DNA from: Halorussus amylolyticus
Lineage (GTDB): Archaea; Halobacteriota; Halobacteria; Halobacteriales; Haladaptataceae
DNA: 64,000 nucleotides
Assembly: GCF_004143485.2 (NCBI RefSeq)
Contig: NZ_RXOB02000022.1
Location: forward strand, 1-64,000
Reading direction: 5' to 3'
Part shown: piece by piece, positions 1 to 64,000 of the stretch
How positions within the stretch are numbered: the stretch's first letter is position 1
How the letters are laid out: every line of letters begins with the position of its first letter
The notes under the pieces: generated by a model
The model's input: only the letters and a program-made list of their open reading frames with translations
The model's database searches: none
Told to the model about the DNA's origin: nothing
Made by a program: the position numbers and the translations under genes

Positions 1-336
1 GCTCTCGACGCTCTCGTCTACCGTCTCGTCGTGGAGGCTGATTACTTCGTCCACCGCATCGATGAGCCATCCCACGGTTCCGTCGCCGTCGGTTTCGAGG
101 ACGACCACCCGGTCGCCGGTCTCCGTTTCGTCCAAATCGAGTACCTTCTTCGGGTTGATGATAGTGGTCGTCGCGCCGCGAAGGTCCATCACGCCTTCGA
201 CACGAGGCTCGGCGTTCGGGAGCGGTGTCAGTTCGCCCTTGTCCACGATTTCATCGACGTGTGCGATGTCGATGCAGTATTTTCGGTCCTCGAGCCGAAA
301 TTCGAGGACTTGCACGTCGCCAACTGTCTTCGACAT
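1..336 (-). CDS. cheW: CheW chemotaxis coupling protein (C-terminal end beyond window)
   Basis: CheW is the cytoplasmic scaffold that links methyl-accepting transducers to the CheA kinase. Seen: 112 residues opening MSKTVGDVQVLEFRLED, followed by the CheW fold with the hallmark DLRG (residues 51-54, in GVMDLRG). It is read from the ATG at 336, preceded by a good Shine-Dalgarno GGGAGGT about 9 nt upstream. The reading frame is open to position 1, so the 3' end lies outside the window. It is divergent from the HTH gene at 450 and sits beside archaellin, transducer and CheF genes, which supports a role in archaellum-driven taxis. Confidence 0.93.
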   Translation of the reverse strand, partial: MSKTVGDVQVLEFRLEDRKYCIDIAHVDEIVDKGELTPLPNAEPRVEGVMDLRGATTTIINPKKVLDLDETETGDRVVVLETDGDGTVGWLIDAVDEVISLHDETVDESVES

Positions 337-415
337 GGGTAGAACCTCCCGCGGCGGTCACTTATCTGTTCCGACGCCGACCAGTCCGTGTCGGCTGACT
401 GGTCTCCTACGGTAT

Positions 416-447
416 CTTTTTAACGTCCCGTTATCAAACGCGATAAC
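416..447 (+). promoter_or_regulatory. TATA box and overlapping inverted-repeat operator for the HTH gene at 450
   Basis: A T-rich box (TTTTTAAC, 416-423) lies 26-34 nt before the ATG at 450, the usual spacing for a leaderless haloarchaeal transcript. Between it and the start codon is an inverted repeat GTTATC-N6-GATAAC (430-435 and 442-447), ending two bases before the ATG. A dimeric winged-helix protein bound here would block transcription, so autoregulation is a reasonable inference. Confidence 0.5.
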
Positions 448-449
448 TG

Positions 450-788
450 ATGGAGTCCGTGGAGCTCCTCCGGGTGCTCGGCAACAAGTACAACGCCGAG
501 ATACTCCGGGCTACGAGCGACCCGAAATCGGCCCAGGAGCTGAGCGACGAGCTCGAAATCCCCATCGCGACGAGCTACCGTCGCATCGAGGAACTCACCG
601 AGGCCGAACTCCTCGAACTGTCGGGTCGGGAGTTCTCCGAAGAAGGTCGCCGAACCAAGGTGTACCGCCGAAACGTCGAGGCGCTCGAAGTGTCGTTCGA
701 GGAGACCACCATCGACGTGGACCTCGACGACCGCCCCGACGTGGACAACTCGCTCGCGGACGTGTGGCGCGACCTCAAGGGAGAGTGA
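450..788 (+). CDS. ArsR-like winged helix-turn-helix transcriptional regulator
   Basis: Small DNA-binding regulator of 112 residues. Seen: an N-terminal winged-helix domain (about residues 1-75) with the HTH in SAQELSDELEIPIATSYRRI and a basic wing (GRRTKVYRRNVEAL), then an acidic C-terminal tail. The ATG at 450 is leaderless. The gene is followed after 31 nt by a small membrane-protein gene and is divergent from cheW. It may control the adjacent motility genes or itself through the inverted repeat just upstream. The target is inferred only. Confidence 0.8.
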   Translation: MESVELLRVLGNKYNAEILRATSDPKSAQELSDELEIPIATSYRRIEELTEAELLELSGREFSEEGRRTKVYRRNVEALEVSFEETTIDVDLDDRPDVDNSLADVWRDLKGE

Positions 789-819
789 CCGTCGAACGTT
801 CGCCACTGAACACGAAACC

Positions 820-1101
820 ATGGAAACGATAGAACTGCTGTACGTCGTCTTCAGCCTTACCCTCGCAATCGCCGGTCTGTCGATGGTCGGACTCGCGATA
901 CGGGCGTACAACCGTACGTCCAGGCGAGCGATGTTTCATCTCTCGGTCGGCTTCGCGCTCATCGTCGCGGCCGCCGTCACCACGACGGTCAGCGCCTTCG
1001 CCACGGAGTTTCAGAACACGCAGATGCTGTTGTCGGTCAACTATCTCATCACCACGGTCGGCTATCTGTTCGTCATCTACAGTATCACGGGCGACCGGTA
1101 G
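820..1101 (+). CDS. small membrane protein (DUF7521-like)
   Basis: Protein of 93 residues with three predicted membrane helices (about residues 4-27, 38-60 and 70-89) and short polar loops (RAYNRTSRRA; DR at the end). It resembles a small haloarchaeal family (DUF7521, by recollection) often found next to ArsR-like regulators. It probably shares a transcript with the upstream HTH gene, 31 nt away. Function unknown; the pairing suggests a membrane-associated partner of the regulator. Confidence 0.7.
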   Translation: METIELLYVVFSLTLAIAGLSMVGLAIRAYNRTSRRAMFHLSVGFALIVAAAVTTTVSAFATEFQNTQMLLSVNYLITTVGYLFVIYSITGDR

Positions 1102-1292
1102 CGGCAACTGATATCGAATCGACAGGTGTCGCGACCATATCGTCCTGATCGGCGGATTGACCCGTTCTCACGCTCGTTTCGAATAATATCACGTCTGATA
1201 ATCGGTACCTTAGATTTATTAGGTAGGTTCGTTTCGTTCCGAATAGAGTCCGCAGTCAATGACGGATTGACGGCCGGACGGGAAGTGAGAAC

Positions 1293-1916
1293 ATGAAAGA
1301 CAAAATCCAAGAACGCTTAAATAACAGAGGTCAGGTGGGTATCGGTACGCTCATCGTGTTCATCGCGATGGTGCTGGTCGCCGCGATTGCGGCGGGCGTG
1401 CTCATCAACACCGCTGGGTTCCTCCAGACCAAGTCCGAACAGACCGGGCAGGAGAGCAGTGCCCAAGTGTCGAACCGGGTGCAGGTCGTCAGCGGCTTCG
1501 GTAACGTCGCCAACGACGAGAAGGTCGATTACGTGAACCTGACGGTGATGCGCGGGTCGGGCGGCGACGACATCAACCTCTCGACCTCCACCATCGAGTG
1601 GATCGGTCCGAACGAGGCCAAGACCCTGACGGCGGGTGACCTCGAGGATTCGGTCGAAAAGCCCGGAGACGGTGATGAGGGCGACATCGACAAATTCAAC
1701 GTCTCGGAAATCAAGGACACCGACGACTCCGCACCGGTGCTCAACAGCCAGGACGACCGCTTCCGCATCTCGATGAACGCCACCGCCATCGGCGGTGAGC
1801 GTCTCGGCGAAGGCCAGACGGTGGAGCTGAAACTCACCACCCAGTACGGTGCGGTCACCATCTACCGCGCGAACGTCCCGCAGTCGCTCTCCCAGGAGAG
1901 CGCAGTTACAGTCTAA
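1293..1916 (+). CDS. archaellin (archaeal flagellin), major filament subunit
   Basis: Structural subunit of the archaellum. Seen: class III (type IV pilin-like) signal [13 protein letters not shown] followed by QVGIGTL, with preflagellin peptidase cleavage expected after Gly13; a hydrophobic helix (about residues 14-40) that forms the filament core; then a beta-rich outer domain. Several N-glycosylation sequons (NLT, NLS, NVS, NAT) are visible, fitting the glycosylation of haloarchaeal archaellins. Length 207 is normal. A T-rich box (TTTATTA, about 1214) and an SD-like GAAGTGAG before the ATG suggest a leadered transcript. Only one archaellin copy lies in the window and no arl accessory genes, so the assembly genes are elsewhere. 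Confidence 0.93.
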
Positions 1917-1983
1917 TCGGGACTCGCCCGATTTCGACCGAGTACCACCACGTTTTTTCTCGCGTCGATTCGATTGGACAGTC

Positions 1984-3204
1984 GTGACCTCGCTGTTCGA
2001 ACTGGAGAAGTCGGGGGACGTCGACCAACTCACCTCGCTGTTGGCGAACAGCAACAGCGAAGCGGTCCGCCGACGCGCGGCCGAGATACTCGGCGACGCG
2101 GAAGGCCGTCGAGACGTCGTCGATAACGCGCTGGTGACGGCCGCCCAGGGCGACGACAGCGCGGGCGTCCGCGCGGCGGCAATCGACGCGCTCGACCAGC
2201 GACACGCGGTCGAGAAGCTCATCGCGGCGCTCTCGGGCGAGGAAGTGTCCGAGGAGGGTGCCGACTGGGCGCGCGCGGAGGCGCTGGTCGGGTCGCTGAC
2301 GGCCGACCAGCCGGAGTTGCGGATGGCGTCGGCCAACGCCCTGGGCCGCCTCGGAAATCGCGCGGGGACGAAGGCGTTGGTCAAGCGACTCGGCGACCCC
2401 GACCCGCGGGTTCGCGCCCGGGCGGCCCGAGCGCTCGGACGCATCGGCGACCCGCGAGCAGTGTCGGCGCTCACACGGCGGCTCGACGACGACCACGTCG
2501 AGGTTCGGCGCGAGACCGCGGATTCGCTCGGACGCATCGGCGGCGAGGAGGCGCTCGACGCGCTCGTCGGCTTGCTGGACGACGAGAGCGAGACGATTCG
2601 GCGCATCGCCGCCGACTCGCTCGGCAACTTCGGGAGCGCGAAACCGCTCGACCCGCTCATCTCGCTCCTCGACGACGACATCGAAGCGGTTCGGCGAGCC
2701 GCGGTGTTCTCGCTCATCGAAATTCTCTCGAACGCGCCGGGCCAGCAGAGCCACCAGCTCCGCCAGACGATGGTCGAGAAGCTGAGCGCGAACGACCATC
2801 GGAGCGTGGTCGATTCGCTCGTGGACATCCTCGAACAGGGAACGCAGGCCCATCAGCGCCGAAACGCGGCGTGGCTCCTCGGTCGGGTCACGAGCGACGA
2901 GAACCGCGAGGCGGCGGTCGAGGCGCTGGTCGCGGTCCTCGACGACAAGGACGGAATGACCTCGCAGTTCGCGGCGACGAGCATCGCCAACGTAGGCGGC
3001 GAAATCGCGGAGGACGCCTTACTCGACGTGCTCGACGACCCCGAAGCCGATTCCGACGCCAGAGCGAAGGCGGCGTTCACCTTGGGTAAGGTCGGCGGCG
3101 AGCGCGCCCGCGACCGACTCGACGGTCTCATCGACCGGACCGACGACGAGGAGGTTCGAAAACGCGCGTTTTCGGCGCTTTCGAAGCTCGGCGGGCGGGT
3201 GTAG
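1984..3204 (+). CDS. HEAT/PBS-lyase repeat protein of the chemotaxis locus
   Basis: Alpha-solenoid of about 406 residues built almost entirely of ~31-residue HEAT/PBS-lyase repeats (recurring R-x-R-A-A-x-A-L-G-x-I/L-G-D/G cores, e.g. RARAARALGRIGDPRAV and RRETADSLGRIGGEEAL). Such proteins are protein-protein scaffolds. The start chosen is the GTG at 1984 (TSLFELEKSGD); the upstream extension overlaps archaellin coding sequence and is not repeat-like. In Halobacterium a HEAT_PBS protein sits next to cheF and interacts with Che proteins, so the same adapter role is inferred here. Confidence 0.85.
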   Translation: MTSLFELEKSGDVDQLTSLLANSNSEAVRRRAAEILGDAEGRRDVVDNALVTAAQGDDSAGVRAAAIDALDQRHAVEKLIAALSGEEVSEEGADWARAEALVGSLTADQPELRMASANALGRLGNRAGTKALVKRLGDPDPRVRARAARALGRIGDPRAVSALTRRLDDDHVEVRRETADSLGRIGGEEALDALVGLLDDESETIRRIAADSLGNFGSAKPLDPLISLLDDDIEAVRRAAVFSLIEILSNAPGQQSHQLRQTMVEKLSANDHRSVVDSLVDILEQGTQAHQRRNAAWLLGRVTSDENREAAVEALVAVLDDKDGMTSQFAATSIANVGGEIAEDALLDVLDDPEADSDARAKAAFTLGKVGGERARDRLDGLIDRTDDEEVRKRAFSALSKLGGRV

Positions 3205-3270
3205 CCGAAGTTATCGCGCGTGAAATTTGCGTAAAGCTTTATATCCAGTTAGTGTCTCTTTCCGCCAAAG

Positions 3271-5214
3271 ATGGTCAGGGCCAGGCTCGCGAAAATTTTA
3301 ACGAGCGTCCGACGGGACACCAATCCCACCGAACGACAGCGGAACGTGACGTTCGATGGGGGTACCCAGACCGACGGCGTCTCCGTGTCGGCTGGCGAAA
3401 CGGTCACCCGGGCGGACCTCGCGGACGCGTATCGAGAGACGAGTGTGAGCGACGACATCCGTCAGTCACAGGCTGTCCATCTCGGGCAGATGCTCGACGA
3501 CCCCGAAGGCGTCACGGACGACGCCGCCGACCTCGGCCGACGCCACGCCGACGGCGACGTACCGCCCGCGGCGTTCGCGGCCACGTACGGTGCGGGGGTC
3601 GAGGCGCTGGTGGAATCGGCGTTCGAGCGACTCGAACACCGACTTGGTGCGGGCAACGAAGCGGTCGCCGCGGAGCTTCAGCGTGCGGAGGAGGAACTTC
3701 AGTCGGATATCTCCGCGACGTTCGCCGATATGCGAACCGGACTCGACGCCTACGGCGTTCCGACCGGTGACGGCGACGACGAAGAGGAACTCAACGTCGA
3801 CGACGACGACCTCCTCGATGGCATCGGCGTGCCGGTGTTCATGCTCGACACTCAGCGCGAGGAGGTCGCAGCGTGGAACAGCGCGCTCGAAGACCTGACC
3901 GGGGTTCCGTCCGAAGAGGCGCTCGGAACTGCGAACGTCAGCGAGTCGTTCTATCCCGACGGTCGGCGGGTCGAGACGCTCGCGGACAAGGTGGCGGCCG
4001 CACCCGAATCCGCCGACGTCGAGTACGACGTGGGCCGGGCCGACACCGAGCGGACGCTGTACACCGACGAGAGTACGATGATCGCGAGCGACGGCGAGGA
4101 GCGCAAAATCGAGTTCTCGGCGATGCCGCTGTACGAGGGCGGCGAACTCATCGCGGTAGTCGAGACGGTGCGGGACCGGACCGAAGACGTGCACAGACAG
4201 GAGGGCGTGACCTCGCTTGTCGAGGAGCTAATCGGCACCCTGACCGCGATGGAGATGGGCGACCTCTCGGCGCGAGCGACGTTCGAGGACGAACACGACG
4301 TGGTGGACGACTCGCTGGTCGAGGTCGTAGACCAGGTCAACGCGATGGCGAGCCAGTTCGAGACCCTGTCCGAGCGCGTCGGCCAGAAGGCCGACGAGCT
4401 CGAATCCGAGGTCGAGAGCGCGGCCGAGTCGGCCCGCGTTATCGACGAGCGCGTCGAGGAGCAGACCGACCAGCTCTCGGCGGTCGCCACGCAGATGGAG
4501 AATTTCTCGGCGAGTATGCAGGAGGTTGCAGCGAGCTCCGACCAGGTGGCGTCGGCGGCCGAGCAGGCGAAAGCGTCGGCCGACAGCGGACTGGAGTCGA
4601 GTCAGGGCGCTCGCGAGGCGACAGACGACGTCATCGAGATGAGCGAGGACCTCGTGGGGACCGTCACCGAACTCGAATCCCAGATGAACGAAATCGAGGA
4701 CGTGGTCGAGGTCATCGCGGAGGTCGCCGACCAGACGAACTTGCTCGCGCTCAACGCCAACATCGAGGCCGCCCGCGCCGGAGAGGCCGGAAGCGGGTTC
4801 GAAGTCGTCGCCGACGAGGTCAAGCAGTTAGCGAACGAGACCCGCGAGCACACCGAGGAAATCGCGAGTCGCATCGAGGAGATACAGTCGCAGGCCAACG
4901 AGACCGTCGTGGCGGTCGAGGAGTCGAACGACCAAGTCAAGTACGCGGGTGACGAAATCGAGGACGCGCTCGTCGCGCTCGAAGAAATCGCCGACGCGGT
5001 CGAGGAGGCCGCGACCGGCGTCACCGAGGTCGCGGAGGCCAACGACGAGCAGGCCACGAACGTCGAGGAGGTGATGGCGACCGTCGAGGACGTGCGCGAC
5101 CAGACGCGGGCGGTCGAATCGGCGACCGACGAAATCGTCTCCGCGACGCAGAAGCAGACCGAAGCTATCCACGAACTGTCGGGCCGCGTGGACGAGATGC
5201 GAGACGAGACCTGA
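3271..5214 (+). CDS. soluble methyl-accepting taxis transducer with PAS domain
   Basis: Cytoplasmic transducer of 647 residues with no membrane helix. Order: helical N-terminal region (about 40-165), PAS domain (about 185-305, starting DDLLDGIGVPVFMLD), HAMP-like helix, then a long MCP signalling coiled coil with the conserved hairpin tip near residues 485-510 (DQTNLLALNANIEAARAGE). Glu/Gln-rich methylation helices flank the tip. The N-terminal segment LGRRHADGDVPPAAFAATYG resembles the heme-coupled part of sensor globins, but too little of the fold is present to call it. Layout and position between the HEAT gene and cheF resemble Htr15-type transducers of Halobacterium. TATA-like CTTTATATC lies about 35 nt upstream. 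Confidence 0.9.
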   Translation: MVRARLAKILTSVRRDTNPTERQRNVTFDGGTQTDGVSVSAGETVTRADLADAYRETSVSDDIRQSQAVHLGQMLDDPEGVTDDAADLGRRHADGDVPPAAFAATYGAGVEALVESAFERLEHRLGAGNEAVAAELQRAEEELQSDISATFADMRTGLDAYGVPTGDGDDEEELNVDDDDLLDGIGVPVFMLDTQREEVAAWNSALEDLTGVPSEEALGTANVSESFYPDGRRVETLADKVAAAPESADVEYDVGRADTERTLYTDESTMIASDGEERKIEFSAMPLYEGGELIAVVETVRDRTEDVHRQEGVTSLVEELIGTLTAMEMGDLSARATFEDEHDVVDDSLVEVVDQVNAMASQFETLSERVGQKADELESEVESAAESARVIDERVEEQTDQLSAVATQMENFSASMQEVAASSDQVASAAEQAKASADSGLESSQGAREATDDVIEMSEDLVGTVTELESQMNEIEDVVEVIAEVADQTNLLALNANIEAARAGEAGSGFEVVADEVKQLANETREHTEEIASRIEEIQSQANETVVAVEESNDQVKYAGDEIEDALVALEEIADAVEEAATGVTEVAEANDEQATNVEEVMATVEDVRDQTRAVESATDEIVSATQKQTEAIHELSGRVDEMRDET

Positions 5215-5320
5215 ACGTCGCCGGTTCCATGACCGCTCTATCGAACTTCGAGTGCCCCGAGACGAGTCCCGGCGGTGACGTCCCCGAGGGGAACGCGCTG
5301 CGGAGAGCCAGATATCACGC

Positions 5321-6187
5321 ATGAGTGAAGGCGAGTACAAAATCACGGACACGCAGGGTCGGTTCCTGCAGGTCGTAAAAAAGGGCCGGAAGCTGAACGA
5401 CCCCGACTGGACCAGCGGCCGCATTCTGCTGTCGAACAAGCGACTGGTGCTGGCGGGAAACAGCGGCAAGCGGAACATCCCACTGTCGAGCCTCGACGGC
5501 CTGAAGGGGCGCTACGACGTGAACCAGGCGGTCGCGAGCGTCTCGGACTACCTCAGCATCGAGTTCGACAACAACGTCGTGCTGCTGGCGACGAACATCG
5601 ACATCGAGGAGTTCGAGACCGACGTGTACGGCGCGCTCTTAGACCAGAAGATGATTCTGACCAAGCACCCCGCGGTCGAGGGGGGCGTGGTGCAGGACAC
5701 CGACTGGGAGAAAGCCCGCATCAAGATTTCCGAGGAGGCGGTCAACGTCGCTATCGCGTCGGGCACGTTCGTCGGCATCGAACTCGACGACATCGGGTCG
5801 GTGAACCGGGCGACTCGAACCGTGCAGGGCGAGCAGCGAACCGTCCTCGAAGTCGAGCACACGCAGGGCGAGACCAGCGTCCAGACGTACATCTCGGGCC
5901 AGACCCGGCGGTGTTCGCTCTTGGAGTCGCTCCTCCGGAAGGGCGAGCGAAAGAGCAAGGGCGGGGTCGAACTCAACGAAATCGAGAAGGAGGTGCTGAT
6001 GGCGCTCTACTCGGGCGTCTCGCCCTTCGAAATCCCGGACTTTCTCGGGATGGACGTAGACGAAGTCGAGAGCATCTTCGACCGCCTCATCGAACTCGAC
6101 GTGCTGGAGGAGGTCCGAAAGCGGCGCGAAGTGAGTTTGAAGACTCGCGGGCGCAACATCGCCAGCGAGTCCATCAACGACAAGTGA
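5321..6187 (+). CDS. cheF: CheF archaeal chemotaxis adapter (DUF439)
   Basis: CheF connects the bacterial-type chemotaxis system (CheY, CheC, CheD) to the archaellum motor. Seen: 288 residues opening MSEGEYKITDTQGRF, the CheF/DUF439 body with repeated beta-rich segments (e.g. LSNKRLVLAGNSGKRNIPLS), and a C-terminal winged-helix-like segment (about 215-280, EIEKEVLMALYSGVSPFEI). The gene follows the transducer by about 100 nt and probably ends the taxis transcription unit. Family assignment rests on sequence recognition and the che/arl neighbourhood. Confidence 0.88.
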   Translation: MSEGEYKITDTQGRFLQVVKKGRKLNDPDWTSGRILLSNKRLVLAGNSGKRNIPLSSLDGLKGRYDVNQAVASVSDYLSIEFDNNVVLLATNIDIEEFETDVYGALLDQKMILTKHPAVEGGVVQDTDWEKARIKISEEAVNVAIASGTFVGIELDDIGSVNRATRTVQGEQRTVLEVEHTQGETSVQTYISGQTRRCSLLESLLRKGERKSKGGVELNEIEKEVLMALYSGVSPFEIPDFLGMDVDEVESIFDRLIELDVLEEVRKRREVSLKTRGRNIASESINDK

Positions 6188-6283
6188 CCACGTTGGGGAA
6201 TGTGGTTTGTCGCTTCTAGACCTCTCGGCATTGATTCGGGCCTGCGTTTGTGACCGGGAATTTGCCGCACTCCTCGTAGCGTT

Positions 6284-6324
6284 GAAGCGACTGGGTTCTA
6301 ACGACGAAGCGACTGGGTTCTAAC
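6284..6324. repeat. tandem duplication of a 19-bp unit
   Basis: The 19-mer GAAGCGACTGGGTTCTAAC occurs twice (6284-6302 and 6306-6324), a 22-bp period, directly before repeat element copy A in the convergent gap between cheF and the protease gene. Confidence 0.85.
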
Positions 6325-6330
6325 TTCGAA

Positions 6331-6473
6331 GCTACCTACTCCCGGTGCCTATGAGAACCGCACCGCACCGCACCGCACCGCACCGCACCGCGCCCCGTTC
6401 CTCCCCGCGGGCGTCTGCGCTCGGTCGCCCGCACCGCAGACGCGACCGAGCGCAGACGCGGCGCGTCCCGTGG
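6331..6473 (+). repeat. intergenic structured repeat, copy A
   Basis: One of four related elements in the window (others at 23590, 25130 and 35069). Shared landmarks: head GCTA(G/C)CTAC followed by CCGGT and TATGAG, an ACCGCAC-rich segment, a CCTCCCCGC core, then hairpins whose stems differ between copies. Copy A has (CACCG)6 at 6361-6390 and a perfect 18-bp stem (6411-6428 / 6442-6459) with a 13-nt loop. It fills the convergent gap 6188-6549; no gene is evident there. Confidence 0.75.
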
Positions 6474-6549
6474 TCGGTGACAATTCACGAAACCGAAGTC
6501 AAGACGGTCTACGAGCAAAAATAGCGGCTCAAGAACGAAGCGCCCGACG

Positions 6550-7959
6550 TTATCGAGCGCGCTTCACCAGTCGGCGGAGGTCGAGGTGGCCCGCGCCGTG
6601 GTAGAGTTCGCCGCCGGGGGCGTCCTGTGCGGTCTCCTGAATCAGCGACTCGACCTCCTCGACGCTCGCGTCGGGCCGGAGCGACCGGACGAGCGCCACC
6701 GCGCCCGTCACCTGCGGGGCCGCCATGCTCGTTCCGGCCTTCCAGCCGTACCCCGGTTCGACCTCGCCGTCCGCTTCCTCGATGACCGTCGAGAGCACGA
6801 GGTCGTAATACCAGCCATCGACTTCGTCCACCGCGTCGGGGTCGTAGTTGCCGCCCGCCGCGCTCACGTCCACGCCCGTGCCGTAGTTGGTGTAGTTCGC
6901 GGGGTGGGCCGTCGGCTCTTCGAGCTTTTTGAGCGCCTTGTCTTCGCGGTTCTCCTGCTCGTCGTCCCAGAGGAAGCCGATGGGGCCGGTCGCAGAGACG
7001 CCGAAGACGCCTTCGACCTCTGTCGGAAGGCTGAGCACGTCCTCCGGGGTCATGTCCACCCCGGCGTTGCCAGCCGAGTTGACGACGACCATTCCCTGCG
7101 ACCGGGCGTAGGCGGTCGCGGCCTCGTACGACTCCTTGATGGCGATGACGCCGGGGTCTGCGGGGTCGAGCGGCGGGTAGCCGAGACTGAGGTTCGCGGC
7201 GTCACACCCCTTGTTCGCGGCGTCCACGATGGCCGCGAGTACGTCACCGCTCACGCCTTCCACGCCGGAGAACACCCGGTGGGCGACGACTTCGGTTTCG
7301 GGCGCGGTGCCGAGGACGCCGTCGTCGTCGGCGTTCGTCGCCGCAACCGTACCGGCGACGTGAGTGCCGTGGTCGCCCGCGCCGTTCGGCCGGAAGTCGT
7401 AGGGGTCGGTCGTGAAGTTTGCCGAGAGGTCGGCGTTGACGACGTCTGCGAGGTCGGGGTGGCCGTCGTACACGCCGGAGTCGATGACCGCGACTCGGCT
7501 TCCCTCGCCCTTCGTGGTGTCTTGGACCGTCCGGCGGTTGTCCGGACGCTCGCTCAGGTCGCCGACGCGCTGGGCGCGCTTGTCCCATTGGAGTTCGGTG
7601 TTGAGCGGTTCGCCGCTGTCCCACGCCGGACCCTTGCTCCCCTCGCCGCTCGCGTTCTGCTCTTTGACCGGTCCGCCGCGGGGTGTTTCGTCGTGTTGGT
7701 AGACCGCGATGTCGGGCGTCGTCGAGGCCGCGCCCGGAACCGCGTCCGGGTCGCCGCGCGCCGCGAGCAGGTCGATTTCCGAGATATCGTGGACGATTTC
7801 CACGTCGTCGGGGACCTCGCTCTTCGAGACCTCGGTCAGGTCTACGAGAAATCGCGTGTTCTTTCCGCCGCTCGCACCGACCTGTCCGCTGACTAACGCC
7901 GCGGTACCGACTGCGCTGCCCGCTGCTTTGAGGAACGTCCGCCTGCTATGTTTTGGCAT
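6550..7959 (-). CDS. secreted halolysin-like subtilisin-family serine protease (S8)
   Basis: Extracellular endopeptidase of 469 residues. Seen: twin-arginine signal (MPKHSRRTFLKAAGSAV), a prodomain of about 130 residues, then the S8 catalytic domain with Asp in AVIDSGVYDGHPDL, His in GDHGTHVAGT, the oxyanion Asn in NSAGNAG and Ser in GTSMAAPQVTGA. It ends soon after the catalytic domain, lacking the long C-terminal extension of classic halolysins. The ATG at 7959 is preferred because it puts the Arg-Arg motif at residues 6-7; another ATG lies six codons upstream. Export by Tat in folded form is expected. Monocistronic, convergent with cheF. Confidence 0.93.
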   Translation of the reverse strand: MPKHSRRTFLKAAGSAVGTAALVSGQVGASGGKNTRFLVDLTEVSKSEVPDDVEIVHDISEIDLLAARGDPDAVPGAASTTPDIAVYQHDETPRGGPVKEQNASGEGSKGPAWDSGEPLNTELQWDKRAQRVGDLSERPDNRRTVQDTTKGEGSRVAVIDSGVYDGHPDLADVVNADLSANFTTDPYDFRPNGAGDHGTHVAGTVAATNADDDGVLGTAPETEVVAHRVFSGVEGVSGDVLAAIVDAANKGCDAANLSLGYPPLDPADPGVIAIKESYEAATAYARSQGMVVVNSAGNAGVDMTPEDVLSLPTEVEGVFGVSATGPIGFLWDDEQENREDKALKKLEEPTAHPANYTNYGTGVDVSAAGGNYDPDAVDEVDGWYYDLVLSTVIEEADGEVEPGYGWKAGTSMAAPQVTGAVALVRSLRPDASVEEVESLIQETAQDAPGGELYHGAGHLDLRRLVKRAR

Positions 7960-8113
7960 TACAGAATACATATTCAATTTAGTACTATGTAAGTGTTTGT
8001 CTATCGGCTAATAAATAGAATACAACGTCTTTAGGAGTTTATTCGAACGCTAAAAATTCGGTTTCCAACTGCGTCGGGACGCCGTTCGAGACGCCGCCGG
8101 AAATCGTTGCAGG

Positions 8114-9043
8114 CTACCTGCGTCCCTTCGTCTCGGCTAACTTCCGAAGCCCTTCTTCCAGCGACACCCGCGGCTCGTACCCCAGCACCTCCCGCGCTTT
8201 CGAGACGCTCGCCTCGCTGTGGCGGATGTCGCCGGGTCGAGCCTCGACGTGTTCGATGTCGGCGTCGGTTCCGGTTACGTCCACGACCGTCTCGGCGAGT
8301 TCGTTGACGGTCACACTCGCGCCGGTTCCGACGTTGAACGCCTCGCCCACGCGGTCGGTCGTCGCCGCGAGCAGGTTCGCTCGGACCACGTCCGAGACGT
8401 GGACGAAGTCGCGAGTCTGCTCGCCGTCGCCTTCGACCGTAATGGGGCCGCCCTCGCGGGCCTGCCGGAAGAACGCGCTCACGACCGCGCTGTACTCGGT
8501 GTTCTGGCGCGGGCCGTAGACGTTGAAGTACCGGAGCGGCACGGTTTCGAGACCGTAGAGGTCGTGATACCGCCGGGCGTAGTGGTCGAGCGCGAGTTTG
8601 TCGATGCCGTACGGCGAGGTCGGGTCCTTCGGGTCGCCCTCGCGGACCGGCACCGTCTCGGGGTGGCCGTAAATCGCGGCCGACGACGCCAGGACCACGC
8701 GAGCGTCCTCCTCGCGGGCCTGTTCCAGCAGGCCGACGGTCGCGTCGGCGTTGATTCGGTGGCTCGTTCGCGGATTCGCCACCGACTCCTCGACGCTGAC
8801 CAGCGCGGCCTCGTGAAACACGAGGTCAGCGCCGTCCATCGCATCGGCGAGGAGTTCGGGGTCGCGCACGTCGCCCGTTATCAGTTCCGCGCCCGCAGGG
8901 ACGTGCTCGCGCGACCCGCCCGAGAGGTCGTCGAGTATCCGAACGTCGTTGTCGGCCGCCAGCGCCTCTGCGATGTGGCTCCCGATGAAGCCCGCGCCGC
9001 CCGTAATCACCACGCTCCGGCCGGAAATCGGTGTTTCCTCCAT
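8114..9043 (-). CDS. NAD-dependent sugar-nucleotide epimerase/dehydratase (extended SDR)
   Basis: Enzyme of 309 residues that interconverts or dehydrates nucleotide sugars. Seen: Rossmann NAD motif GGAGFIGSH near the N-terminus, catalytic Ser and YGIDK (YxxxK) signature, and the PLRYFNVYGPRQ and sugar-binding regions typical of GalE/UDP-glucuronate epimerase-like SDRs. The exact substrate cannot be read from sequence. It lies 9 nt downstream of the alkaline-phosphatase-superfamily gene and shares its promoter (motif at 10696-10714), so it belongs to surface-glycan synthesis. Confidence 0.9.
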   Translation of the reverse strand: MEETPISGRSVVITGGAGFIGSHIAEALAADNDVRILDDLSGGSREHVPAGAELITGDVRDPELLADAMDGADLVFHEAALVSVEESVANPRTSHRINADATVGLLEQAREEDARVVLASSAAIYGHPETVPVREGDPKDPTSPYGIDKLALDHYARRYHDLYGLETVPLRYFNVYGPRQNTEYSAVVSAFFRQAREGGPITVEGDGEQTRDFVHVSDVVRANLLAATTDRVGEAFNVGTGASVTVNELAETVVDVTGTDADIEHVEARPGDIRHSEASVSKAREVLGYEPRVSLEEGLRKLAETKGRR

Positions 9044-9052
9044 CGGTCCCGA

Positions 9053-10642
9053 TTACTCCATGTACCCCAGTCCCTGCAGGCGCGACTCCACGTCGTCGAA
9101 GTCGGCTTCGACCGCGTCGTCGGGTCCCGACTCGCCGTAGGCCCGAGACTCGACTCGGCGGTTCGCAGCCGCCGAGTCGGGCGCGAACACCTCCGAGAGG
9201 ACCCGCCCGTCGGCGTTCTCCGGGACCGCCTCGCCGACGCTATGGAGGAGGGTCGGGGCCACGTCTGCGACCGTGGCCTCGTCGGGCGTGCTCGCGGCTT
9301 CGATGGACGGTCCCCACGCGAAGAACACGCCGTACTTGCGGTGGCTCGCGGCCATCTGACTCTCCCTGAACACCGAGTCGGTGAGCGAGTTCCCGGACAG
9401 ATACCCCGCCTCCTCGTCGGCCCGAATCACGAGGTCCGGACCCTCGGGGTCGGTCTCGAACACCTCGTCGCCGTCGGAGACGTTCAACACCGGGTCGCCG
9501 GTCTGGGGGTCGGTCAGACCTTCGAGTCGGGACCGAATCTCGGCCTTGACCGCCGGAATCTCGTCGGGCGCGACCACTCCCGCCTCGAACCGCTCGGTGT
9601 CGTTGACGAACAGATTCCCCGCGCCGTGGGTGAACGCCACCGTCTCGGAGAACTTCACGTCGTAGAGTTCGTGGGTGCCGGGCACCTGCGAGGCGAGCGA
9701 CTCCACGAGTTCGTCGGGCAAGTGGTCGTAGAGCGCCTTCTCGTCGATCCCCATCGACGCGATGGCTCCACGAATCCGGTCTTTGGTGAGACCCAGTTTT
9801 TCGAGGGTGCCCCGACCCGACCCGCCTTTCCGGGTGAGAAAGCCCTCGCGTTCGAGGAAGGTGTTGGTGTGGACGTACGTCTCGACCGGGCCGAAGCCGT
9901 GGTCCGAGACGACGAACAGATTCGCGCCGTGGTCTTCGACGTACGCCAGCACGTCGCCGAGCGCGTCGTCGAGTTCGCGGTAGTGGTCGAGCAGCACGTC
10001 CTCGTCCCAGATGAGGTGCTGGAGTCGGTCGGGCGCGGTGAACACGAAGAAAAAGAGTCGCCAGTCGTCCTCGTCCATCAGGCGGTGGAGAAGCTGTTTC
10101 CGGGCGTCGAGCAGGTCGTCGAGCTCGTCGAGGAACCCCTCGCGGTTCTCGCGGTACTCCTCCCACGACAGCCCGATTTGGTAATCGGGAATTTCACTCT
10201 CGATTTCCTCGCGGAGTTCGGGCGGGTGGGTGAACCCCTCGCCGATTTCGGGGGTCATCATCCCGGTGACGAGCGTGCCGTCTATCTCGTCGGCGGGGTA
10301 GGTCATCGGGACGTTGGCGACCACCGAGGGACCGAGGATGTCCCAGAGTTCGGGCTGAGACACGTCGTTGCTCGTGTTCATCCGATTCGTGTAGTCAGAC
10401 TGGACTCCCCGGAACGAGTAGACGCCGTGCTTGTCGGCCCACGTCCCGGTGGCGATGGTGGGCCACGCGAGCGCGGTGGTGGGCGGCATCGTGCTTTCGA
10501 GCGGTCCCGACGCGCCCTCCTCGACGAGGCGGCCGAAGTTGGGCAGTTCTCCGTCGGCGACCCACTCCTCGACCAACGGCCACGGTACCCCGTCGAGTCC
10601 GAGAACGAACGCTCGATTCGGGTCTGAAGATGTCATCGACAT
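9053..10642 (-). CDS. alkaline-phosphatase-superfamily (type I phosphodiesterase-like) protein, glycan-associated, copy 1
   Basis: About 529 residues with the alkaline phosphatase/nucleotide pyrophosphatase fold: N-terminal metal-binding GLDG, nucleophile region TMPPTTALAWPTIATG, second metal site VSDHGFG and a C-terminal GLGYME. The start is the ATG at 10642 (MSMTSSDPNRAF) or 10636; upstream in-frame sequence is rich in Arg and not homologous to its paralogues. Two paralogues (58307, 62096) share the V-x-x-PxTxPxxEIDGxxVxG core. No signal peptide is seen, so it may act in the cytoplasm on phosphate- or sulfate-linked glycan intermediates; the substrate is unknown. First gene of an operon with the epimerase at 8114. 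Confidence 0.85.
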   Translation of the reverse strand: MSMTSSDPNRAFVLGLDGVPWPLVEEWVADGELPNFGRLVEEGASGPLESTMPPTTALAWPTIATGTWADKHGVYSFRGVQSDYTNRMNTSNDVSQPELWDILGPSVVANVPMTYPADEIDGTLVTGMMTPEIGEGFTHPPELREEIESEIPDYQIGLSWEEYRENREGFLDELDDLLDARKQLLHRLMDEDDWRLFFFVFTAPDRLQHLIWDEDVLLDHYRELDDALGDVLAYVEDHGANLFVVSDHGFGPVETYVHTNTFLEREGFLTRKGGSGRGTLEKLGLTKDRIRGAIASMGIDEKALYDHLPDELVESLASQVPGTHELYDVKFSETVAFTHGAGNLFVNDTERFEAGVVAPDEIPAVKAEIRSRLEGLTDPQTGDPVLNVSDGDEVFETDPEGPDLVIRADEEAGYLSGNSLTDSVFRESQMAASHRKYGVFFAWGPSIEAASTPDEATVADVAPTLLHSVGEAVPENADGRVLSEVFAPDSAAANRRVESRAYGESGPDDAVEADFDDVESRLQGLGYME

Positions 10643-10652
10643 GTATGTACTA

Positions 10653-10667
10653 CGGGCGAATCGCCCG
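10653..10667. other. short palindrome in predicted 5' leader
   Basis: CGGGCGAATCGCCCG is a perfect 7+1+7 palindrome between promoter motif 1 and the start codon of the gene at 10642. An equivalent 7+1+7 palindrome (around 14177-14191) sits in the leader of the gene at 14164. Possible operator or leader hairpin. Confidence 0.4.
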
Positions 10668-10695
10668 ACTCGCAGAATCCGAGGGCCGGGACGGC

Positions 10696-10714
10696 CTTTG
10701 TTATGGCCCGTCTG
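10696..10714 (-). promoter_or_regulatory. glycan promoter motif, site 1
   Basis: In gene direction reads CAGACG-GGCC-ATAACAAAG. It lies 54 nt upstream of the ATG at 10642 and would place transcription start near 10671 if used like a TATA box. Same bipartite motif as seven other glycan units in the window. Confidence 0.65.
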
Positions 10715-10831
10715 CGTCGTCGCTCTCGCCGTGCGAACCGCGTTACGCTCGGTCTGTCCGGGTCGTAGGCGGCCCTTTCGTCCGGAGTCGAATCCGGCGC
10801 GCGGGTCGCTCGTTTGGGACACTTCACCCGA

Positions 10832-10873
10832 CCCAATCGCGGCGCGTCGGCGCGCCGACGCGCCGCGATTGGG
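10832..10873. terminator. 42-bp perfect palindrome downstream of flippase gene
   Basis: Two 21-bp arms with no spacer, reading outward from the flippase stop (30 nt away on the minus strand). No T-run follows, so this would act as a strong hairpin or processing signal rather than a classic archaeal poly-T terminator. It separates the two glycan operons. Confidence 0.55.
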
Positions 10874-10902
10874 AATCCGGTTCGAATCCGAGACGCCGAC
10901 GG

Positions 10903-12369
10903 TCAGGAGAGAATCGCGGAGACCCGCCGGGGGTCGAGCAGGCCGCTCGCGACCGAGAGCCCGGCCCACACCGCGATTCCGAGCGGGATGGCGGTCGCGA
11001 CCGCCACCGCCCCGGTGGTGGCGGTCAGCGCGGCGTACACCGCGACCGACATCCCGGCCGTGATTCCGACCGTCGCGACGAGATGGCGGACGAGTCGGCC
11101 GAGCGACAGCGAGAGTTCGCTGTGGATGACCCAGACGTTCACGCCGGTGTAGCCCGCGAACGTGACCACGGTCGCGGCCGCCGCGCCCACCACGCCGAAC
11201 GCCGGGATGAGGACCAGATTCAACAGGAAGTTTGCGACCGAGGTGGCCGCCTTCGCGTAGGCCCGCGAGCGCGCCCGGCCGAGGAAGTCGAGCGCGTCGC
11301 TCGTGATGAACGACACCGCCTGCAGGACGACGTAGGCCGAGAACACCTGCAGGGCGGGCGCGGCACCCGCGTACCCCTGCCCGAACACGAGTCGGACAGC
11401 GGGGTCGGCGACCAGCACCATCCCGGCGGCGGCGGGCACGTACAGCAGGAGGGTGTGTTCGAGCGCGGTCTCGTAGATGCGGGCCGCGCGCTCGGTCTCG
11501 CCCGCGGCCTTCTCCTCGCCGTAGGTCGGCGAGAGCGTGAATCCGAGCGAGGCGGCCGGGGTCTGGACGAAGTCCACGATTTGCTTCGCGAGGTAGTAGT
11601 GACCGACCGCGACCGGCGTCATGAAGTAGCCGACCAGAATCGTGTCCACGCGCTTGTCGAGGACGTTCGCGCCCCGAGTCGCGGTGAGGGGAACGCTGTA
11701 CTCGAGGACGCGCCGGGAGAGGCCGGGTTCGGGTTCGTCGGCGGGGTCAGTGTCACGGTAGCACTTGACGTACAGCAGGCCGAGTCCGAGCGCCGCCCCG
11801 AGGGCGTAGCCCGCGACGTAGCCTATCATCGCGCCGACCGCGCCGCCGACGACCGCGACGAACGCCACCGTGAGACCGAGTCGAGCGGCCGCGCCGGTCG
11901 CCTGAATCGTCGCGCTGTTGGTCACTCGGTTGTAGCCCTGAAACACCACCTGCGAGAAGGTGAACAGCGAGTGGACCACGATGTAGCCCGCCCCGACCGC
12001 GAGCAAGGGGCCGATTTCGGGCTGGCCGACCAGCGCCGCGATTCGGTCGCCGAACAGCGCGAACGCGCCAGCCACGAGTCCCGCTGCCGCGAGCCGGTAG
12101 GCGAACGCGGCCCGGAGGATGTGGGGAAGCTGTCCGGGGTCCTTCTCGCGGTACTCGGTCACGTACCGGGCGGCCGACTTACCGATGCCGAGGTCGGCGA
12201 ACAGTTGGGCGACCCCGAGGACCGCGACCGCGCCGCCGACCAGCCCGAACTCCTCGCTCGTGAGCAGGAATCGGGTGAGAACGAGCGTGAGCAGACCGCT
12301 CGCTCCCATGTAGATGATTCGCGCGCCGAACGTCGCTTTGAGGCCGCGAGAGACTCGTTTCAGGTCCAT
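10903..12369 (-). CDS. polysaccharide flippase (Wzx/MATE-like oligosaccharide exporter)
   Basis: Membrane protein of 488 residues with about 12-14 helices and the polysaccharide biosynthesis (MVF/Wzx) pattern, including an N-terminal GARIIYMGASGLLTLVLTRFLL helix region and an amphipathic AARYVTEYREKDPGQL loop. The role is to flip lipid-linked oligosaccharide across the cytoplasmic membrane for S-layer N-glycosylation or exopolysaccharide export. It starts 1 nt after the stop of the upstream membrane gene (12371), so the two are co-transcribed from the motif at 14224-14242. Confidence 0.9.
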   Translation of the reverse strand: MDLKRVSRGLKATFGARIIYMGASGLLTLVLTRFLLTSEEFGLVGGAVAVLGVAQLFADLGIGKSAARYVTEYREKDPGQLPHILRAAFAYRLAAAGLVAGAFALFGDRIAALVGQPEIGPLLAVGAGYIVVHSLFTFSQVVFQGYNRVTNSATIQATGAAARLGLTVAFVAVVGGAVGAMIGYVAGYALGAALGLGLLYVKCYRDTDPADEPEPGLSRRVLEYSVPLTATRGANVLDKRVDTILVGYFMTPVAVGHYYLAKQIVDFVQTPAASLGFTLSPTYGEEKAAGETERAARIYETALEHTLLLYVPAAAGMVLVADPAVRLVFGQGYAGAAPALQVFSAYVVLQAVSFITSDALDFLGRARSRAYAKAATSVANFLLNLVLIPAFGVVGAAAATVVTFAGYTGVNVWVIHSELSLSLGRLVRHLVATVGITAGMSVAVYAALTATTGAVAVATAIPLGIAVWAGLSVASGLLDPRRVSAILS

Positions 12370-12370
12370 C

Positions 12371-14164
12371 TCAGGCGGTCCCGTTCACGAGGTACGTCTG
12401 GACGTCCCGGTTCGCGTGGACCCGGTTCAGGCCGGGCGTCGAGTCCAGCGACTCGAATCCGCGCTCGGGGAATCGCAGTCCGCGATACACCTCGACGTCC
12501 TGCTGGCGGGTCGCGTCGGTGACCGTGAGGTATCTGCCCGGTAGATTGTCCGCGAGGTACGCCCCGGTGAAGTTCTCGCCGGTCGCGTTCGTGTTGGCGT
12601 AGAGGCTCCCCGAGGTCGGTGCACTCGCCCTGCTCTCCTCGTAGCCCATCGTCGCGTCGGCGAACCGCTCGCCCGTCCCGCGAACCCCGAGGAACGGCGC
12701 GTCTCCGGCGTATTCGAAGGCGTTGGCGTAGCCGGTCGTCTGGGCCTCGGTGACGTGGCTCGACCCCTGATACATGTACGGCGAGGCGTACACCGTCGGC
12801 ACCGAGAGCGCGAGCATGACGACGAACGCGACCCCGACGACCGCCTTGGCGGTCGTCGGCGAGAACCGACCCGCCAGCGTATCGAGACCGCGAGTCAGCG
12901 CGACCGCGCCGAGGACGGTCCCCAGCACCATCACGAACCCGAGCTGTCGGAAGTGGAGTCCGGCGTAGCTCACGAACAGGAACGCCCCGAACAGGCCGAG
13001 CAGGGGTATCAGTCCGAACCCGAAGTACCGGACGAACGCGCGCTGGTCGGGGTCTTCGACCGTCCCGCGGAACCCCGCCAGGACGACCAGCGCGGTGAGT
13101 CCCGCGAACACCGTGCTCACGAGGAACAGCTTCAGGAAGATGATTCCGACGCTCCCACCGATGGTGGACAGCGAGACCGCTTGGGCCCCCACGTCGCTCC
13201 CGATGTCGGCCCCGCCTTGGACCATCTCGACCAGCGCGGTCGTCGCCCCGGAGGCCCGCTCGTGGCGGGGTGCCCACAGCAGGAACGCGCCCCCGATGAC
13301 GGCGGTCTGGAACGCGACGAGGCTGTGGTCGGCGGCCGTACCGCCGACCCACCGCGCGAGAAGCTGAAGCGCCAGCACCGACCCGAACACGACGAGGGCG
13401 TTGGCGGCCTGTTGTGGGTGGACTAACACGATTGCGACCGACGCGAGCGCGAGGAGCGCCCCGGTCGGCGTTCCCACGAGCAGGCTCCCGCGGTCGGTCC
13501 CGGTCACGTACCGCGCCAGCAGGTACAGCACCAGCGGGAAGAACAGGATGGCCTGAGAGGTCGGATGCGCCATCTCGAACACGCTGATGTTGTTTATCGG
13601 CAGGAGGAGGAACGCCGACAGCGCCGCGACCGCGCTCGCGCGACGGTCGCGCGTGAGCGCCCACGTCGCGAGCGGGACGAACAGCAGGAACACCGCGGTG
13701 AACGCCATCACCATCACCAAGAGCGCGCGGGTCAGGGGCATCCCGGTCACGTCGGCGAGAAACACCGCAATCGTGTGCGTGCCGGGGTAGAGGAACTCCA
13801 GTATCGAGAGCCTGCCCGCCGCGATGTCCTTCGCCCACCCGAGGTGGGTCAGCGAGTCGCCAGCGCCGTAGAAGTAGTACGACCGGACGACCGGCAACGA
13901 AGCGATGGCGAGCGTGGCCGTCCCGCCGAGGACGAGCGCGAGTCGGCGAACCCCGCCGCGAGACCCGAGACCGACGAATACGGCGACCGCGAGGGCGACC
14001 CCGGTCCCGACCCAGAAGCCGAGCGGCGTCCCGGCGTAGATTGAGAGTTCGTACGCCTCCGGCGGCGACCCGCGAGCGACCAGTACCGCCGCAGCGAGCG
14101 ACACGAAACCGACGAGAAGTGCGCCTTTCTCCCGACTCCGGGAGACGTGCGTGTCCGAATCCAT
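12371..14164 (-). CDS. large multi-spanning membrane protein of glycan synthesis (polymerase/glycosyltransferase-like)
   Basis: 597 residues with about 13-15 predicted membrane helices, a large extracytoplasmic loop early in the chain (SYYFYGAGDSLTHLGWAKDI, with Asp-rich character typical of GT-C-type transferases) and a soluble C-terminal domain of about 130 residues containing a sequon (NATGENFTG). The architecture fits a GT-C glycosyltransferase or a Wzy-like polymerase; neither can be proved from sequence. It heads an operon with the flippase. The ATG at 14164 is chosen; the leader contains a 7+1+7 palindrome. Confidence 0.75.
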   Translation of the reverse strand: MDSDTHVSRSREKGALLVGFVSLAAAVLVARGSPPEAYELSIYAGTPLGFWVGTGVALAVAVFVGLGSRGGVRRLALVLGGTATLAIASLPVVRSYYFYGAGDSLTHLGWAKDIAAGRLSILEFLYPGTHTIAVFLADVTGMPLTRALLVMVMAFTAVFLLFVPLATWALTRDRRASAVAALSAFLLLPINNISVFEMAHPTSQAILFFPLVLYLLARYVTGTDRGSLLVGTPTGALLALASVAIVLVHPQQAANALVVFGSVLALQLLARWVGGTAADHSLVAFQTAVIGGAFLLWAPRHERASGATTALVEMVQGGADIGSDVGAQAVSLSTIGGSVGIIFLKLFLVSTVFAGLTALVVLAGFRGTVEDPDQRAFVRYFGFGLIPLLGLFGAFLFVSYAGLHFRQLGFVMVLGTVLGAVALTRGLDTLAGRFSPTTAKAVVGVAFVVMLALSVPTVYASPYMYQGSSHVTEAQTTGYANAFEYAGDAPFLGVRGTGERFADATMGYEESRASAPTSGSLYANTNATGENFTGAYLADNLPGRYLTVTDATRQQDVEVYRGLRFPERGFESLDSTPGLNRVHANRDVQTYLVNGTA

Positions 14165-14223
14165 ATGTAATCAGGGCGTCCGAGTCGGACGCGTAGCTAC
14201 CACGAAACGTCCCCGCGTCGGGG

Positions 14224-14242
14224 TTTTGTTATGGGCCGCCTG
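14224..14242 (-). promoter_or_regulatory. glycan promoter motif, site 2
   Basis: In gene direction reads CAGGCG-GCCC-ATAACAAAA, 60 nt upstream of the ATG at 14164. The last base differs from the consensus G. Confidence 0.65.
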
Positions 14243-14396
14243 AAGCCGAGTAGGGCGACGAAAAGACGCGCAGAGTGGGGTGGCGTTCTTTGGGCGAAGC
14301 CCCGCGTAACTCGGACGGAACGTCGTAACCGACCGCGTGAAAAAATCCGAATTTACGGGAAGATTTTAGAGTGTTCCCGCCGAATCGGTTCGTGTC

Positions 14397-14663
14397 ATGT
14401 CGAAATCGACGGACGAACGGGGCCGAATCTACCTCCCGAAGAACGTCCGAGAGCGATTCGGCGACCGGTATCGAATCGTCGAACTCCCGAGTCACGTCGC
14501 GCTGTTTCCTGTCGATGAGGACCCACTGGACGGACTTCGGGCCGCCGTGGGCGACGCGTTCGAGGACGCAGACGGTGACGAAATGAAACGCCGAGCGCGC
14601 GAAGCGCTCTCACGAGAGATTCGAGACGAAGCCGAGAATCGCTCGCAGGAGCGCGGAGAGTGA
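14397..14663 (+). CDS. vapB: VapB-type antitoxin (AbrB/SpoVT fold)
   Basis: Antitoxin of 88 residues that neutralises the downstream PIN toxin and represses the operon. Seen: AbrB-type swapped-hairpin motif (DERGRIYLPKNVRERFGDRYRI) in the first 35 residues, then an acidic and basic toxin-binding tail. A TATA-like GATTTTAGAG about 29 nt before the ATG indicates a leaderless transcript. Its TGA overlaps the GTG of vapC by four bases (GTGA), the usual coupling in VapBC loci. Confidence 0.88.
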   Translation: MSKSTDERGRIYLPKNVRERFGDRYRIVELPSHVALFPVDEDPLDGLRAAVGDAFEDADGDEMKRRAREALSREIRDEAENRSQERGE

Positions 14664-15058
14664 CCGTGCACGTCGAAACGGACTTTCTCACCGCGCTGGT
14701 GAAAGACGACGACTGGCTCCGCGAGTCCGCGGTTCGTTCGCTCGAAGAACGCGACGACATTCACACGTCGATTCTCGCCTACGCCGAGGTTCTGGTGTTG
14801 TTCTACGACCGCGAGAACGCGGAGTACGAAGTCGACCCGCCGCGAGCCATCTCTAATCTACTCGAACTCGTTCCCATCGTGCCGAACGAACACGAAGACG
14901 CGGTTCTCGCGGCCGCGGCCTTCCTCGACGAGTACGATATGACGCCGTTCGATGCGCTCCACGCCGGGGTCGTCACCACGGGCGAGGGACGCGTTCTCTC
15001 CAGCGAGCAGGACTACGACGCAATCGGTCTCGACCGCACCCCGTTAGAGTCCGACTGA
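14660..15058 (+). CDS. vapC: VapC-type PIN-domain ribonuclease toxin
   Basis: PIN toxin of 132 residues. Seen: the acidic metal-binding residues in VETDFLTALVKDDDW (N-terminal Asp), the AYAEVLVLF segment (central Glu) and TPFDALHAGVV (C-terminal Asp). Start is the GTG overlapping the antitoxin stop. Archaeal VapC toxins cleave tRNA or rRNA when released from VapB. Together with the orphan HicB downstream this marks a small accessory patch. Confidence 0.88.
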   Translation: MTVHVETDFLTALVKDDDWLRESAVRSLEERDDIHTSILAYAEVLVLFYDRENAEYEVDPPRAISNLLELVPIVPNEHEDAVLAAAAFLDEYDMTPFDALHAGVVTTGEGRVLSSEQDYDAIGLDRTPLESD

Positions 15059-15172
15059 CGTGTCTCGGAACCGTCGCGTTCGGTCGCCCCGAACTCCTTT
15101 TAGCTCGGAACCCGTTCCACCTCTGGGGGAGAAAAATGGGAGTGACTACCACACACAACGGGGGGAACGACC

Positions 15173-16264
15173 GTGGCGGCTGAGGACGACAAGTACCCGC
15201 CGGAGTCGGGTCGCCGACAATTCGTAAAGGGAGTCGTCGGGAGCGCCGCACTCGCGGGTATCGGCACCGCGAGCGCCGCCACCATCAACTCCGCGACCGA
15301 GCCATCTGGCGCGGGCGGCGGCATCATCCAGTACTTCGGCGTCGAGAACACCGACGGTCCCGCACCGCGGTCGATGCCACAGGTGCCGATTCAGATAGAC
15401 GACGAGGGGTACCTGCAGGGTCTCTGGCCCGAGGCCAGCACCGAGATGGTTCAGGGCCAGGAGGTCACGCTCGCCGAGACCCAACTCGGCGGCATCACCT
15501 ACACGAGCGAGTGGTTCCAGTACTGCGGCGTCCAGACGTACCCCGGAGTCGAACCTGACGCCGACCAGGACAACTACTTCAGATACACCGAATCGCCGCC
15601 CTACGAGTGGCAACAGGAGGAGGTAGAGGGCGGCGACCAAGTCCACGTAGACGACTTCGCCGACTACGAATCGTGGGGCAACGAAATCGGCGACAGCGGC
15701 GTCGGCAAGCCAGCGATGGCGACGTGGCGGTCCCAAGACGTGCCCGCGAGCGGGACGCTCCCGGTCCAAATCATCCGTTCGCCTCGGGTCGAGCAGATGG
15801 CGCGGAACGACGAGTGGCTATCGGCCAGCACCCAACAGGGGTTCATCGCGAACCTCAACAAGTGCACGCACTTCTGTTGCGTGCCCGCGTTCAAGGCGTA
15901 CGCCGACAGCGCGCAGTTCGGAGGTGCCGACAGAATCTACTGCCAGTGCCACCAGTCGGTGTACGACCCGTTTAGCATCGTTCAGGAGTCGTTCGTCGCG
16001 CTCCCGCGACCCGATTGGCAACAAAGATTTTGTATCTACGGTGAACATCGAAACACGTTGAAACGAACGCTGCTCGCAGTCGTCGCCCGCGTCAAGCGCC
16101 TGTTCGGGTCGTCGGCTTCCGGTCCCGACGAGGGGGCTACCGACCGAGACGCAGGTCCGGACCTGTTCGAGTGCGACGGCTGTGGCGTCGTCTTCATCTC
16201 GCGGCCGTCGGAGTGTTCGAACTGCGGCGGCGACGACTTTTCGAATATCGGGACGTTCCAGTAG
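15173..16264 (+). CDS. Rieske [2Fe-2S] protein, apparently fused in frame to a zinc-ribbon tail
   Basis: Residues 1-281 form an exported Rieske iron-sulfur protein: twin-arginine signal (GRRQFVKGVVGSAALAG), cluster box I CTHFCC (Cys231) and box II CQCHQSVYDPF (Cys257), as in haloarchaeal cytochrome bc-type Rieske subunits. From residue 282 the sequence is unrelated: a basic helix (LKRTLLAVVARVKRLFG) and a CxxC...CxxC zinc ribbon (from Cys334, FECDGCG...CSNCGG). A TTG codon at 16058 with a TATA-like TTTTGTAT about 28 nt upstream looks like the true start of a separate small zinc-ribbon gene. I infer a lost Rieske stop codon or a real fusion. No cytochrome b gene follows. Start is GTG at 15173. 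Confidence 0.8.
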   Translation: MAAEDDKYPPESGRRQFVKGVVGSAALAGIGTASAATINSATEPSGAGGGIIQYFGVENTDGPAPRSMPQVPIQIDDEGYLQGLWPEASTEMVQGQEVTLAETQLGGITYTSEWFQYCGVQTYPGVEPDADQDNYFRYTESPPYEWQQEEVEGGDQVHVDDFADYESWGNEIGDSGVGKPAMATWRSQDVPASGTLPVQIIRSPRVEQMARNDEWLSASTQQGFIANLNKCTHFCCVPAFKAYADSAQFGGADRIYCQCHQSVYDPFSIVQESFVALPRPDWQQRFCIYGEHRNTLKRTLLAVVARVKRLFGSSASGPDEGATDRDAGPDLFECDGCGVVFISRPSECSNCGGDDFSNIGTFQ

Positions 16265-16302
16265 ACGGAAAATCTATCGTAATGCCGATGAAGAATAGTG
16301 GT

Positions 16303-16518
16303 ATGGGAGTTCAATATCGTAATCCCGATAGAGAGACTATTGTCGTCACCAAGAGCGACGACTGGTACGTCGCCAAAGACGAGGACTCGGGAATTGCGAG
16401 TCAGGGGAAGACCAAATCTGAAGCTCTGATGAACCTTGCCGAGGCTCTTGAATTGGCAGAGTGTCCTGTTCCGGACGAGGACGATGTAGAAGAAGCGTCC
16501 ACAGCACCGTGGCTGTAG
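16303..16518 (+). CDS. HicB-family antitoxin-like protein, no HicA partner seen
   Basis: 71-residue protein with the HicB fold: an alternating beta segment (VQYRNPDRETIVVTKSDDWYVAKDE) followed by GIASQGKTKSEALMNLAEALEL, the typical HicB helix. HicB normally neutralises the HicA mRNA interferase and may bind DNA. No HicA ORF is present on either side (16519-16620 holds none). Base composition is lower in GC than neighbours, suggesting recent arrival. Start at the ATG 16303; another ATG lies seven codons upstream. Confidence 0.75.
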   Translation: MGVQYRNPDRETIVVTKSDDWYVAKDEDSGIASQGKTKSEALMNLAEALELAECPVPDEDDVEEASTAPWL

Positions 16519-16620
16519 TGGTAAGGCACGTATTCCTCGACGAGATGGACCGGATGAGTTGACCGATTGGTGACCGAGACGATTAACCCGAAACCCTAGG
16601 TTTCCGGTTCGGGAAGCTTG

Positions 16621-18045
16621 ATGCGCGCACTCGCCGTGTTTACACCAACCGTGACCACCGACGCCGCGACAGACTACGTTCGCGACCACCGAGACGACTT
16701 CCTCGACGACCTGTTCGAACTCCTCGAACAGCCGTCCATCAGCACGACCGGCGAGGGAGTCGGCGAGTGTACCGACCTCGCCGAACGCCTCTGTGAGACC
16801 TACGGCTTCGACTCGACCCAAACCGTCGAGACCGACGGCCAGCCCGCGATTATCGCGCACGCCGACGCCGACGAGGGGGCCGACGAGAAGCCGACCATCC
16901 TCCTCTACGGCCACTACGACGTTCAGCCGGTGGACCCCGACGAGTGGACCACCCCGCCGTTCGAACCGACGATTCGTCCCGGACCCGACGGCCGCGACCG
17001 CATCTACGCCCGCGGCGCGGGCGACAACAAGGGCCAGTGGTTCGCCCACCTCTGTGCGGTTCGGGCGCTCCGGGAGACGACCGGCCTGCCGATGAACGTC
17101 ACGCTCCTGCTCGAAGGCGAGGAGGAAAACGGGAGTCCGAACCTCGAAGCCGTCGTCTCCGAGCACGCCGACGAACTCGCCGCCGACCTCGCGTACGTCG
17201 CCGACGGTCCCATCGACGCCTCGGGGCGGCCCCACGTCCTGATGGGCGCACGCGGGATGCTCTACGTCCAACTCGACGTGACGGGTCCGAACCGCGACCT
17301 CCACTCGGGCAACTTCGGCGGCCCGGTCCCGAACCCGGCGTGGGAGTGCGTTCGGCTCCTCTCCTCGATGAAAGACGAGTCGGGTCGCGTCACCATCGAG
17401 GGCTTCTACGACGACGTGCGACCCATCACCGACCTCGACCGCGAGGCGCTCGAGGCGATGCCGTTCGACGCCGACGCCGTGATGGACGAACTCGAAATCG
17501 GCGGCTTCGCCGACGGTCCCGGCGACTCCTATCTCGAAAAACTGCTCTACTACCCCACGCTCAACGTCGCGGGATTCACCAGCGGCTACGGCGGCGAGGG
17601 GACGAAGACCATCCTCCCCTCGAAAGCGCAGGTCAAGATGGACATGCGACTCGTCGCCGACCAGGACCCCGACGATATCTTCGAGAAGTTCCGCGACCAC
17701 GTCGAGACTCACGCCTCCGACGCGCTCTCAGTCGAGGTCACGAAACACGGCACGATGGACCCTCAGCGCACGCCACTCGACCACCCGGTCCGCGAGCCGG
17801 TGCTGGCGGCGGTCGCAGACGGGTGGGACGACGACCCTATACTGAAGCCCACGCTCGGCGGGTCGCTCCCGACCGCGGTGTTCGCCGACCACCTCGACGC
17901 GCCGGTGGTCGTCGTTCCCTACGCCAACAGCGACGAGGACAATCACTCGCCCGACGAGAACCTCGCGCTGTGGTGTTTCGAGAGCGGAGTTCGGACGACT
18001 GCGGCCCTGCTGGCGCGACTCGCCGACGAGGAGTACGGACGGTGA
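16621..18045 (+). CDS. M20-family metallopeptidase (dipeptidase/carboxypeptidase-like)
   Basis: Cytosolic zinc exopeptidase of about 474 residues. Seen: metal ligands in GHYDVQP (His), RGAGDNKGQ (Asp), catalytic and ligand Glu in EGEEENGS, Asp in YVADGPI and His in DEDNHSPDE, plus the central dimerisation domain (about 200-330). It resembles ArgE/DapE/CPG2-type dipeptidases that break down small peptides. Start at the ATG 16621; a GTG ten codons later (TTDAATDYV) is also possible. No operon partners; tRNA-Thr follows on the other strand. Confidence 0.92.
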   Translation: MRALAVFTPTVTTDAATDYVRDHRDDFLDDLFELLEQPSISTTGEGVGECTDLAERLCETYGFDSTQTVETDGQPAIIAHADADEGADEKPTILLYGHYDVQPVDPDEWTTPPFEPTIRPGPDGRDRIYARGAGDNKGQWFAHLCAVRALRETTGLPMNVTLLLEGEEENGSPNLEAVVSEHADELAADLAYVADGPIDASGRPHVLMGARGMLYVQLDVTGPNRDLHSGNFGGPVPNPAWECVRLLSSMKDESGRVTIEGFYDDVRPITDLDREALEAMPFDADAVMDELEIGGFADGPGDSYLEKLLYYPTLNVAGFTSGYGGEGTKTILPSKAQVKMDMRLVADQDPDDIFEKFRDHVETHASDALSVEVTKHGTMDPQRTPLDHPVREPVLAAVADGWDDDPILKPTLGGSLPTAVFADHLDAPVVVVPYANSDEDNHSPDENLALWCFESGVRTTAALLARLADEEYGR

Positions 18046-18076
18046 CCGACGGCGGACTGGCGAAAATCGAGTCCGA

Positions 18077-18150
18077 AGCCAGGGGTGGGATTTGAACCCA
18101 CGAACTCCCGATTACAAGTCGGGTGCTTGAACCGCCCAAGCTCCCCTGGC
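18077..18150 (-). tRNA. tRNA-Thr (anticodon TGT)
   Basis: Full cloverleaf on the minus strand: acceptor GCCAGGG pairs with CCCTGGC, D arm GCTT/AAGC, anticodon stem CCCGA/TCGGG with loop CTTGTAA (anticodon TGT), T arm GTGGG-TTCAAAT-CCCAC, discriminator T. No intron, no encoded CCA. Confidence 0.96.
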
Positions 18151-18167
18151 GCATGCGTCCGTTTTCG

Positions 18168-18647
18168 CTACTCCTTTGTGAGCGTATCGTTTTCGGACCG
18201 TTTTTCCATCTCGGTTCGGTGCGGACGATAGTCGTGTCGCCGGTAGAATCGCCGGGCGTCGGCGTTGTCGGCCATCACGTCGAGCGCGACTACCTCGGCC
18301 CCCGCGTCGGTCAGCGACTCCTCAGCCGCCGCGAGCAGCGCCGACCCGATTCCCTTGCCCCTGCGGTCGGGCACGACGTAGATGTTCTGGACGAGACCCC
18401 TGGTAGTGTCCTGTTCGTACGCCCCCGATTCGAGACCGAACGTCACGAACCCCGCAATCGACTCGTCCCCGCGTGCGACCAGCAGTTCGTCGGCGACCGC
18501 CCGCCGAGCGACCGCGTTCCGGACCGTCTCGCGGTTGGGGTCGGCGAGGAGGTGGGACTCGAACGCGCGCTGGCCCTCGGCCAGCGCGACCCAGAGGTCC
18601 GCGACCTCGTCCGCGTCCGCGAGGGTCGCGGCTTCGACGCCGACCAT
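18168..18647 (-). CDS. GNAT-family N-acetyltransferase
   Basis: Acetyl-CoA-dependent acetyltransferase of 159 residues. Seen: GNAT core with the acetyl-CoA loop (VQNIYVVPDRRGKGIGSALLAAAEE, around residues 95-120) and motif B (DVMADNADARRFYRRHDY). The ATG at 18647 starts one base after the pgk stop (TGAgATG), so it is translationally coupled to pgk. An upstream ATG within pgk is unlikely. Substrate unknown. Confidence 0.9.
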   Translation of the reverse strand: MVGVEAATLADADEVADLWVALAEGQRAFESHLLADPNRETVRNAVARRAVADELLVARGDESIAGFVTFGLESGAYEQDTTRGLVQNIYVVPDRRGKGIGSALLAAAEESLTDAGAEVVALDVMADNADARRFYRRHDYRPHRTEMEKRSENDTLTKE

Positions 18648-18648
18648 C

Positions 18649-19848
18649 TCAGTCCCGCAGGACCTCAACCGCCGGGAGGTCGTCGCCGGTCAGCATGGCG
18701 AGCGCCGCGCCGCCGCCGGTGCTCACGTGGTCGAACCCCTCGATTCCGAACCGTCGAATCGCGGCCGCGGTGTCGCCGCCGCCGACGATGCTGTACTCGG
18801 CTTCGGTCGCGGTCGTGAACAGGTCGCGGGTGCCGTCGGCGAAGGTGTCGTCCTCGAACACTCCGGCCGGGCCGTTGAGAATCACGGTTCCCCGTCCGGA
18901 AATCACCTCGCCATAGGCCGCGACCGTCGCCCCGCCGACGTCCATCGCGGCCTCGCCGTCTCCAGGCGGGAGGTCGGCGAGCGCGAGTTCGTGGCGGTCG
19001 CCGTCGCGCTCGACCGCCACGTCCTCGGGAAGCCGAATCCGCTCGCCGTACTCGACGAGCAGGTCGGCCGCGCGGTCGATTTCGTCCCAGTAGCCCTGCT
19101 CGTACACGAAGTCGGCGGAGGCGTCGCCGAGGTCCACGCCCTCGGCGAGCAAGAAGACGTTGGCGACCACGCCGGTCGTTAGCACCGTGTCGGCAAGTCC
19201 GCGTTCGAGGACGCTCTCGACGACCGCCATCGAGTCGGGCACCTTCGCACCGCCGACGACGTAGGTCCGGGGTTCGGGCGTGCCCTCGATGTCGCCGAGC
19301 ACGTCGAGTTCGCGCTCCATGACGCGGCCCGCGTACCCCGGTAGTCTGGCGGGAAAGCCGACGAGCGAGGGTTGGGACCGGTGGGCGGCCGCGAACGCGT
19401 CGTTGACGTAGGCGTCGAGAACCGGAACGAGGCGGTCTACGAGCTGGGTGGCCCCGGCTCGCTCGGGCGAAAACTCCATGTACTCCTCGCTGTAGAAGCG
19501 GGTGTTCTCCAGCACGACCGCCTGGCCGTCGTCGAGGCGCTCGACCGCTCGGCGCGCGTCGGCCGAGAAGGTGGCATCGACGTATTCGACCGGCGCGCCG
19601 AGGAGTTCGCCGAGGCGCTCGGCGTGCGGTCCGAGACCCTCAAACTGGTCGCCCCCCGGTCGGCCCTGATGGGCGAGCACCGCGACCCGGCCGCCGCGTT
19701 CGAGTAGCTCCGAGAGGGTATCGACGTGGGCGCGGAGTCGGGCGTCGTCGGCGAGGCCCCCGTCGTCGGTCAGCGGACTGTTGATGTCGATACGCACTCC
19801 AAGCGTTGTCCCTTGGACGGCGAGGTCGTCAAGGGTCTGAATCGGCAT
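18649..19848 (-). CDS. pgk: phosphoglycerate kinase
   Basis: Converts 1,3-bisphosphoglycerate and ADP to 3-phosphoglycerate and ATP, or the reverse in gluconeogenesis. 399 residues, archaeal type. Seen: N-domain substrate motif RIDINSPL, HQGRPG, LENTRFYSEE, and DAYVNDAFAAAHRSQPS; C-domain nucleotide motif near the end STGGGAALAML. The start is the ATG at 19848 (MPIQTLDD); a TATA-like box (ACATATATGCG, about 19873) gives leaderless spacing. Co-transcribed with the GNAT gene. Confidence 0.96.
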   Translation of the reverse strand: MPIQTLDDLAVQGTTLGVRIDINSPLTDDGGLADDARLRAHVDTLSELLERGGRVAVLAHQGRPGGDQFEGLGPHAERLGELLGAPVEYVDATFSADARRAVERLDDGQAVVLENTRFYSEEYMEFSPERAGATQLVDRLVPVLDAYVNDAFAAAHRSQPSLVGFPARLPGYAGRVMERELDVLGDIEGTPEPRTYVVGGAKVPDSMAVVESVLERGLADTVLTTGVVANVFLLAEGVDLGDASADFVYEQGYWDEIDRAADLLVEYGERIRLPEDVAVERDGDRHELALADLPPGDGEAAMDVGGATVAAYGEVISGRGTVILNGPAGVFEDDTFADGTRDLFTTATEAEYSIVGGGDTAAAIRRFGIEGFDHVSTGGGAALAMLTGDDLPAVEVLRD

Positions 19849-20178
19849 GTGTGTTCCTGCAACAGCGGGACGCATATATGTGTCGAGCCGTCGAAAAAAT
19901 CCGTATTCGCCTTCGAGTGAATCGTCGCACACGAAGCGCGCGACCAAGCGCGCTCGGTGCGAGAGCGTCTTTCGTCGAGACCGCGCGCAGCGTTCGCGCA
20001 TCTCGTGTCAGTCGAGCGATTCGTGGGATGAGCGCAGTCGTTCGACGGCATGAACCACCGAGCATCGGAGAATTACACTTTTTCCGATATAAGTATCGAC
20101 GGAATCTTGGCTCCAAGTCGCCAACCCAAACACTCGGACAGGGATATACTTATAACATATGGCCCAATATGAGGGGAT
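19849..20178. other. divergent intergenic region of pgk and the binding-protein gene
   Basis: 330 nt holding the leaderless pgk promoter (about 19873, minus strand) and a plus-strand TATA box (CTTATAAC, about 20147) roughly 29 nt before the ATG at 20179. The middle contains several short GC hairpins but no convincing gene. Confidence 0.6.
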
Positions 20179-21489
20179 ATGTCATACCATACGAGACGGC
20201 GTGACGTGTTGAAAGGTGTCGGCGTTGCTGGCGCAGTCGGCCTCGCTGGCTGTATGAACGGTGGCGGTGGCGGCGGTGGCGGCGACAGCGGCCCCGACAT
20301 GCTGACGGTCATCGGGTACCCCGAGAGCGGGATTCAGCTTTTCCGCGACTATTACAGCGAGTCCGACGGCTCCGAGGACATCCTCATCCCCGACGGCCTG
20401 CAGGACGCCTCGCTCCCCGGGCAGGTCGGCAACGACATGGAGAACGTCACGGGTACCGCACCCGCGGCGGGCGGCCCGAATCAGGAAGCGTTCGAATCGC
20501 TGTTCGAAGACGCGTACGACTCCAGCCCCGGCGTGTTCACGTCCCAGTCGTACGACTCGGCGGCCGCGCTCATCCTCGCCAACGTCGCCGCGGGCGAGAA
20601 CAGCGGCGAGGCCATCAGAGACCAACTCCGCCGAATCGCGAATCCGGACGGCGACGAGTACGGTCCCGACCAACTCGTAGACGCGGTCGAAGCGGTCGCG
20701 AACGGCGACAACATCAACTATCAGGGCGCGTCGAGCGCCGTGAACTTCGACGAGAACGGCGACCCCGCGTCCGCGGCGTACTCCATCTGGGAGTTCGGCG
20801 GCCAGGACGCCGAGTCGGTCGAGATAGACGAGACCCAGACCTTCGAGGGCGAGAACCCCGACGGGTCGGGCGACATGGCCGACGAGTCGCCCGGCGGCAC
20901 TGGGCGGGAAGTGGATCTCGGGATTCTCCTGCCGGAGACGGGCGACCTCGCTTCGACCGGCCAGCCCATGATTCGGGCGGCGGAACTGCCAGCACAGCAG
21001 GTCAACGATTCGGACCTCGACATCGAGGTCAACGCCCAGTTCGAGGACACGAACACCTCGCCAGACCAGGGTGTCAGCGGTGCCGAGTCGCTCATCAGTT
21101 CGGGCGTCCCGGCAATCTGTGGCACGGCGTCGTCGGGCGTCAACGTTCCCGTCTGCGAGGAGGCGCTGATTCCGAACGAGGTCGTCGGCTGTTCGCCGTC
21201 CAGTACCGCGCTCTCGGTCACGAACCTCGAAGATGACGGCTACATCTTCCGGACCGCACCGAGCGACCAGTTGCAGGGTCGGGTCATGGCGCAGGTCGCC
21301 GCCGAGCGACTCGAAGCCGAGACCGCGGCGGTGCTGTACGTCAACAACGACTACGGTCAGCAGCTCTCTGAGCGGTTCAGCGAAGTGTTCGAGGACGAGT
21401 TCGACGGCGAAGTGTACGACCAAATCAGCTTCAACATCGGCGAATCGTCGTACAGCTCCGTCGTTCAGGACGCGCTTTCGAGCGGATAA
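20179..21489 (+). CDS. lipoprotein substrate-binding protein (LivJ/Peripla_BP_6 type) with its two halves in swapped order
   Basis: 436-residue ABC-type solute receptor. Seen: Arg-rich signal with lipobox LAGC (Cys25) and a glycine-rich linker, so it is membrane-anchored outside the cell. From residue 39 the chain begins with the segment normally found in the second half of this family (PDMLTVIGYPESGIQLFRDYY ... TFEG). From residue 245 comes the normal first half (VDLGILLPETGDLASTG ... SYSSVVQDALSSG), then the stop. The normal order would join ALSSG to PDMLTV. The junctions share a 5-bp AGCGG. I infer a circular permutation, natural or from assembly. No permease or ATPase genes are nearby. 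Confidence 0.85.
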   Translation: MSYHTRRRDVLKGVGVAGAVGLAGCMNGGGGGGGGDSGPDMLTVIGYPESGIQLFRDYYSESDGSEDILIPDGLQDASLPGQVGNDMENVTGTAPAAGGPNQEAFESLFEDAYDSSPGVFTSQSYDSAAALILANVAAGENSGEAIRDQLRRIANPDGDEYGPDQLVDAVEAVANGDNINYQGASSAVNFDENGDPASAAYSIWEFGGQDAESVEIDETQTFEGENPDGSGDMADESPGGTGREVDLGILLPETGDLASTGQPMIRAAELPAQQVNDSDLDIEVNAQFEDTNTSPDQGVSGAESLISSGVPAICGTASSGVNVPVCEEALIPNEVVGCSPSSTALSVTNLEDDGYIFRTAPSDQLQGRVMAQVAAERLEAETAAVLYVNNDYGQQLSERFSEVFEDEFDGEVYDQISFNIGESSYSSVVQDALSSG

Positions 21490-21650
21490 TCGTCCGCTTC
21501 GGACTCCTCGGAGTCCACGGCGCGCGGCGTCGCCTCTCACCGCGATTTTCTTCTAGACTCGATGGCGCGTAGCGCCGCCGAGAATTCGGGCCGCGAGTCG
21601 AAGTCTCGAAAGCGCAACCACGAAACCCCCGCGCCCCGAACCACGAGTCG

Positions 21651-22235
21651 ATGTACGAAGTCGAAGTGAAGGTCCGCGCCGACCACGACGACGTCCGAGC
21701 GCGTCTCGCCGACCTCGGCGCAGACCCCGTGAACCGCGTGATGCAGTCCGACATTTACTACGACGCCCCGCACCGCGACTTCGCCGAGACCGACGAGGCC
21801 CTCCGGGTGCGCGAGGAGACCGACGCCGACAGCGGCGAGACCGTCACCCGACTCACCTACAAAGGCCCGCTCGTGGAAGCCGAGTCGAAGACCCGCCGAG
21901 AGGTCGAAACCGCGGTCGGCGACGCCGATACGGCGGCCGACATACTCGACGCGCTCGGCTTCGAGGCCGCCGCAACCGTCGAGAAGGAGCGCCAGCGGTT
22001 CGCGCTCAACGGCTACACCGTCACCCTCGACTCGGTGGCGGGACTCGGCGAGTTCGTGGAGGTTGAGACTGAAGCCGAGGGGGGATCAGAGGCCGAGACT
22101 GCCGGGGAGTCGGTCGCGAACGCGCGCGAGGGCGCGTTCGCGGTCCTGCGCGACCTCGACCTCGACCCCGGCGACCAGATTCGGACCTCGTACCTCGGTC
22201 TCCTGCTGGCCGAGGAGTCGGACGGAACTGAATGA
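21651..22235 (+). CDS. cyaB: CYTH-domain protein (CyaB-like adenylate cyclase or triphosphatase)
   Basis: 194-residue triphosphate tunnel enzyme. Seen: signature ExExK as YEVEVKV at the N-terminus, then acidic and basic tunnel strands (SDIYYDAP, LRVREE, RLTYKGP, TVTLDSVAGLGEFVEVE). Family members act as class IV adenylate cyclases or as thiamine/inorganic triphosphatases; sequence alone cannot decide. Stand-alone gene between the binding protein and metK. Confidence 0.88.
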   Translation: MYEVEVKVRADHDDVRARLADLGADPVNRVMQSDIYYDAPHRDFAETDEALRVREETDADSGETVTRLTYKGPLVEAESKTRREVETAVGDADTAADILDALGFEAAATVEKERQRFALNGYTVTLDSVAGLGEFVEVETEAEGGSEAETAGESVANAREGAFAVLRDLDLDPGDQIRTSYLGLLLAEESDGTE

Positions 22236-22248
22236 CCGACGGCGCGAA

Positions 22249-22259
22249 CCCCCCCCCCC
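22249..22259. repeat. poly-C tract (11 C)
   Basis: Run of eleven C in the gap between cyaB and metK, 13 nt after the cyaB stop and about 80 nt before the metK start. It is the longest homopolymer in the window. Confidence 0.9.
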
Positions 22260-22338
22260 GACCCATAACTGTCAGTAATTACTCGCAGTGTATCTCTTTT
22301 CGCAAGTTATAGAATCCAGCACCGGGAACGAATAAACA

Positions 22339-23550
22339 ATGACCGAACGGAACATTCGCGTCGAACCCATCGACCGGCCAGCGGTCGAGGACCAGGAGAT
22401 AGAAATCGTGGAGCGAAAGGGTCTCGGACACCCCGACTCCATCAGCGACGGCATCGCAGAGAGCGTCTCGCGGGCGCTGGCCCAGGCCTACCTCGACCGA
22501 ATCGGGAAGGTCCTCCACTACAACACCGACGAGACCCAGCTCGTCGCGGGCCGGTCGAATCCCGAGTTCGGCGGCGGCGAGATGATAGAACCCATCTACC
22601 TCCTCATCGTCGGGCGCGCGACCAAGGAGTACGAGGGCCAGACGATTCCGACCGGCACCATCGCGCTCGAAGCCGCCCGCGACTATCTCGGCGAACACTT
22701 CCCCGAACTCGAATTCGGCACCGACATCGTCGTGGACGTGAAGTTGGGCGAGGGGAGCGGCGACCTAAAGGAGGTCTTCGGCGAGGAGGGTGCGACCGTC
22801 CCGATGGCGAACGACACGAGTTTCGGCGTGGGGCACGCCCCGCTTACCGAAACCGAGCAAATCGTGTTGAACGCCGAACGCCGCCTCAACGGCGAGTTCG
22901 CCGCCGACCACCCCGCGCTCGGTCCCGACGTGAAGATTATGGGCAAGCGCGAGGGCGACAGCATCGACATCACGGTCGCGGCCGCGATGATAGACCGCTA
23001 CATCTCCGACCGCGGCGACTACGACGCCGAGGTCGAAGCCGTCCGCGAGTTCGTTCGAACGGTCGCGGCCGAGTACACCGACCGCGACGTGACGGTGTAC
23101 GTCAACACCGCCGACACCGAGGGCCAGACCGAGGAGAGCATCTACCTCACGACCACCGGCACGAGCGCCGAGATGGGCGACGACGGTTCGGTCGGGCGCG
23201 GAAACCGCTCGAACGGTCTCATCACACCCAATCGCTCGATGTCGATGGAAGCGACGTCGGGCAAGAACCCCGTCAACCACATCGGGAAGATTTACAACCT
23301 CCTCAGCACCGAAACCGCCGAGCGAGTCGTCGACGAAGTCGACGGGATTCGAGACCTCCGGATTCGACTCCTCAGCCAAATCGGCCGCCCCATCGACGAA
23401 CCCCACGTCGCCGACGCCGAGGTCGTGACCGAGGACGGCGTGGCTATCTCCGACATCGAGGACGACGTGGTCGCCATCGTGGACCGCGAACTCGCCGACG
23501 TGACCTCCATCACCGAGCGCGTCATCGACGGCGAACTCAGCACGTTCTGA
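22339..23550 (+). CDS. metK: S-adenosylmethionine synthetase, archaeal type
   Basis: Makes S-adenosylmethionine from methionine and ATP. 403 residues of the archaeal MAT family, distinct from bacterial MetK. Seen: [17 protein letters not shown] near the N-terminus, [49 protein letters not shown] and HIGKIYN. Full length and single-gene unit. Repeat copy B follows downstream. Confidence 0.97.
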
Positions 23551-23589
23551 GTTCACCCGCCGATTCGGCAGGGCCGGAGATTCCACCTC

Positions 23590-23747
23590 GGCGCGCGCTG
23601 GTGCGGTCACGCGGTTTGTGGCCGCACCATCATTCGCGCGAGGGATGAGGACCGCAGGCCGACGGCCGAGGACCGCAAGAGGCTGGGGAGGTGTGAGGCC
23701 TACGGGTGCGGTGTTGTGCGGTCTCATATGTACCGGGAGTAGCTAGC
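23590..23747 (-). repeat. intergenic structured repeat, copy B
   Basis: Minus-strand copy of the element described at 6331. It aligns along most of its length with copy C (25130-25277): both begin GGCGCGCGCTGG on the plus strand, share GAGGCTGGGGAGG and CATATGTACCG, and end AGCTAGC. The first stem is GGTGCGG/CCGCACC here but GGCGCGAG/CTCGCGCC in copy C, so pairing is kept while sequence changes. The gap 23551-23880 otherwise holds a pyrimidine-rich stretch and no gene. Confidence 0.78.
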
Positions 23748-23880
23748 CATCACTCACTATCCTGTTCTCTCTCACTCAGAATCTCATTCTCTCCAATACA
23801 TACACCGCTGACCCCACAAACCACTACAGTTTCGCGTCACAATCGAAGCCCGTTTATCCACCTCGCATCTACCCACGACC

Positions 23881-25074
23881 ATGACACCGCCGGGAGCCGA
23901 TACGGTCCTCGTGCGTCACGCCGACGTGGGCGTCAAGAGCGGGACGGTCCAGACCGCGATGGAGCGACGGCTTCGGGACAACGTGGCGGCCCTGCTGGAG
24001 GACCGCGACATCGACGCGACGGTCGAGCGCCGGTGGTCGCGCCTGCTCGTCCACGCCGACGCCGAGACGGTCGACGCCGCGACTGACGCCGCGACCGACG
24101 CGTTCGGCGTCCAGTCGGCCAGCGCCGCCGTCGTGGTGACACCCGAGCGCGACGCCATCGTGGACGCGCTCGCTCGGACCGCCCGCCGCGCAGTTGAGGA
24201 CGGAGACGTGAGCGCGGGCGAGTCGTTCGCGGTGCGCGCCCGGCGCGCGGGCGAGACCGACGCCCACCCGTTCACGAGCAAGGACCTCGAAAACGAGGGC
24301 GGCGCGGCCGTCTTCGAGGAACTCCCCGACCCCGAAGTCGATTTGGACGACCCCGACCGGACTTTCTCGGTCGAGTGCCGCGAGAAGGAGGCGTTCGTGT
24401 TCACGGAGAAGCGACCCGGCCCCGGCGGCCTGCCGCTCGGGAGTCAGTCGAAGGTCGTCGCCCTCGTCAGCGGCGGCATCGACTCGCCCGTGGCGGCGTG
24501 GGAGATGATGAAGCGCGGGTCGCCAATCGTGCCGGTCTACCTCGAGCTCGGCGACTTCGGCGGTCCCGACCACGAAGCGCGCGCGATGGAGACCGTCCGG
24601 CGACTCGCCGACTTCGCTCCGAACTTCGACACGCGGACGTGGTGCATCCCCGCGGGCGACGCCATGACCCTGCTCGACGAGGCGGTCGGTCCCGCCAGAA
24701 TGCTGGTCTACCGCCGATTCATGTACCGGGTGGCCGAGCACGTCGCCGAATCGGTCGGCGCGGCCGGAATCGTGACGGGGGAGGCCATCGGTCAGAAGTC
24801 CTCCCAAACTTCGCGAAACCTCGGTACGACGAGTCGAGCGACCGACCTCCCCATCTTCCGGCCGCTCCTCACGATGGACAAGCCCGCCATCACCGAGCGC
24901 GCCAAAGAAATCGGCACCTACCGCGATTCGACGATTCCGGCGGGCTGTAACCGCATCGCGCCCGACTACCCCGAAACGAACGCCACGCCCGAAATCGTGG
25001 GACGCGCCGAACCCGACGGGCTGATGGAACGCGCCGAGAACGCCGTCGAGAATGCGACGTTGGTAGATATCTGA
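23881..25074 (+). CDS. thiI: tRNA 4-thiouridine synthetase (tRNA sulfurtransferase)
   Basis: Adenylates and thiolates U8 of tRNA. 397 residues. Seen: N-terminal ferredoxin-like and THUMP domains (about 1-165), PP-loop motif VSGGIDSPVAAWEMMKRG (about 198-215), and GEAIGQKSSQTSRNL. The chain ends soon after the PP-loop domain with no rhodanese domain, as usual in archaea; CIPAGD and AGCNRIAP carry Cys residues. It is flanked by repeat copies B and C in the same orientation. Confidence 0.94.
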   Translation: MTPPGADTVLVRHADVGVKSGTVQTAMERRLRDNVAALLEDRDIDATVERRWSRLLVHADAETVDAATDAATDAFGVQSASAAVVVTPERDAIVDALARTARRAVEDGDVSAGESFAVRARRAGETDAHPFTSKDLENEGGAAVFEELPDPEVDLDDPDRTFSVECREKEAFVFTEKRPGPGGLPLGSQSKVVALVSGGIDSPVAAWEMMKRGSPIVPVYLELGDFGGPDHEARAMETVRRLADFAPNFDTRTWCIPAGDAMTLLDEAVGPARMLVYRRFMYRVAEHVAESVGAAGIVTGEAIGQKSSQTSRNLGTTSRATDLPIFRPLLTMDKPAITERAKEIGTYRDSTIPAGCNRIAPDYPETNATPEIVGRAEPDGLMERAENAVENATLVDI

Positions 25075-25129
25075 GGCATAATTCTGCTTCATTTTCAGCC
25101 TCTCTCAAGCAGACGTGACGCTTCCGCCC

Positions 25130-25277
25130 GGCGCGCGCTGGCGCGAGTTCATCTCGCGCCACCGTCGCGCGAGGGACGAGTAGCGCAGGCCGAAGGCCGA
25201 GCAACGCAGGAGGCTGGGGAGGCGTGAGGCTGGCGGTCGCGGTGCTGTGCGGTCGCATATGTACCGTGCAAGCTAGC
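25130..25277 (-). repeat. intergenic structured repeat, copy C
   Basis: Minus-strand copy, closest to copy B. Plus-strand landmarks: GGCGCGCGCTGG, an 8-bp stem GGCGCGAG/CTCGCGCC with 5-nt loop (25140-25160), GAGGCTGGGGAGG, CATATGTACCG and AGCTAGC. Lies between thiI and the gene at 25456; the rest of the gap 25075-25455 shows only the promoter of that gene. Confidence 0.78.
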
Positions 25278-25455
25278 GGCCTCCGTTGACGACGTGCTTT
25301 TGTCGGCCGATAGCTCTCAGCGAAGCAATTATGCAGTTGCCCGCGCCTCAGGTCACACTTTATCGGCATGCTCGATTGACCACTACCCACATCACGCTAC
25401 CGAACGCGCATCGCGGAACGAAATCGCTTTACCGGACACGCACCTCCCCAGACGT

Positions 25456-25911
25456 GTGACTCGGGTCTGTCTCGTCGGGTCGGCGGGCGTCGATTTACGC
25501 ACCGAACTCGTCTCTCGCGAAACCGCCCGCGAGGCGCTCTCGACCTACGCCCTCCGGGAGCCGTTCGCCAACTCGCTCGCGGTCGAGACCATCAGCCTCG
25601 GGGCCGCGGTGTCGCTCTGCAACGACCTGAACTGGTATCTAGTCCGGTTCGCCGACGACGCGCTCGTCCTTGAACCGAGCGTCAGCGAGACCGAATGGCT
25701 CTCCCGAAGCCTCGCCGAAGCGGTCCGCGACGGCGACGTGGACGCCGCCGAGACGGGCGAGTACCTCAAAGTGTACGGCGTGACCGACGACGCGGAACTG
25801 GTCGAACCGATGTACCTCTCGCGGCGCGACGGCGAGATTCCCGAATACGACCTCCGAGACGTGGCCGACACGGTGGTCGTGCGCGTGACCCAATCGGAGT
25901 TCCGAGGGTAG
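25456..25911 (+). CDS. haloarchaeal protein of unknown function (DUF5804-like)
   Basis: 151-residue cytosolic protein with no recognised catalytic motif. Seen: opens TRVCLVGSAGVDLRTELVSRETAREAL, followed by a segment LAVETISLGAAVSLCNDLNWYLVRF. I associate this with DUF5804, a conserved haloarchaeal family, by recollection. GTG start at 25456 is supported by a TTTACC box 26 nt upstream; the in-frame extension to 25294 covers intergenic sequence and is rejected. Confidence 0.72.
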   Translation: MTRVCLVGSAGVDLRTELVSRETAREALSTYALREPFANSLAVETISLGAAVSLCNDLNWYLVRFADDALVLEPSVSETEWLSRSLAEAVRDGDVDAAETGEYLKVYGVTDDAELVEPMYLSRRDGEIPEYDLRDVADTVVVRVTQSEFRG

Positions 25912-25971
25912 GGTTTTCGCGAGTAGGGTTTTCGCGGGTCGTCTCCTGCGGGAAGGCAGGTCCGGACAGCG

Positions 25972-26949
25972 CTACTCGAACATCCCGGTCGAGAGATAGC
26001 GTTCGCCGCTGTCGGGGAACACCGTCACCACGAGCGGGCAGTCGTCATAGCCGTCCGAAACCCCGCCATCAGACGCCACGAGTTCGCCGAGTTCCTCGGG
26101 AACTTCCGGGCAGTTGAGTTCGGGTTGGGCGAGTCGCTCGGCGACTCGCCGGGCCGCGACCGACGCCGCGCCCGACGACTGGCCGACCAGAATCCCTTCC
26201 TCGCGGGCGAGTCTGCGTGCCTCGGCCTCAGCGTCCTCCAGCGCGACCGTCTCCACCGAGTCGAGCAGGTCGGTGTCGGTCAGGTCGCTCACGAACCCCG
26301 GACCCATCCCCTGATAGTCGTCGTCGCCCGCCTCGCCCGTCGAGAGCACCGGATTCTCCTCGGGTTCGACCGCGACGACCTCCATCTCGGGGAACTCCTC
26401 CAGCAGGCGCTTTCCGGTCCCGGTGATGGTGCCGCCGGTGCCGACCGCCGCGACGAAGGCGTCTATCTCCCGGCCCTCGACCTGTTCGAGAATCTCCGGG
26501 CCGGTCGTTCGGTAGTGGGCCTCGACGTTCGCGGGATTCTCGAACTGGCCCAACTGGACCGCGCCGGTCTCGGCCGCGAGCGCGTCGGCGCGCTCGCGGG
26601 CGTCGGTCATCTTCCCGTCCACGAGCTCGACCTCAGCGCCGTACGCCTTCAGCAGTTGGCGGCGCTCGGGCGACTTCGAGGCGGGCATCACGATGGTGAG
26701 GTCGTAGCCCCGCGCGGCCGCCACGACCGCGAGACCGATGCCGGTGTTGCCGCTGGTGGGTTCGACGAGGCGGTCGCCCGGCGAAATCTCGCCCGCGCGC
26801 TCGGCCGCGGCCACCATCTCGCGCGCCGGGCGGTCCTTTGCCGACCCGCCGGGGTTGAACGACTCGACCTTCGCCGCGACGGTCGCGCCCTCCGGGGAGG
26901 TGACCCGGACGAGCGGCGACCCCACGGCGTCGAGGATGGATTCCTTCAT
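25972..26949 (-). CDS. cysK: cysteine synthase (O-acetylserine sulfhydrylase family, PLP enzyme)
   Basis: Fold-type II PLP enzyme of 325 residues. Seen: PLP-binding Lys in FNPGGSAKDRPA, the substrate loop PTSGNTGIGLA, the phosphate-cradle GTGGTITGTGKRL and the C-terminal GILVGQSSGAA. It converts O-acetylserine and sulfide to cysteine; cystathionine beta-synthase-like activity cannot be excluded. Start at the ATG 26949 (MKESILDAVGS); the upstream in-frame ATG is intergenic. Confidence 0.93.
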   Translation of the reverse strand: MKESILDAVGSPLVRVTSPEGATVAAKVESFNPGGSAKDRPAREMVAAAERAGEISPGDRLVEPTSGNTGIGLAVVAAARGYDLTIVMPASKSPERRQLLKAYGAEVELVDGKMTDARERADALAAETGAVQLGQFENPANVEAHYRTTGPEILEQVEGREIDAFVAAVGTGGTITGTGKRLLEEFPEMEVVAVEPEENPVLSTGEAGDDDYQGMGPGFVSDLTDTDLLDSVETVALEDAEAEARRLAREEGILVGQSSGAASVAARRVAERLAQPELNCPEVPEELGELVASDGGVSDGYDDCPLVVTVFPDSGERYLSTGMFE

Positions 26950-27134
26950 TGGCTCCTGATAGGGACGGAGCATATAAACGAATGGCGGCCCGTGGCAGGA
27001 CCTGCCGGGACTTTTCCCTGCCGGGATTCCTGCCTCCCGGCGCTCCCACCCGCCTCCGCGCCCGACACTCGAAGTTCGTGGACGATTTCGCCGTAGCCTA
27101 TGGGGTTAAATCCGTCCGGGAACAAGCCCCCGGC

Positions 27135-27506
27135 ATGGAAACGACCCGACCGAGCCAGACGTGGGACGCCGAGGCCCACAGCGAAGTCGTGAGCGCCATC
27201 GAATCCGGAATCGGCGAAGTGACCTACAAAGTGTGGGGTGCCGACTGGTGTGGCGACTGCCGGGCGGTCATGCCCGACTTCTTCGCGGCGCTCGACGCCG
27301 CGGGCGTCCCCGATGACGAAATCGAGACGTACGAAGTGGACGAGAACAAGCACGGCGAGGGAACCGACGAGTACGACGTGACGCTCATCCCGACCATCAT
27401 TGTCGAACGCGACGGCGAGGAAATCGCCCGGTTCGAGGAGAGCGAAGACGTGCCCGCCGCGACCTACGTCGCCGACCGACTCCTCGAATCCGACGTGCTG
27501 GCCTAA
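27135..27506 (+). CDS. thioredoxin-fold protein with CGDC active site
   Basis: 123-residue thioredoxin-like protein. Seen: the active-site motif WCGDC (KVWGADWCGDCRAVMPDF) near residues 37-41 and the cis-Pro loop TLIPTIIVERDGEE. The acidic CGDC dipeptide is unusual compared with CGPC and occurs in a haloarchaeal subgroup. Leaderless start at 27135 with GGTTAAAT about 30 nt upstream. Divergent from cysK, which suggests a link with sulfur or redox metabolism. Confidence 0.88.
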   Translation: METTRPSQTWDAEAHSEVVSAIESGIGEVTYKVWGADWCGDCRAVMPDFFAALDAAGVPDDEIETYEVDENKHGEGTDEYDVTLIPTIIVERDGEEIARFEESEDVPAATYVADRLLESDVLA

Positions 27507-29632
27507 TTCTCGATTTCGTCGGCGAACAGTTCGTCGCTCCACACCAACTCCCCGTCGACCACCAGCGGCGAGCGTTCGTCGGCGAACGTCTCCCGAAACC
27601 GACCCGCGGTGAGGTCGAACGACGCCACCGGACCCGCCGACAGGTAGTACGTCTCCTCGTCCTGAATGAAGGGGTAGCTCATCGACCCCACCGGATACGC
27701 TCGCGTGGTGTAGCCGATTGGCGTCACCGTCAGGTCGCCCTCGACTGCCGAAATCTCGTAGAGATGCGGGCTTCCGTCCGCGCACTGAGCGACCGCCACG
27801 CCGGGGTCGCCGAGCGCCACGTAGTGGTGACCGATGGCGGTGTACGACTCGACTATCGAGAGCGCGCCGCCGACCGTAAATCCGTAGTTGAGCAACCGCG
27901 CAAGCGTCTCGCCCACTTCGTCGGCCCCGGCGTTTCCGACGTCGCCGAGGCTCACGATGGACGCTCTCGCGCCCGCTTCCACGAGCGCCCGGCCCTGGTT
28001 GTGCGACCGACACGCGTTCAGCAGGGCGACCGTCGCGCCCGTCCGGTCGAGCGTCTCGGCGTCGAGGATGCCGTCCGCGCACTCGAACCCTCGGCCGTCG
28101 ATGTGGCCGATGAAGTGGAACAGGTCGGTGTCGGCCGCGAGCAGGTCGCGGAGTTCGGCGCTCGTGACTTCGAACTCACAGTCCACGTCGAACGGCACTA
28201 ATTCGCGGTTGCCGTACAGATTCGAGACCGCGTCCCACTCGTCGCGCATCGCCTCGCTGTTGCAGACCACAGTGACCTGTATCACGCCGTCGGTCGGGGT
28301 CGCGGGACCGCGGAAGGCGTCGGCGAGCAGTTTCGTGCCGTGGACGGGCGTGCCCTCGCCGACCCACCCCTTCTCGATTGAATCGCCATCGGGGAGCGGG
28401 ACGTACTCGCCCCGGTCGGGGACCCCACGGAGCGCGTCGTCTCCGACTTCGTCGCTTTCTCGACCTGTCTCGTTCCCACCTCCGCCGCGTTTGAACGATT
28501 CGATAGCGTCGGCGGTCGGTCGCGTGCTCGCGCCAGCGCCCGCGGACGACGCTCTGGTCGGGGCTTCGACCCGGACCACCGAGAGGTCGCTCGCCACGAC
28601 CGGCAGGAGTTCGAGACACTCCGGTGACGGGCGCACGTGGACGGTCCGGTCCCACGTGGGGATTGCGTCCTCGACTGCTTCGAGGGGAACCGACAGGTAC
28701 GCTTCGAGTCGGTCGCCCATCGGGGCGTCGTGCAGGGCCTCGAAGTCGAGGTCCACCGCCGGATTCGATTCGACCAGATGGCGCTCGTGGAGGTCCGCCG
28801 AAAAGTAGCCGTCGAGTCTCGCGACGCAGTCGAGGACGAACACCTGCTTCAGCACCCGAGCCACTTCGTCCTCGAACCCCCGGAGTGTGTCGAGTCGGTG
28901 CGTGAACCCCGATTCGGTCGTCAGCCGCGGCGTCGTCCCGGGGACGACCTCGGCCCCGAGGTAGTACGCCAGCGGCACGAGCGGGTAGAGCGCCTCGTAC
29001 TCGGGCGGGACGCGAATCGTCACGCCGCTGTCGGGCGGTTCGAGACCTTCGGGAATCGAGAGTTCGTCGCCGAGTTCGAGTCGCGGCGGGTGGCCCCGGA
29101 GCGTGGCCCACGACCGCTCGCTGGTCGGTGTCTTGAGCGCCGACCCGAACGCCGAAATCGCGTCCATCGCGGCTTCGGGGTCGTCGGGGACCGTAATCGT
29201 CGCGGCTGGCGACCGGTGGTACGACCGCGCGCCGACCCGAACCCGAGTCGGCCCGCCGAACGCGATTCGGGTCGAGTCGTCACCCCACCCGACCCGGAGC
29301 GACGAATCGACTCGGAGGTAGAGTTTGACCGGGGTGCCCACGAGTTCGACCAGATACTCGTCCGGACCGAGTTCGAAGCCGTCGCTCGGATTTCCCTCGC
29401 GTATTTGGTCGCCGGTCGCGGCGTCTCGGACGGGTATCGGGGCGACTCTCGGCAGGGTCAGTTCCCGAGTCACGACAGCGCGGGCGGCCGACACCGGGTA
29501 CGCGAACTCGGCGGTGTCGGCGGGCGTCGGCGACACCTCACTCGGCGTGTGAACGACGAACCGGCGGTTCTCTATCCGGTCGACGATTTCGACCCCAGTT
29601 CCGGCGTCGAGCGGCGCGAATCGGAGTCCCAT
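27503..29632 (-). CDS. CHAT-domain caspase-like protein
   Basis: 709 residues. The C-terminal half is a CHAT (caspase-like) domain with the catalytic pair visible: His510 in LFHFIGHIDGRG and Cys541 in ALLNACRSHNQG. The N-terminal 350 residues form a beta-rich region without recognised motifs, followed by a disordered Gly/Glu-rich linker (about 370-400). No signal peptide or membrane helix. In bacteria CHAT proteases act in abortive defence or programmed death; haloarchaeal function is unknown. It lies 9 nt downstream of the gene at 29642 and overlaps the tail of the thioredoxin gene by four bases. Confidence 0.82.
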   Translation of the reverse strand: MGLRFAPLDAGTGVEIVDRIENRRFVVHTPSEVSPTPADTAEFAYPVSAARAVVTRELTLPRVAPIPVRDAATGDQIREGNPSDGFELGPDEYLVELVGTPVKLYLRVDSSLRVGWGDDSTRIAFGGPTRVRVGARSYHRSPAATITVPDDPEAAMDAISAFGSALKTPTSERSWATLRGHPPRLELGDELSIPEGLEPPDSGVTIRVPPEYEALYPLVPLAYYLGAEVVPGTTPRLTTESGFTHRLDTLRGFEDEVARVLKQVFVLDCVARLDGYFSADLHERHLVESNPAVDLDFEALHDAPMGDRLEAYLSVPLEAVEDAIPTWDRTVHVRPSPECLELLPVVASDLSVVRVEAPTRASSAGAGASTRPTADAIESFKRGGGGNETGRESDEVGDDALRGVPDRGEYVPLPDGDSIEKGWVGEGTPVHGTKLLADAFRGPATPTDGVIQVTVVCNSEAMRDEWDAVSNLYGNRELVPFDVDCEFEVTSAELRDLLAADTDLFHFIGHIDGRGFECADGILDAETLDRTGATVALLNACRSHNQGRALVEAGARASIVSLGDVGNAGADEVGETLARLLNYGFTVGGALSIVESYTAIGHHYVALGDPGVAVAQCADGSPHLYEISAVEGDLTVTPIGYTTRAYPVGSMSYPFIQDEETYYLSAGPVASFDLTAGRFRETFADERSPLVVDGELVWSDELFADEIEN

Positions 29633-29641
29633 GTCGTGAAT

Positions 29642-30400
29642 TTACAGCGCCATCCAGTCGGTCGTCAGCCCGCGGTCGGGGGCGTGCCATCGCTCTTCTG
29701 CGTCGTGGTCGTGCTTGGCGGGGTCCACCGCCCGAATCTCGACCACCGCGTCGAACTCGGTCGCGAGCGACCGCGCGCGGTCGCTCGCGAACGGTTTCGG
29801 CAGGACGTAGTGACCCATCGCGTCGTAGTCGTCCACGTAGCCCGTGACGACCCGGAGACACCGCCGGACGACGCTCTCGTCGTAGTGTTCGAACAGCGCG
29901 TCGAGCGAATCGACGCCGACTCGAAGCTCGGCGGGGCGCAGGCCGCCGGCGTGCCGACCGAACGCCGCCATCGCCTCTGCGAGTTGGGCCTGCAGCCCCG
30001 CGAGCTGGGGGTCCACGACGCGAGTCTCCGAGACGCCGGGGAGTTCGGACGGGGAGTGGGCGTCGCCGGTAATCGACCGGGGCGGCGACGCGTGGTTGAC
30101 GATTCGGGTCGTCTCCTCGAACGAGGTGGGCATCTCCTCGGGGTCGGGGAGTCGCTCGACCACGCTCTGGGGGCTCGCGTCGGTAATCGCGAGGAGCCGG
30201 TATCGCGGCTCGTCGGCGCTGCCGAGCAGGCTCGCGCTCGCGCACGTGAACAGGTGTCGCGGCGCGTCGCCGACCACGAGCAGATTACAGCCGTCGGCTT
30301 TCAGCCCGCGAAGCAGGTCGCGGAAGTCGGTGTCGGCGGCCGGGTCAGAGGGGTTGTGCTCGGAGCCGTCCCCCCGACGGTCGGAGCTCCGTGTGGTCAT
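29642..30400 (-). CDS. DUF7504-like haloarchaeal protein, partner of the CHAT gene
   Basis: 252-residue soluble protein. Seen: a KaiC/RecA-like core lacking a Walker A lysine (NLLVVGDAPRHLFTCASASLLG ... YRLLAITDASPQSVVERLP), then a second half with LRVGVDSLDALFEHYDE and VTGYVDDYDAMGHYVLP. It resembles proteins labelled DUF7504, from memory. Leaderless promoter TTTATC lies about 27 nt upstream. Tight linkage to the CHAT gene suggests it senses or regulates the protease; that is inference. Confidence 0.6.
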   Translation of the reverse strand: MTTRSSDRRGDGSEHNPSDPAADTDFRDLLRGLKADGCNLLVVGDAPRHLFTCASASLLGSADEPRYRLLAITDASPQSVVERLPDPEEMPTSFEETTRIVNHASPPRSITGDAHSPSELPGVSETRVVDPQLAGLQAQLAEAMAAFGRHAGGLRPAELRVGVDSLDALFEHYDESVVRRCLRVVTGYVDDYDAMGHYVLPKPFASDRARSLATEFDAVVEIRAVDPAKHDHDAEERWHAPDRGLTTDWMAL

Positions 30401-30472
30401 TCGGTGTACGGTTTCCGCGTCTCGGTGATAAACGTTCGTACCGCTCGGGACGCATCTGGAGAATACATATGT

Positions 30473-30491
30473 GGTTACATGTCTAGTAACC
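30473..30491. promoter_or_regulatory. inverted repeat between divergent genes
   Basis: GGTTAC-N7-GTAACC lies in the 143-bp gap between the start of the CHAT/DUF7504 operon (30400, minus) and the zinc-ribbon gene (30544, plus). Suitable as an operator for either. Confidence 0.35.
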
Positions 30492-30543
30492 GCCCGTATC
30501 GAATTAGGGCAACGATTAATGCGGAGTTCGACGCCGACCGCGT

Positions 30544-30687
30544 ATGGTCAGAACCGACTCCCACGAACCGACCCGAGCGACGTACGAATGCAGCGACTGC
30601 CTGCACCGCGAGCGAACCGAGGGCTTCCCCGGACTCTGTCCGGAGTGCGGCGGCGCGATGCGGAACATCGCGGTTCCGCGCGAGTAG
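30544..30687 (+). CDS. 47-residue rubrerythrin-like zinc-ribbon protein
   Basis: Small protein starting MVRTDSHEPTRATYECSDC and ending NIAVPRE. It carries two CxxC pairs (CSDC and CPEC) forming a zinc or iron ribbon like the rubredoxin part of rubrerythrin. Members of this small haloarchaeal family share the NIAVPRE ending. Leaderless start: TTAAT lies 28 nt upstream. Function unknown. Confidence 0.85.
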   Translation: MVRTDSHEPTRATYECSDCLHRERTEGFPGLCPECGGAMRNIAVPRE

Positions 30688-30726
30688 GCCGCGCTCGTTC
30701 TCACGCGCACTCTTCTCGTCGTTCTC

Positions 30727-32892
30727 TCACTCCCGCGTCTCGGCCCAGTCGAGCGCCGTCGCGAGGTCGGTCTCGGGCGGCGAACACGCGAATCCTCGGC
30801 AGACGTAGGCGGTCGGCGCGTCCTCGCGTCGGTCGCGGTCTGCCCAAATCGGCGGCGCTTCGTCCAGACCCAGTTCGCTGAGCCACGCTGACAGGCCCTC
30901 GCCGGTCGGGGGCCGAACCGACAGCAGACGGGTCGGCAGGTATCGGTCGGCGAGTTCGTCGCGCCACGATTCGGGGAGGTCCTCGGCGGCGACGGTGACT
31001 TCGAGCGACCCGCGGGCGTAGCGGTCGGCCGCGAGCGCGAGCGAGGCGTGCTGGAGCGGGTTCGAGCGTATCGCCTGCCCTCGCGTTTCGAGGACGCGCT
31101 CGGCGATTTCCTCGAAGCTGTCGTCGGACTGGAACGCAGAGAGCGCGAGCAGGGTGTCGGCCGCCACGCCGAGACTGGAGGGCGTGGACTGGTCGTGCGG
31201 TTCCTGCGGTCGCGCGACCAGTTCCTCGCCGCGTTCGGGCGTGAAGTAAATTGTTCCGGCGTCGGCGTCCCAGAACTCCGCCTCGATTGCTCGCGCGAGG
31301 TCGAGCGCGAACCCGAGATGTTCGACCTCACCGGTCGCCTCGTACAGATTCAGCGCGCCTCGCGCGAGGAAGGCGTAGTCTTCGAGATACCCGTCGATTG
31401 CGACATCCTCACCTTTGAATCTGCGGAACAGTCGCCCCTCGTCGGCGTTCCAGAGGTGTCCGCGCACGAATTCGAGCGCACCCCCCGCGAGGTCGGCCCA
31501 CCGTTCGCCGTCGTCCAGCACGAGCGCGCCCTCTGCGAGCGCCGAAATCATGAGGCCGTTCCACCCTGCCAGCACCTTCTCGTCGCGCCGGGGTCGGACC
31601 CGCTCCTCGCGCGCCTCGAACACCTGCCCGCGGGCGTCTTCGAGGCGGTCCCGAACCGTGGACTCGTCCATCTCGTACTCGTCGGCGAGTCCGGGAATCG
31701 TCTCGCTCACCGTGAGGACGGTCTTGCCCTCGAAATTCCCGGACTCCGTAACGCCGAACCTGTCGCAGAACAGGTCGGCAGCGACGTCGTCGGCGACGGC
31801 CTCGCGAATCTGGTCGGGCGTCCAGACGTAGAACTTCCCTTCTTCGCCGTCGCTCTGGGCGTCGAGGGTGCTGTAGAACCCACCGCGGGACGAGGTCCCG
31901 CGAGACTCCGAGTGCGACTCGGAGACCCCCTCGGGATGGGTCATCTCGCGCTCGATGAACTCGAATGTTCGGCACGCGACTTCGGCGAATCGCTCGTCGC
32001 CCGTGACCTGATACCCGGCGAGGAGCGCGCGCGGAATCTCGGCGTTGTCGTACAGCATCTTCTCGAAGTGGGGGACGACCCACTCGCGGTCCACGGTGTA
32101 CCGGTGGAAGCCGCCGCCCAACTGGTCGAACAGGCCGCCGTCGGCCATCGCCGAGAGGGCTTCGGTCGCGACGTCGCGGTACTCCTCGTTTCCGGTCCGG
32201 TCGGCGGCCCGGAGAAGGAGGTGGACGCGCCCGGCTTGGGGGAACTTCTGGCCGGTGCCGAAGCCGCCGTGTTCGCGGTCGGCGCTCCGGACCGCGGCGT
32301 CGGCGGCGGATTCGAGCAGGTCGTCGCCCGGCGTCTCGCCGGGGTCGGGCACGGATTCGAGTTCGCTCTCGATGGCGTCGGTCCACTGGTCGGCCCGGCG
32401 GTCCATCTCCCGGCGGTCGTCGTCGTTGCTCCACGACCCGGCGATGTTTTCGAGCAGGTCGAGAAATCCGGGTTGGCCGCGCTTGGCCTCCTTCGGGAAG
32501 TAGGTGCCGACGTAGAACGGTCGTCCGTCTGGGGTGAGCCACACCGACAGCGGCCACCCGCCCCGGCGCGTGACGGCCTGACAGATGGTCTGGTAGATGC
32601 TGTCGAGGTCCGGGCGCTCCTCGCGGTCCACCTTGATGGGGACGAAGTTCTCGTTGAGGACTTCGGCGACTTCCTCGTCCTCGAAGCTTTCTTCCTCCAT
32701 GACGTGACACCAGTGACACGCCGAGTAGCCGACCGAGAGGAAGATGGGCACGTCGCGCTCCTCGGCGGCGTCGAGCGCGCCGTCGTCCCACGGTTGCCAG
32801 TTCACCGGATTGTCGGCGTGCTGGCGGAGATACGGGCTCTCCTCCTCGTCGAGTCGGTTTCGGTCGGTGGGGTCTGTCTCGGAGTCGGTCAT
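30727..32892 (-). CDS. thioredoxin-domain DUF255 protein (YyaL/SSP411 family)
   Basis: 721 residues. N-terminal thioredoxin-like DUF255 domain (about 1-165) with the CHWC motif in SVGYSACHWCHVMEEESF and RRGGWPLSVWLTPDG; the rest is an (alpha/alpha)6 barrel like N-acylglucosamine 2-epimerases. Family members are widespread but their substrate is unresolved; redox or sugar-related roles are proposed. Monocistronic, cytosolic. Confidence 0.92.
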   Translation of the reverse strand: MTDSETDPTDRNRLDEEESPYLRQHADNPVNWQPWDDGALDAAEERDVPIFLSVGYSACHWCHVMEEESFEDEEVAEVLNENFVPIKVDREERPDLDSIYQTICQAVTRRGGWPLSVWLTPDGRPFYVGTYFPKEAKRGQPGFLDLLENIAGSWSNDDDRREMDRRADQWTDAIESELESVPDPGETPGDDLLESAADAAVRSADREHGGFGTGQKFPQAGRVHLLLRAADRTGNEEYRDVATEALSAMADGGLFDQLGGGFHRYTVDREWVVPHFEKMLYDNAEIPRALLAGYQVTGDERFAEVACRTFEFIEREMTHPEGVSESHSESRGTSSRGGFYSTLDAQSDGEEGKFYVWTPDQIREAVADDVAADLFCDRFGVTESGNFEGKTVLTVSETIPGLADEYEMDESTVRDRLEDARGQVFEAREERVRPRRDEKVLAGWNGLMISALAEGALVLDDGERWADLAGGALEFVRGHLWNADEGRLFRRFKGEDVAIDGYLEDYAFLARGALNLYEATGEVEHLGFALDLARAIEAEFWDADAGTIYFTPERGEELVARPQEPHDQSTPSSLGVAADTLLALSAFQSDDSFEEIAERVLETRGQAIRSNPLQHASLALAADRYARGSLEVTVAAEDLPESWRDELADRYLPTRLLSVRPPTGEGLSAWLSELGLDEAPPIWADRDRREDAPTAYVCRGFACSPPETDLATALDWAETRE

Positions 32893-32964
32893 GCGTGAAC
32901 CGAAGCGTTTCGGACACGTAAACTCGGGGTTCGGTATCGCGGTCGGACTACTCTCGTAGCCGAA

Positions 32965-34920
32965 CTACTCCCGCGGCCGAACCGGGAGTTCGACGTGAGT
33001 CGGATGTTCCTTCTCGTGGTAGACCGTGTTTCGCGCGACCTCGTACTCCCTATCCCCGTACAGCGGTCCGCCTGTGTTGTGATTCACGTCGAATCGTGGG
33101 TAGTTCGACGACGAGATATCGAGTCGAATCCGGTGGCCCGCCCCGAAGGTGTTCGCGGTCGGGTACGGTTCCATGTAGAACTCGTAGACTTCTCCGGGTT
33201 CGACGAAGTCGGGGTGGTCGCGGTAGCCCCGGTATCTGGCCCGGCAGATGGAGTCCGAGAGATTCAGCGCGAAGCCCTCGGGGAACTCCGGGGAAGGCGG
33301 GTATTCCTCGATGAGTTTCGCAGTGAAGTCGGTGTCGGCGGCGTCGGTCGAACCGTACACCCGGACTCGAATCGGTCCGGCGATTTCGACCGCCGATTCG
33401 AGCGGCGGCGTTCGGAAGACGAGTATGTCGTCGCGCTGTTCGAGCGGGCCGTAGGGGGCGCTCGCACCCACCGTCTCCTCGCCGGTACGCTGGTCGTAGC
33501 CGCCCTGCCCGGTGACGCTGTACCAGTGGCGCTTTTCGAGCGGGTACTCGAACAGCGACTCCTCGCGCTGTTCGAAGGTCACGTACGACGAGCAGTTGCC
33601 GCCGATGGTCGGCACCGGATTCCGGGGGTCGAATTCGTACGTCGTGGCCGAGTCGTCGGCGTCGGGACGCTCGCGCGCGAGCGTCCCGTCCGCGTGCGCG
33701 AAGAATCTCGTATACTCCGTGTCGGGAAGTGGCCAGTCGTCGGCGTCCTGCCACTCGCCGCCGTGGAAGATACGCTCTCTCTGTACTCGGCGACTGTCGC
33801 CGCCACTGTCGCCGTCACCACCACCGCCGCCCATTCGGAAGTACTCGACTGCTGGCTGGTCGGTCCACGTCTCCTCGCCTTTGAGGTAGTGTTCGAAGAA
33901 CCTGAGCCGCGTCTCTTGGTAATCTTTCGTGGCGGCCTCGCCGAACTCGGCTTCGCCGGAGTACGTTTTGCCCCACGACTTCTCACCGGACCCGTGCGTC
34001 CACGGACCCATCAGGAGGAAGTGGTCGCTCTCCTTGCGGTCTGCGAGCGCCACGAAATTGTCGCAGGTCGCCTTCGCGTAGGAGTCGTACCACCCGCCCG
34101 CGTAGACAGTCGGCACGTCCGCGCTCTCCTCGCGGAATCGTTCGAAGTTGAGGCTCGGCGACTGCCACAGGTCGCTGTCTGCGTCCCCGGTCGTGAGGAA
34201 GTCGAACACCCACTCCTCGTAGTTCGGGATGTGCCGCAGGGGCGACTGACCGGGATGGAGCGGACCGCTTTCGAGGAGTTCGCCCGTGTCCACGTTGGCG
34301 AGGAGTTCTTGGACGCGGGAGTCTCCGAGCGCGCGCTTGGCGAACCCGCCGCCGTAGGCGAGCGCCCAGCACGCCCACCGGAGTTCGACCGCGCCGTTGT
34401 GTCGCAGAGTTGCTTTCCGACCGTTGGCCGCGCCCTGATTCACGAACATCGCGGCGAGTCCGTCGGGGTCCTGGGTGGCGAGCGCGGACTGGGTCCACGC
34501 CGCGTACGAGGTGCCGATGGTCCCGACCTGCCCGTCGCAGTAGTCTCGTTCGGCGAGCCACTCGACGGTGTCCGCGCCGTCTTCGGCCTCGTTCTTGAGC
34601 AGGTAGAATTCGCCCTCGCTCTCGTACCTGCCGCGCACGTCTTGGATGGCGACGACGTACCCCCTCCGAGCGAACCATCGGCCGTGCTTCTCGACCCGCG
34701 TCGGGTCGCGCTTGTCGTACGGCGTGCGTTCGAGGAGCGCGGGCTTCGGGTCCTCGATTGGGTCGCCCGTCTCGGGGTCGGCGGGCCGGTAGATATCGAC
34801 GGCGAGGCGAACGCCGTCGCGCATCGCCACCGTCACGTCCATTCGGGCCGCCACCGCGTACTCCGAGTTCGAGGCGTGGTTCGTATTCGAGGCGTCTTTC
34901 ATATCCGGAGCGTTTTCCAT
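32965..34920 (-). CDS. CocE/NonD family alpha/beta hydrolase (peptidase S15 type)
   Basis: 651-residue serine hydrolase. Seen: alpha/beta domain with RTPYDKRD, VVAIQDVRGRYESEG and nucleophile Ser in GTIGTSYAAWTQ, catalytic His near GPWTHGSGE, and a C-terminal jelly-roll (about 430-651) ending in YEVARNTVYH. The family includes X-Pro dipeptidyl peptidases, cocaine esterase and glutaryl-acylases. A glycine-rich insertion MGGGGGDGDSGGDS is present. No signal peptide. Start at 34920; ATGs at codons 7 and 27 could also serve. Confidence 0.9.
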   Translation of the reverse strand: MENAPDMKDASNTNHASNSEYAVAARMDVTVAMRDGVRLAVDIYRPADPETGDPIEDPKPALLERTPYDKRDPTRVEKHGRWFARRGYVVAIQDVRGRYESEGEFYLLKNEAEDGADTVEWLAERDYCDGQVGTIGTSYAAWTQSALATQDPDGLAAMFVNQGAANGRKATLRHNGAVELRWACWALAYGGGFAKRALGDSRVQELLANVDTGELLESGPLHPGQSPLRHIPNYEEWVFDFLTTGDADSDLWQSPSLNFERFREESADVPTVYAGGWYDSYAKATCDNFVALADRKESDHFLLMGPWTHGSGEKSWGKTYSGEAEFGEAATKDYQETRLRFFEHYLKGEETWTDQPAVEYFRMGGGGGDGDSGGDSRRVQRERIFHGGEWQDADDWPLPDTEYTRFFAHADGTLARERPDADDSATTYEFDPRNPVPTIGGNCSSYVTFEQREESLFEYPLEKRHWYSVTGQGGYDQRTGEETVGASAPYGPLEQRDDILVFRTPPLESAVEIAGPIRVRVYGSTDAADTDFTAKLIEEYPPSPEFPEGFALNLSDSICRARYRGYRDHPDFVEPGEVYEFYMEPYPTANTFGAGHRIRLDISSSNYPRFDVNHNTGGPLYGDREYEVARNTVYHEKEHPTHVELPVRPRE

Positions 34921-35068
34921 ACCCTCTAACTTCGACAGTCGAGCAAAAAGCTATGTGAGCCGGAACCATGCGAATCAGTTTCGTGGGATGGAATCCGTGA
35001 TTTCGACGTGAGAGATGAGGTGTCGAAGCAAGCCGAAGCAACGAGAGAGATACCAAAGAGACGACAAC

Positions 35069-35288
35069 GCTAGCTACCTCCGGTACATATGAACACCGCA
35101 CTGCACAGCACCGCGCCCTGTGCCTCCCCGCGTCTGCGTGAGCGAAGCGAACGCAGGCTCGTCGGAGCGTGCTCCGACGGCGTGCGCGGTCGGTCGCGCC
35201 GCCGTAGGCGCGACCGAACGCGCGGCGTCTCGCTGAACGACGCGAAGCGAGGCTCGTGGGAGCCCGGCTCCCACGGTGCGTCCCGTGG
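35069..35288 (+). repeat. intergenic structured repeat, copy D
   Basis: Plus-strand copy with head GCTAGCTACCTCCGGTACAT, an ACCGCAC/GCACAGC segment and the CCTCCCCGCGTCTGCG core shared with copy A. It then carries a series of hairpins (for example GTCGGAGC-GT-GCTCCGAC and GTGGGAGC-CCG-GCTCCCAC) and ends GCGTCCCGTGG, as copy A does. It occupies most of the divergent gap 34921-35386 upstream of purD; no gene is seen there. Confidence 0.75.
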
Positions 35289-35386
35289 ATTGTACCGCCT
35301 CCGAAAACACATCTAATACACACTCTTGCATACTTCCTCGATTCCCAAGAGCAACATTTACACTCCCATGCCTACTTCTCTCGACC

Positions 35387-36679
35387 ATGACCGAGACAGT
35401 CCTGCTGGTCGGCGGCGGCGGGCGCGAACACGCAATCGCACGCGCGCTCGACGCGAGCGACGCGACCCTCTACGCCTGCGCGGGCAACCGAAATCCCGGT
35501 ATCGCGGGCCTCGCAGACGGCTTCGAGACGCTGGAGACCACGAACCCCAAGGCAGTCGTCGCCTACGCCGAGGACGTGGGCGCGACTCTCGCGGTCGTCG
35601 GTCCCGAGGGACCGCTCGCGGCCGGAGTCGCCGACGCGCTCGACGACGCCGGAATCTACGCCTTCGGGCCGAACGCCGACGAGGCCCGCATCGAGACCGA
35701 CAAGGCGTTTCAGCGGCGGTTCATGCGCGAACACGACGTTCCGGGATGTCCCGACTTCGAGACGTTCGACGACATGGAGGCCGCCTGCGAGTACATCGAC
35801 GAGTACGACGGCGACCTCGCAGTGAAACCGGCGGGTCTCACCGGCGGGAAGGGCGTTCGGGTCACGGGCGACCAGATTACCAAGGAGGAGGCGAAGGCGT
35901 ACCTCCGCGAGTCGGACTACGACCGCGTGGTCCTCGAAGAGCGCCTCGTCGGCGAGGAGTTCACCGTTCAGGCGCTCGTGGCGAACGGCGACCTCCGCGT
36001 GACTCCCGCAATCCAAGACCACAAGCGCGCCTACGAGGGCGACGAGGGGCCGAACACGGGCGGAATGGGAAGCTACAGCGATTCGGGACTCGCCCTGCCG
36101 TTCATGGACGACGAGGACTACGACGGGGCAGTCGAGGTGCTGAAGGCCACCGTCGAAGCCTTAGAGGGCTTCAAGGGCGTCCTCTACGGCCAGTTCATGC
36201 TGACCGCCGAGGGCGTGAAGGTCGTGGAGTTCAACGCCCGGTTCGGCGACCCCGAGGCGATGAACACCCTGCCGGTCCTCGACACCGATTTCCTCGACGT
36301 GCTGGTGGCGGCCCGCGAGGACGAGTCGCTCCCCGAACTCTCCTTCGCCCCGAAGGCGACCGTCTGCAAGTACGGGGTTCCCGAGGGCTACCCGACCGAC
36401 CCGAAGGCGGGCGCGAAAATCGAAGTCACCGAGGAGAACGCCGGGGACGCCATCCTCTTTTACGCCAGCGTGGACGAGCGTGACGACGGCATCTACACCA
36501 CCACCTCGCGCGCGTTCGCGGTCGTGGGCGTCGCCGATACAATCGCCGAGGCCGAGGAAATCGCCGAGGACGCGCTCGCGGTGGCTGGCGACGAGGGCCT
36601 CCACGTCCGCCACGACATCGGTACGGCCGACCTCGTCCAGCGCCGAATCGACCACATGGCCGAAATTCGCGGCGAGTAG
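35387..36679 (+). CDS. purD: phosphoribosylamine--glycine ligase (GAR synthetase)
   Basis: Second committed step of purine synthesis: joins glycine to phosphoribosylamine using ATP. 430 residues, full length. Seen: N-domain VLLVGGGGREHAIA, ATP-grasp region VKPAGLTGGKGVRV, GDEGPNTGGMGSYS and VVEFNARFGDPEAMN. The ATG at 35387 is chosen because homology begins there. A 37-bp palindrome follows 49 nt after the stop. Confidence 0.96.
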   Translation: MTETVLLVGGGGREHAIARALDASDATLYACAGNRNPGIAGLADGFETLETTNPKAVVAYAEDVGATLAVVGPEGPLAAGVADALDDAGIYAFGPNADEARIETDKAFQRRFMREHDVPGCPDFETFDDMEAACEYIDEYDGDLAVKPAGLTGGKGVRVTGDQITKEEAKAYLRESDYDRVVLEERLVGEEFTVQALVANGDLRVTPAIQDHKRAYEGDEGPNTGGMGSYSDSGLALPFMDDEDYDGAVEVLKATVEALEGFKGVLYGQFMLTAEGVKVVEFNARFGDPEAMNTLPVLDTDFLDVLVAAREDESLPELSFAPKATVCKYGVPEGYPTDPKAGAKIEVTEENAGDAILFYASVDERDDGIYTTTSRAFAVVGVADTIAEAEEIAEDALAVAGDEGLHVRHDIGTADLVQRRIDHMAEIRGE

Positions 36680-36727
36680 TTCGTAGGGAGTAGCTCGCGA
36701 CGAGCGAACCCGACGCTCGTGAATTGG

Positions 36728-36764
36728 GTCGCCTATCGGCCGCGAATCGCGGCCGATAGGCGAC
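36728..36764. terminator. 37-bp perfect inverted repeat after purD
   Basis: Arms of 18 bp around a single base (36728-36745 and 36747-36764). Likely ends the purD transcript and separates it from the DUF7344 operon promoter at 36778. Confidence 0.6.
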
Positions 36765-36777
36765 GCCTGTTCTCTCG

Positions 36778-36796
36778 AAGTCGAGACATAACAAAG
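36778..36796 (+). promoter_or_regulatory. glycan promoter motif, site 3
   Basis: Reads AAGTCG-AGAC-ATAACAAAG. The right half ends 25 nt before the ATG at 36821, the exact TATA spacing for a leaderless gene. The left half is a weaker match to CAGRCG. Confidence 0.6.
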
Positions 36797-36820
36797 GGTA
36801 GTTCGGCCGTTTTCCGGCCC

Positions 36821-37165
36821 ATGCCAGACGGGGCTTCCTCCGAGTCGCTCACGACCGACCGGGTGTTCGATTTGCTCGCCGACGCCGAGCGTCGGCGAGC
36901 GCTCTCCGCGCTCCGGAGCGCCGACGGGTCGGTGCAGTTAGGCGACCTCGCGGCCGAAACCGTGGCGCGCGACGAGTGCACCGACCCCTCGACGGTGACG
37001 GCCGACGAGCGCGAGCGGACCGCGGCCGCGCTCCACCACAAGCACCTCCCGCGACTCGCCGACTCGGGGGTCGTGTGCTACGACCCCGCCGAGAGTCGGG
37101 TCGAACTCACCGAAACCGTCGAGGAACTGACTCCCTACTTCGAGATTATCGACGCGTACGAGTAA
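36821..37165 (+). CDS. DUF7344 winged-helix regulator, copy 1
   Basis: 114-residue putative transcription regulator. Seen: the DUF7344 pattern LTTDRVFDLLADAERRRALSAL, a long central helix segment ending ALHHKHLPRLADSGVVCYD, and a wing-like end. No membrane segment, unlike copy 2 at 54743. Leaderless from the ATG at 36821. It is 51 nt upstream of an acyltransferase gene and shares the glycan promoter motif, so it may regulate that regulon and itself. Confidence 0.8.
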   Translation: MPDGASSESLTTDRVFDLLADAERRRALSALRSADGSVQLGDLAAETVARDECTDPSTVTADERERTAAALHHKHLPRLADSGVVCYDPAESRVELTETVEELTPYFEIIDAYE

Positions 37166-37216
37166 TCCGAAGTCCGACCAACTACTTTCAAGACCGAACC
37201 CCGCGAAACTCCGGAC

Positions 37217-37732
37217 GTGACCGACGAGACGCGCCGCCACGACCGCATCGAGCGCCACGCCACGCCGGGTCCCGGAAACTCGCTCCGGTCGTGGCCCGAC
37301 GCCAAGCACCCGCTCCGGGTCGCGCTGAACTACGCGGTCATCGTCCTCGCGCGAATCTCGCCCAGTCTGAAGCTCAAAAATGTTCTCCTCCGGTCCATCG
37401 GCGTGACGGTCGGCGAGGGTGTCTCGTGGGGCCTCGAATCGACGCCCGACGTGTTCTGGCCCGAACTCGTCACGGTCGAGGACCACGCCATCGTCGGCTA
37501 CGACGCGACCCTCCTCTGTCACGAATTTCTGCAGGACGAGTACCGAACGGGCGAGGTGGTCGTGGGCGAGCGCGCCATGATTGGCGCGGGCGCAATCGTG
37601 CTTCCGGGCGTCGAAATCGGCGCGGGTGCGAGCGTGGCGGCGAACTCGCTCGTGACTCGAGACGTGCCGCCTGGCGAGACGGTCGCTGGCGTGCCCGCCA
37701 AACCGATGGGGAGCGACGAATCGCCCGACTGA
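37217..37732 (+). CDS. left-handed beta-helix acyltransferase (WbbJ-like O-acetyltransferase)
   Basis: 171-residue hexapeptide-repeat transferase. Seen: N-terminal helices (LRVALNYAVIVLARISPSLKLKNVLLRSIGV), then hexapeptide repeats (VVVGERAMIGAGAIVLPGVEIGAGASVAANSLV) and the C-terminal VAGVPAKPMG typical of sugar O-acetyltransferases. GTG start at 37217. Second gene of the DUF7344 copy 1 operon; role in acetylating surface glycan is inferred from family and promoter. Confidence 0.85.
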   Translation: MTDETRRHDRIERHATPGPGNSLRSWPDAKHPLRVALNYAVIVLARISPSLKLKNVLLRSIGVTVGEGVSWGLESTPDVFWPELVTVEDHAIVGYDATLLCHEFLQDEYRTGEVVVGERAMIGAGAIVLPGVEIGAGASVAANSLVTRDVPPGETVAGVPAKPMGSDESPD

Positions 37733-37735
37733 CCG

Positions 37736-38239
37736 CTATTCGGTGTTTCGTCGGCTCACGAAGCGCCTGACGCCGAGTTCTACCGCGCCGAGGACGCCGA
37801 TGGTGACGACTACGACCGGGCCGAAAAACAGCGCGTAGAGTCCGAGCGGGTCGGTCTCGCCCCGGACGTGGAGGAAAATGTCTACGACGAGCGTAGTCAC
37901 GGCGAACAGTCCCGCGAGCGGGCCGACGAGTCGCCACCGGGCGTAGAGGTAGTACGGAATCGCGGCCTGCGCGCTCAGGACGACCACACCGGCCGAAATC
38001 ACCAGCGCCCAGATTCGAGGCGTCGCGGTCGCCCACGCGCCGGTCGCGAACCGAGCGCCCGCCCACGCGGCCAGACACGCGGCGGCGTACCCGAGACCGC
38101 CGACGAGCGCGACTCGCGACGGCGCGGGCAGGCGCTCGCGGAGCACGTGCGGAACTGCGGTCGCGAGCGCCCCCGACGCGCACGCGACCGCGAGCGTGAG
38201 CGCGTCGCTTCCGAGGACGGGGTCGGGCGTTCCGGGCAT
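37736..38239 (-). CDS. integral membrane protein of unknown function
   Basis: 167 residues with about five membrane helices (starting LTLAVACASGALATAV; last helix LYALFFGPVVVVTIGVLGAVEL). No recognised family. It follows mscS by one base and therefore ends the dacZ-mscS operon, suggesting a membrane role connected with osmotic or c-di-AMP signalling. Confidence 0.75.
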   Translation of the reverse strand: MPGTPDPVLGSDALTLAVACASGALATAVPHVLRERLPAPSRVALVGGLGYAAACLAAWAGARFATGAWATATPRIWALVISAGVVVLSAQAAIPYYLYARWRLVGPLAGLFAVTTLVVDIFLHVRGETDPLGLYALFFGPVVVVTIGVLGAVELGVRRFVSRRNTE

Positions 38240-38240
38240 C

Positions 38241-39026
38241 TCAGTTCCGGATGCGGACGACGCCCTGTTCGAACACTCGACTGTTGGGAACGATGTACTC
38301 CTCGCCGTCGCTCTCGATGCGGGTCACGAACACGTCCACCTCCTGGACGATGCCGCGGTCGTCGCCGACTCGAACTTCGTCGCCGATGCCGTACGGTTGG
38401 TTCAACAGGAGGTAGACGCCCGCGGCCGACGACCGCAGGAGGTCCCAGAACGCGACCGCTGCGAGGAGGACGGCCGCGAACACGTACGCCGCGAGGAGTA
38501 TCAACAGCGCCACGGTCTGGACGCCGACCTGCCCGAACGCGACCAGCGCCGCGAGGTAGACGATGGTGTACTTGACAACTCGCGGGATGATGCCAACCTC
38601 GGGAAGCTTGACCGACCGGAGGCGCTCGCTGACGACCAGTTCGGCCTTGTCGGCCACGACGAAGCCGACGATGAACACGAGAATGGCGATGAACAGGTCG
38701 GGGATGAATCGGAGGACGCCCTCCCAGAACAGCCGCGCGTTCAGGAGTTCGGCGACGTTGAGCGCGATGAGGACCACCACGCCGTAGATGAACCACGAAC
38801 TCAGTCGTGCGACCAGCGAGACGGTGTCGGTCCCGAGGCTCTGGGCGGTGCGCTCGAACGGCGTCCGCTCGACAGCGTCGGGGACTCCGGCGGCTATCAG
38901 GAGGCGCTCGTTCAGGCGTCCGATGACGTACCCCGCCAGTCCGCCGAGGAGGAGGATGAGGAGCGCGAGGACGTACGGAAATTCGTCGCGCAGGAGGACC
39001 GTCCAATCGACCTGCAGCGGCACCAT
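38241..39026 (-). CDS. mscS: MscS-family small-conductance mechanosensitive channel-like protein
   Basis: 261 residues: four or five membrane helices, then the MscS beta domain with LNQPYGIGDEVRVGDDRGIVQEVDVFVTRIES and DGEEYIVPNSRVFEQGVV. The long cytoplasmic C-terminal domain of E. coli MscS is shortened. Opens under membrane tension to release solutes. Its ATG overlaps the dacZ stop, so the two are translationally coupled. Confidence 0.9.
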   Translation of the reverse strand: MVPLQVDWTVLLRDEFPYVLALLILLLGGLAGYVIGRLNERLLIAAGVPDAVERTPFERTAQSLGTDTVSLVARLSSWFIYGVVVLIALNVAELLNARLFWEGVLRFIPDLFIAILVFIVGFVVADKAELVVSERLRSVKLPEVGIIPRVVKYTIVYLAALVAFGQVGVQTVALLILLAAYVFAAVLLAAVAFWDLLRSSAAGVYLLLNQPYGIGDEVRVGDDRGIVQEVDVFVTRIESDGEEYIVPNSRVFEQGVVRIRN

Positions 39027-39841
39027 CAGTACTCCTCCGGGTCGAGTTCGAGAATCAGTTCACCGCCCTTGAACGCTCTGACCATCCCGTCGCTTTCGGA
39101 GAGCACGATGGCGGTCGCGTTCGTTTCGCGGGTGATGGACCCCGCGGCCATGTGGCGCGCGCCGAGACCCTTTGGGATATCGACGCCCTCGGCGGAGGGT
39201 TCGAGATAGCGGTACGCCGAGACGATTTTCCCCGCGTCACTGATGACGAACGCGCCGTCGAGTCGCGAGAACTCCTTCAACATCACGTTCACGATGGGGT
39301 CGCCGACGTGGACGTGGGACTTCTCGAAGGGGTTGTACGACAGCGGGCGGGACTTGTTCATCACCTTGCCCGCGTCGCCCACGACGAACAGCGCGCCGAC
39401 CGGCTTGCCCTTTTGGCCCTTCTTGCCGAGTTCGACGGCCACGTCGAACACGTCGCGGATGACGCCGGGGTCGGCCCGCGAGTTGGCGAACAGGTCGTAG
39501 ACGCCCGACTGCATGGACTCGCTCGCCCGCGCTCGCGTGACCGTGTCGGTGCCCTCCTCGAACAGATTCGTGGTGCAGACCACGACGTCGCCGTCCTCGA
39601 CCAGTCCGTGCTCCATCGCGCCCTCGATGCCGAACTTGATTCGCTCTTTCACGTTGTCGAACTCCAGCGGGAGTTCGACGAACGAGTCGGCACCCACGGT
39701 GTTCTCCACCCCCACGACCACGAGGTCAACGCCGGCGTCGATGTCGGCGTATCGGTCGTAGTAGGACCCGCTCGGCGAGAACAGGAAAATCGCGTCGGCA
39801 TCCGCGACGATGTCCCCCAAGAGTTCGCTCGCGTCAATCAT
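39026..39841 (-). CDS. dacZ: diadenylate cyclase (c-di-AMP synthase, DacZ type)
   Basis: Condenses two ATP to c-di-AMP. 271 residues with the DisA_N/DAC domain in the C-terminal half: DGAFVISDAGKIVSAYRYL and GLGARHMAAGSITRETNATAIVLSES carry the DGA and RHxxA catalytic motifs. The N-terminal half (about 1-120) is the archaeal DacZ-specific domain. In Haloferax volcanii DacZ is essential and c-di-AMP affects osmotic balance; linkage to MscS fits this. Confidence 0.94.
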   Translation of the reverse strand: MIDASELLGDIVADADAIFLFSPSGSYYDRYADIDAGVDLVVVGVENTVGADSFVELPLEFDNVKERIKFGIEGAMEHGLVEDGDVVVCTTNLFEEGTDTVTRARASESMQSGVYDLFANSRADPGVIRDVFDVAVELGKKGQKGKPVGALFVVGDAGKVMNKSRPLSYNPFEKSHVHVGDPIVNVMLKEFSRLDGAFVISDAGKIVSAYRYLEPSAEGVDIPKGLGARHMAAGSITRETNATAIVLSESDGMVRAFKGGELILELDPEEY

Positions 39842-40053
39842 TACCCGAAACGACTCAACGACCGGAGAAAAGGTTTGCGGGGATATCTGTCGGCAGACCG
39901 TGTTTCCGACCCCTTCGATTCCGGTCTCACGGCCTCTGTTCGGTGTGGGTTCTGTTCATTGTTGACAATTCACAGGGAAGTCGTTCGCGGAGAGACATCG
40001 GAAGTCGCTTCCGGCGAGTATCTCCCGTCGGAGCGTGTTGTTCACGCTGAGAA
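39842..40053. other. intergenic region upstream of dacZ
   Basis: About 210 nt between the dacZ start and the first tRNA-Leu 3'-end copy. AT-richer than neighbours around 39900-39975. I see no gene; it should hold the dacZ promoter. Confidence 0.5.
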
Positions 40054-40134
40054 TGCGCGGGACCGGATTTGAACCGGAGCCAGAGGTTCCTGCTCACTGC
40101 GTTGCGCGGGCTGCCTCTGGCAGGGTTCAAATCC
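40054..40134 (-). repeat. tRNA-Leu 3'-end fragment, copy 1, with inverted T-arm
   Basis: The first 24 bases (40054-40077) are identical to the 3' end of the tRNA-Leu gene at 40329, as read on the plus strand. A second piece, GGGTTCAAATCC (40123-40134), is a T-arm-like sequence in the opposite orientation, so the unit can fold back (arms GCCAGAGG and CCTCTGGC are also complementary). Interpreted as a scar of integration at the tRNA gene. Confidence 0.7.
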
Positions 40135-40206
40135 TAACCGATACGACTTTGCCGCTCACGTTTTTGCGAGCAGATGAACTGCTCGCTGTGGTGCTCGCGG
40201 CAAAAA

Positions 40207-40296
40207 TGCGCGGGACCGGATTTGAACCGAAGCAAGACGGTCCGGGCATGCGGCGCTTCGCGCCGTTCCGGGCGTGCGACTTGCAGGGTTCAAATC
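40207..40296 (-). repeat. tRNA-Leu 3'-end fragment, copy 2, with inverted T-arm
   Basis: Bases 40207-40229 repeat the tRNA-Leu 3' end (23 nt identical). A T-arm-like GGGTTCAAATCC in reverse orientation sits at 40286-40297, and GCAAG/CTTGC arms lie just inside. Same design as copy 1 with different inner sequence. Confidence 0.7.
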
Positions 40297-40328
40297 CGCC
40301 CCTGCTCTTCGCTCACTTCGTTCGCTCA

Positions 40329-40413
40329 TGCGCGGGACCGGATTTGAACCGGCGGACCCCTACGGGATAGCGTCCTAAGCGCTACGCCGTTGGCCTGGCT
40401 TGGCAACCCGCGC
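40329..40413 (-). tRNA. tRNA-Leu (anticodon TAG)
   Basis: Class II tRNA of 85 nt: acceptor GCGCGGG/CCCGCGC, D arm GCC/GGC, anticodon stem TAGCG/CGCTA with loop CTTAGGA (anticodon TAG), long variable arm (TCCCGTAGGGGT region), T arm CCGG-TTCAAAT-CCGG, discriminator A. No intron. Two copies of its 3' end lie just downstream. Confidence 0.96.
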
Positions 40414-40495
40414 GCGCTCTGAGATTCCCGCGACGGAGACAAGAAACTGTCGTTCTCTGCGAGCGTTTATGTAGGATGGGACACTACCCTCGCGC

Positions 40496-40819
40496 GTGTA
40501 TCGAGCGCGCGACCACGTCGAAAACGAGCGCTGGCTCGCCGAGCTGCAGCGAACCGCCGACCGTCTCGACCTCGACACTGCCGCCCGCTCGCGCGCGACC
40601 GACCTCTTTCTCTCGACCGTCACCGAGTGGGACGGCGACGAGAGCGACGACTCGAAGCGCGCGGTGGTCGCGGCCAGCCTCTACGCCGGGTCGCTCATCG
40701 CGGGCGACCAGCGCTCGCAGGGTGCGGTCGCCGACGCCGCCGGAGTCTCGCGGCTGACCATCCAACAGCGGTGGAAGACGCTCCTCGAAGAAGCCGGGCT
40801 TCAGCCGCCGTCGTGGTAG
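40496..40819 (+). CDS. single cyclin-repeat TFB-like protein
   Basis: 107 residues resembling one cyclin fold of transcription factor B/TFIIB: DRLDLDTAARSRATDLFLSTV, then KRAVVAASLYAGSLIAGDQRSQ and the HTH-like GAVADAAGVSRLTIQQRWKTLLEEAGL. It lacks the N-terminal zinc ribbon and the second cyclin repeat of a full TFB (about 320 residues). GTG start at 40496 with a TTTATG box 30 nt upstream. Possible promoter-selectivity or regulatory factor; divergent from tRNA-Leu. Confidence 0.75.
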   Translation: MYRARDHVENERWLAELQRTADRLDLDTAARSRATDLFLSTVTEWDGDESDDSKRAVVAASLYAGSLIAGDQRSQGAVADAAGVSRLTIQQRWKTLLEEAGLQPPSW

Positions 40820-40856
40820 CGCGGTCACCGACCGCGCTCCCACGACTCCGGCCGAC

Positions 40857-41921
40857 CTACGCTCCGAGTTCGACCCCTGTTACTTCGAATCGCGCTCCGC
40901 CCGACGCGCTCTCGGTCGCTTCGACGGTCCAGCCGTGGGCGTCGCTCACGCGCTCGACGATGGCGAGTCCGAACCCGGTTCCGTCCGCGTCCGACGAGAA
41001 GCCGTAGTCGAACACCTCCTCGCGAATCTCCTCGGGGATGCCCGGCCCGTCGTCCTCGACGTAGAAGCCGGTCGGGTCGTCGAGGTCTCCGACCGTGACC
41101 GTGACCTCGCGCCCGCCGTGTTGGATTGCGTTCCGCGCGAGGTTCTCCAGCAGTTGCTGGAGTCGGCTCTCGTCGGCTTCGACGACGCGGTCGGTCTCTA
41201 CTCGGAGGTCGGCGTCGGCGGTCGCCACGATTTCCCACCCCTGTCGCGCCGTCTCCGCGAGACTGACCGGCGCGAGATTCGTAGTCGGTTCCTCGTCGCG
41301 CGCCACCAGCAGGATGTCGTCGATGAGCGCGCCCATCCGCTTGTGAGCGCGCGCGACCGTCGAGAGGTGGTCGTTCTCACACTCCTCTCTGGCGAGTTCG
41401 AGCCGTCCCCGAGCCACGCTGAGAGGGTTTCGGAAGTCGTGAGCCACGATGCTGGTGAATTTGTCGAGTCGCTCGTTCTGACGCTCTAGTTCGCGCTCGC
41501 GCTCTTTGAGTTCGTCATTTCGGCGTTCGAGTTCGCGCGCTTGGGTGATGGCCCGCGCTTCGCTGAGACCGATTCCGATGCCGCCAATCGACCCGAGCGC
41601 CAGCGCAATCGCTCGCGTTCCGGCCGTAAATTCCACCGTGACGCCGGGGTGTAGCACTCGAAGCATGATGAAGCCGTACATCACCCCGATTCCGCCGAGA
41701 CACCACGCCAGCACGCGCGGGTACAGCCCCACGTCCAATTCGGATTCGGGGAGCCAGAACCCCACGTACAGAATCAGCAGGCCCGGAACGCTCGTCAGAA
41801 CGTAGTCGATAGACGGAGCCAGAAGTCCGCCGCCGTCCGCGACGACGAACGTGGTTCGTCCTGCCGCAAACACGATAAACAGACCGCCGACCAGAGAGAT
41901 ACCTCGCGACCACCGGGTCAT
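40857..41921 (-). CDS. membrane-bound sensor histidine kinase
   Basis: 354 residues. N-terminal half has four or five membrane helices; a coiled-coil linker (ERRNDELKERERELERQNERL) leads to the HisKA H-box VAHDFRNPLSVARGRL (phospho-acceptor His) and the HATPase domain with NLARNAIQHGG (N-box), VEDDGPGIPEE (G1) and GTGFGLAIV (G2). No response regulator is adjacent. TATA-like TTATATATTG lies just upstream of 41921. Confidence 0.93.
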   Translation of the reverse strand: MTRWSRGISLVGGLFIVFAAGRTTFVVADGGGLLAPSIDYVLTSVPGLLILYVGFWLPESELDVGLYPRVLAWCLGGIGVMYGFIMLRVLHPGVTVEFTAGTRAIALALGSIGGIGIGLSEARAITQARELERRNDELKERERELERQNERLDKFTSIVAHDFRNPLSVARGRLELAREECENDHLSTVARAHKRMGALIDDILLVARDEEPTTNLAPVSLAETARQGWEIVATADADLRVETDRVVEADESRLQQLLENLARNAIQHGGREVTVTVGDLDDPTGFYVEDDGPGIPEEIREEVFDYGFSSDADGTGFGLAIVERVSDAHGWTVEATESASGGARFEVTGVELGA

Positions 41922-42044
41922 TCTCCGATAGTTTCTACAATGGCAATATATAAGTTAGGATTCCGCTCTCTCCTGGTAAAATATTCTTCACTTCGCGGTC
42001 ATTTTTCTGCGCCGCGTTCGTGGACATCTTCGGGTCCGTCTCGT

Positions 42045-42536
42045 CTACTCGCGTGCGGCGGTCCGGCCCTCACGGTCGGGCGTGAGGTTGCCGTGTTCGT
42101 CGATTTTGCCGTTCACGATGCGGGTGCTGGAGATGATGTCGCCGTCCTCGGCGTGGACGTGCGGCACGACCTCGACTTCGAGCGGGTCGTGGCCGCGCTC
42201 GGCGCGAAGGTCGTTGATTCGCTCGGCACCGTCGGTCGTCTCGGGCGAGACCACGAGCGCGTCGAACTGCGGTTCAGTCGCGATGCCCGTGGGTTCGGTC
42301 AGCTCTCTGACCTCGAACTCCCGGCCGTGTTCGTCGGCGATGGCTCGGAGTTCGGCTTCGAGGTCCCGCTTGCGCTCGTCGAACGACCGGACGTATCGGT
42401 CCACGTGGCGGGTCTCCGGCGCGAGGTCGTCGCTCGTGAGTCCGACCGTCACGTCCCCGAGTTCGAACGCGCGCTCGAACAGCGCGCGGTGGCCGTCGTG
42501 GACCGGGTCGAAGGTCCCGCCCAGGGCAACCTTCAT
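42045..42536 (-). CDS. coaD: phosphopantetheine adenylyltransferase, archaeal type
   Basis: Transfers AMP from ATP to 4'-phosphopantetheine in coenzyme A synthesis. 163 residues of the nucleotidyltransferase fold: GGTFDPVHDGHRALF (nucleotide loop with T/HxGH), VDRYVRSFDERKRDL and ISSTRIVNGKIDEHG (ISSTR motif). Single gene; the HTH regulator upstream is about 60 nt away. Confidence 0.92.
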   Translation of the reverse strand: MKVALGGTFDPVHDGHRALFERAFELGDVTVGLTSDDLAPETRHVDRYVRSFDERKRDLEAELRAIADEHGREFEVRELTEPTGIATEPQFDALVVSPETTDGAERINDLRAERGHDPLEVEVVPHVHAEDGDIISSTRIVNGKIDEHGNLTPDREGRTAARE

Positions 42537-42596
42537 ACCCCGGCGAAGGGCACCCCGCGGCTTAGTGCCTTCGGAACGGGGGCGTCGGCCGGGATT

Positions 42597-43220
42597 TCAC
42601 TCGTCGTCGCGGTCGTCGTTGCGCTCCTCGTCGATGTCCTCGACTCGGATGCTCACCGGTTCGGAGGGTTCGGCGGTCTCGTCGGCGGGTTCGAGGTGGT
42701 CGTCGAGGTTGAACACGGTGTTGAGTTCGTCCTGAATCTGGCCGACGATGCCCGAGACGAGTTCGCTCGGCGCGATGGCGGTGTACTCGTAGGGGTTGTT
42801 GCCCGCGCCCTCGCTCTCGCGCTTGCGGCGCTCGACGTTCCCCTCGTCGTGGAGTTCGGCGAGCGACTCGCGGACCGTACTCGGATACAGGCCGGTCCCC
42901 TCGGCGATTTCCTCGCTCGTGCTGTGAGGGTGCTTGCGGAGGTACACGTAGATGCGCGCACGGGTGTCAGTGTCGAGCACCCACGACAGCAAATCCACGA
43001 TTCCTTGGTCGAACTGGTCGACGGCCTTGTCGGCTTCCTCTTCGAGGCGTTCGCGCCCCTTGTCGAGTCGCTTACGACCCTCCTCGATTGGAACGTCCCG
43101 CTCGTCGGCGTCTCCGTCGTCTTCCCCCTCTCCGACCGCGACCGAGTCGGTGACTGTCTCGCTCTCGTCGTCCTCGACGGCGACATCCTCGTCTCGGTCG
43201 TCTGGATTCTCGTCGGACAT
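42597..43220 (-). CDS. winged helix-turn-helix transcriptional regulator with acidic N-terminus
   Basis: 207 residues. Residues 1-75 are highly acidic and likely disordered or coiled coil (RKRLDKGRERLEEEADKAVDQF). A winged HTH follows (about 80-150): DTRARIYVYLRKHPHSTSEEIAEGTGLYPSTVRESLAELHDEGNVERRKR. A C-terminal helix may dimerise. Target unknown. Confidence 0.85.
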   Translation of the reverse strand: MSDENPDDRDEDVAVEDDESETVTDSVAVGEGEDDGDADERDVPIEEGRKRLDKGRERLEEEADKAVDQFDQGIVDLLSWVLDTDTRARIYVYLRKHPHSTSEEIAEGTGLYPSTVRESLAELHDEGNVERRKRESEGAGNNPYEYTAIAPSELVSGIVGQIQDELNTVFNLDDHLEPADETAEPSEPVSIRVEDIDEERNDDRDDE

Positions 43221-43286
43221 GTCCTTTCTACGGGGACAAAAGCCGTCGCGGGGTAAAAACCTTGCTTACAGGTGAGTGAAAATCGG

Positions 43287-44369
43287 CTACGACTGTCCGA
43301 CGAGGAGCGACTCGTAGAGCGCGCCCGCGCCCTCGGCCGTGAGAATCCGGCGCTGGCGGGACGCCCCGCTCTCGTCGTCGTACATCTCGCGAATCCCCGA
43401 GACGCCGAGTCGGTCACACTCCCGGTCTACGACCTCGCCGAGACCGATTTCGCCCTCGCGGTCCCGACGGATGAACGCGGCCTCGTGGCCGTAGCGCATC
43501 GCCCGCCACTTGTTCTCGTCGAGCAACTCCCGGCGATGGCGGTAGCCCGATTCGCCGTCGTCGTAGCGCTCGGCGAGGTCCATCACGAGCGCCCGGACGT
43601 ACTCCACGAACGCCAGCACGTACTCGGGGTCGGCCTGCCCGTCGGGGCTTCGGACTTCGACCGTGCCGTGGCCTGTGTGGGGGCGCACGTCGTACCAGAG
43701 TTCGCCCCGGTCGTTGATGGCGTTCGTCCGGAGCATCGTGTCCTCGAACGCCGCGAAGTCGTCGTAGGAGTCGAAGTCGGTCGGCATCCCGGTGTTCGGG
43801 AGCGCCTCGAAAATCTTGGCGCGCGCCGACTGGAGGCCGGTGTCGAAGCCGTTCCAGTACGGCGAGTTCGCCGACAGCGCGAGCATCACCGGCAGGTACC
43901 ACCGGAGTTCGTTGGCTATCCAGACCGCCTTGTCGGCGTCGTCAACGCCGACGTGAACGTGAAGCCCCGCGGTCGTGTTCCGGTGTTGGGGGTACTGAAT
44001 CCGGCTGAGTTGCGCGCGGTATCGCGGCTTCTCGGCGTGTTCGAGTTCGCGCCACTTCGCGGCCGGGTGGAGACCCGCCGCCGCGATACGGTAGCCGCCC
44101 GCCTCGGCGTGTTCGACCAGCGCCGACCGGACCGCGAGCAGATTCTCGCGGGCCTCGCTCGGGCGGGCTATCTTCGGCGTCTGGGTCTCGATGACGCACT
44201 TGAACAGTTCGTGGTCGAGTCGCCCCTCCAGTATCTCGGGCGGGTCGCGGTCGTAGACGAGGTCGTCGGTCCCCGCGGTCGGGCGACCGTCGTCGTCCAC
44301 GACGAAGAACTCCTCCTCGATGCCCAGCGTCCCCAACTCCGTGAAATTCGTAGCCGAACCCGAGTCCAT
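43287..44369 (-). CDS. gshA: glutamate--cysteine ligase (GshA/GCS2 family)
   Basis: 360-residue carboxylate-amine ligase that makes gamma-glutamylcysteine, the main thiol of haloarchaea. Seen: [19 protein letters not shown] at the N-terminus, [20 protein letters not shown] in the middle and [12 protein letters not shown]. Length and motifs agree with the family. Monocistronic. Confidence 0.93.
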
Positions 44370-44456
44370 CTCCCGGGTGTTCGCAACGGTCGGAGTAAAT
44401 ACTTCTGGAACCCGGCAAGCGCGGGCGGTTTCGGCCGCAGTGCCTCCTTCCTCGGA

Positions 44457-45092
44457 CTACAGCGGCCGCGCCACCACGCCGAGGTGGTCGTCGTGATACG
44501 GTTCGAGTCGCTCGGTCTCCAGCACCTCGTAGGACTCCTCCAGGTCGGCGAGCGCGTCGGCGAACACGTCGTCGGGGTCGCGGGTCACGTCCTCGCTCCG
44601 GGCCTTGATGGCCGCCAGCAGGCGGCCGTCGTCGGCGAGGAACTCCCGGTTTCGAACCGCGACGCGGGCCTGCCCGCGAGTCGCCACGTCTTGGACGAGC
44701 AGGTCCACGTCGGACTCGACGACGTGGGCGTACGTCTCGGGCTTCCGGGCGTCCTTCAGCAGGGGGAATAGGTTCGGCCTGTCTTCGGCGACTCCGACCA
44801 GGTCGCGGACGGGCCGAGGTGCGAACTCGACTGCGTAGGTCGGGCCTCCAAAGTCGGCGACGTGGCTGACGGTGGTGCCGCTCGCCGCCCCGAGGTAGAG
44901 CGCGGTCTCACCGCCGGCGAGACCGGTGTCCAGCCCGAGTTCGACCATCGCGCCGAGCTTCGACCGCCCGGCGTCCCAGACTCGCCACCCCTCGTCGGTG
45001 GGTTCGCCGTACACAGGGTCGCCGCGGGTCGCGAGTCGCTCCCGGCCGTCGAACGTACGGCGTTCGACGCCATCGGGAAGGTCGGGAGTCAT
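44457..45092 (-). CDS. flpA: fibrillarin-like rRNA/tRNA 2'-O-methyltransferase
   Basis: Catalytic subunit of C/D box RNPs; transfers methyl groups from S-adenosylmethionine to ribose 2'-OH. 211 residues with SAM-binding YLGAASGTTVSHVAD and conserved YAVEFAPRPVRDL, LVQDVA and AIKARSED (catalytic Lys). It overlaps the nop5 stop by four bases, the normal archaeal arrangement. Confidence 0.95.
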   Translation of the reverse strand: MTPDLPDGVERRTFDGRERLATRGDPVYGEPTDEGWRVWDAGRSKLGAMVELGLDTGLAGGETALYLGAASGTTVSHVADFGGPTYAVEFAPRPVRDLVGVAEDRPNLFPLLKDARKPETYAHVVESDVDLLVQDVATRGQARVAVRNREFLADDGRLLAAIKARSEDVTRDPDDVFADALADLEESYEVLETERLEPYHDDHLGVVARPL

Positions 45093-46000
45093 TCGCCCGC
45101 ACCTCCTTCGTCGCCGTCACTTCCTTCGTCGCCGTCACTCCCTTCGTTGTCGTGATCCGTTTCGACGCCTCGAATCCGGTCGATTCGCTTCCGGAGTTCG
45201 GCGTCGAGTTCGGGCTTGCGGTCGCCCGAGTAGTAGTCCACCCGCGCCGCGATGGCGAGCTTTCCGGAGAGGGTCCGGGCCGCCGACCCGCGCTTTTCGG
45301 GGCGGGTCCCGCGGACGTATTCGTGGGTGAAGATGACGCCGTGTTTCGGCGACGACGCGTGGCCCTTGAGGTGGGCGAACAGCGAGTCCTCCGCGCCGAG
45401 GACCTGCACCGTCCCCGCGGGCTGTTTCGACAGCGCGTCGAGTCCGCCCGCGAGCGAAATGAGTCGGGCGGCGAGTATCGGCCCGGCCAACGCCGACAGG
45501 TTCGGCGCGACCTCGGGCGTCTCGCGCTCCACGAACGCTCGGAGCGCGTCGGACTCGTCGGCGAGGTCCGCGACTCGTCTCGCGAGCGAGACGAGTCGCT
45601 CCTCCACGGGCGAGGCGGGGTCGCGACCCGCGAGTTCGCGGGCGTACTCGATGCCCGTCCCGGCGTCGGGATACCGGCTTCCGGCCCACTCGGCCACGCG
45701 CTCTGCGAGTTCGTTCGCCTGCGCGTCGAGGTCGTCCATCGCCCGAATCGCGTGGACCAACTGCTGGTCGCCCGCCTGCTCGCGCTCGGCCGCGGCCTCG
45801 CGCGAGGCACGAACCGCCGCGTCGTGGAGCTTCGCGTAGTAGTCGGTCTCGTCGTCGGCAAACCCGGATTCGACCGCCTGTTCGGGCCAGTCGGCGGGCG
45901 CGTCTGCCCGCCCCTCCCGGATTCGGGCCGCGCCAGCCTCGGGGTCGTCGGGGCCGACCCCCTCGAACCACCCGGCGTCGGCGTGAGCGTCGTCGGTCAT
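45089..46000 (-). CDS. Nop5/Nop56-family C/D box RNP core protein
   Basis: 303-residue scaffold of the box C/D methylation complex. Seen: coiled-coil region (about 75-135) and the Nop domain with APNLSALAGPILAARLISLAGGLDALSKQPAGTVQVLGAE and KHGVIFTHEYVRGTRPEKRG. The C-terminal tail repeats GSDGDE. Forms an operon with flpA; the N-terminal domain is shorter than in eukaryotic Nop56. Confidence 0.95.
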   Translation of the reverse strand: MTDDAHADAGWFEGVGPDDPEAGAARIREGRADAPADWPEQAVESGFADDETDYYAKLHDAAVRASREAAAEREQAGDQQLVHAIRAMDDLDAQANELAERVAEWAGSRYPDAGTGIEYARELAGRDPASPVEERLVSLARRVADLADESDALRAFVERETPEVAPNLSALAGPILAARLISLAGGLDALSKQPAGTVQVLGAEDSLFAHLKGHASSPKHGVIFTHEYVRGTRPEKRGSAARTLSGKLAIAARVDYYSGDRKPELDAELRKRIDRIRGVETDHDNEGSDGDEGSDGDEGGAGE

Positions 46001-46068
46001 ACCCGTGGCTTGCTCGCCATCGCGTTTAAACCCACGTCAATGGCTCCGCCCGAGATACTACTTTTCGA

Positions 46069-46440
46069 ATGGAATTCGAACAGTTGGCAGCCACCCGCGA
46101 GATTAATATGCGCGGGAGAGAGTATCAGATGATACTCATGGTTGAACCCCGTGAAGCCGAGGAACTGCCGCGTCTCGACGACCAAGCCGCCGCAAAGACG
46201 CTCGGAGAGATAGGCGATTTGATGTTGGGTGACGCCGACACGGATGCTCTCCGAACGCTTTTCATGTGGAAGAGCGTCGCGGCGGAGAATATCCAACAGG
46301 ACGACCACGACTCGAAACCACTGGCGGAGTTCAGCGACTACTCGACCGACGAACTCCGAGACGTACCGCTGGCGGAGGCGACGAGCGCCGAGAGCAGGCT
46401 TCGCCTCTTAGAGTACTATCTCGACCGGACGCTCGCGTGA
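46069..46440 (+). CDS. hypothetical protein
   Basis: 123-residue acidic, mostly helical protein, no recognised family. It opens MEFEQLAATREINMRG and ends ESRLRLLEYYLDRTLA. Base composition is lower in GC at the 5' end than the surroundings. Divergent from nop5; TTTAAA at about 46022 may be its promoter. Confidence 0.6.
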   Translation: MEFEQLAATREINMRGREYQMILMVEPREAEELPRLDDQAAAKTLGEIGDLMLGDADTDALRTLFMWKSVAAENIQQDDHDSKPLAEFSDYSTDELRDVPLAEATSAESRLRLLEYYLDRTLA

Positions 46441-46567
46441 CAGTCTCGTCCCGGTCGAATCCGGCCGGTCGAAACCGCCCACATCGGCCGTCATGCTAAC
46501 CCTTATCAACGTCGGGTCCCGAGTTCCGCATAGAGACCCACTTACCCAACCGCAGTGGGCACGTCCA

Positions 46568-46735
46568 ATGACCTCGAAGTACGAAAGCGACAACAACCGC
46601 GACCGGAACCGCCCCGAAACAGACCGCTACGTCGCGTTCAGCGACGAACTCGGCGAAGTCGTCCTCTACGACACTCGGAACAACCGCGCGTGGATGAAAT
46701 CCGACGCCGCGGTCGAAATCGCCGCGATGATTTAG
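46568..46735 (+). CDS. small DUF7331-like protein
   Basis: 55 residues: MTSKYESDNNRDRNRPE then DRYVAFSDELGEVVLYDTRNNRAWMKSDAAVEI. The last part matches my memory of a small haloarchaeal family (DUF7331) found beside HTH genes and surface genes. ATG at 46568 is preferred to the upstream in-frame ATG at 46493. Function unknown. Confidence 0.65.
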   Translation: MTSKYESDNNRDRNRPETDRYVAFSDELGEVVLYDTRNNRAWMKSDAAVEIAAMI

Positions 46736-46780
46736 GCCGTCGGAAGCGAGTCCTCCACTTCTCTCGCGCTCGCAGACCGA

Positions 46781-47863
46781 TTACTGAACCAACTGATACG
46801 CGCGCTTGGCGACGTTCATCGCCGCGCCGGGCGACTCGACCACGTAGTACGGCACGAGGTCCGCGCCGAACTTCGCCTTGTACCGACACAGACGCTCGGT
46901 GTTCGCGCCCATCAGGTCGTAGGTCGTCACCGACTCGACCGGCGGGTCCTCAATGATGTCCTCGATGAGTCGCCAGTGGATGAGGCTGTTGACCGCGGTC
47001 CCCTCGTAGATGGCCTTCGCGCCGCCCTGCCAGAAGTAGGCGACGTCGTTCGAGTAGAGCGCGGTGATTCCCGAGAGATACTCGCCGTCGCCGTCGCGCG
47101 CGACGTACGCCCGCGACCGGTCGCCGAGCGCGTCGAACAGCTCCCTGACGTACGCCCACGTCTGCGAAAACGGCTCGTCCTGTTCGGCGTACCGACGCTG
47201 AGTCGCCCGGAACACGTCACGAGCGCCCGACAGCCCCTCGGTCTCGACGGTCACGTCGAGGTCCTCGGCGTCCCGAATCTCCCGCCGGAGGCTCTTGGAG
47301 AACGACTTGCGAACGTCCTCAGTGTCCCGACTTTCGAGGTCGAGAAAGTACGTGAAGTTGGGTTCGACCCCGAGGTTCCCCCACGAGTACGGCCTGGGGT
47401 CGGCGTAGTCGGCGTTACAAATCATCCGAAAGAGGGTCAGCCGCGAGTCCACGTCGAGTCTGTCGAGGACCGACTCGGCCATCGGCGACTCGACGCCCGC
47501 GCTGGCGAGTCGCTCGTCGAGACCGAGGTCGGTCCCGACCTGCGCCAACACCCCCTCGGTGAACTCCTGATTGACTTTCTCCTGCTTTCGTCGCTTGGGG
47601 CTGGTCGGCATCAGGATGGGTCCGAGTCGCGGGATGCCGAGTCCCGGCGGCGGCGACGTGACCGCGGTTCCGACCGACCTACGCCGGACGAAGACGGGCA
47701 GGAGCGCGATGGGCTGTTGGCCCTTGAAACCGCCGAACAGCTTCATCTCGGCGTCGGTGTGTCGCGCGACGACCTCCAGCGCCTCGGGCCGGTGGAACAC
47801 CTCGAAGCCGTCGCTCGGTAGCGCCGATTCCCACTCCGACAAATCGAGTTGCTCGACTCTCAT
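46781..47863 (-). CDS. FemAB/GNAT-fold transferase, copy 1
   Basis: 360-residue protein of the FemX/BacO (double GNAT) family. Seen: FEVFHRPEALEVVARHTDA at the N-terminus, SFSKSLRREIRDAEDLDV and the conserved ending YDLMGANTERLCRYKAKFGADLVPYY. Bacterial FemAB use aminoacyl-tRNA to add amino acids to peptidoglycan; archaea lack that, so an acyl or aminoacyl transfer to surface glycan is inferred. Paralogue at 57286. Own promoter with the glycan motif. Confidence 0.85.
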   Translation of the reverse strand: MRVEQLDLSEWESALPSDGFEVFHRPEALEVVARHTDAEMKLFGGFKGQQPIALLPVFVRRRSVGTAVTSPPPGLGIPRLGPILMPTSPKRRKQEKVNQEFTEGVLAQVGTDLGLDERLASAGVESPMAESVLDRLDVDSRLTLFRMICNADYADPRPYSWGNLGVEPNFTYFLDLESRDTEDVRKSFSKSLRREIRDAEDLDVTVETEGLSGARDVFRATQRRYAEQDEPFSQTWAYVRELFDALGDRSRAYVARDGDGEYLSGITALYSNDVAYFWQGGAKAIYEGTAVNSLIHWRLIEDIIEDPPVESVTTYDLMGANTERLCRYKAKFGADLVPYYVVESPGAAMNVAKRAYQLVQ

Positions 47864-47891
47864 TCTCTTGGCTCTCCGGTAGCGTCGATTT

Positions 47892-48872
47892 TCACTTTGT
47901 TATCCCCCGCCTGTCGGTGCGTAGGTCGCCCCTGTCGTCGAGAGCCGGTTCGGCTCTCGACGGCGTGGCTCCTGCTGACTCGCCCCCTGCCGACTCGCTT
48001 CGCGGATGGTCCATCAGGTCGTAGTACTCGCCCGGCGGGCCGACCCACGCGCCCATCTCCAACGCTCGCTCGATGAGCCTGCGGTAGAGGTCGCGGTAGC
48101 CCGGAAAGTCGCTCTCGGTGAACAGGCGCGGATGCCACAGCACCGACATCACGGCGTCGTTCTCGTCGGCTTCTTCGAGCAGGTCCGAACACACCTCCCA
48201 CGCCCGCTCGAACTTCGATTCGGGGTCGGGGAGCGCGGCCTCCATCAGCGTGAGCGGAAACACCACGAACTCGTCGCCGAACGGCCGGAGCGGTCGGTAG
48301 CCGTACTCGAAGCCGGACTCCGAACTCGACCCCGGACTCGCGTCGTAGCGCAGGCCGATGTCTCGGTGGTGCTCCCACGTCCTCGGCCCGCGATTCAGGT
48401 GGTGCTGGCGACCGCCCACCACCTCGTGGCCGAGCGCGGCCTCCAGCGCGACCTTCTCCATTCGAAGGCGGTCGGGGTCGTCGTACGAATCGTACGAACC
48501 GTGGAGTCCGACTTCCCACCCGCCGGTGCGGAGTCGTTCGAGGAGGTCGGTCATCTCGGGCGTCTGCACGTCGTACCGACCCGCGTGTTCGACCCAGTAG
48601 AAGGGGTCGAGCCAGTCGGCCGGGTCGCGTTCGAGAATGTGCCTCTCGCGCAAGAAGTAGAACGCCGACCGGACCCCGAGCGAGGCTTCGAGGTCCGTAA
48701 TCTCGTCGAACTGCCACCACGGATTCACGCCCGGGACGAGCGACTTCAGTTGACCGGGGTCGCGGCGCTCGACGGCGTGGTAGAGTCCCTGCACCGACTT
48801 GTACGGTCGGTCAACGTCGTGAGTCAGCAACAGCGCGAACTCGCCGTCCACCGGAAGGCGTCCGTCAGACAT
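47892..48872 (-). CDS. polysaccharide deacetylase family protein
   Basis: 326 residues with a NodB-like core: LLLTHDVDRPYKSVQG (catalytic Asp-Asp region), VRSAFYFLRERH, GWEVGLHGSYDSYDD (His metal ligand) and VMSVLWHPRLFTES. Such enzymes remove N- or O-acetyl groups from glycans. The ATG at 48872 overlaps the stop of the upstream epimerase gene by eight bases. The last ~40 codons run over an inverted repeat (47936-47962). Confidence 0.87.
   Translation of the reverse strand: MSDGRLPVDGEFALLLTHDVDRPYKSVQGLYHAVERRDPGQLKSLVPGVNPWWQFDEITDLEASLGVRSAFYFLRERHILERDPADWLDPFYWVEHAGRYDVQTPEMTDLLERLRTGGWEVGLHGSYDSYDDPDRLRMEKVALEAALGHEVVGGRQHHLNRGPRTWEHHRDIGLRYDASPGSSSESGFEYGYRPLRPFGDEFVVFPLTLMEAALPDPESKFERAWEVCSDLLEEADENDAVMSVLWHPRLFTESDFPGYRDLYRRLIERALEMGAWVGPPGEYYDLMDHPRSESAGGESAGATPSRAEPALDDRGDLRTDRRGITK
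47895..47913 (-). promoter_or_regulatory. glycan promoter motif, site 4
   Basis: Gene direction: CAGGCG-GGGG-ATAACAAAG. The right end is 32 nt before the ATG at 47863 (FemAB copy 1), inside the 3' end of the deacetylase gene. Confidence 0.65.
47936..47962. terminator. 12-bp stem inverted repeat in 3' end of deacetylase gene
   Basis: Arms of 12 bp around a 3-nt loop (47936-47947 / 47951-47962), located 33 nt upstream of promoter motif 4. It may end the upstream operon before the FemAB promoter. Confidence 0.4.
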
Positions 48873-49926
48873 CGTCCAGCAGGTCGGTGATGGTCGCCGC
48901 CGCGGTTCCGTCGCCGTAGGGTTCGGGCTTGTCGGCCGGACGTTCGGCGGTCGTGAGGGCTCGCCGGATGGCGTCGTCGTCCGCGCCGACGAGCGTGTTC
49001 CACCCGGCTTCGACCGTCTCGCGCCACTCGGTCTCCTCGCGCATCGTGACGCACGGCGTGTCGAGGAAGAACGCCTCCTTCTGGACGCCGCCCGAGTCGG
49101 TCGCAACCACGTCGGCCTCGTCCTGCAGGCGCACGAAGTCGAGGTAGCCCACCGGGTCGATGAGGGTGAGTTTCTCCGTCGCGTCGTCGTACATCCCGTA
49201 CTCCCGCATCCGATTCACGGTTCGCGGGTGTGCGGGCAGCACGACCTCGCGCGAGTCGTCGGCGAGCGCGTCGAGAATCGCGGCGAGTCGCTTGGGGTCG
49301 TCGGTGTTGGCCGCGCGGTGGACCGTCGCCAGCACGTACTCGCCCGACTCGACGCCGAGTTCGGCGAGTATCGTCGAGTGGTCTTTCGCCCGGTCCCGCG
49401 CCCACAGCACCGCGTCGTACATCACGTCGCCCGCCTCGTGGACGCCCTCGGTGACGCCCTCGGCACGGAGATTCTCGACCGCCCGGCGCGACGGCGCGAA
49501 CAGGAGGTCGGCGGCGTGGTCGGTCAGCACCCGATTGATTTCTTCGGGCATCTCGCGGTTGTAGCTCCGGAGTCCGGCCTCGACGTGGGCCAGCGCGGGG
49601 TCCATCTTCGAGGTCGCGATGGCGGCCGCGAGCGTGGAGTTGGTGTCGCCGTAGACGAGGACCGCGTCGGGGGTCTCGGCGGCGATTCGGTTCTCCAGTC
49701 CGGCCAGCATCTCGGCGGTCTGCGCGCCGTGGCTGTCGGACCCGACCCCGAGGTTGTCGTCGGGTTCCGGAATCCCGAGTTCGTCGAAGAACACGTCGGA
49801 CATCTCCTCGTCGTAGTGCTGGCCGGTGTGGACCAGCACCTCGTCGTGACGCCGCCGAATCTCGCGCGAGACCGCCGCGGCCTTGATGAACTGCGGCCGC
49901 GCGCCGACCACGGTGAGGATTTTCAT
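48865..49926 (-). CDS. wecB: UDP-N-acetylglucosamine 2-epimerase family (WbpI/WecB)
   Basis: 353-residue non-hydrolysing 2-epimerase. Seen: GARPQFIKAAAVSREI, HTGQHYDEEMSDVFF, VYGDTNSTLA, HVEAGLRSYNREMPEEINR and DSGGVQKEAFFLDTPCVTMREETEW. In this neighbourhood (WbpA, B, E, D homologues upstream) the likely substrate is UDP-GlcNAc(3NAc)A, giving UDP-ManNAc(3NAc)A, although plain UDP-GlcNAc is possible. The ATG at 49926 has SD GGAGGTG 5-6 nt upstream, inside a small upstream ORF. Confidence 0.92.
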   Translation of the reverse strand: MKILTVVGARPQFIKAAAVSREIRRRHDEVLVHTGQHYDEEMSDVFFDELGIPEPDDNLGVGSDSHGAQTAEMLAGLENRIAAETPDAVLVYGDTNSTLAAAIATSKMDPALAHVEAGLRSYNREMPEEINRVLTDHAADLLFAPSRRAVENLRAEGVTEGVHEAGDVMYDAVLWARDRAKDHSTILAELGVESGEYVLATVHRAANTDDPKRLAAILDALADDSREVVLPAHPRTVNRMREYGMYDDATEKLTLIDPVGYLDFVRLQDEADVVATDSGGVQKEAFFLDTPCVTMREETEWRETVEAGWNTLVGADDDAIRRALTTAERPADKPEPYGDGTAAATITDLLDDV

Positions 49927-50075
49927 TCGTTCACCTCCGGGACTGCGGTTTCGACCCGTGCGCGAACGGCGGCGTTCTCGGCCGCGCCGAGAACGCCGCC
50001 GGGAGTGCTAGGGGTGGCGAGTCGGTCGAGCGAGCGATTCGAAAGCGCCGTCTCGTGGTCGTGTGCGTTCTTCAT
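49923..50075 (-). CDS. possible 50-residue leader ORF overlapping the epimerase start
   Basis: ATG at 50075 to TGA at 49923, the stop overlapping the epimerase ATG as ATGA. It starts MKNAHDHETALSNRSL and ends VPEVNE. It contains the SD of the next gene and the hairpin at 49968-50000. No homology recognised; could be a translational coupler rather than a functional protein. Confidence 0.35.
   Translation of the reverse strand: MKNAHDHETALSNRSLDRLATPSTPGGVLGAAENAAVRARVETAVPEVNE
49968..50000. other. 14-bp stem hairpin in epimerase leader
   Basis: Arms of 14 bp with a 5-nt loop (49968-49981 / 49987-50000), about 40 nt before the epimerase start. Could control its translation. Confidence 0.45.
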
Positions 50076-50130
50076 TTTCGAATTTGTCCGAATCCGTCGA
50101 TTTGTGGTCTGGCGTGACGCCGAACTGCTC

Positions 50131-50170
50131 CGCGACCGACGCGCCCGCGAACGCGGGCGCGTCGGTCGCG
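50131..50170. terminator. 19-bp stem inverted repeat between WbpA and WbpI homologues
   Basis: Perfect 19-bp arms with a 2-nt loop, about 50 nt after the WbpA stop. Probably ends or attenuates the upstream operon. Confidence 0.55.
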
Positions 50171-50217
50171 CTCTCGCCGTTTCGTGGGTCCGCCGCGCGC
50201 TCCTCTGTCGGCCCATC

Positions 50218-51564
50218 TCATCCGCTCCCGATGGTGTACACCCGGTGGTCGGTCCCGTCCAAATCGAGGCTCCCCCTGCCGTCCACCACGACCATCGGGT
50301 CGAACCGCTCCCACTCGATTCGGTCGAACTCCTCGTGGGGCGTCACCACGACAGCGGCGTCCAAATCGCGGTCGGCAAGCGACTCCTGGGCGACCATCTC
50401 GGCGTCGAATCCGTCCGCGTCGTCGAGCATCGGATCCACCGCGACCACCTCCGCGCCCATCTCGGAGAGGTGGCTGGCGATGGGTCCGGCGGGAGTCGCG
50501 CGAGTCTCCTCGACGCCGGGCCGGTAGGTCAGTCCGAGGACCGCGACCGTGGCGTCCTCGGGGGACTTCCCCTCGGCGTCGAGTTCGCGGGTCAGCGTCT
50601 CGACTGTGAACCGGGGCATCGAGTCGTTGACCTCGCGGGCGGTTTCGAGCAGTCGCGTCTCGGCGTCGAACTCCCCGATGACGAAGTAGGGGTAGTACGG
50701 GATGCAGTGGCCGCCCACGCCCGGTCCCGGCGCGTGGATGTCGCAGAAGGGCTGGGTGTTGGCGGTCTCGATGGCCTCGTTCACGTCGATTCCGAGGTCG
50801 TCGGTCAGCGTGGCGAGTTCGTTCGCGAGCGCGATGTTCACGTCGCGGTACAGGCCCTCGAACACCTTGACGGCCTCCGCGGTGGTCGCGTCCGATGTCG
50901 TCAGCACCTCGTTGTCGGTGAGGTGGTCGTAGACGAGTCGGGCCGCGCGCGTGCTCTCGTCGTCTACGCCGCCGACGACCTTGGGGTAGGCCCCTCGGAT
51001 GTCTTCGAGCGCGCGCCCGCTGGCGGTCCGTTCGGGGCAGAACGCGAGTCCGAAGTCGTCGTGGCCCGCCGCCTCCGCGAGTAGGGGCGCGAGCACGTCC
51101 TCGCAGGTCCGGGGCGGAACCGTACACTCCACCAGCACGAGGTCGCCCGGCGCGAGTCCGGACCCGATGTCGCGCGCGACCGACTTCAGGATGGAGAGGT
51201 CCGCCGACTTCTTCTCGGTGATGGGCGTCGGCACGATGACGACGTGAATCGAGGCGTCGGCCGCCGCGCTCGCGGGCGTGTCGGTCGCGCGAAGCGCGCC
51301 CGACTCGACCGTCTCGCCGACCAACTCGGGCAGGCCGGGTTCACGCTCGACGTGACACTCCCCGTCGTTGATTGTCTCGACGACCTCGGGGTTCACGTCC
51401 GCGCCGACAACGTTGCCCGACACGTCGGCGAACACCGCGGCCAGCGGGAGGCCCATCTTACCGAGACCGTACACCGCGACGGGGACCTGCCCCGAGAGGA
51501 ACGCCGCGCGCTGGTCGCGCTCGGGCGCGTCGCTTCCGTAGAGTGCGCTGACCTGCAGGCTCAC
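50218..51564 (-). CDS. nucleotide-sugar dehydrogenase (WbpA/WecC type)
   Basis: 448-residue UDP-sugar 6-dehydrogenase using NAD. Seen: VAVYGLGKMGLPLAAVFAD (NAD site), FCPERTASG, KVFEGLYRDVNIALANELA, catalytic Cys in GPGVGGHCIPYYP and GLTYRPGVEETRATPA. Given its operon with WbpB, E and D homologues, the likely substrate is UDP-GlcNAc, giving UDP-GlcNAcA. ATGA overlap with the upstream oxidoreductase gene. Confidence 0.93.
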   Translation of the reverse strand: MSLQVSALYGSDAPERDQRAAFLSGQVPVAVYGLGKMGLPLAAVFADVSGNVVGADVNPEVVETINDGECHVEREPGLPELVGETVESGALRATDTPASAAADASIHVVIVPTPITEKKSADLSILKSVARDIGSGLAPGDLVLVECTVPPRTCEDVLAPLLAEAAGHDDFGLAFCPERTASGRALEDIRGAYPKVVGGVDDESTRAARLVYDHLTDNEVLTTSDATTAEAVKVFEGLYRDVNIALANELATLTDDLGIDVNEAIETANTQPFCDIHAPGPGVGGHCIPYYPYFVIGEFDAETRLLETAREVNDSMPRFTVETLTRELDAEGKSPEDATVAVLGLTYRPGVEETRATPAGPIASHLSEMGAEVVAVDPMLDDADGFDAEMVAQESLADRDLDAAVVVTPHEEFDRIEWERFDPMVVVDGRGSLDLDGTDHRVYTIGSG

Positions 51565-52562
51565 CGCGCGCTCACCTCGGTCTCCTCAGACTCGGGCGAC
51601 CCGGACGCCGCAATGCGGTCGATTCGCTTGGCGACTTCGAGGACTCGAAGCCCGTCCTCGCCCGAGACCACCGGCTCGGTCCCCTCGACCGCGGCCGAGA
51701 CGAACGCCGAGAGCTCGTTCTTCAGGGGTTCGCCCGTCTCGACCGTGGGCCGCTCCACGATGCTCTCGTGGCGGTAGCGCACGTCGCCGTTGTCCTCGAT
51801 GTACTCGGGGAGCGAGTGGCGGTGAATCTCGACCGACCGGTCGATGTAATCGACGTTGACCCGGCAGTCCTCGGCGGTGATGGCGAGCGTTCGGACTCGC
51901 TCTTGGGTGACCCGGCTCGCGGTGAGCGACGCCACGGTGCCGTCGCCGAATCCGAGGTTCGCGGTGGCGTACTGATTGCCCCTGACGCCGTGAGCGTTCA
52001 CGGCGTCGGGCGTCTCGTCCAGAATCGCGAGCACCACGTCGATGTCGTGAATCATCAGGTCGAGCACCGCGCTCTGGTCGAGCTGTCTGCCCTCCGGCGG
52101 CGGGCCGAGTCGCTGGGCGTCCACCGCGATGATGTCGAGGTCGGCCACGATGTCCGACAGCGCCCGGACGGCGGGGTTGAACCGCTCGACGTGACCGACC
52201 TGCACGGTCACGCCAGCCTCGTCGGCCCGGTCGAGGAGTTCGCGGCCCGTCTCGGCGTCCTCGACGAACGGCTTTTCGATTAGCACGTCTACCCCGTGGT
52301 CGATGCACTGGTCGGCGATTTCGGCGTGAAACGGCGTCGGAACCGCGACGGAGGCCACGTCGGCCGCGGTCAGCAGTTCGTCCAAGCCCATCGCGAGCGT
52401 GCCGTGGTCTTCGGCGACGTCGCGCGCGGCGTCGTCGTCCACGTCGTAGACGCCGACGAGGTTCGCGTTCGGAAGCTCGCTGTACACCCGGGCGTGGTGG
52501 CGGCCCATGTTTCCGACGCCGATGACGGCGGCGTCCGCGACGGAGGAGGATTCAGCGTTCAT
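51561..52562 (-). CDS. Gfo/Idh/MocA oxidoreductase (WbpB type)
   Basis: 333 residues. Seen: Rossmann start AAVIGVGNMGRHHARVYSEL, catalytic EKPF motif in VLIEKPFVEDAETGR and VGHVERFNPAVRALSD, then DLMIHDIDVVLAIL. WbpB oxidises C3 of UDP-GlcNAcA for later amination. Start is the ATG at 52562, overlapping the aminotransferase stop by 11 bases. Confidence 0.92.
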   Translation of the reverse strand: MNAESSSVADAAVIGVGNMGRHHARVYSELPNANLVGVYDVDDDAARDVAEDHGTLAMGLDELLTAADVASVAVPTPFHAEIADQCIDHGVDVLIEKPFVEDAETGRELLDRADEAGVTVQVGHVERFNPAVRALSDIVADLDIIAVDAQRLGPPPEGRQLDQSAVLDLMIHDIDVVLAILDETPDAVNAHGVRGNQYATANLGFGDGTVASLTASRVTQERVRTLAITAEDCRVNVDYIDRSVEIHRHSLPEYIEDNGDVRYRHESIVERPTVETGEPLKNELSAFVSAAVEGTEPVVSGEDGLRVLEVAKRIDRIAASGSPESEETEVSAR

Positions 52563-53640
52563 AGTCGAGTATTGCGGCGGCGATGGTTCTGAGATTCTGT
52601 TCGGTGACGTTCGGGTGAATCGGGAGCGAGAGCGCCTGCTCGGCGGTTCGCTCCGCGACCGGTCCGGCGTAGTCGGTGTCGGCGTAGGCCGACTGTTCGT
52701 GGATGGGCGTCGGGTAGTAGACGCCCGTGCCGACGCCCGCATCTTCGAGGTAGTCGGCGAGTCCGTCGCGGTCGTTCGCGCGAATCGTGTACTGGTGGTA
52801 GACGTGTCGCCTGTCGTCGGGTTCGGTCGGCGTCACCACGTCGGCGTCGGCGAGCGCGTCGGTGAGGTACGCCGCGTTCGCGCGCCGGGATTCGTTGTAC
52901 GCCGGAAGCCGCTCCAACTGGACGCGACCGATGGCGGCCGCCATCGAGGTCAGCCGGAAGTTGTGGCCGACCCGTTCGTGCCGGTAGCCGCCCTCGGGCG
53001 GTCTGCCGTGGTTGATGTAGCTCCGGGCGTTCTCGGCCACGTCGTCGCGGTCGGTCGTCACCATCCCGCCCTCGCCCGTGGTCATGTTCTTCGTGGGGTA
53101 GAACGAGAAGCACGCCGCGTCGCCGAGCGACCCGACCGTCCGACCCCGATACGTCGCGCCGTGAGCCTGTGCGGCGTCTTCCACGAGCGCGATATCGTGG
53201 GTATCCGCGATTTCGCGTAGGCGGTCCATCTCGGCGGGAAGCCCGTAGAGGTGGACCGCGAGAATCGCGGCCACGTCGTCTTCCCGGCGAATCGCTTCCT
53301 CGACCGCGGTCGGGTCGAGATTGTAGGTGTCGGGGTCGATGTCCGCGAAAATCGGTTCCGCGCCCGCAAGCCGAATCGCGTTCGCGCTCGCCACGAACGA
53401 GTACGGCGAGGTGACCACCGCGTCGCCCGCGCCGATATCCAAGGCTTCGAACGCGGTGTGGAGCGCGGTCGTCCCGTTCGAGGTGGCGACCGCGTGGTCG
53501 GTCCCGCAGAATGCGGCGAACTCGGCTTCGAATTTGCGGACTTCGGGGCCGTCCGCGAGCATTCCGGATTCGAGAATCGCATCGACCTTCTCGCGCTCGC
53601 GCTCGCCGAGTTCGGGGTCCGCGATGGGAATCTCACTCAT
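52552..53640 (-). CDS. DegT/DnrJ/EryC1 aminotransferase (WbpE type)
   Basis: 362-residue PLP sugar aminotransferase. Seen: SNGTTALHTAF, VEDAAQAHGATYRG (PLP-stacking Asp), internal-aldimine Lys in FYPTKNMTTGEGGM and GHNFRLTSMAAAIGRVQLE. Adds the 3-amino group to the 3-keto sugar acid. Overlaps both neighbours, so the four genes form one tightly coupled operon. Confidence 0.94.
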   Translation of the reverse strand: MSEIPIADPELGEREREKVDAILESGMLADGPEVRKFEAEFAAFCGTDHAVATSNGTTALHTAFEALDIGAGDAVVTSPYSFVASANAIRLAGAEPIFADIDPDTYNLDPTAVEEAIRREDDVAAILAVHLYGLPAEMDRLREIADTHDIALVEDAAQAHGATYRGRTVGSLGDAACFSFYPTKNMTTGEGGMVTTDRDDVAENARSYINHGRPPEGGYRHERVGHNFRLTSMAAAIGRVQLERLPAYNESRRANAAYLTDALADADVVTPTEPDDRRHVYHQYTIRANDRDGLADYLEDAGVGTGVYYPTPIHEQSAYADTDYAGPVAERTAEQALSLPIHPNVTEQNLRTIAAAILDYER

Positions 53641-54308
53641 GCGATTTGATTCCCTCCGTCGAGCGGTTCGGGGAGCGGGCGATGCTCGGCGGGCGCGCCG
53701 ATTGCGAGCGTCTCGGGCGGCACGTCGTCGGTCACGACGGCCCCGGCCGCGACGAACGACCCCTCGCCGACCGTCACGCCCGGCAAGAGAGTCGCGTTCG
53801 CGCCGACCGAGACGTGATTATCGAGCGTCGGGCCGTCGAGGTCTACGTCCTGCCGAATCGGGTACGGGTCGTTGGTGAGGACCGCGCGCGGGCCGACGAA
53901 CACCTCGTCGCCGACGGTGGTGTCGGTCGGGACGTACACGCCGGTCTGGAGGCTGACGTGCGAGCCGATTTCGGTCGTCCCGTCGATGACGGTGTCGGTG
54001 CCGACCACCACGTCGTCGCCGATGGCGGTGTCCTCGCGGACGAGGACGCCGTGGCCGGTGGTGAAGTCGTCGCCGATTTCGACGTCGCAGTAGACGATGC
54101 TCCCCGACCGAATCGTCGCGCGGTCGCCGACCACTGGCGGGTCGGCGTCCTCGCGGTGACGGTGGCCGACCGTCGCGTCGGGCGCGACCTCGCAGTCGTC
54201 ACCGAGTCGCGGGTCGAGCGAGCGTTCGGTGGGTGCGTCGTTAATTCGAGAATCGTCGGTACGCGAGTCGCTGGCGCGCGAATCGTCGGCGGGGTCGGTC
54301 CTAGCCAC
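53637..54308 (-). CDS. hexapeptide N-acetyltransferase (WbpD/WlbB type)
   Basis: About 223 residues. After a disordered Asp/Ser/Arg-rich N-terminus (about 1-35) there is a left-handed beta-helix (GDRATIRSGSIVYCDVEIGDDFTTGHGVLVRE ...) with a conserved loop AVLTNDPYP and end VTDDVPPETLAIGAPAEHR. Acetylates the 3-amino group to yield UDP-GlcNAc(3NAc)A. I choose the GTG at 54308, which has GGAGGTG 9 nt upstream; an ATG at 54335 is the alternative. Confidence 0.88.
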   Translation of the reverse strand: MARTDPADDSRASDSRTDDSRINDAPTERSLDPRLGDDCEVAPDATVGHRHREDADPPVVGDRATIRSGSIVYCDVEIGDDFTTGHGVLVREDTAIGDDVVVGTDTVIDGTTEIGSHVSLQTGVYVPTDTTVGDEVFVGPRAVLTNDPYPIRQDVDLDGPTLDNHVSVGANATLLPGVTVGEGSFVAAGAVVTDDVPPETLAIGAPAEHRPLPEPLDGGNQIA

Positions 54309-54366
54309 GGACGACCACCTCCGACGCACGCGCACGGGGAACCGAGCGAGTCGATAGCGGAATCAT
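54301..54366 (-). CDS. possible 21-residue leader ORF before the WbpD gene
   Basis: ATG 54366 to TAG 54301, reading MIPLSTRSVPRARASEV..., ending inside the first codons of the acetyltransferase gene (GTGGCTAG overlap). It carries the GGAGGTG ribosome site of that gene. Likely a translational coupler if translated. Confidence 0.3.
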   Translation of the reverse strand: MIPLSTRSVPRARASEVVVRG

Positions 54367-54440
54367 AGTGGGTCAGTCGATTTGCCCGGACGAACCGCCG
54401 GAGCGGACCGGGCGTTATCCCGACCATGCCCTGCGCGCCT

Positions 54441-54459
54441 CTTTGTTATACGCCGCTTG
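54441..54459 (-). promoter_or_regulatory. glycan promoter motif, site 5
   Basis: Gene direction: CAAGCG-GCGT-ATAACAAAG, upstream of the wbpD-E-B-A type operon. Predicted transcription start near 54416, giving a leader of about 100 nt. Confidence 0.6.
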
Positions 54460-54611
54460 GGAGGTCGGTAGACGCCTCCTATCGGCGCGCTATCGGGTGG
54501 ATACGGGCGGTGTGGGGTCGCTATCGACTCCGACGAATCGCGAACCTGACCGGTCGAACCGCAGAGACGATTCGGCGAGTCGGGACCGCGTACCATCGGA
54601 TTACCCCCGAA

Positions 54612-54630
54612 CAGTACGCGGGTAACAAAG
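54612..54630 (+). promoter_or_regulatory. glycan promoter motif, site 8 (variant)
   Basis: Reads CAGTAC-GCGG-GTAACAAAG on the plus strand. Ends exactly 25 nt before the ATG at 54655, the start of a short leader ORF ahead of the DUF7344-glmM operon. Confidence 0.5.
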
Positions 54631-54654
54631 TGCCAACGCTCCGATATCGAAGGT

Positions 54655-54756
54655 ATGCGGCGGTCTCACCTGCGTTCATCCTTCCACTCCGGTGGCTCAG
54701 ACGACGTATCGCCCGCGACGACCGGCCAGCAGCCACGGGGATATGTCCCGCGCTGA
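54655..54756 (+). CDS. possible 33-residue leader ORF before DUF7344 copy 2
   Basis: Leaderless ATG at 54655, 25 nt after promoter motif 8. It reads MRRSHLRSSFHSGGSDDV... and stops at 54756, overlapping the regulator start (54743) by 14 nt. Basic, Ser-rich, no homology recognised. Confidence 0.3.
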   Translation: MRRSHLRSSFHSGGSDDVSPATTGQQPRGYVPR

Positions 54757-55303
54757 ACAGCTCTCTCAGGACGAGGTGTTCGAGGTCCTCAAGAGTCCTC
54801 GCCGCCGGTACGCGCTGTACTACCTCCGGCAGGAGGGCGGCGAGACCGACCTCTCGGACCTGACCGAGCAGGTCGCGGCGTGGGAGAACGAGACCACGAC
54901 GGCGGCGTTGACGACCGAACAGCGAAAGCGGGTGTACATCTCGCTCTACCAGACCCACCTCCCGAAGTTGGACGAGGCCGACATCGTGGAGTACGACCGC
55001 GACGAGGGCGTGGTCCGACTCGGCGACCGGGCCTCGGACCTGAATCTGTACCTCGGCGACGTGAGCCGCGAGGAGTTCCCGTGGGACCGCTACTACCTCG
55101 GACTCGTCGGCGTGAGTTCGCTGCTGGTCGCCGCGGTGTGGCTGAACATCTACCCGTTCGGCCTGATTCCGGGACTCGTCCTCGCGACCATCATCCTCGT
55201 CGCGTTCGGCGTCTCCTCCATCGTCCACTTTCTGAAGTACAGGCGCGGCGGCGAAGTCGGCACGCCGCCTGAACTCAGCAGAGCGAACGGACAAGAACAC
55301 TGA
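54743..55303 (+). CDS. DUF7344 regulator with C-terminal membrane anchor, copy 2
   Basis: 186 residues. N-terminal DUF7344 winged-helix-like domain (LSQDEVFEVLKSPRRRYALYYL ... YISLYQTHLPKLDEADIVEYD) followed by two membrane helices (YYLGLVGVSSLLVAAVWL and LIPGLVLATIILVAFGV). A membrane-anchored transcription regulator is a reasonable reading. ATG at 54743; GTG at 54692 is possible. glmM follows after 18 nt. Confidence 0.82.
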   Translation: MSRAEQLSQDEVFEVLKSPRRRYALYYLRQEGGETDLSDLTEQVAAWENETTTAALTTEQRKRVYISLYQTHLPKLDEADIVEYDRDEGVVRLGDRASDLNLYLGDVSREEFPWDRYYLGLVGVSSLLVAAVWLNIYPFGLIPGLVLATIILVAFGVSSIVHFLKYRRGGEVGTPPELSRANGQEH

Positions 55304-55321
55304 CGACAGAGCACGATTCTA

Positions 55322-56629
55322 ATGTTCGGAACGAGCGGCATTCGAGGCGAAATCGGCGAATCGGTCACTTGCGACCTCGCGCTCGACGTTGGTCGAGCGC
55401 TGGCGAGCGAGGGGTATCAAAACGTCGTCGTCGGGCGCGACGCCCGCGAGAGCGGGCGGATGCTCGCCGACGCGGCGACCGCCGGACTCCGGGAGTGCGG
55501 CGCGGACGCGATTCGCGTCGGCGAGGCAGCCACGCCCACGGTCGCCCGGAGCGTCGAGTGGCGCGACGCCGACGCCGGACTCGTCGTGACCGCGAGCCAC
55601 AATCCCCCGCAGGACAACGGGCTCAAACTCTGGAACCCCTCCGGACAGGCGTTCGACGAGGCACAGCGCGAAACGATTTCCGCGCGCGTACGCGACCAAA
55701 ACTTCGACCTCGCATCGTGGGACGACCTCGGCGAGGCGACTCGATGGGACGGCGCGACCGACCGCCACGCCGAGGCGCTCGTCCGGGCCGCGGGGTCGGG
55801 CGACCGCGCTATCGTCGTGGACGCGGGCAACGGCGTCGGCGGCGTCACTGCCGACGCGCTCCGGAATCTCGGTCACGACGTGCAGACGCTCAACGCCCGT
55901 CCGGACGGTAGTTTCCCCGCGCGCCCGAGCGAACCGACCGCCGAAAACTGCGCGACGCTCTGTGAAGTAGTCGCAGCGACCGACGCGGACCTCGGCATCG
56001 CCCACGACGGGGACGCCGACCGGATGCGCGCGGTCACGGCGACCGGCGAGTTCGTGTCGGGCGACCTCCTGCTCGCGGCGTTCGCGCGCGAGGCCGCGAA
56101 CCCCGGCGACAGGGTGGCCGTCCCGGTCGATACCAGCCTCGCGGTCGCCGACCTGCTCGAAACGCAGGGCGTCTCAGTCGAGCGCACGCGCGTCGGAGAC
56201 GTGTACGTCGCGGAGGCCGCGACCGACTCGGGCGTGTCGTTCGGCGGCGAACCCAGCGGCGCGTGGATATGGCCGGACGAGACGCTGTGTCCTGACGGCC
56301 CGCTCGCGGCGTGTCGGCTCGCGGAATTGGTCTCGCGGCGCGGGCCGCTCGGCGACCTCGTGGCGGAAATCGAGACGTACCCGCTCCGGCGCGGGAGCGT
56401 CGAGACCGAGCGGAAAGCCGAGAAGATGGAGCGGGTCCGCGAACGCGTCACGAGCGAGTACGACGACGTGGACACTCGGGACGGCGTTCGCGTGGAGGTG
56501 AACGACGGGTGGTTCCTGATTCGCGCCAGCGGGACCGAGCCGATAGTTCGAGTGACCGCGGAGGCCCGGCGCTCGCGCCGGGCCGACGCGCTGTTCGCGG
56601 ACGCCCGGCGGATGGTCGAATCGAACTGA
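55322..56629 (+). CDS. glmM: phosphoglucosamine mutase (phosphohexomutase family)
   Basis: 435 residues of the alpha-D-phosphohexomutase superfamily. Seen: MFGTSGIRG, phospho-Ser loop VTASHNPPQDNG, metal loop AHDGDADRMRA, sugar loop FGGEPSGAWIW and phosphate loop IRASGTEPIVRV. Interconverts GlcN-6-P and GlcN-1-P (phosphomannomutase activity also possible), feeding UDP-GlcNAc for the Wbp pathway. Operon with DUF7344 copy 2. Confidence 0.92.
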   Translation: MFGTSGIRGEIGESVTCDLALDVGRALASEGYQNVVVGRDARESGRMLADAATAGLRECGADAIRVGEAATPTVARSVEWRDADAGLVVTASHNPPQDNGLKLWNPSGQAFDEAQRETISARVRDQNFDLASWDDLGEATRWDGATDRHAEALVRAAGSGDRAIVVDAGNGVGGVTADALRNLGHDVQTLNARPDGSFPARPSEPTAENCATLCEVVAATDADLGIAHDGDADRMRAVTATGEFVSGDLLLAAFAREAANPGDRVAVPVDTSLAVADLLETQGVSVERTRVGDVYVAEAATDSGVSFGGEPSGAWIWPDETLCPDGPLAACRLAELVSRRGPLGDLVAEIETYPLRRGSVETERKAEKMERVRERVTSEYDDVDTRDGVRVEVNDGWFLIRASGTEPIVRVTAEARRSRRADALFADARRMVESN

Positions 56630-56656
56630 GTCCGTCGAGACTGAATGGTCGCCGAC

Positions 56657-56884
56657 TCAGATTCGGTCGGCGACGTTACAGACCGAGCAGGCGTCGGCCA
56701 CGATGAACGCCTCCTCGCGGAGCAGGTCTTCGTTGTCGGGTAGAAACATCAGGTGGCCTCGACCGTCGTTGCGGGCGCGGATGACCTCCCAGTCGGCGAG
56801 GGCGTAGCCGAGGTCCTCGGGTTCGGGGTCGCGCGGGACGTTTTGCCATCGCTCCGTTCCGGTCTGGGCGTTACTGTGTGCCAT
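56657..56884 (-). CDS. small hypothetical protein
   Basis: 75 residues, MAHSNAQTGTERWQNVPRD... ending ADACSVCNVADRI. Acidic, with a central WEVIRARNDGRGHLMFLPD and a single CxxC near the end. No family recognised with confidence. Convergent with glmM. Confidence 0.6.
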   Translation of the reverse strand: MAHSNAQTGTERWQNVPRDPEPEDLGYALADWEVIRARNDGRGHLMFLPDNEDLLREEAFIVADACSVCNVADRI

Positions 56885-57065
56885 CGCGGACCTCCAAGTC
56901 GGCGGTCGTTTCAACGGGGGTCGCGGTGTCGGCGGAGACCGCGACGGTCGCGGTTCCCGTCGGCCTCGGAGGTGTCGGAATCGCACCCGCCAGCGCGAGT
57001 GACGACCGATGGTCGAGGAGAGAGAAGTCGGTGCCGTGTTCCCGTGCCGTAGCGTCGCGTGCCAT
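56871..57065 (-). pseudogene. remnant of a secreted beta-helix protein gene (N-terminus only)
   Basis: 64-codon ORF starting MARDATAREHGTDFSLLDHRSSLALAGA. It matches the start of the intact protein at 60180 (MARDKTAGE...SLLDRRSYLKLAGA), but the Arg-Arg pair has become His-Arg and the frame ends soon after the signal region. It overlaps the next small ORF by 14 nt. Interpreted as a truncated paralogue. Confidence 0.5.
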
Positions 57066-57285
57066 GCAGTTCTCAATGCGCTGTTACCGGCTCAAAAAGG
57101 TTCCGACTTTCGCTCAATGTGGCAATACTAATTTAAGTTTAATGGCCGTCCGGAGAACTGTCCACCGAGATGTTCGGAACGACGTGCAACGCTCGAATCG
57201 ACTTCCGAAACGGTCCCAGACCGGAAAGTAACGGCTCGTTTCCCGGTTTACGGGCCGGTTCGAATCGGCATGACGCTTTCGAGGG

Positions 57286-58305
57286 CTACCGGAACTTCTT
57301 GTAGACGCTCGACAGCGCGTTGGTGACGCGCGTGCCGTTCTCGACGCTGTAGTACGACCGGAGTTCCGGCCCGAACTTCGCCTTGTACTCACAGAGGCGC
57401 TGCTCGTTCGCGCCCACGAGGTCGTAGCGTTCGAGGCCGCGGTCGATGGCGTCGGTCACGATGGCCCAGTCCACGAGGTCGTTGACCGGGAGGTCGCGGT
57501 CGTGTTTCGCACCGCCCTGCCACCGGTAGACGGTGTCGCCGAACTCCAGTGCGACCATTCCGCCCGCGATTTCGCCGTCGATTTCGCAGGCGTAAGGCCG
57601 GACCGCGCCCTCGGGGAGTCGTTCGTAGAGTTCGGTCACGAACGCGGGGGTGACGCCGTAGGACTCGTCCTGCTCGCGGTGGCGCTCGCGGACCTGCGAG
57701 ACGACGGCTTCGATTTCGTCGGGACCGCCCTCGTACACCCGGAAGTCGCCGTCGGTCCGGATGTTGTTGCGGGCGTCCGAGGAGAACGACATCAGCACGT
57801 CGTCCGCGCCGGGCGTCAAATCCACTTCGTAGGTGTGGCGCACGGTCACGTCGAAGTCGCTCCACTCGAACGGGCGCACGTCGCGGTACGAGGGGTCGGG
57901 CCGAATCTGGGTGTACTTCGGGCCGAGTTCGCGCTCGACCCAGTCGAGACACCCCTCGACGAACAGCCTGTTTCGGCGCTCTGCCTTCCGACGCTTGAGT
58001 TTGGCCTGATTCAGGAGCGCCGGGCCGAGGTACGACACCCACAGCCCCGGCGCTGGCGAGAACGCCATCGTCATCCCGCCTTTCCGGGTCTCGAACACCG
58101 GGAGGACGCCGACCGGCTCCTGGCCCTTGTAGCCGACGAGCGGGTGAAGGCGGGCGTCGGCGTGTTCGGCCTGCACTTCGAGCGCCTCGCGGTAGTGGAA
58201 GACGTTGGCCTGGGGCGACCGCTCCACGAAGTCGTTCCACCGCTCCAAGTCGTCTTCGTCGGCGCGTGCGATACTGATGCCGTTCTTCTCGATTGTGACG
58301 CTCAT
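57286..58305 (-). CDS. FemAB/GNAT-fold transferase, copy 2
   Basis: 339 residues, paralogue of the protein at 46781: both share FHYREALEVQAEHADARLHPLVGYKGQEPVGVLPVF-like N-termini and the ending YDLVGANEQRLCEYKAKFGPELRSYYSVENG. It starts one base after the stop of the alkaline-phosphatase-superfamily gene at 58307, so it is in the same operon. Role in decorating surface glycan is inferred. Confidence 0.85.
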   Translation of the reverse strand: MSVTIEKNGISIARADEDDLERWNDFVERSPQANVFHYREALEVQAEHADARLHPLVGYKGQEPVGVLPVFETRKGGMTMAFSPAPGLWVSYLGPALLNQAKLKRRKAERRNRLFVEGCLDWVERELGPKYTQIRPDPSYRDVRPFEWSDFDVTVRHTYEVDLTPGADDVLMSFSSDARNNIRTDGDFRVYEGGPDEIEAVVSQVRERHREQDESYGVTPAFVTELYERLPEGAVRPYACEIDGEIAGGMVALEFGDTVYRWQGGAKHDRDLPVNDLVDWAIVTDAIDRGLERYDLVGANEQRLCEYKAKFGPELRSYYSVENGTRVTNALSSVYKKFR

Positions 58306-58306
58306 G

Positions 58307-59941
58307 TTATTCGAGGTATCCTAAGTCCGCGAGTCGCGCTTCGACGTCGCCGTCGTTCGTCTCCACCTGCGCGTCGGCGTCGAACTCGGGGTACGACTCG
58401 GTGCCGGTCGATTCGACCGCCGGAAGCACCGACCCGTCCATCCGGTCGCCCGCCGGGACGCCGAGGGTCGCCAGCACCGTCGGGGCCACGTCGAACAGGT
58501 GCGCGCCCGAGATGTCGGTGTCGGCGTCGATGCCCTCGCCCGCGAGCGCGACGATTCCCTCGCGCTTGTGGTTGTAGGGTTCGGTCGGCGGGCCGAACGT
58601 GCCGTCGCCCACGCGCGTCGAGAGGAACTGGTCGAAGTCGGCCGGAATCGTCACCACGTCGGGCGCGCTGTCCACGTACGGTCCCGAGAACACCTCCTCG
58701 CGGCGGGCGACCCGCTCGAACGCGGGCCGCCCGTCGGGCGTCTCGACGCTCGACAGCATCGCCACGAGGTCGTCTCGAATTTGGTCGTAGGCCTCGGGCG
58801 GAACCACTCCGTTCGGCTCTCTGCCTTCGAGATTCACCCGGACGCCGAGTTCGATTCGGTCGCGCATGTACGCGACCGACTCCGGAAAGTCCACCTGCTC
58901 GGCCGCTGCGCGCGCCACGTCATCGGGCACGCGCTCGGCCACGAAGTCGGCGAGACCCACCGCGTCGAGCGCGGCGTGGATGCGCTGGCTCGTCAGGCCG
59001 ACCGAGGCCCCGGCCGAGAGGCCGCGCGCGACCAGACTCGGGTCGCGCGCGGCCTCTCCCTTTCCGGATTCGCCGTTCCGAAGCTGATTCGCGGCGATGG
59101 TGGACCACGCGGGCATCCCCTCGCCGCCTTTCTTTGTCTCGACGAGGCCCTGCTCGCGGAGGAACTCGTTGACCCGGAACTCGTGGCCGTCGTACTCGCC
59201 CATGCCGTGGTCGCTCACCACGAGGACAGTGTCGGGGTCGCAGGCGTCGAGTATCGCGCCCACCTGCTGGTCCACCGCCTCGTAGACCGCCCGGACTTTC
59301 CCGTCGTCGCCGGGGAACTCGTGGAACACGGTGTCGGTCTGCTGGAACTGGACGAAGCCGAACTCCGGGTCGAATCTGTGGGCGAGGTAGCGAAACGCCT
59401 CGCCGCGCATCCGGACGAGTCGGCGGTACCACTCGACTTTCTCGTCGCCCGACGCATCTCGTGGCGCGTACACCCGGTACTCCCCGATTTCGTCCCGAAT
59501 CTCCGAGAGGAGTCCCTCGGGATGGCAGTCGGGGTTCTCGGGCGCGGTGTAGCCCGGAACGACCGCGCCGTCGATTTCGCGGGGCGGATGGGTGACCGGC
59601 GCGTTGACCACGACGCTCGACAGGCCGCGCCGGTCGAGAAGTTCCCAGAGGGTCCGCTCGCGGACGTGGGAGGCGTTCACCACGTCCCAGTCGTAGCCGT
59701 CGAACGTCAGAAACCCGAACACGCCGTGCTTGCCGGGGTTGACGCCGGTGTAGAGCGACGGCCACGCGCTCGGGGTCCACGGGGGAATCTGCGACCGGAG
59801 TCCGGCGTCGGCACCCCGGTCGAAAATTGATTCGAGTCGCGGGAGCGCGCCGTCCTCGAACAGGGGTTCGAGGACGGACCGACACCCCGCGTCCACCCCC
59901 ACTACGAGGGTCTGCATCGTCGTCTGCGGGCGGTCAGCCAT
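58307..59941 (-). CDS. alkaline-phosphatase-superfamily (phosphodiesterase-like) protein, copy 2
   Basis: 544 residues. Seen: VVGVDAGCRSVLEPLF, nucleophile region QIPPWTPSAWPSLYTGVNPGKHGVFGF, VVVNAPVTHPPREIDGAVVPGYTAPE, VSDHGMGEYDGHEF and a C-terminal VEARLADLGYLE. Closest to copy 3 at 62096. Leaderless ATG at 59941, with promoter motif 6 ending 26 nt upstream. No signal peptide. Confidence 0.86.
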   Translation of the reverse strand: MADRPQTTMQTLVVGVDAGCRSVLEPLFEDGALPRLESIFDRGADAGLRSQIPPWTPSAWPSLYTGVNPGKHGVFGFLTFDGYDWDVVNASHVRERTLWELLDRRGLSSVVVNAPVTHPPREIDGAVVPGYTAPENPDCHPEGLLSEIRDEIGEYRVYAPRDASGDEKVEWYRRLVRMRGEAFRYLAHRFDPEFGFVQFQQTDTVFHEFPGDDGKVRAVYEAVDQQVGAILDACDPDTVLVVSDHGMGEYDGHEFRVNEFLREQGLVETKKGGEGMPAWSTIAANQLRNGESGKGEAARDPSLVARGLSAGASVGLTSQRIHAALDAVGLADFVAERVPDDVARAAAEQVDFPESVAYMRDRIELGVRVNLEGREPNGVVPPEAYDQIRDDLVAMLSSVETPDGRPAFERVARREEVFSGPYVDSAPDVVTIPADFDQFLSTRVGDGTFGPPTEPYNHKREGIVALAGEGIDADTDISGAHLFDVAPTVLATLGVPAGDRMDGSVLPAVESTGTESYPEFDADAQVETNDGDVEARLADLGYLE

Positions 59942-59966
59942 GTACCGGATATCGCACACGTCCGGC

Positions 59967-59985
59967 CTTTGTTATGGGGCGTCTG
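59967..59985 (-). promoter_or_regulatory. glycan promoter motif, site 6
   Basis: Gene direction: CAGACG-CCCC-ATAACAAAG, ending 26 nt before the ATG at 59941. Best example of the TATA-like position. Confidence 0.7.
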
Positions 59986-60146
59986 TCGTCCGACAAATCC
60001 CTCCTACCCGGCCGAAAACCGGGTATGCTCTCGTTACCGCGCCGACTTCGAGCGGTAACGGTCGCTTACGTTCGACCGTTCCGACCGTTCCATCGACGGC
60101 CAATAGACTTAAATCGGTAAGCTATCATTGAAATTGAATCGGCAGG

Positions 60147-60154
60147 TTTTTAAA
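60147..60154 (+). promoter_or_regulatory. canonical TATA box of the beta-helix gene
   Basis: TTTTTAAA about 26-33 nt before the ATG at 60180. This secreted protein therefore does not use the glycan motif although it lies within the cluster. Confidence 0.6.
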
Positions 60155-60179
60155 TGGAGACTATTCTATTGAAAATCGC

Positions 60180-61736
60180 ATGGCACGCGACAAGACGGCA
60201 GGCGAGAACGATTCGGAGACTTCGCTCCTCGACCGACGGTCGTACCTCAAGCTGGCGGGTGCGGCGGCGGCGTCGGTCGCGGCAGTGAACGTATCGAGCG
60301 GTTCGGCCGACGCGGCGGACTACGAGACCATCGAAATCCCCGCTGGCGAGCGACGGACCTTCAACGTCGGGTCGGGCGAGACGTTCGAGAACAAAATCAT
60401 CGACATCTCGGCCGACGGCGCTCACTTCAAGCTCATGACGAGCGGGAGCGGGTGGACCGTCCGGAACATCGGGGTTCGCGGCGAGAACAACGACCGCTCG
60501 GACACGTTCGCGTGTTTCTACTGTCGCGCCGACAGCGGCGGCGAGGGACTCGTGGAGAACGTCTACATGGGCGACGGGTCGGTCGACCGGTGCGGTCACG
60601 CCGCCTTCTCGGGATACGGCAACGCCGGGCACGTCACCCTCCGGAACGTCCACGTTCAGGGCTGGTCGGCCGACGGCATGTACCTGAGCCAACCCGGCGT
60701 CCCCGGAAACTCCGGCGGCACGTTCACCATCGAGCGCGCGTTCGCGAAGAACAACAACATCGAGAACATCCGCATCGGGACCGAGGGGAGCGAAATCCGC
60801 GACTCCGTGGTCCACGTCGAGGGCACCGGCGCGGTCACCGCCAACGAGTCGGGCCAGAAGAATCCCCGCGGAATCTGGTTCAAAGAGGAGAGCGGCCTGC
60901 TCGCCCGGAACTGCGACGTCCAAGTGTCGGGCGCGGACGCCGTCTACGGCGGCGGCGGCCAGAACGGCGGCGGAACGCTCCAAAACTGCCGGGTCGAAGG
61001 CTCCATCCGGGGCAACGTCACCGAGGAGAGCGTTTCGGGGTCGCCCGACATCACGCCGCCCGACAGCGTCCCGATGTCGGCCGAGGAAGCCGCCTCGGGC
61101 GGTTCGGAATCCGGCGGCACCACCCAAGCGCCGACGACCGAGCAGGAGTCCGACGACTCGGGCGACTCGGACGGGACGGTCCTCGAACTGATTTCGGCCG
61201 ATGGCACCGAGAACGTCGGCTACGCGTTCACCGTCGAGGGCGACGTGTCGAAGCACGAGTCCTCCGACGGCCACGCAGCGAACGACAACGACACTATCAC
61301 CGACAACGGCGACGGCACCGTCTCGGTCGACGGACTCTCGGGTAACAGCTACGGTGACGCCTACCTCGTGAACGGCACCGTCACCGCGATGGAGGCCGAC
61401 GAGTCCAACTGGACGCTCCGGTACGGCGGCGAGGAGGTCACCGCCGCCGACCTGACCGACGCCGGTGGGTCCGATGGCGACTCCGAATCCCTCCCCAAGA
61501 AACTGGTCATCGACGGGAGCAACCGCCCGCGGGGCGCGACCACCTACACCTTCGAGGTCGATGGCGAGGTCGAGAAGAGCGCCGAACTCGGCTCCATCAA
61601 CGCCTTCGACACGGCCTCCGACGGCGAGATTTCGGGCCGCGTCGTCGGCGGAGCAGACGGCTACCGCTTCTCGGGCACCATCGTCGGCTTCGAACTCGAC
61701 GGTCCCGCGAACGTCCGCGTCGAAAACGGCTCCTGA
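60180..61736 (+). CDS. secreted right-handed beta-helix protein (Tat exported)
   Basis: 518 residues. Twin-arginine signal (LLDRRSYLKLAGAAAASVAAV), then a parallel beta-helix (about 60-290) with repeated Asn/Gly-rich turns (GWTVRNIGVRGENN, TLRNVHVQGWSADGMYL, LLARNCDVQVSGADAVYGGG), a Ser/Glu linker (about 300-335), and two similar beta-sandwich domains in the C-terminal part (FTVEGDVSKHES and FEVDGEVEKSAEL). It resembles polysaccharide-binding or lyase-like beta-helices without clear catalytic residues. Likely binds or remodels the cell's glycan. Confidence 0.85.
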   Translation: MARDKTAGENDSETSLLDRRSYLKLAGAAAASVAAVNVSSGSADAADYETIEIPAGERRTFNVGSGETFENKIIDISADGAHFKLMTSGSGWTVRNIGVRGENNDRSDTFACFYCRADSGGEGLVENVYMGDGSVDRCGHAAFSGYGNAGHVTLRNVHVQGWSADGMYLSQPGVPGNSGGTFTIERAFAKNNNIENIRIGTEGSEIRDSVVHVEGTGAVTANESGQKNPRGIWFKEESGLLARNCDVQVSGADAVYGGGGQNGGGTLQNCRVEGSIRGNVTEESVSGSPDITPPDSVPMSAEEAASGGSESGGTTQAPTTEQESDDSGDSDGTVLELISADGTENVGYAFTVEGDVSKHESSDGHAANDNDTITDNGDGTVSVDGLSGNSYGDAYLVNGTVTAMEADESNWTLRYGGEEVTAADLTDAGGSDGDSESLPKKLVIDGSNRPRGATTYTFEVDGEVEKSAELGSINAFDTASDGEISGRVVGGADGYRFSGTIVGFELDGPANVRVENGS

Positions 61737-61751
61737 TTCGATTCCGTTCCA

Positions 61752-61777
61752 GAGAGAACGCGAGTTCGCGTTCTCTC
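61752..61777. terminator. 12-bp stem inverted repeat after beta-helix gene
   Basis: Arms GAGAGAACGCGA and TCGCGTTCTCTC around 2 nt, 15 nt after the stop of the gene ending at 61736. Confidence 0.6.
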
Positions 61778-61837
61778 GGTTCGCCGATTCGCCGCGCTTT
61801 CCGGTGACTGTTACTCACTACCCTGTTCGCTTGCCCC

Positions 61838-61867
61838 GCGACAGCGTAGCGGGAGCTACGCTGTCGC
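61838..61867. terminator. 13-bp stem inverted repeat
   Basis: Arms GCGACAGCGTAGC and GCTACGCTGTCGC with loop GGGA, followed by CTTCT. Second hairpin in tandem after the beta-helix gene. Confidence 0.6.
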
Positions 61868-61964
61868 CTTCTAACCATATTTCAGTTGTCGCTTTTAGCT
61901 CGCCCACCGACCGACTCGCGCGTAGCCCGCCCTTGTCCGAGAATCGCCCCGGCCTGAACCGCCG

Positions 61965-61983
61965 AAGGCCGGGCATAACAATG
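61965..61983 (+). promoter_or_regulatory. glycan promoter motif, site 7
   Basis: Right half ATAACAATG (one mismatch) and a weak left half; an 8-bp hairpin (CCCGGCCT/AGGCCGGG) lies immediately upstream. Predicted transcription start near 62008, before the gene at 62096. Confidence 0.5.
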
Positions 61984-62021
61984 GGTCTCGCGGCCGTTTC
62001 GTCGTTCGACAAGAGGAAACG

Positions 62022-62099
62022 ATGTCTGCACACACAGTTCGACCGCCAGCGTGCGCGCGACCCGAGACGAATCGGCTCGCTTCGGAGGTGCGTCGATGA
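62022..62099 (+). CDS. possible 25-residue leader ORF before phosphodiesterase-like copy 3
   Basis: ATG 62022 to TGA 62099, reading MSAHTVRPPACARPET... and ending LASEVRR. Its stop overlaps the next start as ATGA, and it contains the GGAGGTG ribosome site of that gene. Confidence 0.35.
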   Translation: MSAHTVRPPACARPETNRLASEVRR

Positions 62100-63745
62100 C
62101 CGACCGGACCGTACTCGTCGGATTCGACGCGCTCGATTTCCGGTATCTCGACGCCTTCGAATCGTCGCTCCCGAACTTCTCGGCGCTCCGCGAGGAGGGG
62201 GTCGAGGCCCCGCTTCGCTCGACGTTTCCGCCGTGGACCGGGAGCGCGTGGCCCTCGATGTACACCGGAACCGACCCGAGCCACCACGGCGTCTACGGCT
62301 TCTTCCACCACACCGAGGGCTACCCGGACGACGACGAACTCGTGACCCGCAATCGCGTCCGACGCCCGGCTATCTGGAACTACCTCGACGCGACCGACGA
62401 CCCCGCGGTCGCGCTCAACGTCCCGGTCACGCATCCCGCCGAGTCCATCGACGGCGCGCTCGTCCCCGGCTACCTCGCCCACGAGGACGACGCCGGACAC
62501 CCCGAGGGCGTCCGCGACGAACTCTCGGACGCCATCGGCGAACCCTACACCATCTACTCGCGCGGCGAGACGAGCGACGACAAGGCCGAGAAGCGCGCGG
62601 GCTACCTCGACCTCATCGACCTTCGGGCGAGAGCGGCAGAGCACCTGCTCGACGCCTACGACTGGAAAGTCGCGGTCGTGCAGGTCCAGAAGACCGACGC
62701 GGTGTTCCACAACTTCGACGACCGCGAGACGTTCCGCGCGGTGTACGAGCGCGCCGACGACCTGCTCGGTCGGGTCCGCGACGTAGTGGACGACGACACG
62801 AACGTCGTGGTCTGCTCGGACCACGGCATCGGTCCCGTGGACGGCTACACGGTGTACCTCAACGAGGTCCTCCGCGAGCACGGCTTCGTGGAGACGACGA
62901 GCGACGCCTCGAACCCGACGCTCGCCACAGAGAAGTCCGCGCTCACCGGCGAGGGCGGCGGCGGGGAGTCGAGCGCGGACGGGACCGGTACCAAACCGAC
63001 AGCCACTGCGCGCGCGGTCTCGGCCGCGACGACCGCGCTCGGTGCGGTCGGAGTCACGCCCGGTGACGCCTACGGCGTCGCCAAGCGAATCGGCGTGGAC
63101 GACCTGCTCACGAGCGTCCTCCCCGACGAGGCAATCGCGGCGGCGGGCGAGAGCGTCGATTGGACGGCCTCGGCGGCCTACTGCCGAACCGCGGAACTCG
63201 GGGTCCGGATAAATTTGGACGGCAGGGAACCGAACGGCGTCGTTCCGGCCGACGACTACGAGCGAGTCCGCGACGAACTCGTCGAACTCCTCTCGGCGCT
63301 CCGAACCCCCGACGGCGACCCCGTCTTCGAGTGGGTGAAACGCCGCGAGGAGGTGTACGACGGCCCGTTCGCCGAGCACGCGTGCGACGTTCTCTTCCTC
63401 CCGACCGAGATGAACCACGTCGTGAGTCCGTCGCTCATCGGCCAGCGGTTCGTCCCGGTCGCGGACCACGACCACAAACTCGACGGCGCGTTTCTGGCGG
63501 CCGGTCCGGCGTTCGACGCCGACGCCGACCTCGACCGCCTCTCGCTGACCGACGTCGCGCCCGTCGCGCTCGCGTCGGTCGGCCGCGACGTGCCCGAGCG
63601 GATGACCGGGTCGGTTCCCGAGGGTCTGCTCGAACGCGACCACTCGCGGGTCGCGTACGGCGACGTGCCGTTCGGGAGCGACGCCGAGGCGACCGAAGAC
63701 GACGGTTCGGTGGAGGAGCGACTCAGCGACCTCGGCTACCTCTAA
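62096..63745 (+). CDS. alkaline-phosphatase-superfamily (phosphodiesterase-like) protein, copy 3
   Basis: 549 residues. Seen: LVGFDALDFRYLDAFE, nucleophile region TFPPWTGSAWPSMYTGTDPSHHGVYGF, LNVPVTHPAESIDGALVPGY, CSDHGIGPVDGYTVYLNEVL and the ending VEERLSDLGYL. The ATG at 62096 has GGAGGTG 6 nt upstream; a GTG at 62051 is less likely. Substrate unknown; context says surface glycan. Confidence 0.86.
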   Translation: MTDRTVLVGFDALDFRYLDAFESSLPNFSALREEGVEAPLRSTFPPWTGSAWPSMYTGTDPSHHGVYGFFHHTEGYPDDDELVTRNRVRRPAIWNYLDATDDPAVALNVPVTHPAESIDGALVPGYLAHEDDAGHPEGVRDELSDAIGEPYTIYSRGETSDDKAEKRAGYLDLIDLRARAAEHLLDAYDWKVAVVQVQKTDAVFHNFDDRETFRAVYERADDLLGRVRDVVDDDTNVVVCSDHGIGPVDGYTVYLNEVLREHGFVETTSDASNPTLATEKSALTGEGGGGESSADGTGTKPTATARAVSAATTALGAVGVTPGDAYGVAKRIGVDDLLTSVLPDEAIAAAGESVDWTASAAYCRTAELGVRINLDGREPNGVVPADDYERVRDELVELLSALRTPDGDPVFEWVKRREEVYDGPFAEHACDVLFLPTEMNHVVSPSLIGQRFVPVADHDHKLDGAFLAAGPAFDADADLDRLSLTDVAPVALASVGRDVPERMTGSVPEGLLERDHSRVAYGDVPFGSDAEATEDDGSVEERLSDLGYL

Positions 63746-63760
63746 GCTGACTCGGCCTGA

Positions 63761-64000
63761 TTAACAGGACCCGTTTCTCCGATTTCCGTTGGTTCTCACG
63801 TTCGCGTCTCGGGTGGTAATCGTCCGACCGCTCACGGCGATGAGCGAGTCGCGCACTGCACACCCCTCGGCGTCGGTGACGAACACGCCGTCTCTCGACC
63901 CCGAAGCGTGACGGATGCAGATGTTCTCGAACGTACAGTTGTCGCGCCCGCTCGCCCGAATCGCGGCCCCGCTCGACGCCGACCCCTCGATACGGACGTT
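63761..64000 (-). CDS. beta-helix protein, C-terminal fragment (start beyond window)
   Basis: 80 codons read from 64000 down to TAA at 63761: NVRIEGSASSGAAIRASG..., with FENICIRHASGSRDGVFV and CAVRDSLIAVSGRTI. The spacing of Val/Ile and Asn/Gly resembles the right-handed beta-helix of the protein at 60180. Convergent with copy 3 of the phosphodiesterase-like genes. The N-terminal part lies outside the window. Confidence 0.7.
   Translation of the reverse strand, partial: NVRIEGSASSGAAIRASGRDNCTFENICIRHASGSRDGVFVTDAEGCAVRDSLIAVSGRTITTRDANVRTNGNRRNGSC

Follow-up and report, generated by a model that had tools for sequence, protein, structure and literature searches.

Haloarchaeal core promoters, in the portions of PMC4983044 drawn on here, comprise a BRE (CGAAA), a TATA element (TTWT) and a WW pair at -10. 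The element described below, found in Halorussus amylolyticus, resembles them in its similar distance to the start, in the same W pair at -10 and in serving some leaderless starts, but it has ATAACAAWG instead, lacks a T-rich TATA and carries a near-invariant A at -42. Archaeal promoters that need an activator and have a weak BRE or TATA have been described for EarA, TFB-RF1 and Ptr2 (PMC5512572, in excerpt). They share with the present element a poor core with a conserved upstream contact, and here too a regulator would recruit TBP or TFB; as those excerpts describe them they differ in that the core here is a strict 9-mer across a large gene set and not a weakened normal core. Among haloarchaeal regulators whose sites are positioned relative to BRE/TATA, CsmR has TATCA-N4-TGATA sites that adjoin the TATA box (PMC13286277, in excerpt), so that its motif differs from the element both in sequence and in that placement. 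TrmB, which affects glucose supply for S-layer glycosylation, has a partially palindromic 19-mer that in activated genes lies generally upstream of predicted core elements (PMC10817205, in excerpt). The 19-mer is set apart from the element by its description in that source, not letter by letter. The bipartite upstream activator sequences of GvpE and Bat, in gas vesicle and bop promoters, lie near the BRE as the element does, but upstream of a real BRE and TATA. No earlier description of the element was found in literature searches: none of the matches listed for the letters of the 9-mer was archaeal by title, and TAACAAAG together with haloarchaea returned an unrelated match only.

The element came to attention in a first-pass annotation of the window (the whole stretch of 64,000 nucleotides that was analysed), which proposed a bipartite motif, CAGRCG-N4 followed by a right half, at the head of every glycan transcription unit but one. 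It placed the motif at eight sites, each of which is present, with the genes that it precedes, as follows.

10696..10714, minus strand: element CAGACGGGCCATAACAAAG, before a phosphodiesterase-like gene (9053-10642) and an epimerase-family gene (8114-9043; Pfam)
14224..14242, minus strand: element CAGGCGGCCCATAACAAAA, before a membrane protein gene (12371-14164; no Pfam family in a Pfam search) and a flippase-like gene (10903-12369)
36778..36796, plus strand: element AAGTCGAGACATAACAAAG, 24 nt 5' of the ATG of a short DUF7344 gene (36821-37165)
37217-37732, plus strand: hexapeptide acyltransferase gene, after the short DUF7344 gene
47895..47913, minus strand: element CAGGCGGGGGATAACAAAG, overlapping the 3' end of gene 47892-48872 and before a FemAB-like gene (46781-47863)
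54441..54459, minus strand: element CAAGCGGCGTATAACAAAG, before genes running from 54308 down to 50218 for a wbpD-like hexapeptide transferase, a DegT aminotransferase, a GFO/IDH/MocA oxidoreductase and a UDP-sugar dehydrogenase (Pfam)
53637..54308, minus strand: the wbpD-like hexapeptide transferase gene, divergent from the DUF7344 gene
54612..54630, plus strand: element variant CAGTACGCGGGTAACAAAG, before the DUF7344 and glmM-like genes
54655..54756, plus strand: upstream ORF of 33 codons, overlapping the DUF7344 start
54743..55303, plus strand: DUF7344 gene (Pfam, structure model and genome context)
55322..56629, plus strand: glmM-like gene (phosphoglucomutase/phosphomannomutase domains), within the DUF7344 operon
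59967..59985, minus strand: element CAGACGCCCCATAACAAAG, 25 nt 5' of the ATG of a phosphodiesterase-like gene (58307-59941)
57286-58305, minus strand: FemAB-type gene (Acetyltransf_6), after that phosphodiesterase-like gene
61965..61983, plus strand: element AAGGCCGGGCATAACAATG, before a phosphodiesterase-like gene (62051-63745)

The site at 47895 falls within the last codons of a gene that the first-pass annotation calls a deacetylase, and the corresponding site lies likewise in last codons in the loci of three relatives. Across the window the element heads 8 of 9 glycan units and 0 of 28 others (Fisher 2.3e-7). This count took its glycan labels from the first-pass annotation and used a pattern wide enough to include the variants that these sites show; FemAB, whose gap is shorter than 80 nt, was added manually to the unit heads. 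Genes were called with a simple codon-usage caller trained on the window, so some starts may be wrong. In place of the element, metK, thiI, pgk, purD, gshA and dacZ, before which the annotation had seen no motif, have a TATA-like, AT-rich stretch at the distance usual for a TATA.

The motif is real and beyond chance. Allowing at most one mismatch, the right half ATAACAAAG has 10 matches in the window (the eight sites, 1321 and 35050) against 1.0 expected and a maximum of 5 over 100 shuffles; the full motif, at up to three mismatches, has 8 against 0.75 expected, a cut that admits an additional match at 60378 and misses the 54612 site. Genome-wide, the exact core occurs 33 times in the host against 5 in reversed controls, with 5 of the 33 inside the window and others far from it, and an A stands nine bases 5' of 31 of them. 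A weight matrix, trained on 74 exact-core sites from the same loci that it scanned (572,725 bases), gave 82 matches at a score of 20 or more and 1 in reversed sequence. Of the 82 matches, 6 are intragenic. That the motif might be a chance or compositional artefact has nothing in its favour and is contradicted by the shuffled, reversed-sequence, unit-level and cross-genome controls; the idea hardly deserves credence.

The bipartite description holds for the right half, which is strict, and in part for the left. The A at -9 from the core is its fixed base (71 of 74 sites in a logo whose counts take in closely related orthologous sites; 8 of 8 in the window), usually in the context Y-A-R, and its other bases are a preference within the host family that fades in other families. 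A fixed CAGRCG was accordingly cut down to Y-A-R, since out-of-family sites retain little beyond it, and the better consensus is Y-A-R-N7-ATAACAAWG. An A/T preference at -20/-21 and -30/-31 in the logo of family f1 suggested phased contacts one helical turn apart, a claim given up because the preference is weak outside f1.

Placement relative to the start, as judged from sequence, supports a promoter-type element. Measured from a predicted YR initiator, the 9-mer spans -33 to -25, in place of BRE and TATA, and an A at -42 is nearly invariant. In 65 other-family sites picked by pattern alone, W at +22/+23 (AT 77% and 62%, the W pair at -11/-10) and Y-R at +32/+33 appear without having been selected for. 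When sites with an ATG at +33 to +35 are left out, YR occurs at +33 from the core start in 37 of 47, and the next best of offsets 24-43 scores 20; the distance to the predicted start site is thus fixed, as for archaeal core promoters. Among gaps of 18 to 39 nt, lengths of 24-27 nt are the most frequent in both site sets. Counted from the ATG, ordinary host upstream regions (n=162) have A at -35 to -33, T/A at -29 to -26 and W at -11/-10. No separate TATA-like enrichment (TTWT, about 26-29 nt before the start) appears in the logos of the 74 and 65 sites, in which C-A-A-W at the TATA position follows from selection by the 9-mer. The earlier suggestion that the motif occupies the TATA position, yet is not a usual haloarchaeal TATA, is supported. 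Of the three ATGs that it named as leaderless, those at 36821 and 59941 follow the element by 24 and 25 nt; the one at 54655 opens the upstream ORF, and the DUF7344 start is called at 54743.

A repressor operator over a poor TATA box, with the strict 9-mer as repressor recognition and the glycan genes switched off, would accord with archaeal repressors that can overlap BRE/TATA (PMC5512572 and PMC10817205, both in excerpt), and the divergent DUF7344/wbpD layout is compatible with either sign. With no other TATA-like enrichment in the logos, however, the 9-mer must itself support initiation, and an operator of this kind appears improbable.

Conservation was followed in 293 genomes, with the tally standing at 225 of the 293. 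All 27 sampled genomes of the host family carry the element (705 sites against 29 controls), and it is heaviest in this Halorussus/Haladaptatus/Halomicrococcus family; the 266 other genomes of the order have 666 sites against 177 controls. A family-specific element was rejected because other families show a clear excess with the general pattern. Excess was absent in f11 (4 sites against 5 controls, 3 genomes), f12 (1 against 1, 1 genome) and f10 (0 against 0, 1 genome) and weak in f13 (20 against 10, 23 genomes), and four MAG loci have no such core within 75 nt before FemAB. The 65 other-family sites listed come from eight genomes; of the 53 distinct sites read, 2 are intragenic and 49 have a downstream gene. 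The element is kept in relatives, and in these eight genomes it often heads the same glycan genes.

The gene set so marked, conserved in relatives, is glycan-rich and not glycan-exclusive. Genes headed by the element include glmS, the DUF7344-glmM operon, GlmU-like, wbpD/E-like, flippase-like, FemAB-type and DUF1616 genes, phosphodiesterases and some secreted surface proteins. Outside the host, Pfam counts over 49 first genes, as distinct from genome-wide enrichment, are rich in hexapeptide transferases, DUF1616, phosphodiesterases, GlmS domains and FemAB-type proteins. Some of the genes that follow the element, however, lack a known surface role or an evident glycan link, and 7 of the 33 sites in the host are without a called gene within 300 nt, so the "glycan regulon" of the first-pass annotation survives as a glycan-rich set with other targets.

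The same annotation had suggested an alternative TBP/TFB pair. An alternative TBP was rejected for the host because the two PF00352 repeats of its genome lie at one place, a single TBP gene, as in 14 of 24 sampled family members (host counted). An alternative TFB paralogue that, with this ordinary TBP, reads the element directly and without a separate activator is a possible, if somewhat unlikely, account. The 9-mer stands where BRE and TATA would otherwise be; two-repeat TFB genes number seven in the host, all distinct (an eighth, on C16, is identical to that on C7), to one TBP; and TAGCGGGTTCATAACAAAG heads a TFB gene in both f7 genomes checked. TFB expansion in haloarchaea is moreover old (PMC4230888, in excerpt). 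The element is absent, however, upstream of all seven host TFB genes, and five genomes searched have no two-repeat TFB match in their glycan loci, the sole window match being a single-repeat protein. The -42 A also lies beyond the usual BRE contacts. Among 57 TFB gene calls from several genomes, some with late starts that leave the true upstream region uncovered, only the two of f7 carry the element; an autoregulated TFB as reader thus holds in f7 and not in the host.

Genome context makes the DUF7344 protein of the glycan locus the most likely candidate reader, a role for which the first-pass annotation did not name it. The protein matches PF24035 at 114.5 bits (Pfam gathering cut-off 27.8), and the N-terminal part of its model (mean pLDDT about 90 over residues 11-100) has helices and strands in wHTH-like order; a structure search gave no PDB match at E of 0.001 or below, the ArsR-family chain that came up at probability 0.95 having an E of 0.16. 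The model ends in two long helices that look hydrophobic in the alignment and may anchor the protein in the membrane. A DUF7344 protein of its cluster is encoded in the glycan loci of 15 of the 18 genomes, divergently from a wbpD-like gene in 10 of the 15, and was not seen in the other three (about 21 kb read in each). All 15 distinct family sequences show this divergence, as do 5 more genomes. These 15 sequences also keep the G variant of the CAGTACGCGGGTAACAAAG site. The upstream ORF begins exactly 33 nt after the core start, at the predicted transcription start, and in each of the 15 DUF7344 leaders read from the family the first ATG from +28 onward stands at +33. The element precedes 4 of 23 host DUF7344 genes; upstream of the other 19, of which 15 were scanned individually, the exact core is absent. 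Presence of the family is uninformative as a phylogenetic marker and fails to single the protein out, because 290 of the 293 genomes, some of them lacking any site, have homologues. Archaeal activators do not usually read a -42 base and a strict 9-mer on top of the TBP/TFB site. The literature searched yielded no paper naming the family.

Some other reader, encoded elsewhere or in the glycan loci, seems very improbable. A PadR-like protein of 91-92 residues is found in the loci of 4 of 18 genomes, a low count for such a role but with a close variant of the element upstream in each (ATAACAAAT; ATAACAATT in one), and a host relative (PF03551) follows directly on a gene headed by GTAACAAAG.

The preferred reading, held at a probability of about 0.55, is a distinct haloarchaeal core promoter class for many surface-glycan genes, read by a dedicated regulator that is most likely DUF7344. 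Its element, the spacing from the conserved initiator and start-codon signals, the conservation and the gene set come directly from the DNA compared. Y-A-R-N7-ATAACAAWG would take over the place of BRE and TATA, with the -11/-10 W pair kept as in ordinary promoters; the regulator would bind it and help TBP and TFB onto a weak TATA-like sequence; and this regulator, the putatively membrane-anchored DUF7344 protein encoded divergently from wbpD, may couple envelope state to glycan gene transcription. A sigma-like selectivity system, comparable to a bacterial extracytoplasmic sigma factor, in which DUF7344 would sense the state of the envelope or of lipid-linked sugars, guide TBP, TFB and polymerase to the TATA-replacing glycan promoter and receive feedback through the leaderless upstream ORF in its own mRNA, is a doubtful extension.

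To our knowledge, little has been established about how archaeal surface glycosylation is regulated. A core promoter common to the glycan pathway would supply an immediate list of candidate members and make the regulator a testable question, and would show that haloarchaeal genes can have a fixed start site and yet dispense with a recognisable BRE/TATA pair. DUF7344, a widespread haloarchaeal family, would thereby gain its first functional hypothesis.

The element has a nine-nucleotide core, ATAACAAWG, preceded by Y-A-R-N7, the A of which lies at -9 counted from the core start. The eight sites that the first-pass annotation had read as CAGRCG-N4 plus a right half are all present in the window. 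With up to one mismatch the right half matches the window 10 times where 1.0 would be expected, and with up to three mismatches the full motif matches 8 times against 0.75 expected; these 8 include a new site, and the annotated site at 54612 falls beyond the three-mismatch cut. The annotation had also held that every glycan transcription unit but one is headed by the motif, and this is upheld by a count in which a site lies within 200 nt upstream of 8 of 9 glycan unit heads and of 0 of 28 others (Fisher 2.3e-7), using our own gene calls, the annotation's glycan labels, a pattern widened to the variants that the sites show, with the FemAB gene entered by hand as a head. The lone glycan unit in the window without a site is, as had been stated, wbpI (Pfam Epimerase_2); its relative in Halobium (locus L192) has one. 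In front of the window's housekeeping genes, at the usual distance, stands an AT-rich sequence resembling a TATA box. Most of the proposed gene names agree with Pfam, the deacetylase and the membrane protein being left without a family. Features of the window referred to here are:

12371-14164, named membrane protein, no Pfam family at E 0.001
40496-40819 (+), protein of 107 residues, a single TFIIB repeat (Pfam 32.9 bits), TATA-like promoter
47892-48872, named deacetylase, no Pfam family at E 0.001
54655-54756, upstream ORF before the DUF7344 gene
54743-55303, DUF7344 gene divergent from a wbpD-like gene
60378, new element site

In the host genome (3.78 Mb, 20 contigs) exact ATAACAAAG occurs 33 times, against 5 for the reversed pattern. 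An A at -9 accompanies 31 of the 33, only 1 lies inside a gene, and a called gene start is found within 300 nt of 26. One of the 33, on contig C18, repeats a site on C6, because the reversed end of C6 recurs as the start of C18; beyond that start the two are out of register, with 5,584 of 8,940 positions matching ungapped. A 3-kb stretch surrounding a TFB gene of C16 is identical to C7, and the assembly therefore contains some host sites and genes in duplicate.

Among the genes headed by the element beyond the window are glmS and those for a hexapeptide-repeat nucleotidyltransferase (GTAACAAAG variant), for DUF7344 with a geranylgeranyl-reductase-family protein next in line, for a flippase-like protein (ATAACAAAT variant), for DUF1616, for a PMT_2-like and an arylsulfotransferase-like protein, for two secreted PKD/PGF-CTERM proteins and for an ATP-grasp-like protein that scores below curated cut-offs. 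Genes without an obvious connection to glycans are also among the targets: those for an MCM OB-domain protein (GTAACAAAG variant), DUF378, DUF7563, small proteins that belong to no family, and an SMC-like protein (below cut-off, its site without the -9 A). Over its final 1,455 bases (end of locus L093) contig C3 is identical to window positions 1-1455, and therefore glmS, with the element, and a GlmU-like gene, with a variant of it, are probably located a few kb to the left of the window. Two host sites (C2:238299 and C9:128647) are alike in the sequence that follows them and lack a called gene within 300 nt; small RNAs may be the products driven. Another (C3:360131, in L093) lies some 27 nt upstream of a tRNA-like gene to which ARAGORN assigns an odd two-base anticodon.

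The FemAB gene has named relatives in, among others, Halorussus, Haladaptatus and Halomicrococcus species. All sampled genomes of the host's family (f1) have sites matching CAGRCG-N4-ATAACAAAG with one mismatch, 4 to 15 each. Across 27 f1 genomes YAR-N7-ATAACAAWG gives 705 sites against 29 for reversed controls, and across the 266 other genomes sampled, 666 against 177.

Sites of YAR-N7-ATAACAAWG and of reversed controls in other families of the order (family; sites/controls; genomes)
f4; 156/56; 68
f5; 101/40; 70
f6; 17/4; 13
f7; 54/4; 8
f8; 285/52; 72
f10; 0/0; 1
f11; 4/5; 3
f12; 1/1; 1
f13; 20/10; 23
f15; 28/5; 7

FemAB promoters in five named out-of-family genomes show, by eye, a core with at most two changes and the -9 A; four MAG loci have no such core in the 75 nt before FemAB. 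Eight genomes of f4, f5, f7, f8 and f15 yielded a list of 65 sites, grouped in a few loci, of which 53 distinct sites were read, 2 inside genes and 49 with a downstream gene. Among the best 25 of 55 Pfam families for these 49 first genes are hexapeptide repeats (6), DUF1616 (4), phosphodiesterases (4), GlmS-type SIS/GATase (3), Acetyltransf_6 (3), family-2 glycosyltransferases (3), DegT aminotransferases (2) and TFB (2); some of the remaining first genes have no evident glycan link.

Ordinary host upstream regions (n=162) are enriched, relative to the ATG, for A at -35 to -33, T/A at -29 to -26 and W at -11/-10. At element sites 24-26 nt from the ATG, the 9-mer spans both the A and the T/A positions. 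In a logo of 74 f1 sites, picked by exact core and including close orthologues, 71 have A at -9, and W stands at +22. The out-of-family logo of 65 sites, for which the pattern was the sole selection criterion, has W at +22/+23, Y at +32 in 53 and R at +33 in 59. After removal of sites with an ATG at +33 to +35, YR at +33 is present in 37 of 47, the next best offset between 24 and 43 having 20. If the YR purine is taken as the predicted start (+1), the 9-mer therefore occupies -33 to -25 and the near-invariant A lies at -42. A matrix built from the 74 f1 sites, scanned against the host and f1 loci that supplied them (572,725 bases; training sites thus among the hits), gave 82 hits at a score of at least 20, against 1 in reversed sequence; 6 are inside genes and 75 have a downstream gene within 300 nt. 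As a sequence feature, a distinct promoter class is near certain (probability about 0.95), and its predicted role is likely that of a core element replacing BRE/TATA. Excerpts of published work deal with normal haloarchaeal promoter elements (PMC4983044), the rescue of a weak BRE or TATA by activators (PMC5512572), CsmR (PMC13286277), TrmB (PMC10817205) and TFB expansions, which are old (PMC4230888).

In the window, the ORF upstream of the DUF7344 gene begins with an ATG that coincides exactly with the predicted transcription start, and an upstream-ORF ATG has the same position in 14 loci of relatives (L118, L121, L178-L188, L197). The Halorussus ORF has 31-42 codons and begins MRRSHLR or MRRSYLR; that of Haladaptatus and Halomicrococcus is a 6-codon peptide (MRWWHP, MQWWHL or MRWWNP). 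Two further host DUF7344 leaders (L088, L091) have short ORFs overlapping or ending at the start codon.

A single TBP gene is present in the host and, with the host counted, in 14 of 24 f1 genomes. The host's two-repeat TFB genes number seven distinct, an eighth on C16 being identical to the C7 copy, and the 200 nt upstream of each of the seven are free of the element. One TFB gene is element-headed in both of the two f7 genomes checked, with an identical 19-mer, TAGCGGGTTCATAACAAAG, at the head of this paralogue (L205, L214). Single TFIIB-repeat matches also occur in four other genomes, in frames of 113-141 residues. A PadR-like protein of 91-92 residues is found in glycan loci L190, L231, L237 and L242, with ATAACAAAT or ATAACAATT upstream of each, and a host relative in L106 matches PF03551.

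Clustering of 548 glycan-locus proteins from 18 genomes in 11 groups revealed one widely common regulator, the DUF7344 protein, in 15 genomes of 8 groups; in 10 of the 15 (the five f1 genomes among them, G086, G203, G165, G183 and Halegenticoccus) its gene is divergent from the wbpD-like gene. In a wider set of 31 genes, duplicates removed, 22 are divergent with GTAACAAAG (15 f1, one f7, two f4) or ATAGTAAAG (two f8, one f5, Halegenticoccus), each with A at -9. In the window, the short DUF7344 gene has ATAACAAAG upstream and is not divergent, and the other 8 have neither GTAACAAAG nor ATAGTAAAG, that of Halalkalicoccus carrying ATAACAAGG. In Halorussus DUF7344 and glmM share an operon, and other copies stand directly before glmS in G086, G029 and G203. 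The 24 DUF7344 domain matches in the host fall in 23 genes, one of which has two; the element heads 4 of the 23. In an AlphaFold model (mean pLDDT 79) the N-terminal part is confidently predicted and winged-helix-like, and two long helices lie towards the C terminus; the model's matches in the PDB were not significant. No description of the 9-mer, among the matches listed, or of DUF7344 was found in the literature. Homologues occur in 290 of the 293 genomes, and it is therefore gene neighbourhood that points to DUF7344, at about even odds, as the best single candidate for the reader of the element.

Follow-up and report, generated by a model that had tools for sequence, protein, structure and literature searches.

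A circularly permuted LivJ-type solute-binding lipoprotein and the recurrence of its half order at one haloarchaeal locus

Most natural circular permutants come to light only between distant proteins and long after they arose, at which stage neither the route nor the benefit of the permutation is open to testing. Among type I solute-binding proteins (SBPs), the closest described system is TpMglB-2 (Tp0684), a naturally permuted, glucose-binding, membrane-tethered lipoprotein of an ABC importer, in which the first three strands of the N lobe have moved to the C-terminus and both termini lie in the N lobe (PMC4990184). TpMglB-2 retains ligand binding and closure and has an extra (fourth) inter-lobe crossover; together with its relatives it was proposed as a 'Type Ic / Cluster Bc' ligand-binding protein, and its authors speculated that the permutation relates to membrane anchoring (PMC4990184). 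A second permutation family, linking glycine-betaine-binding proteins to molybdate-binding proteins and CysB, was found by structure search using CPSARST (PMC2395249). A search of the open-licence full-text literature turned up no description of permuted SBPs from haloarchaea or of the PF13458 family.

The window analysed here is a stretch of 64,000 nucleotides from Halorussus amylolyticus (contig NZ_RXOB02000022.1, positions 1 to 64,000), in which the reading frame at 20179-21489 (+) is open and encodes 436 amino acids. A sequence-only reading of this DNA had described the product as a LivJ-type lipoprotein with its halves swapped, in an open frame where signal and lipobox are followed by the second half and the usual mature start appears only later. 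A profile search of the organism's own genome bore this out, with PF13458 positions 188-311 matched at 20284-20637 and positions 2-190 at 20911-21486. Since these swapped matches were made to the general PF13458 model, the permutation is visible without any haloarchaeal relative. The family score was well above threshold (E 2.8e-32, 113 bits against a cut-off of 31.7) and the usual N-to-C order of the profile was absent, identifying the protein as a permuted PF13458 variant. With A and B denoting the first and second halves of the fold, the gene is laid out as follows.

20179..21489, + strand: circularly permuted solute-binding lipoprotein, in the order signal, B, linker, A; the same order occurs at dozens of haloarchaeal loci
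20179..20253, + strand: predicted Tat signal peptide (RRRDVLKG) and lipobox GLAGC, from sequence; present in most relatives
20254..20292, + strand: Gly-rich low-complexity spacer between lipid anchor and folded domain, from sequence
20293..20880, + strand: segment B, the second half of the type I SBP fold, now first, from PF13458 and half-profile matches
20881..20898, + strand: linker core ESPGGT, from the old C-terminus to the old N-terminus, from junction comparison
20899..21486, + strand: segment A, the first half of the type I SBP fold, now last and ending ALSSG-stop, from PF13458 and phmmer

The predicted lipidation site is Cys25 (20251-20253), at the end of GLAGC. The match to the PF10518 TAT_signal profile was weak (E=0.013, under its cut-off); the twin arginine and LAGC form a functional-looking export signal, and we regard the product as a putative Tat-exported archaeal lipoprotein. 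Segment B covers residues 39-234, starts with PDMLTVIGYPESG and corresponds to profile positions after about 188, and segment A covers about residues 241-436, with the usual mature start GREVDLGILLPETGDLAS at about residue 241 and the usual mature N-terminus GREVDLGILLPETG. Sequence matches in the PDB covered only the A half well (4n0q, phmmer, residues 244-433, E 2.3e-15). The Gly-rich spacer holds the same position in all three half orders described below and varies in length. Two details of the junctions did not survive comparison intact. The family junction had been given as ALSSG running directly into PDMLTV, which is close but inexact, as normal-order relatives carry 1-3 extra residues (for example SALSGE-PEMLVV and NATADD-PDILIV). 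The AGCGG said to be shared by the two breakpoints is present; however, it has no bearing on origin and was rejected as a recombination scar, because it spans only five letters of GC-rich DNA and the permutation long predates the window sequence.

To see how the order is distributed, a scan of one genome per species was used, which returned 78 loci, and the order at each was assigned by aligning the two halves separately against the locus. Most loci carried B-A in one frame, a set of loci (L068-L079) carried A-B, and two (L065 and L066) carried a third order. The B-A order was common to dozens of haloarchaeal genera, as one open frame in dozens of independent assemblies, and was found on the complete chromosomes of Halostella pelagica (CP040678, L014), Halospeciosus flavus (CP122312, L035) and Haladaptatus pallidirubidus (CP085301, L051). 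Halves misjoined by an assembler, or by a recent local rearrangement, could have produced a broken gene, and misassembly had been a worry of the sequence-only reading itself. No observation in support of this was found: many independent genomes and complete chromosomes share the order, no long repeats and no remnants of a recent duplication occur around the window gene, and the low dN/dS and confident fold prediction reported below are at odds with a broken product. We therefore rejected misassembly, to which we give practically no credence.

Wider sampling yielded 208 distinct genes, 147 with B-A, 59 with A-B and 2 with the third order (A2-B-linker-A1); this sampling was steered, and the counts are not frequencies. 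In one draw across the phylum, counted by hand among the matches listed, a full-span B-A gene was present in 34 of the 64 haloarchaeal genomes with a match, about half, and in none of the 48 matching genomes from orders other than Halobacteriales. A permuted binding protein with an export signal had been expected to be a rare natural case, which understates a gene carried by this share of the matches listed, with at least three origins and one cut site. Permuted and normal orders differ between orthologues up to about 73% identical. Thus, the homologues exist in two orders related by joined old termini and new termini, and the gene encodes a natural circular permutant.

We also examined selection and predicted structure. 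The window gene compared with that of Halorussus marinus gave a dN/dS of about 0.15-0.17, and values within the third order were 0.05-0.14. AlphaFold2 modelled the window protein with a pLDDT of 91.5 and a pTM of 0.88, confidence being lowest around the linker (pLDDT 76-79), and the third-order protein with a pLDDT of 90.8 and a pTM of 0.90. Both permuted forms were thus confidently predicted as type I SBPs, the outcome for which the sequence-only reading had proposed structure prediction as a check, and the model of the window protein has a two-lobe alpha/beta fold like that of LivJ. The best PDB matches of this model were Leu-binding/LivJ structures, with about half aligned at a time; Foldseek against normal-order LivJ structures aligned about 195 columns (TM 0.47 of target), a half-length alignment that reflects a sequential aligner applied to a permutant. 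The third-order model aligned with 3td9 over 338 columns (TM 0.75). The motifs GYP, DG, SP..T and YGQ, which we take to be the pocket positions known from LivJ, showed little or no variation across 73 permuted sequences. This conservation of pocket-region motifs argues for amino-acid-like ligands, and the permuted SBP probably binds amino acids. With purifying selection and confident models, the protein looks functional as a working SBP.

With few exceptions among the fetched loci, the SBP gene was convergent with LivF-LivG-LivM-LivH, whichever the half order, and all three orders (B-A, A-B and A2-B-A1) adjoin LivFGMH. The window locus differs in this respect: phosphoglycerate kinase (PGK) lies upstream of the gene and CYTH and methionine adenosyltransferase genes lie downstream, with LivFGMH absent locally. 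This arrangement would fit a change of partner, in which the permuted protein serves a sensor or another extracellular role and not an ABC importer. Against this, LivFGMH is adjacent in nearly all relatives, other Halorussus genomes (L105, L106) have PGK, the permuted SBP and LivFGMH together, and an orthologous LivHMGF operon survives elsewhere in the organism's own genome (contig C4, about 86.3-90.4 kb, L104), with 81-91% identity to L105. We consider a change of partner very unlikely. In Halorussus amylolyticus the SBP gene (within window 20179-22235) is thus separated from its LivHMGF operon, which lies on another contig, and relatives keep them together. Other permeases of the genome (C6, C8 and C13:40k) are probably not partners, as by sequence and neighbours they look to be of another, BMP/nucleoside-like type. 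A phosphoglycerate kinase gene also adjoins the SBP-transporter cassette, at either end, in several distant haloarchaea (L256, L278-L281), an association conserved without an obvious functional reason.

To determine how often the B-A order arose, a gene tree was built with both halves put into canonical order. Relatives from other classes, 35-43% identical and all of normal order, were used as the outgroup, replacing roots on the very long L200/L101 branches, which were unreliable. Because these relatives outside the order are all normal and root the tree so, the normal order is ancestral. On the careful and rooted trees the B-A genes fell into five clades (P1-P5), plus the third order. P1 is large and contains the window gene, with the third order nested inside it as sister of L055. 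The remaining clades lie among normal-order genes, namely P2 (Halorubrum and relatives, about 22 genomes), P3 (about 30 genomes, mostly one genus), P4 (L255/L256) and P5 (L254). One P2-type permuted gene (G169:C2:2081066-2083858) looks interrupted, with a 368-aa frame and the rest about 1.4 kb further on, with TGA. AU tests, whose p-values are somewhat weakened since the groups were defined after a first tree, rejected a single clade of all permuted genes (p=0.0045), P1+P2 (p=0.012; 0.009 in a repeat), P1+P3 (p=0.013) and P2+P3+P4+P5 (p=0.002). Not rejected were P3+P4+P5 as one clade (p=0.148), P4+P5 (p=0.298) and P3+P5 (p=0.147), so P3, P4 and P5 could share one origin. These rejections support at least three origins, with five on the best tree.

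The same pattern could be mimicked by one ancient permutation, with the extra origins produced by gene conversion or recombination with normal-order copies, or by reversals. Both orders do coexist in some genomes (for example G158, G253 and G046), and the SBP-LivFGMH cassette moves. One instance is G448 (L281), which has B-A at the same chromosomal place where its congeners G447, G449 and G365 have A-B. Compared with the congeners (L281 against L278, L279 and L282), its flanks are 92-95% identical and its promoter and signal peptide align closely, whereas the mature SBP is only 59-65% identical, LivHM is also much diverged, and the B half of the SBP is nearer to the normal-order gene of G306 (76%). 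In G448, transfer probably replaced the SBP and its transporter genes as a cassette, one of the joints falling within or close to the Gly-rich spacer. Being repetitive, and occupying an equivalent position in all the genes compared, this spacer is a plausible recombination site. A single permutation is contradicted, however, not only by its rejection in the AU test. Trees of A only and of B only agree on placement, and linkers differ between clades and are not alignable as one ancestor: the P1 context is EGENPDG.GP.AD-..PGG-.RE, P2 has FGNELTEEDRGATAADPVGVD, P3 has DIPQPEPSGSGSD, and P4 and P5 are different again. The cut site, in contrast, is identical across the permuted clades, lying between the helix ..ALS and the strand PD.L.V.GYP that follows it. 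We regard one ancient event as unlikely; the evidence supports three or more separate origins of the B-A order in a single orthologous gene of haloarchaea, each with the same cut.

The third order reads A(42-194)-B-A(2-42), with its cut after beta1-alpha1, and its genes (L065:3875-5335 and L066:3899-5347, the latter equal to G309:C7:20398-21738) adjoin the same type of LivFGMH operon. Two metagenome assemblies supplied L065 and L066, whose sequences are distinct, so this order was assembled twice; no isolate with it was found among the sampled genomes. The linker is that of P1 (EGDNPDGAGPSAEETPGSDPGRTVELGILLP), and the tree joins the third order to L055 with full support; this indicates descent from the P1 architecture or its fused precursor. 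The A-B junction of the third order (SALSGD-PDGLFVV) resembles that of normal genes. The third order may be either a re-permutation of B-A or a second trimming of a shared fused precursor. As to the route in general, tandem duplication followed by trimming had been put forward from the window sequence and is a plausible origin, as is fusion followed by trimming; no fused A-B-A-B frame was seen among the 208 genes, where tandem copies occur unfused only.

Taken together, we hold with good confidence that the gene encodes a working, circularly permuted PF13458 type I SBP of a LivFGMH-type importer, with amino acids as probable ligands, and that at least three permutations at the same cut and one re-cut occurred. 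In this reading, the old termini are joined by the linker and the new termini lie between a helix and the next strand, presumably in the middle of lobe 2. This same cut was made on at least three separate occasions in a gene of normal ancestral order, plausibly through tandem duplication or fusion and then trimming, with possible help from the repeats of the Gly-rich spacer. Within the largest clade, one descendant would have been permuted again, after beta1-alpha1 of lobe 1. The A/B cut (about 188/343 of the profile in the window protein) presumably lies in lobe 2 by LivJ numbering, and a cut there would shift the two termini, and with them the lipid tether, out of lobe 1 and into lobe 2. The membrane tether would thus shift between lobes with the pocket the same, return to lobe 1 in the third order, and the linker may add a fourth crossing between the lobes.

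Relocation of the tether is possibly beneficial; that permutation recurs neutrally, at a site that tolerates it, deserves equal weight as a reading. Under the latter, permutants arise again and again by duplication and truncation, and where the cut falls between helix and strand on a lobe's outer side the product folds and is kept without bringing any advantage. A breakpoint that is the same every time fits a site of structural tolerance, tandem copies do occur in Haladaptatus, and several permuted members have no lipobox cysteine, namely Halorussus marinus L020, the paralogue L002 and one Haladaptatus copy; tethering therefore fails to account for all cases. That the permutation recurred within a single family and has long been conserved in about half of the carriers among the matches listed weighs against neutrality, and recurrence alone cannot tell tolerance from advantage; we give neutrality a substantial chance, somewhat short of even. 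Our more tentative proposal, which we consider possible and still doubtful, is that five or more permutations at one cut and one elsewhere gave orders that are interchangeable beside the importer and are selected by the lobe that bears the tether. If true, the adaptive value of circular permutation would have been put to the test several times over, by nature, at this one locus. Two of the members named above (L020:3983-5311 and L002, G000:C4:152480-153757) have a Tat-like signal and are possibly soluble; L002 is Halorussus amylolyticus' own 58% paralogue, is itself permuted and lies a few kb from another LivMH pair. In Haladaptatus (L051, L052 and L054) two permuted SBP genes stand in tandem, one copy being that without the lipobox cysteine.

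Normal, permuted (at least three origins) and third-order orthologues stand at one syntenic locus, many of their hosts are culturable and some belong to the same genus. The locus is thus a natural experiment on why proteins become circularly permuted, in which tolerated versus selected permutation, including the anchoring suggested for TpMglB-2 (PMC4990184), becomes directly testable. It also carries a warning, as profile annotation gives half-matches for a common haloarchaeal transporter component.

Compared with LivJ/LivK-type proteins (PF13458; PDB 3td9, 4gnr, 4n0q and 2lbp), the window protein has the same halves, pocket-region motifs, partner genes and predicted fold, and differs in order, B-linker-A in place of A-B. 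The family found by CPSARST is alike in being a circular permutation among periplasmic binding proteins (PMC2395249). That family, however, has a type II fold and a deep structural relation at under 24% identity, whereas the orthologues here are up to about 73% identical. TpMglB-2 is the nearest parallel, likewise a type I SBP that was circularly permuted in nature and serves an ABC importer as a tethered lipoprotein. It belongs to the bacterial glucose/galactose-binding MglB family and is cut within the N lobe, whereas the haloarchaeal gene belongs to PF13458 and is presumably cut inside lobe 2; the window protein, cut mid-profile and in lobe 2 by LivJ numbering, falls outside the 'Type Ic' definition. 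The third order, in which only beta1-alpha1 has moved, is nearer in style to TpMglB-2 than is the B-A order. In contrast to TpMglB-2, the haloarchaeal permutation has recurred, and a single syntenic locus carries the normal order in some genomes and the permuted one in others. Thus, a permuted type I SBP is known from TpMglB-2, and what is new here is the family, the archaeal setting, the recurrence, the shared locus and the second cut.
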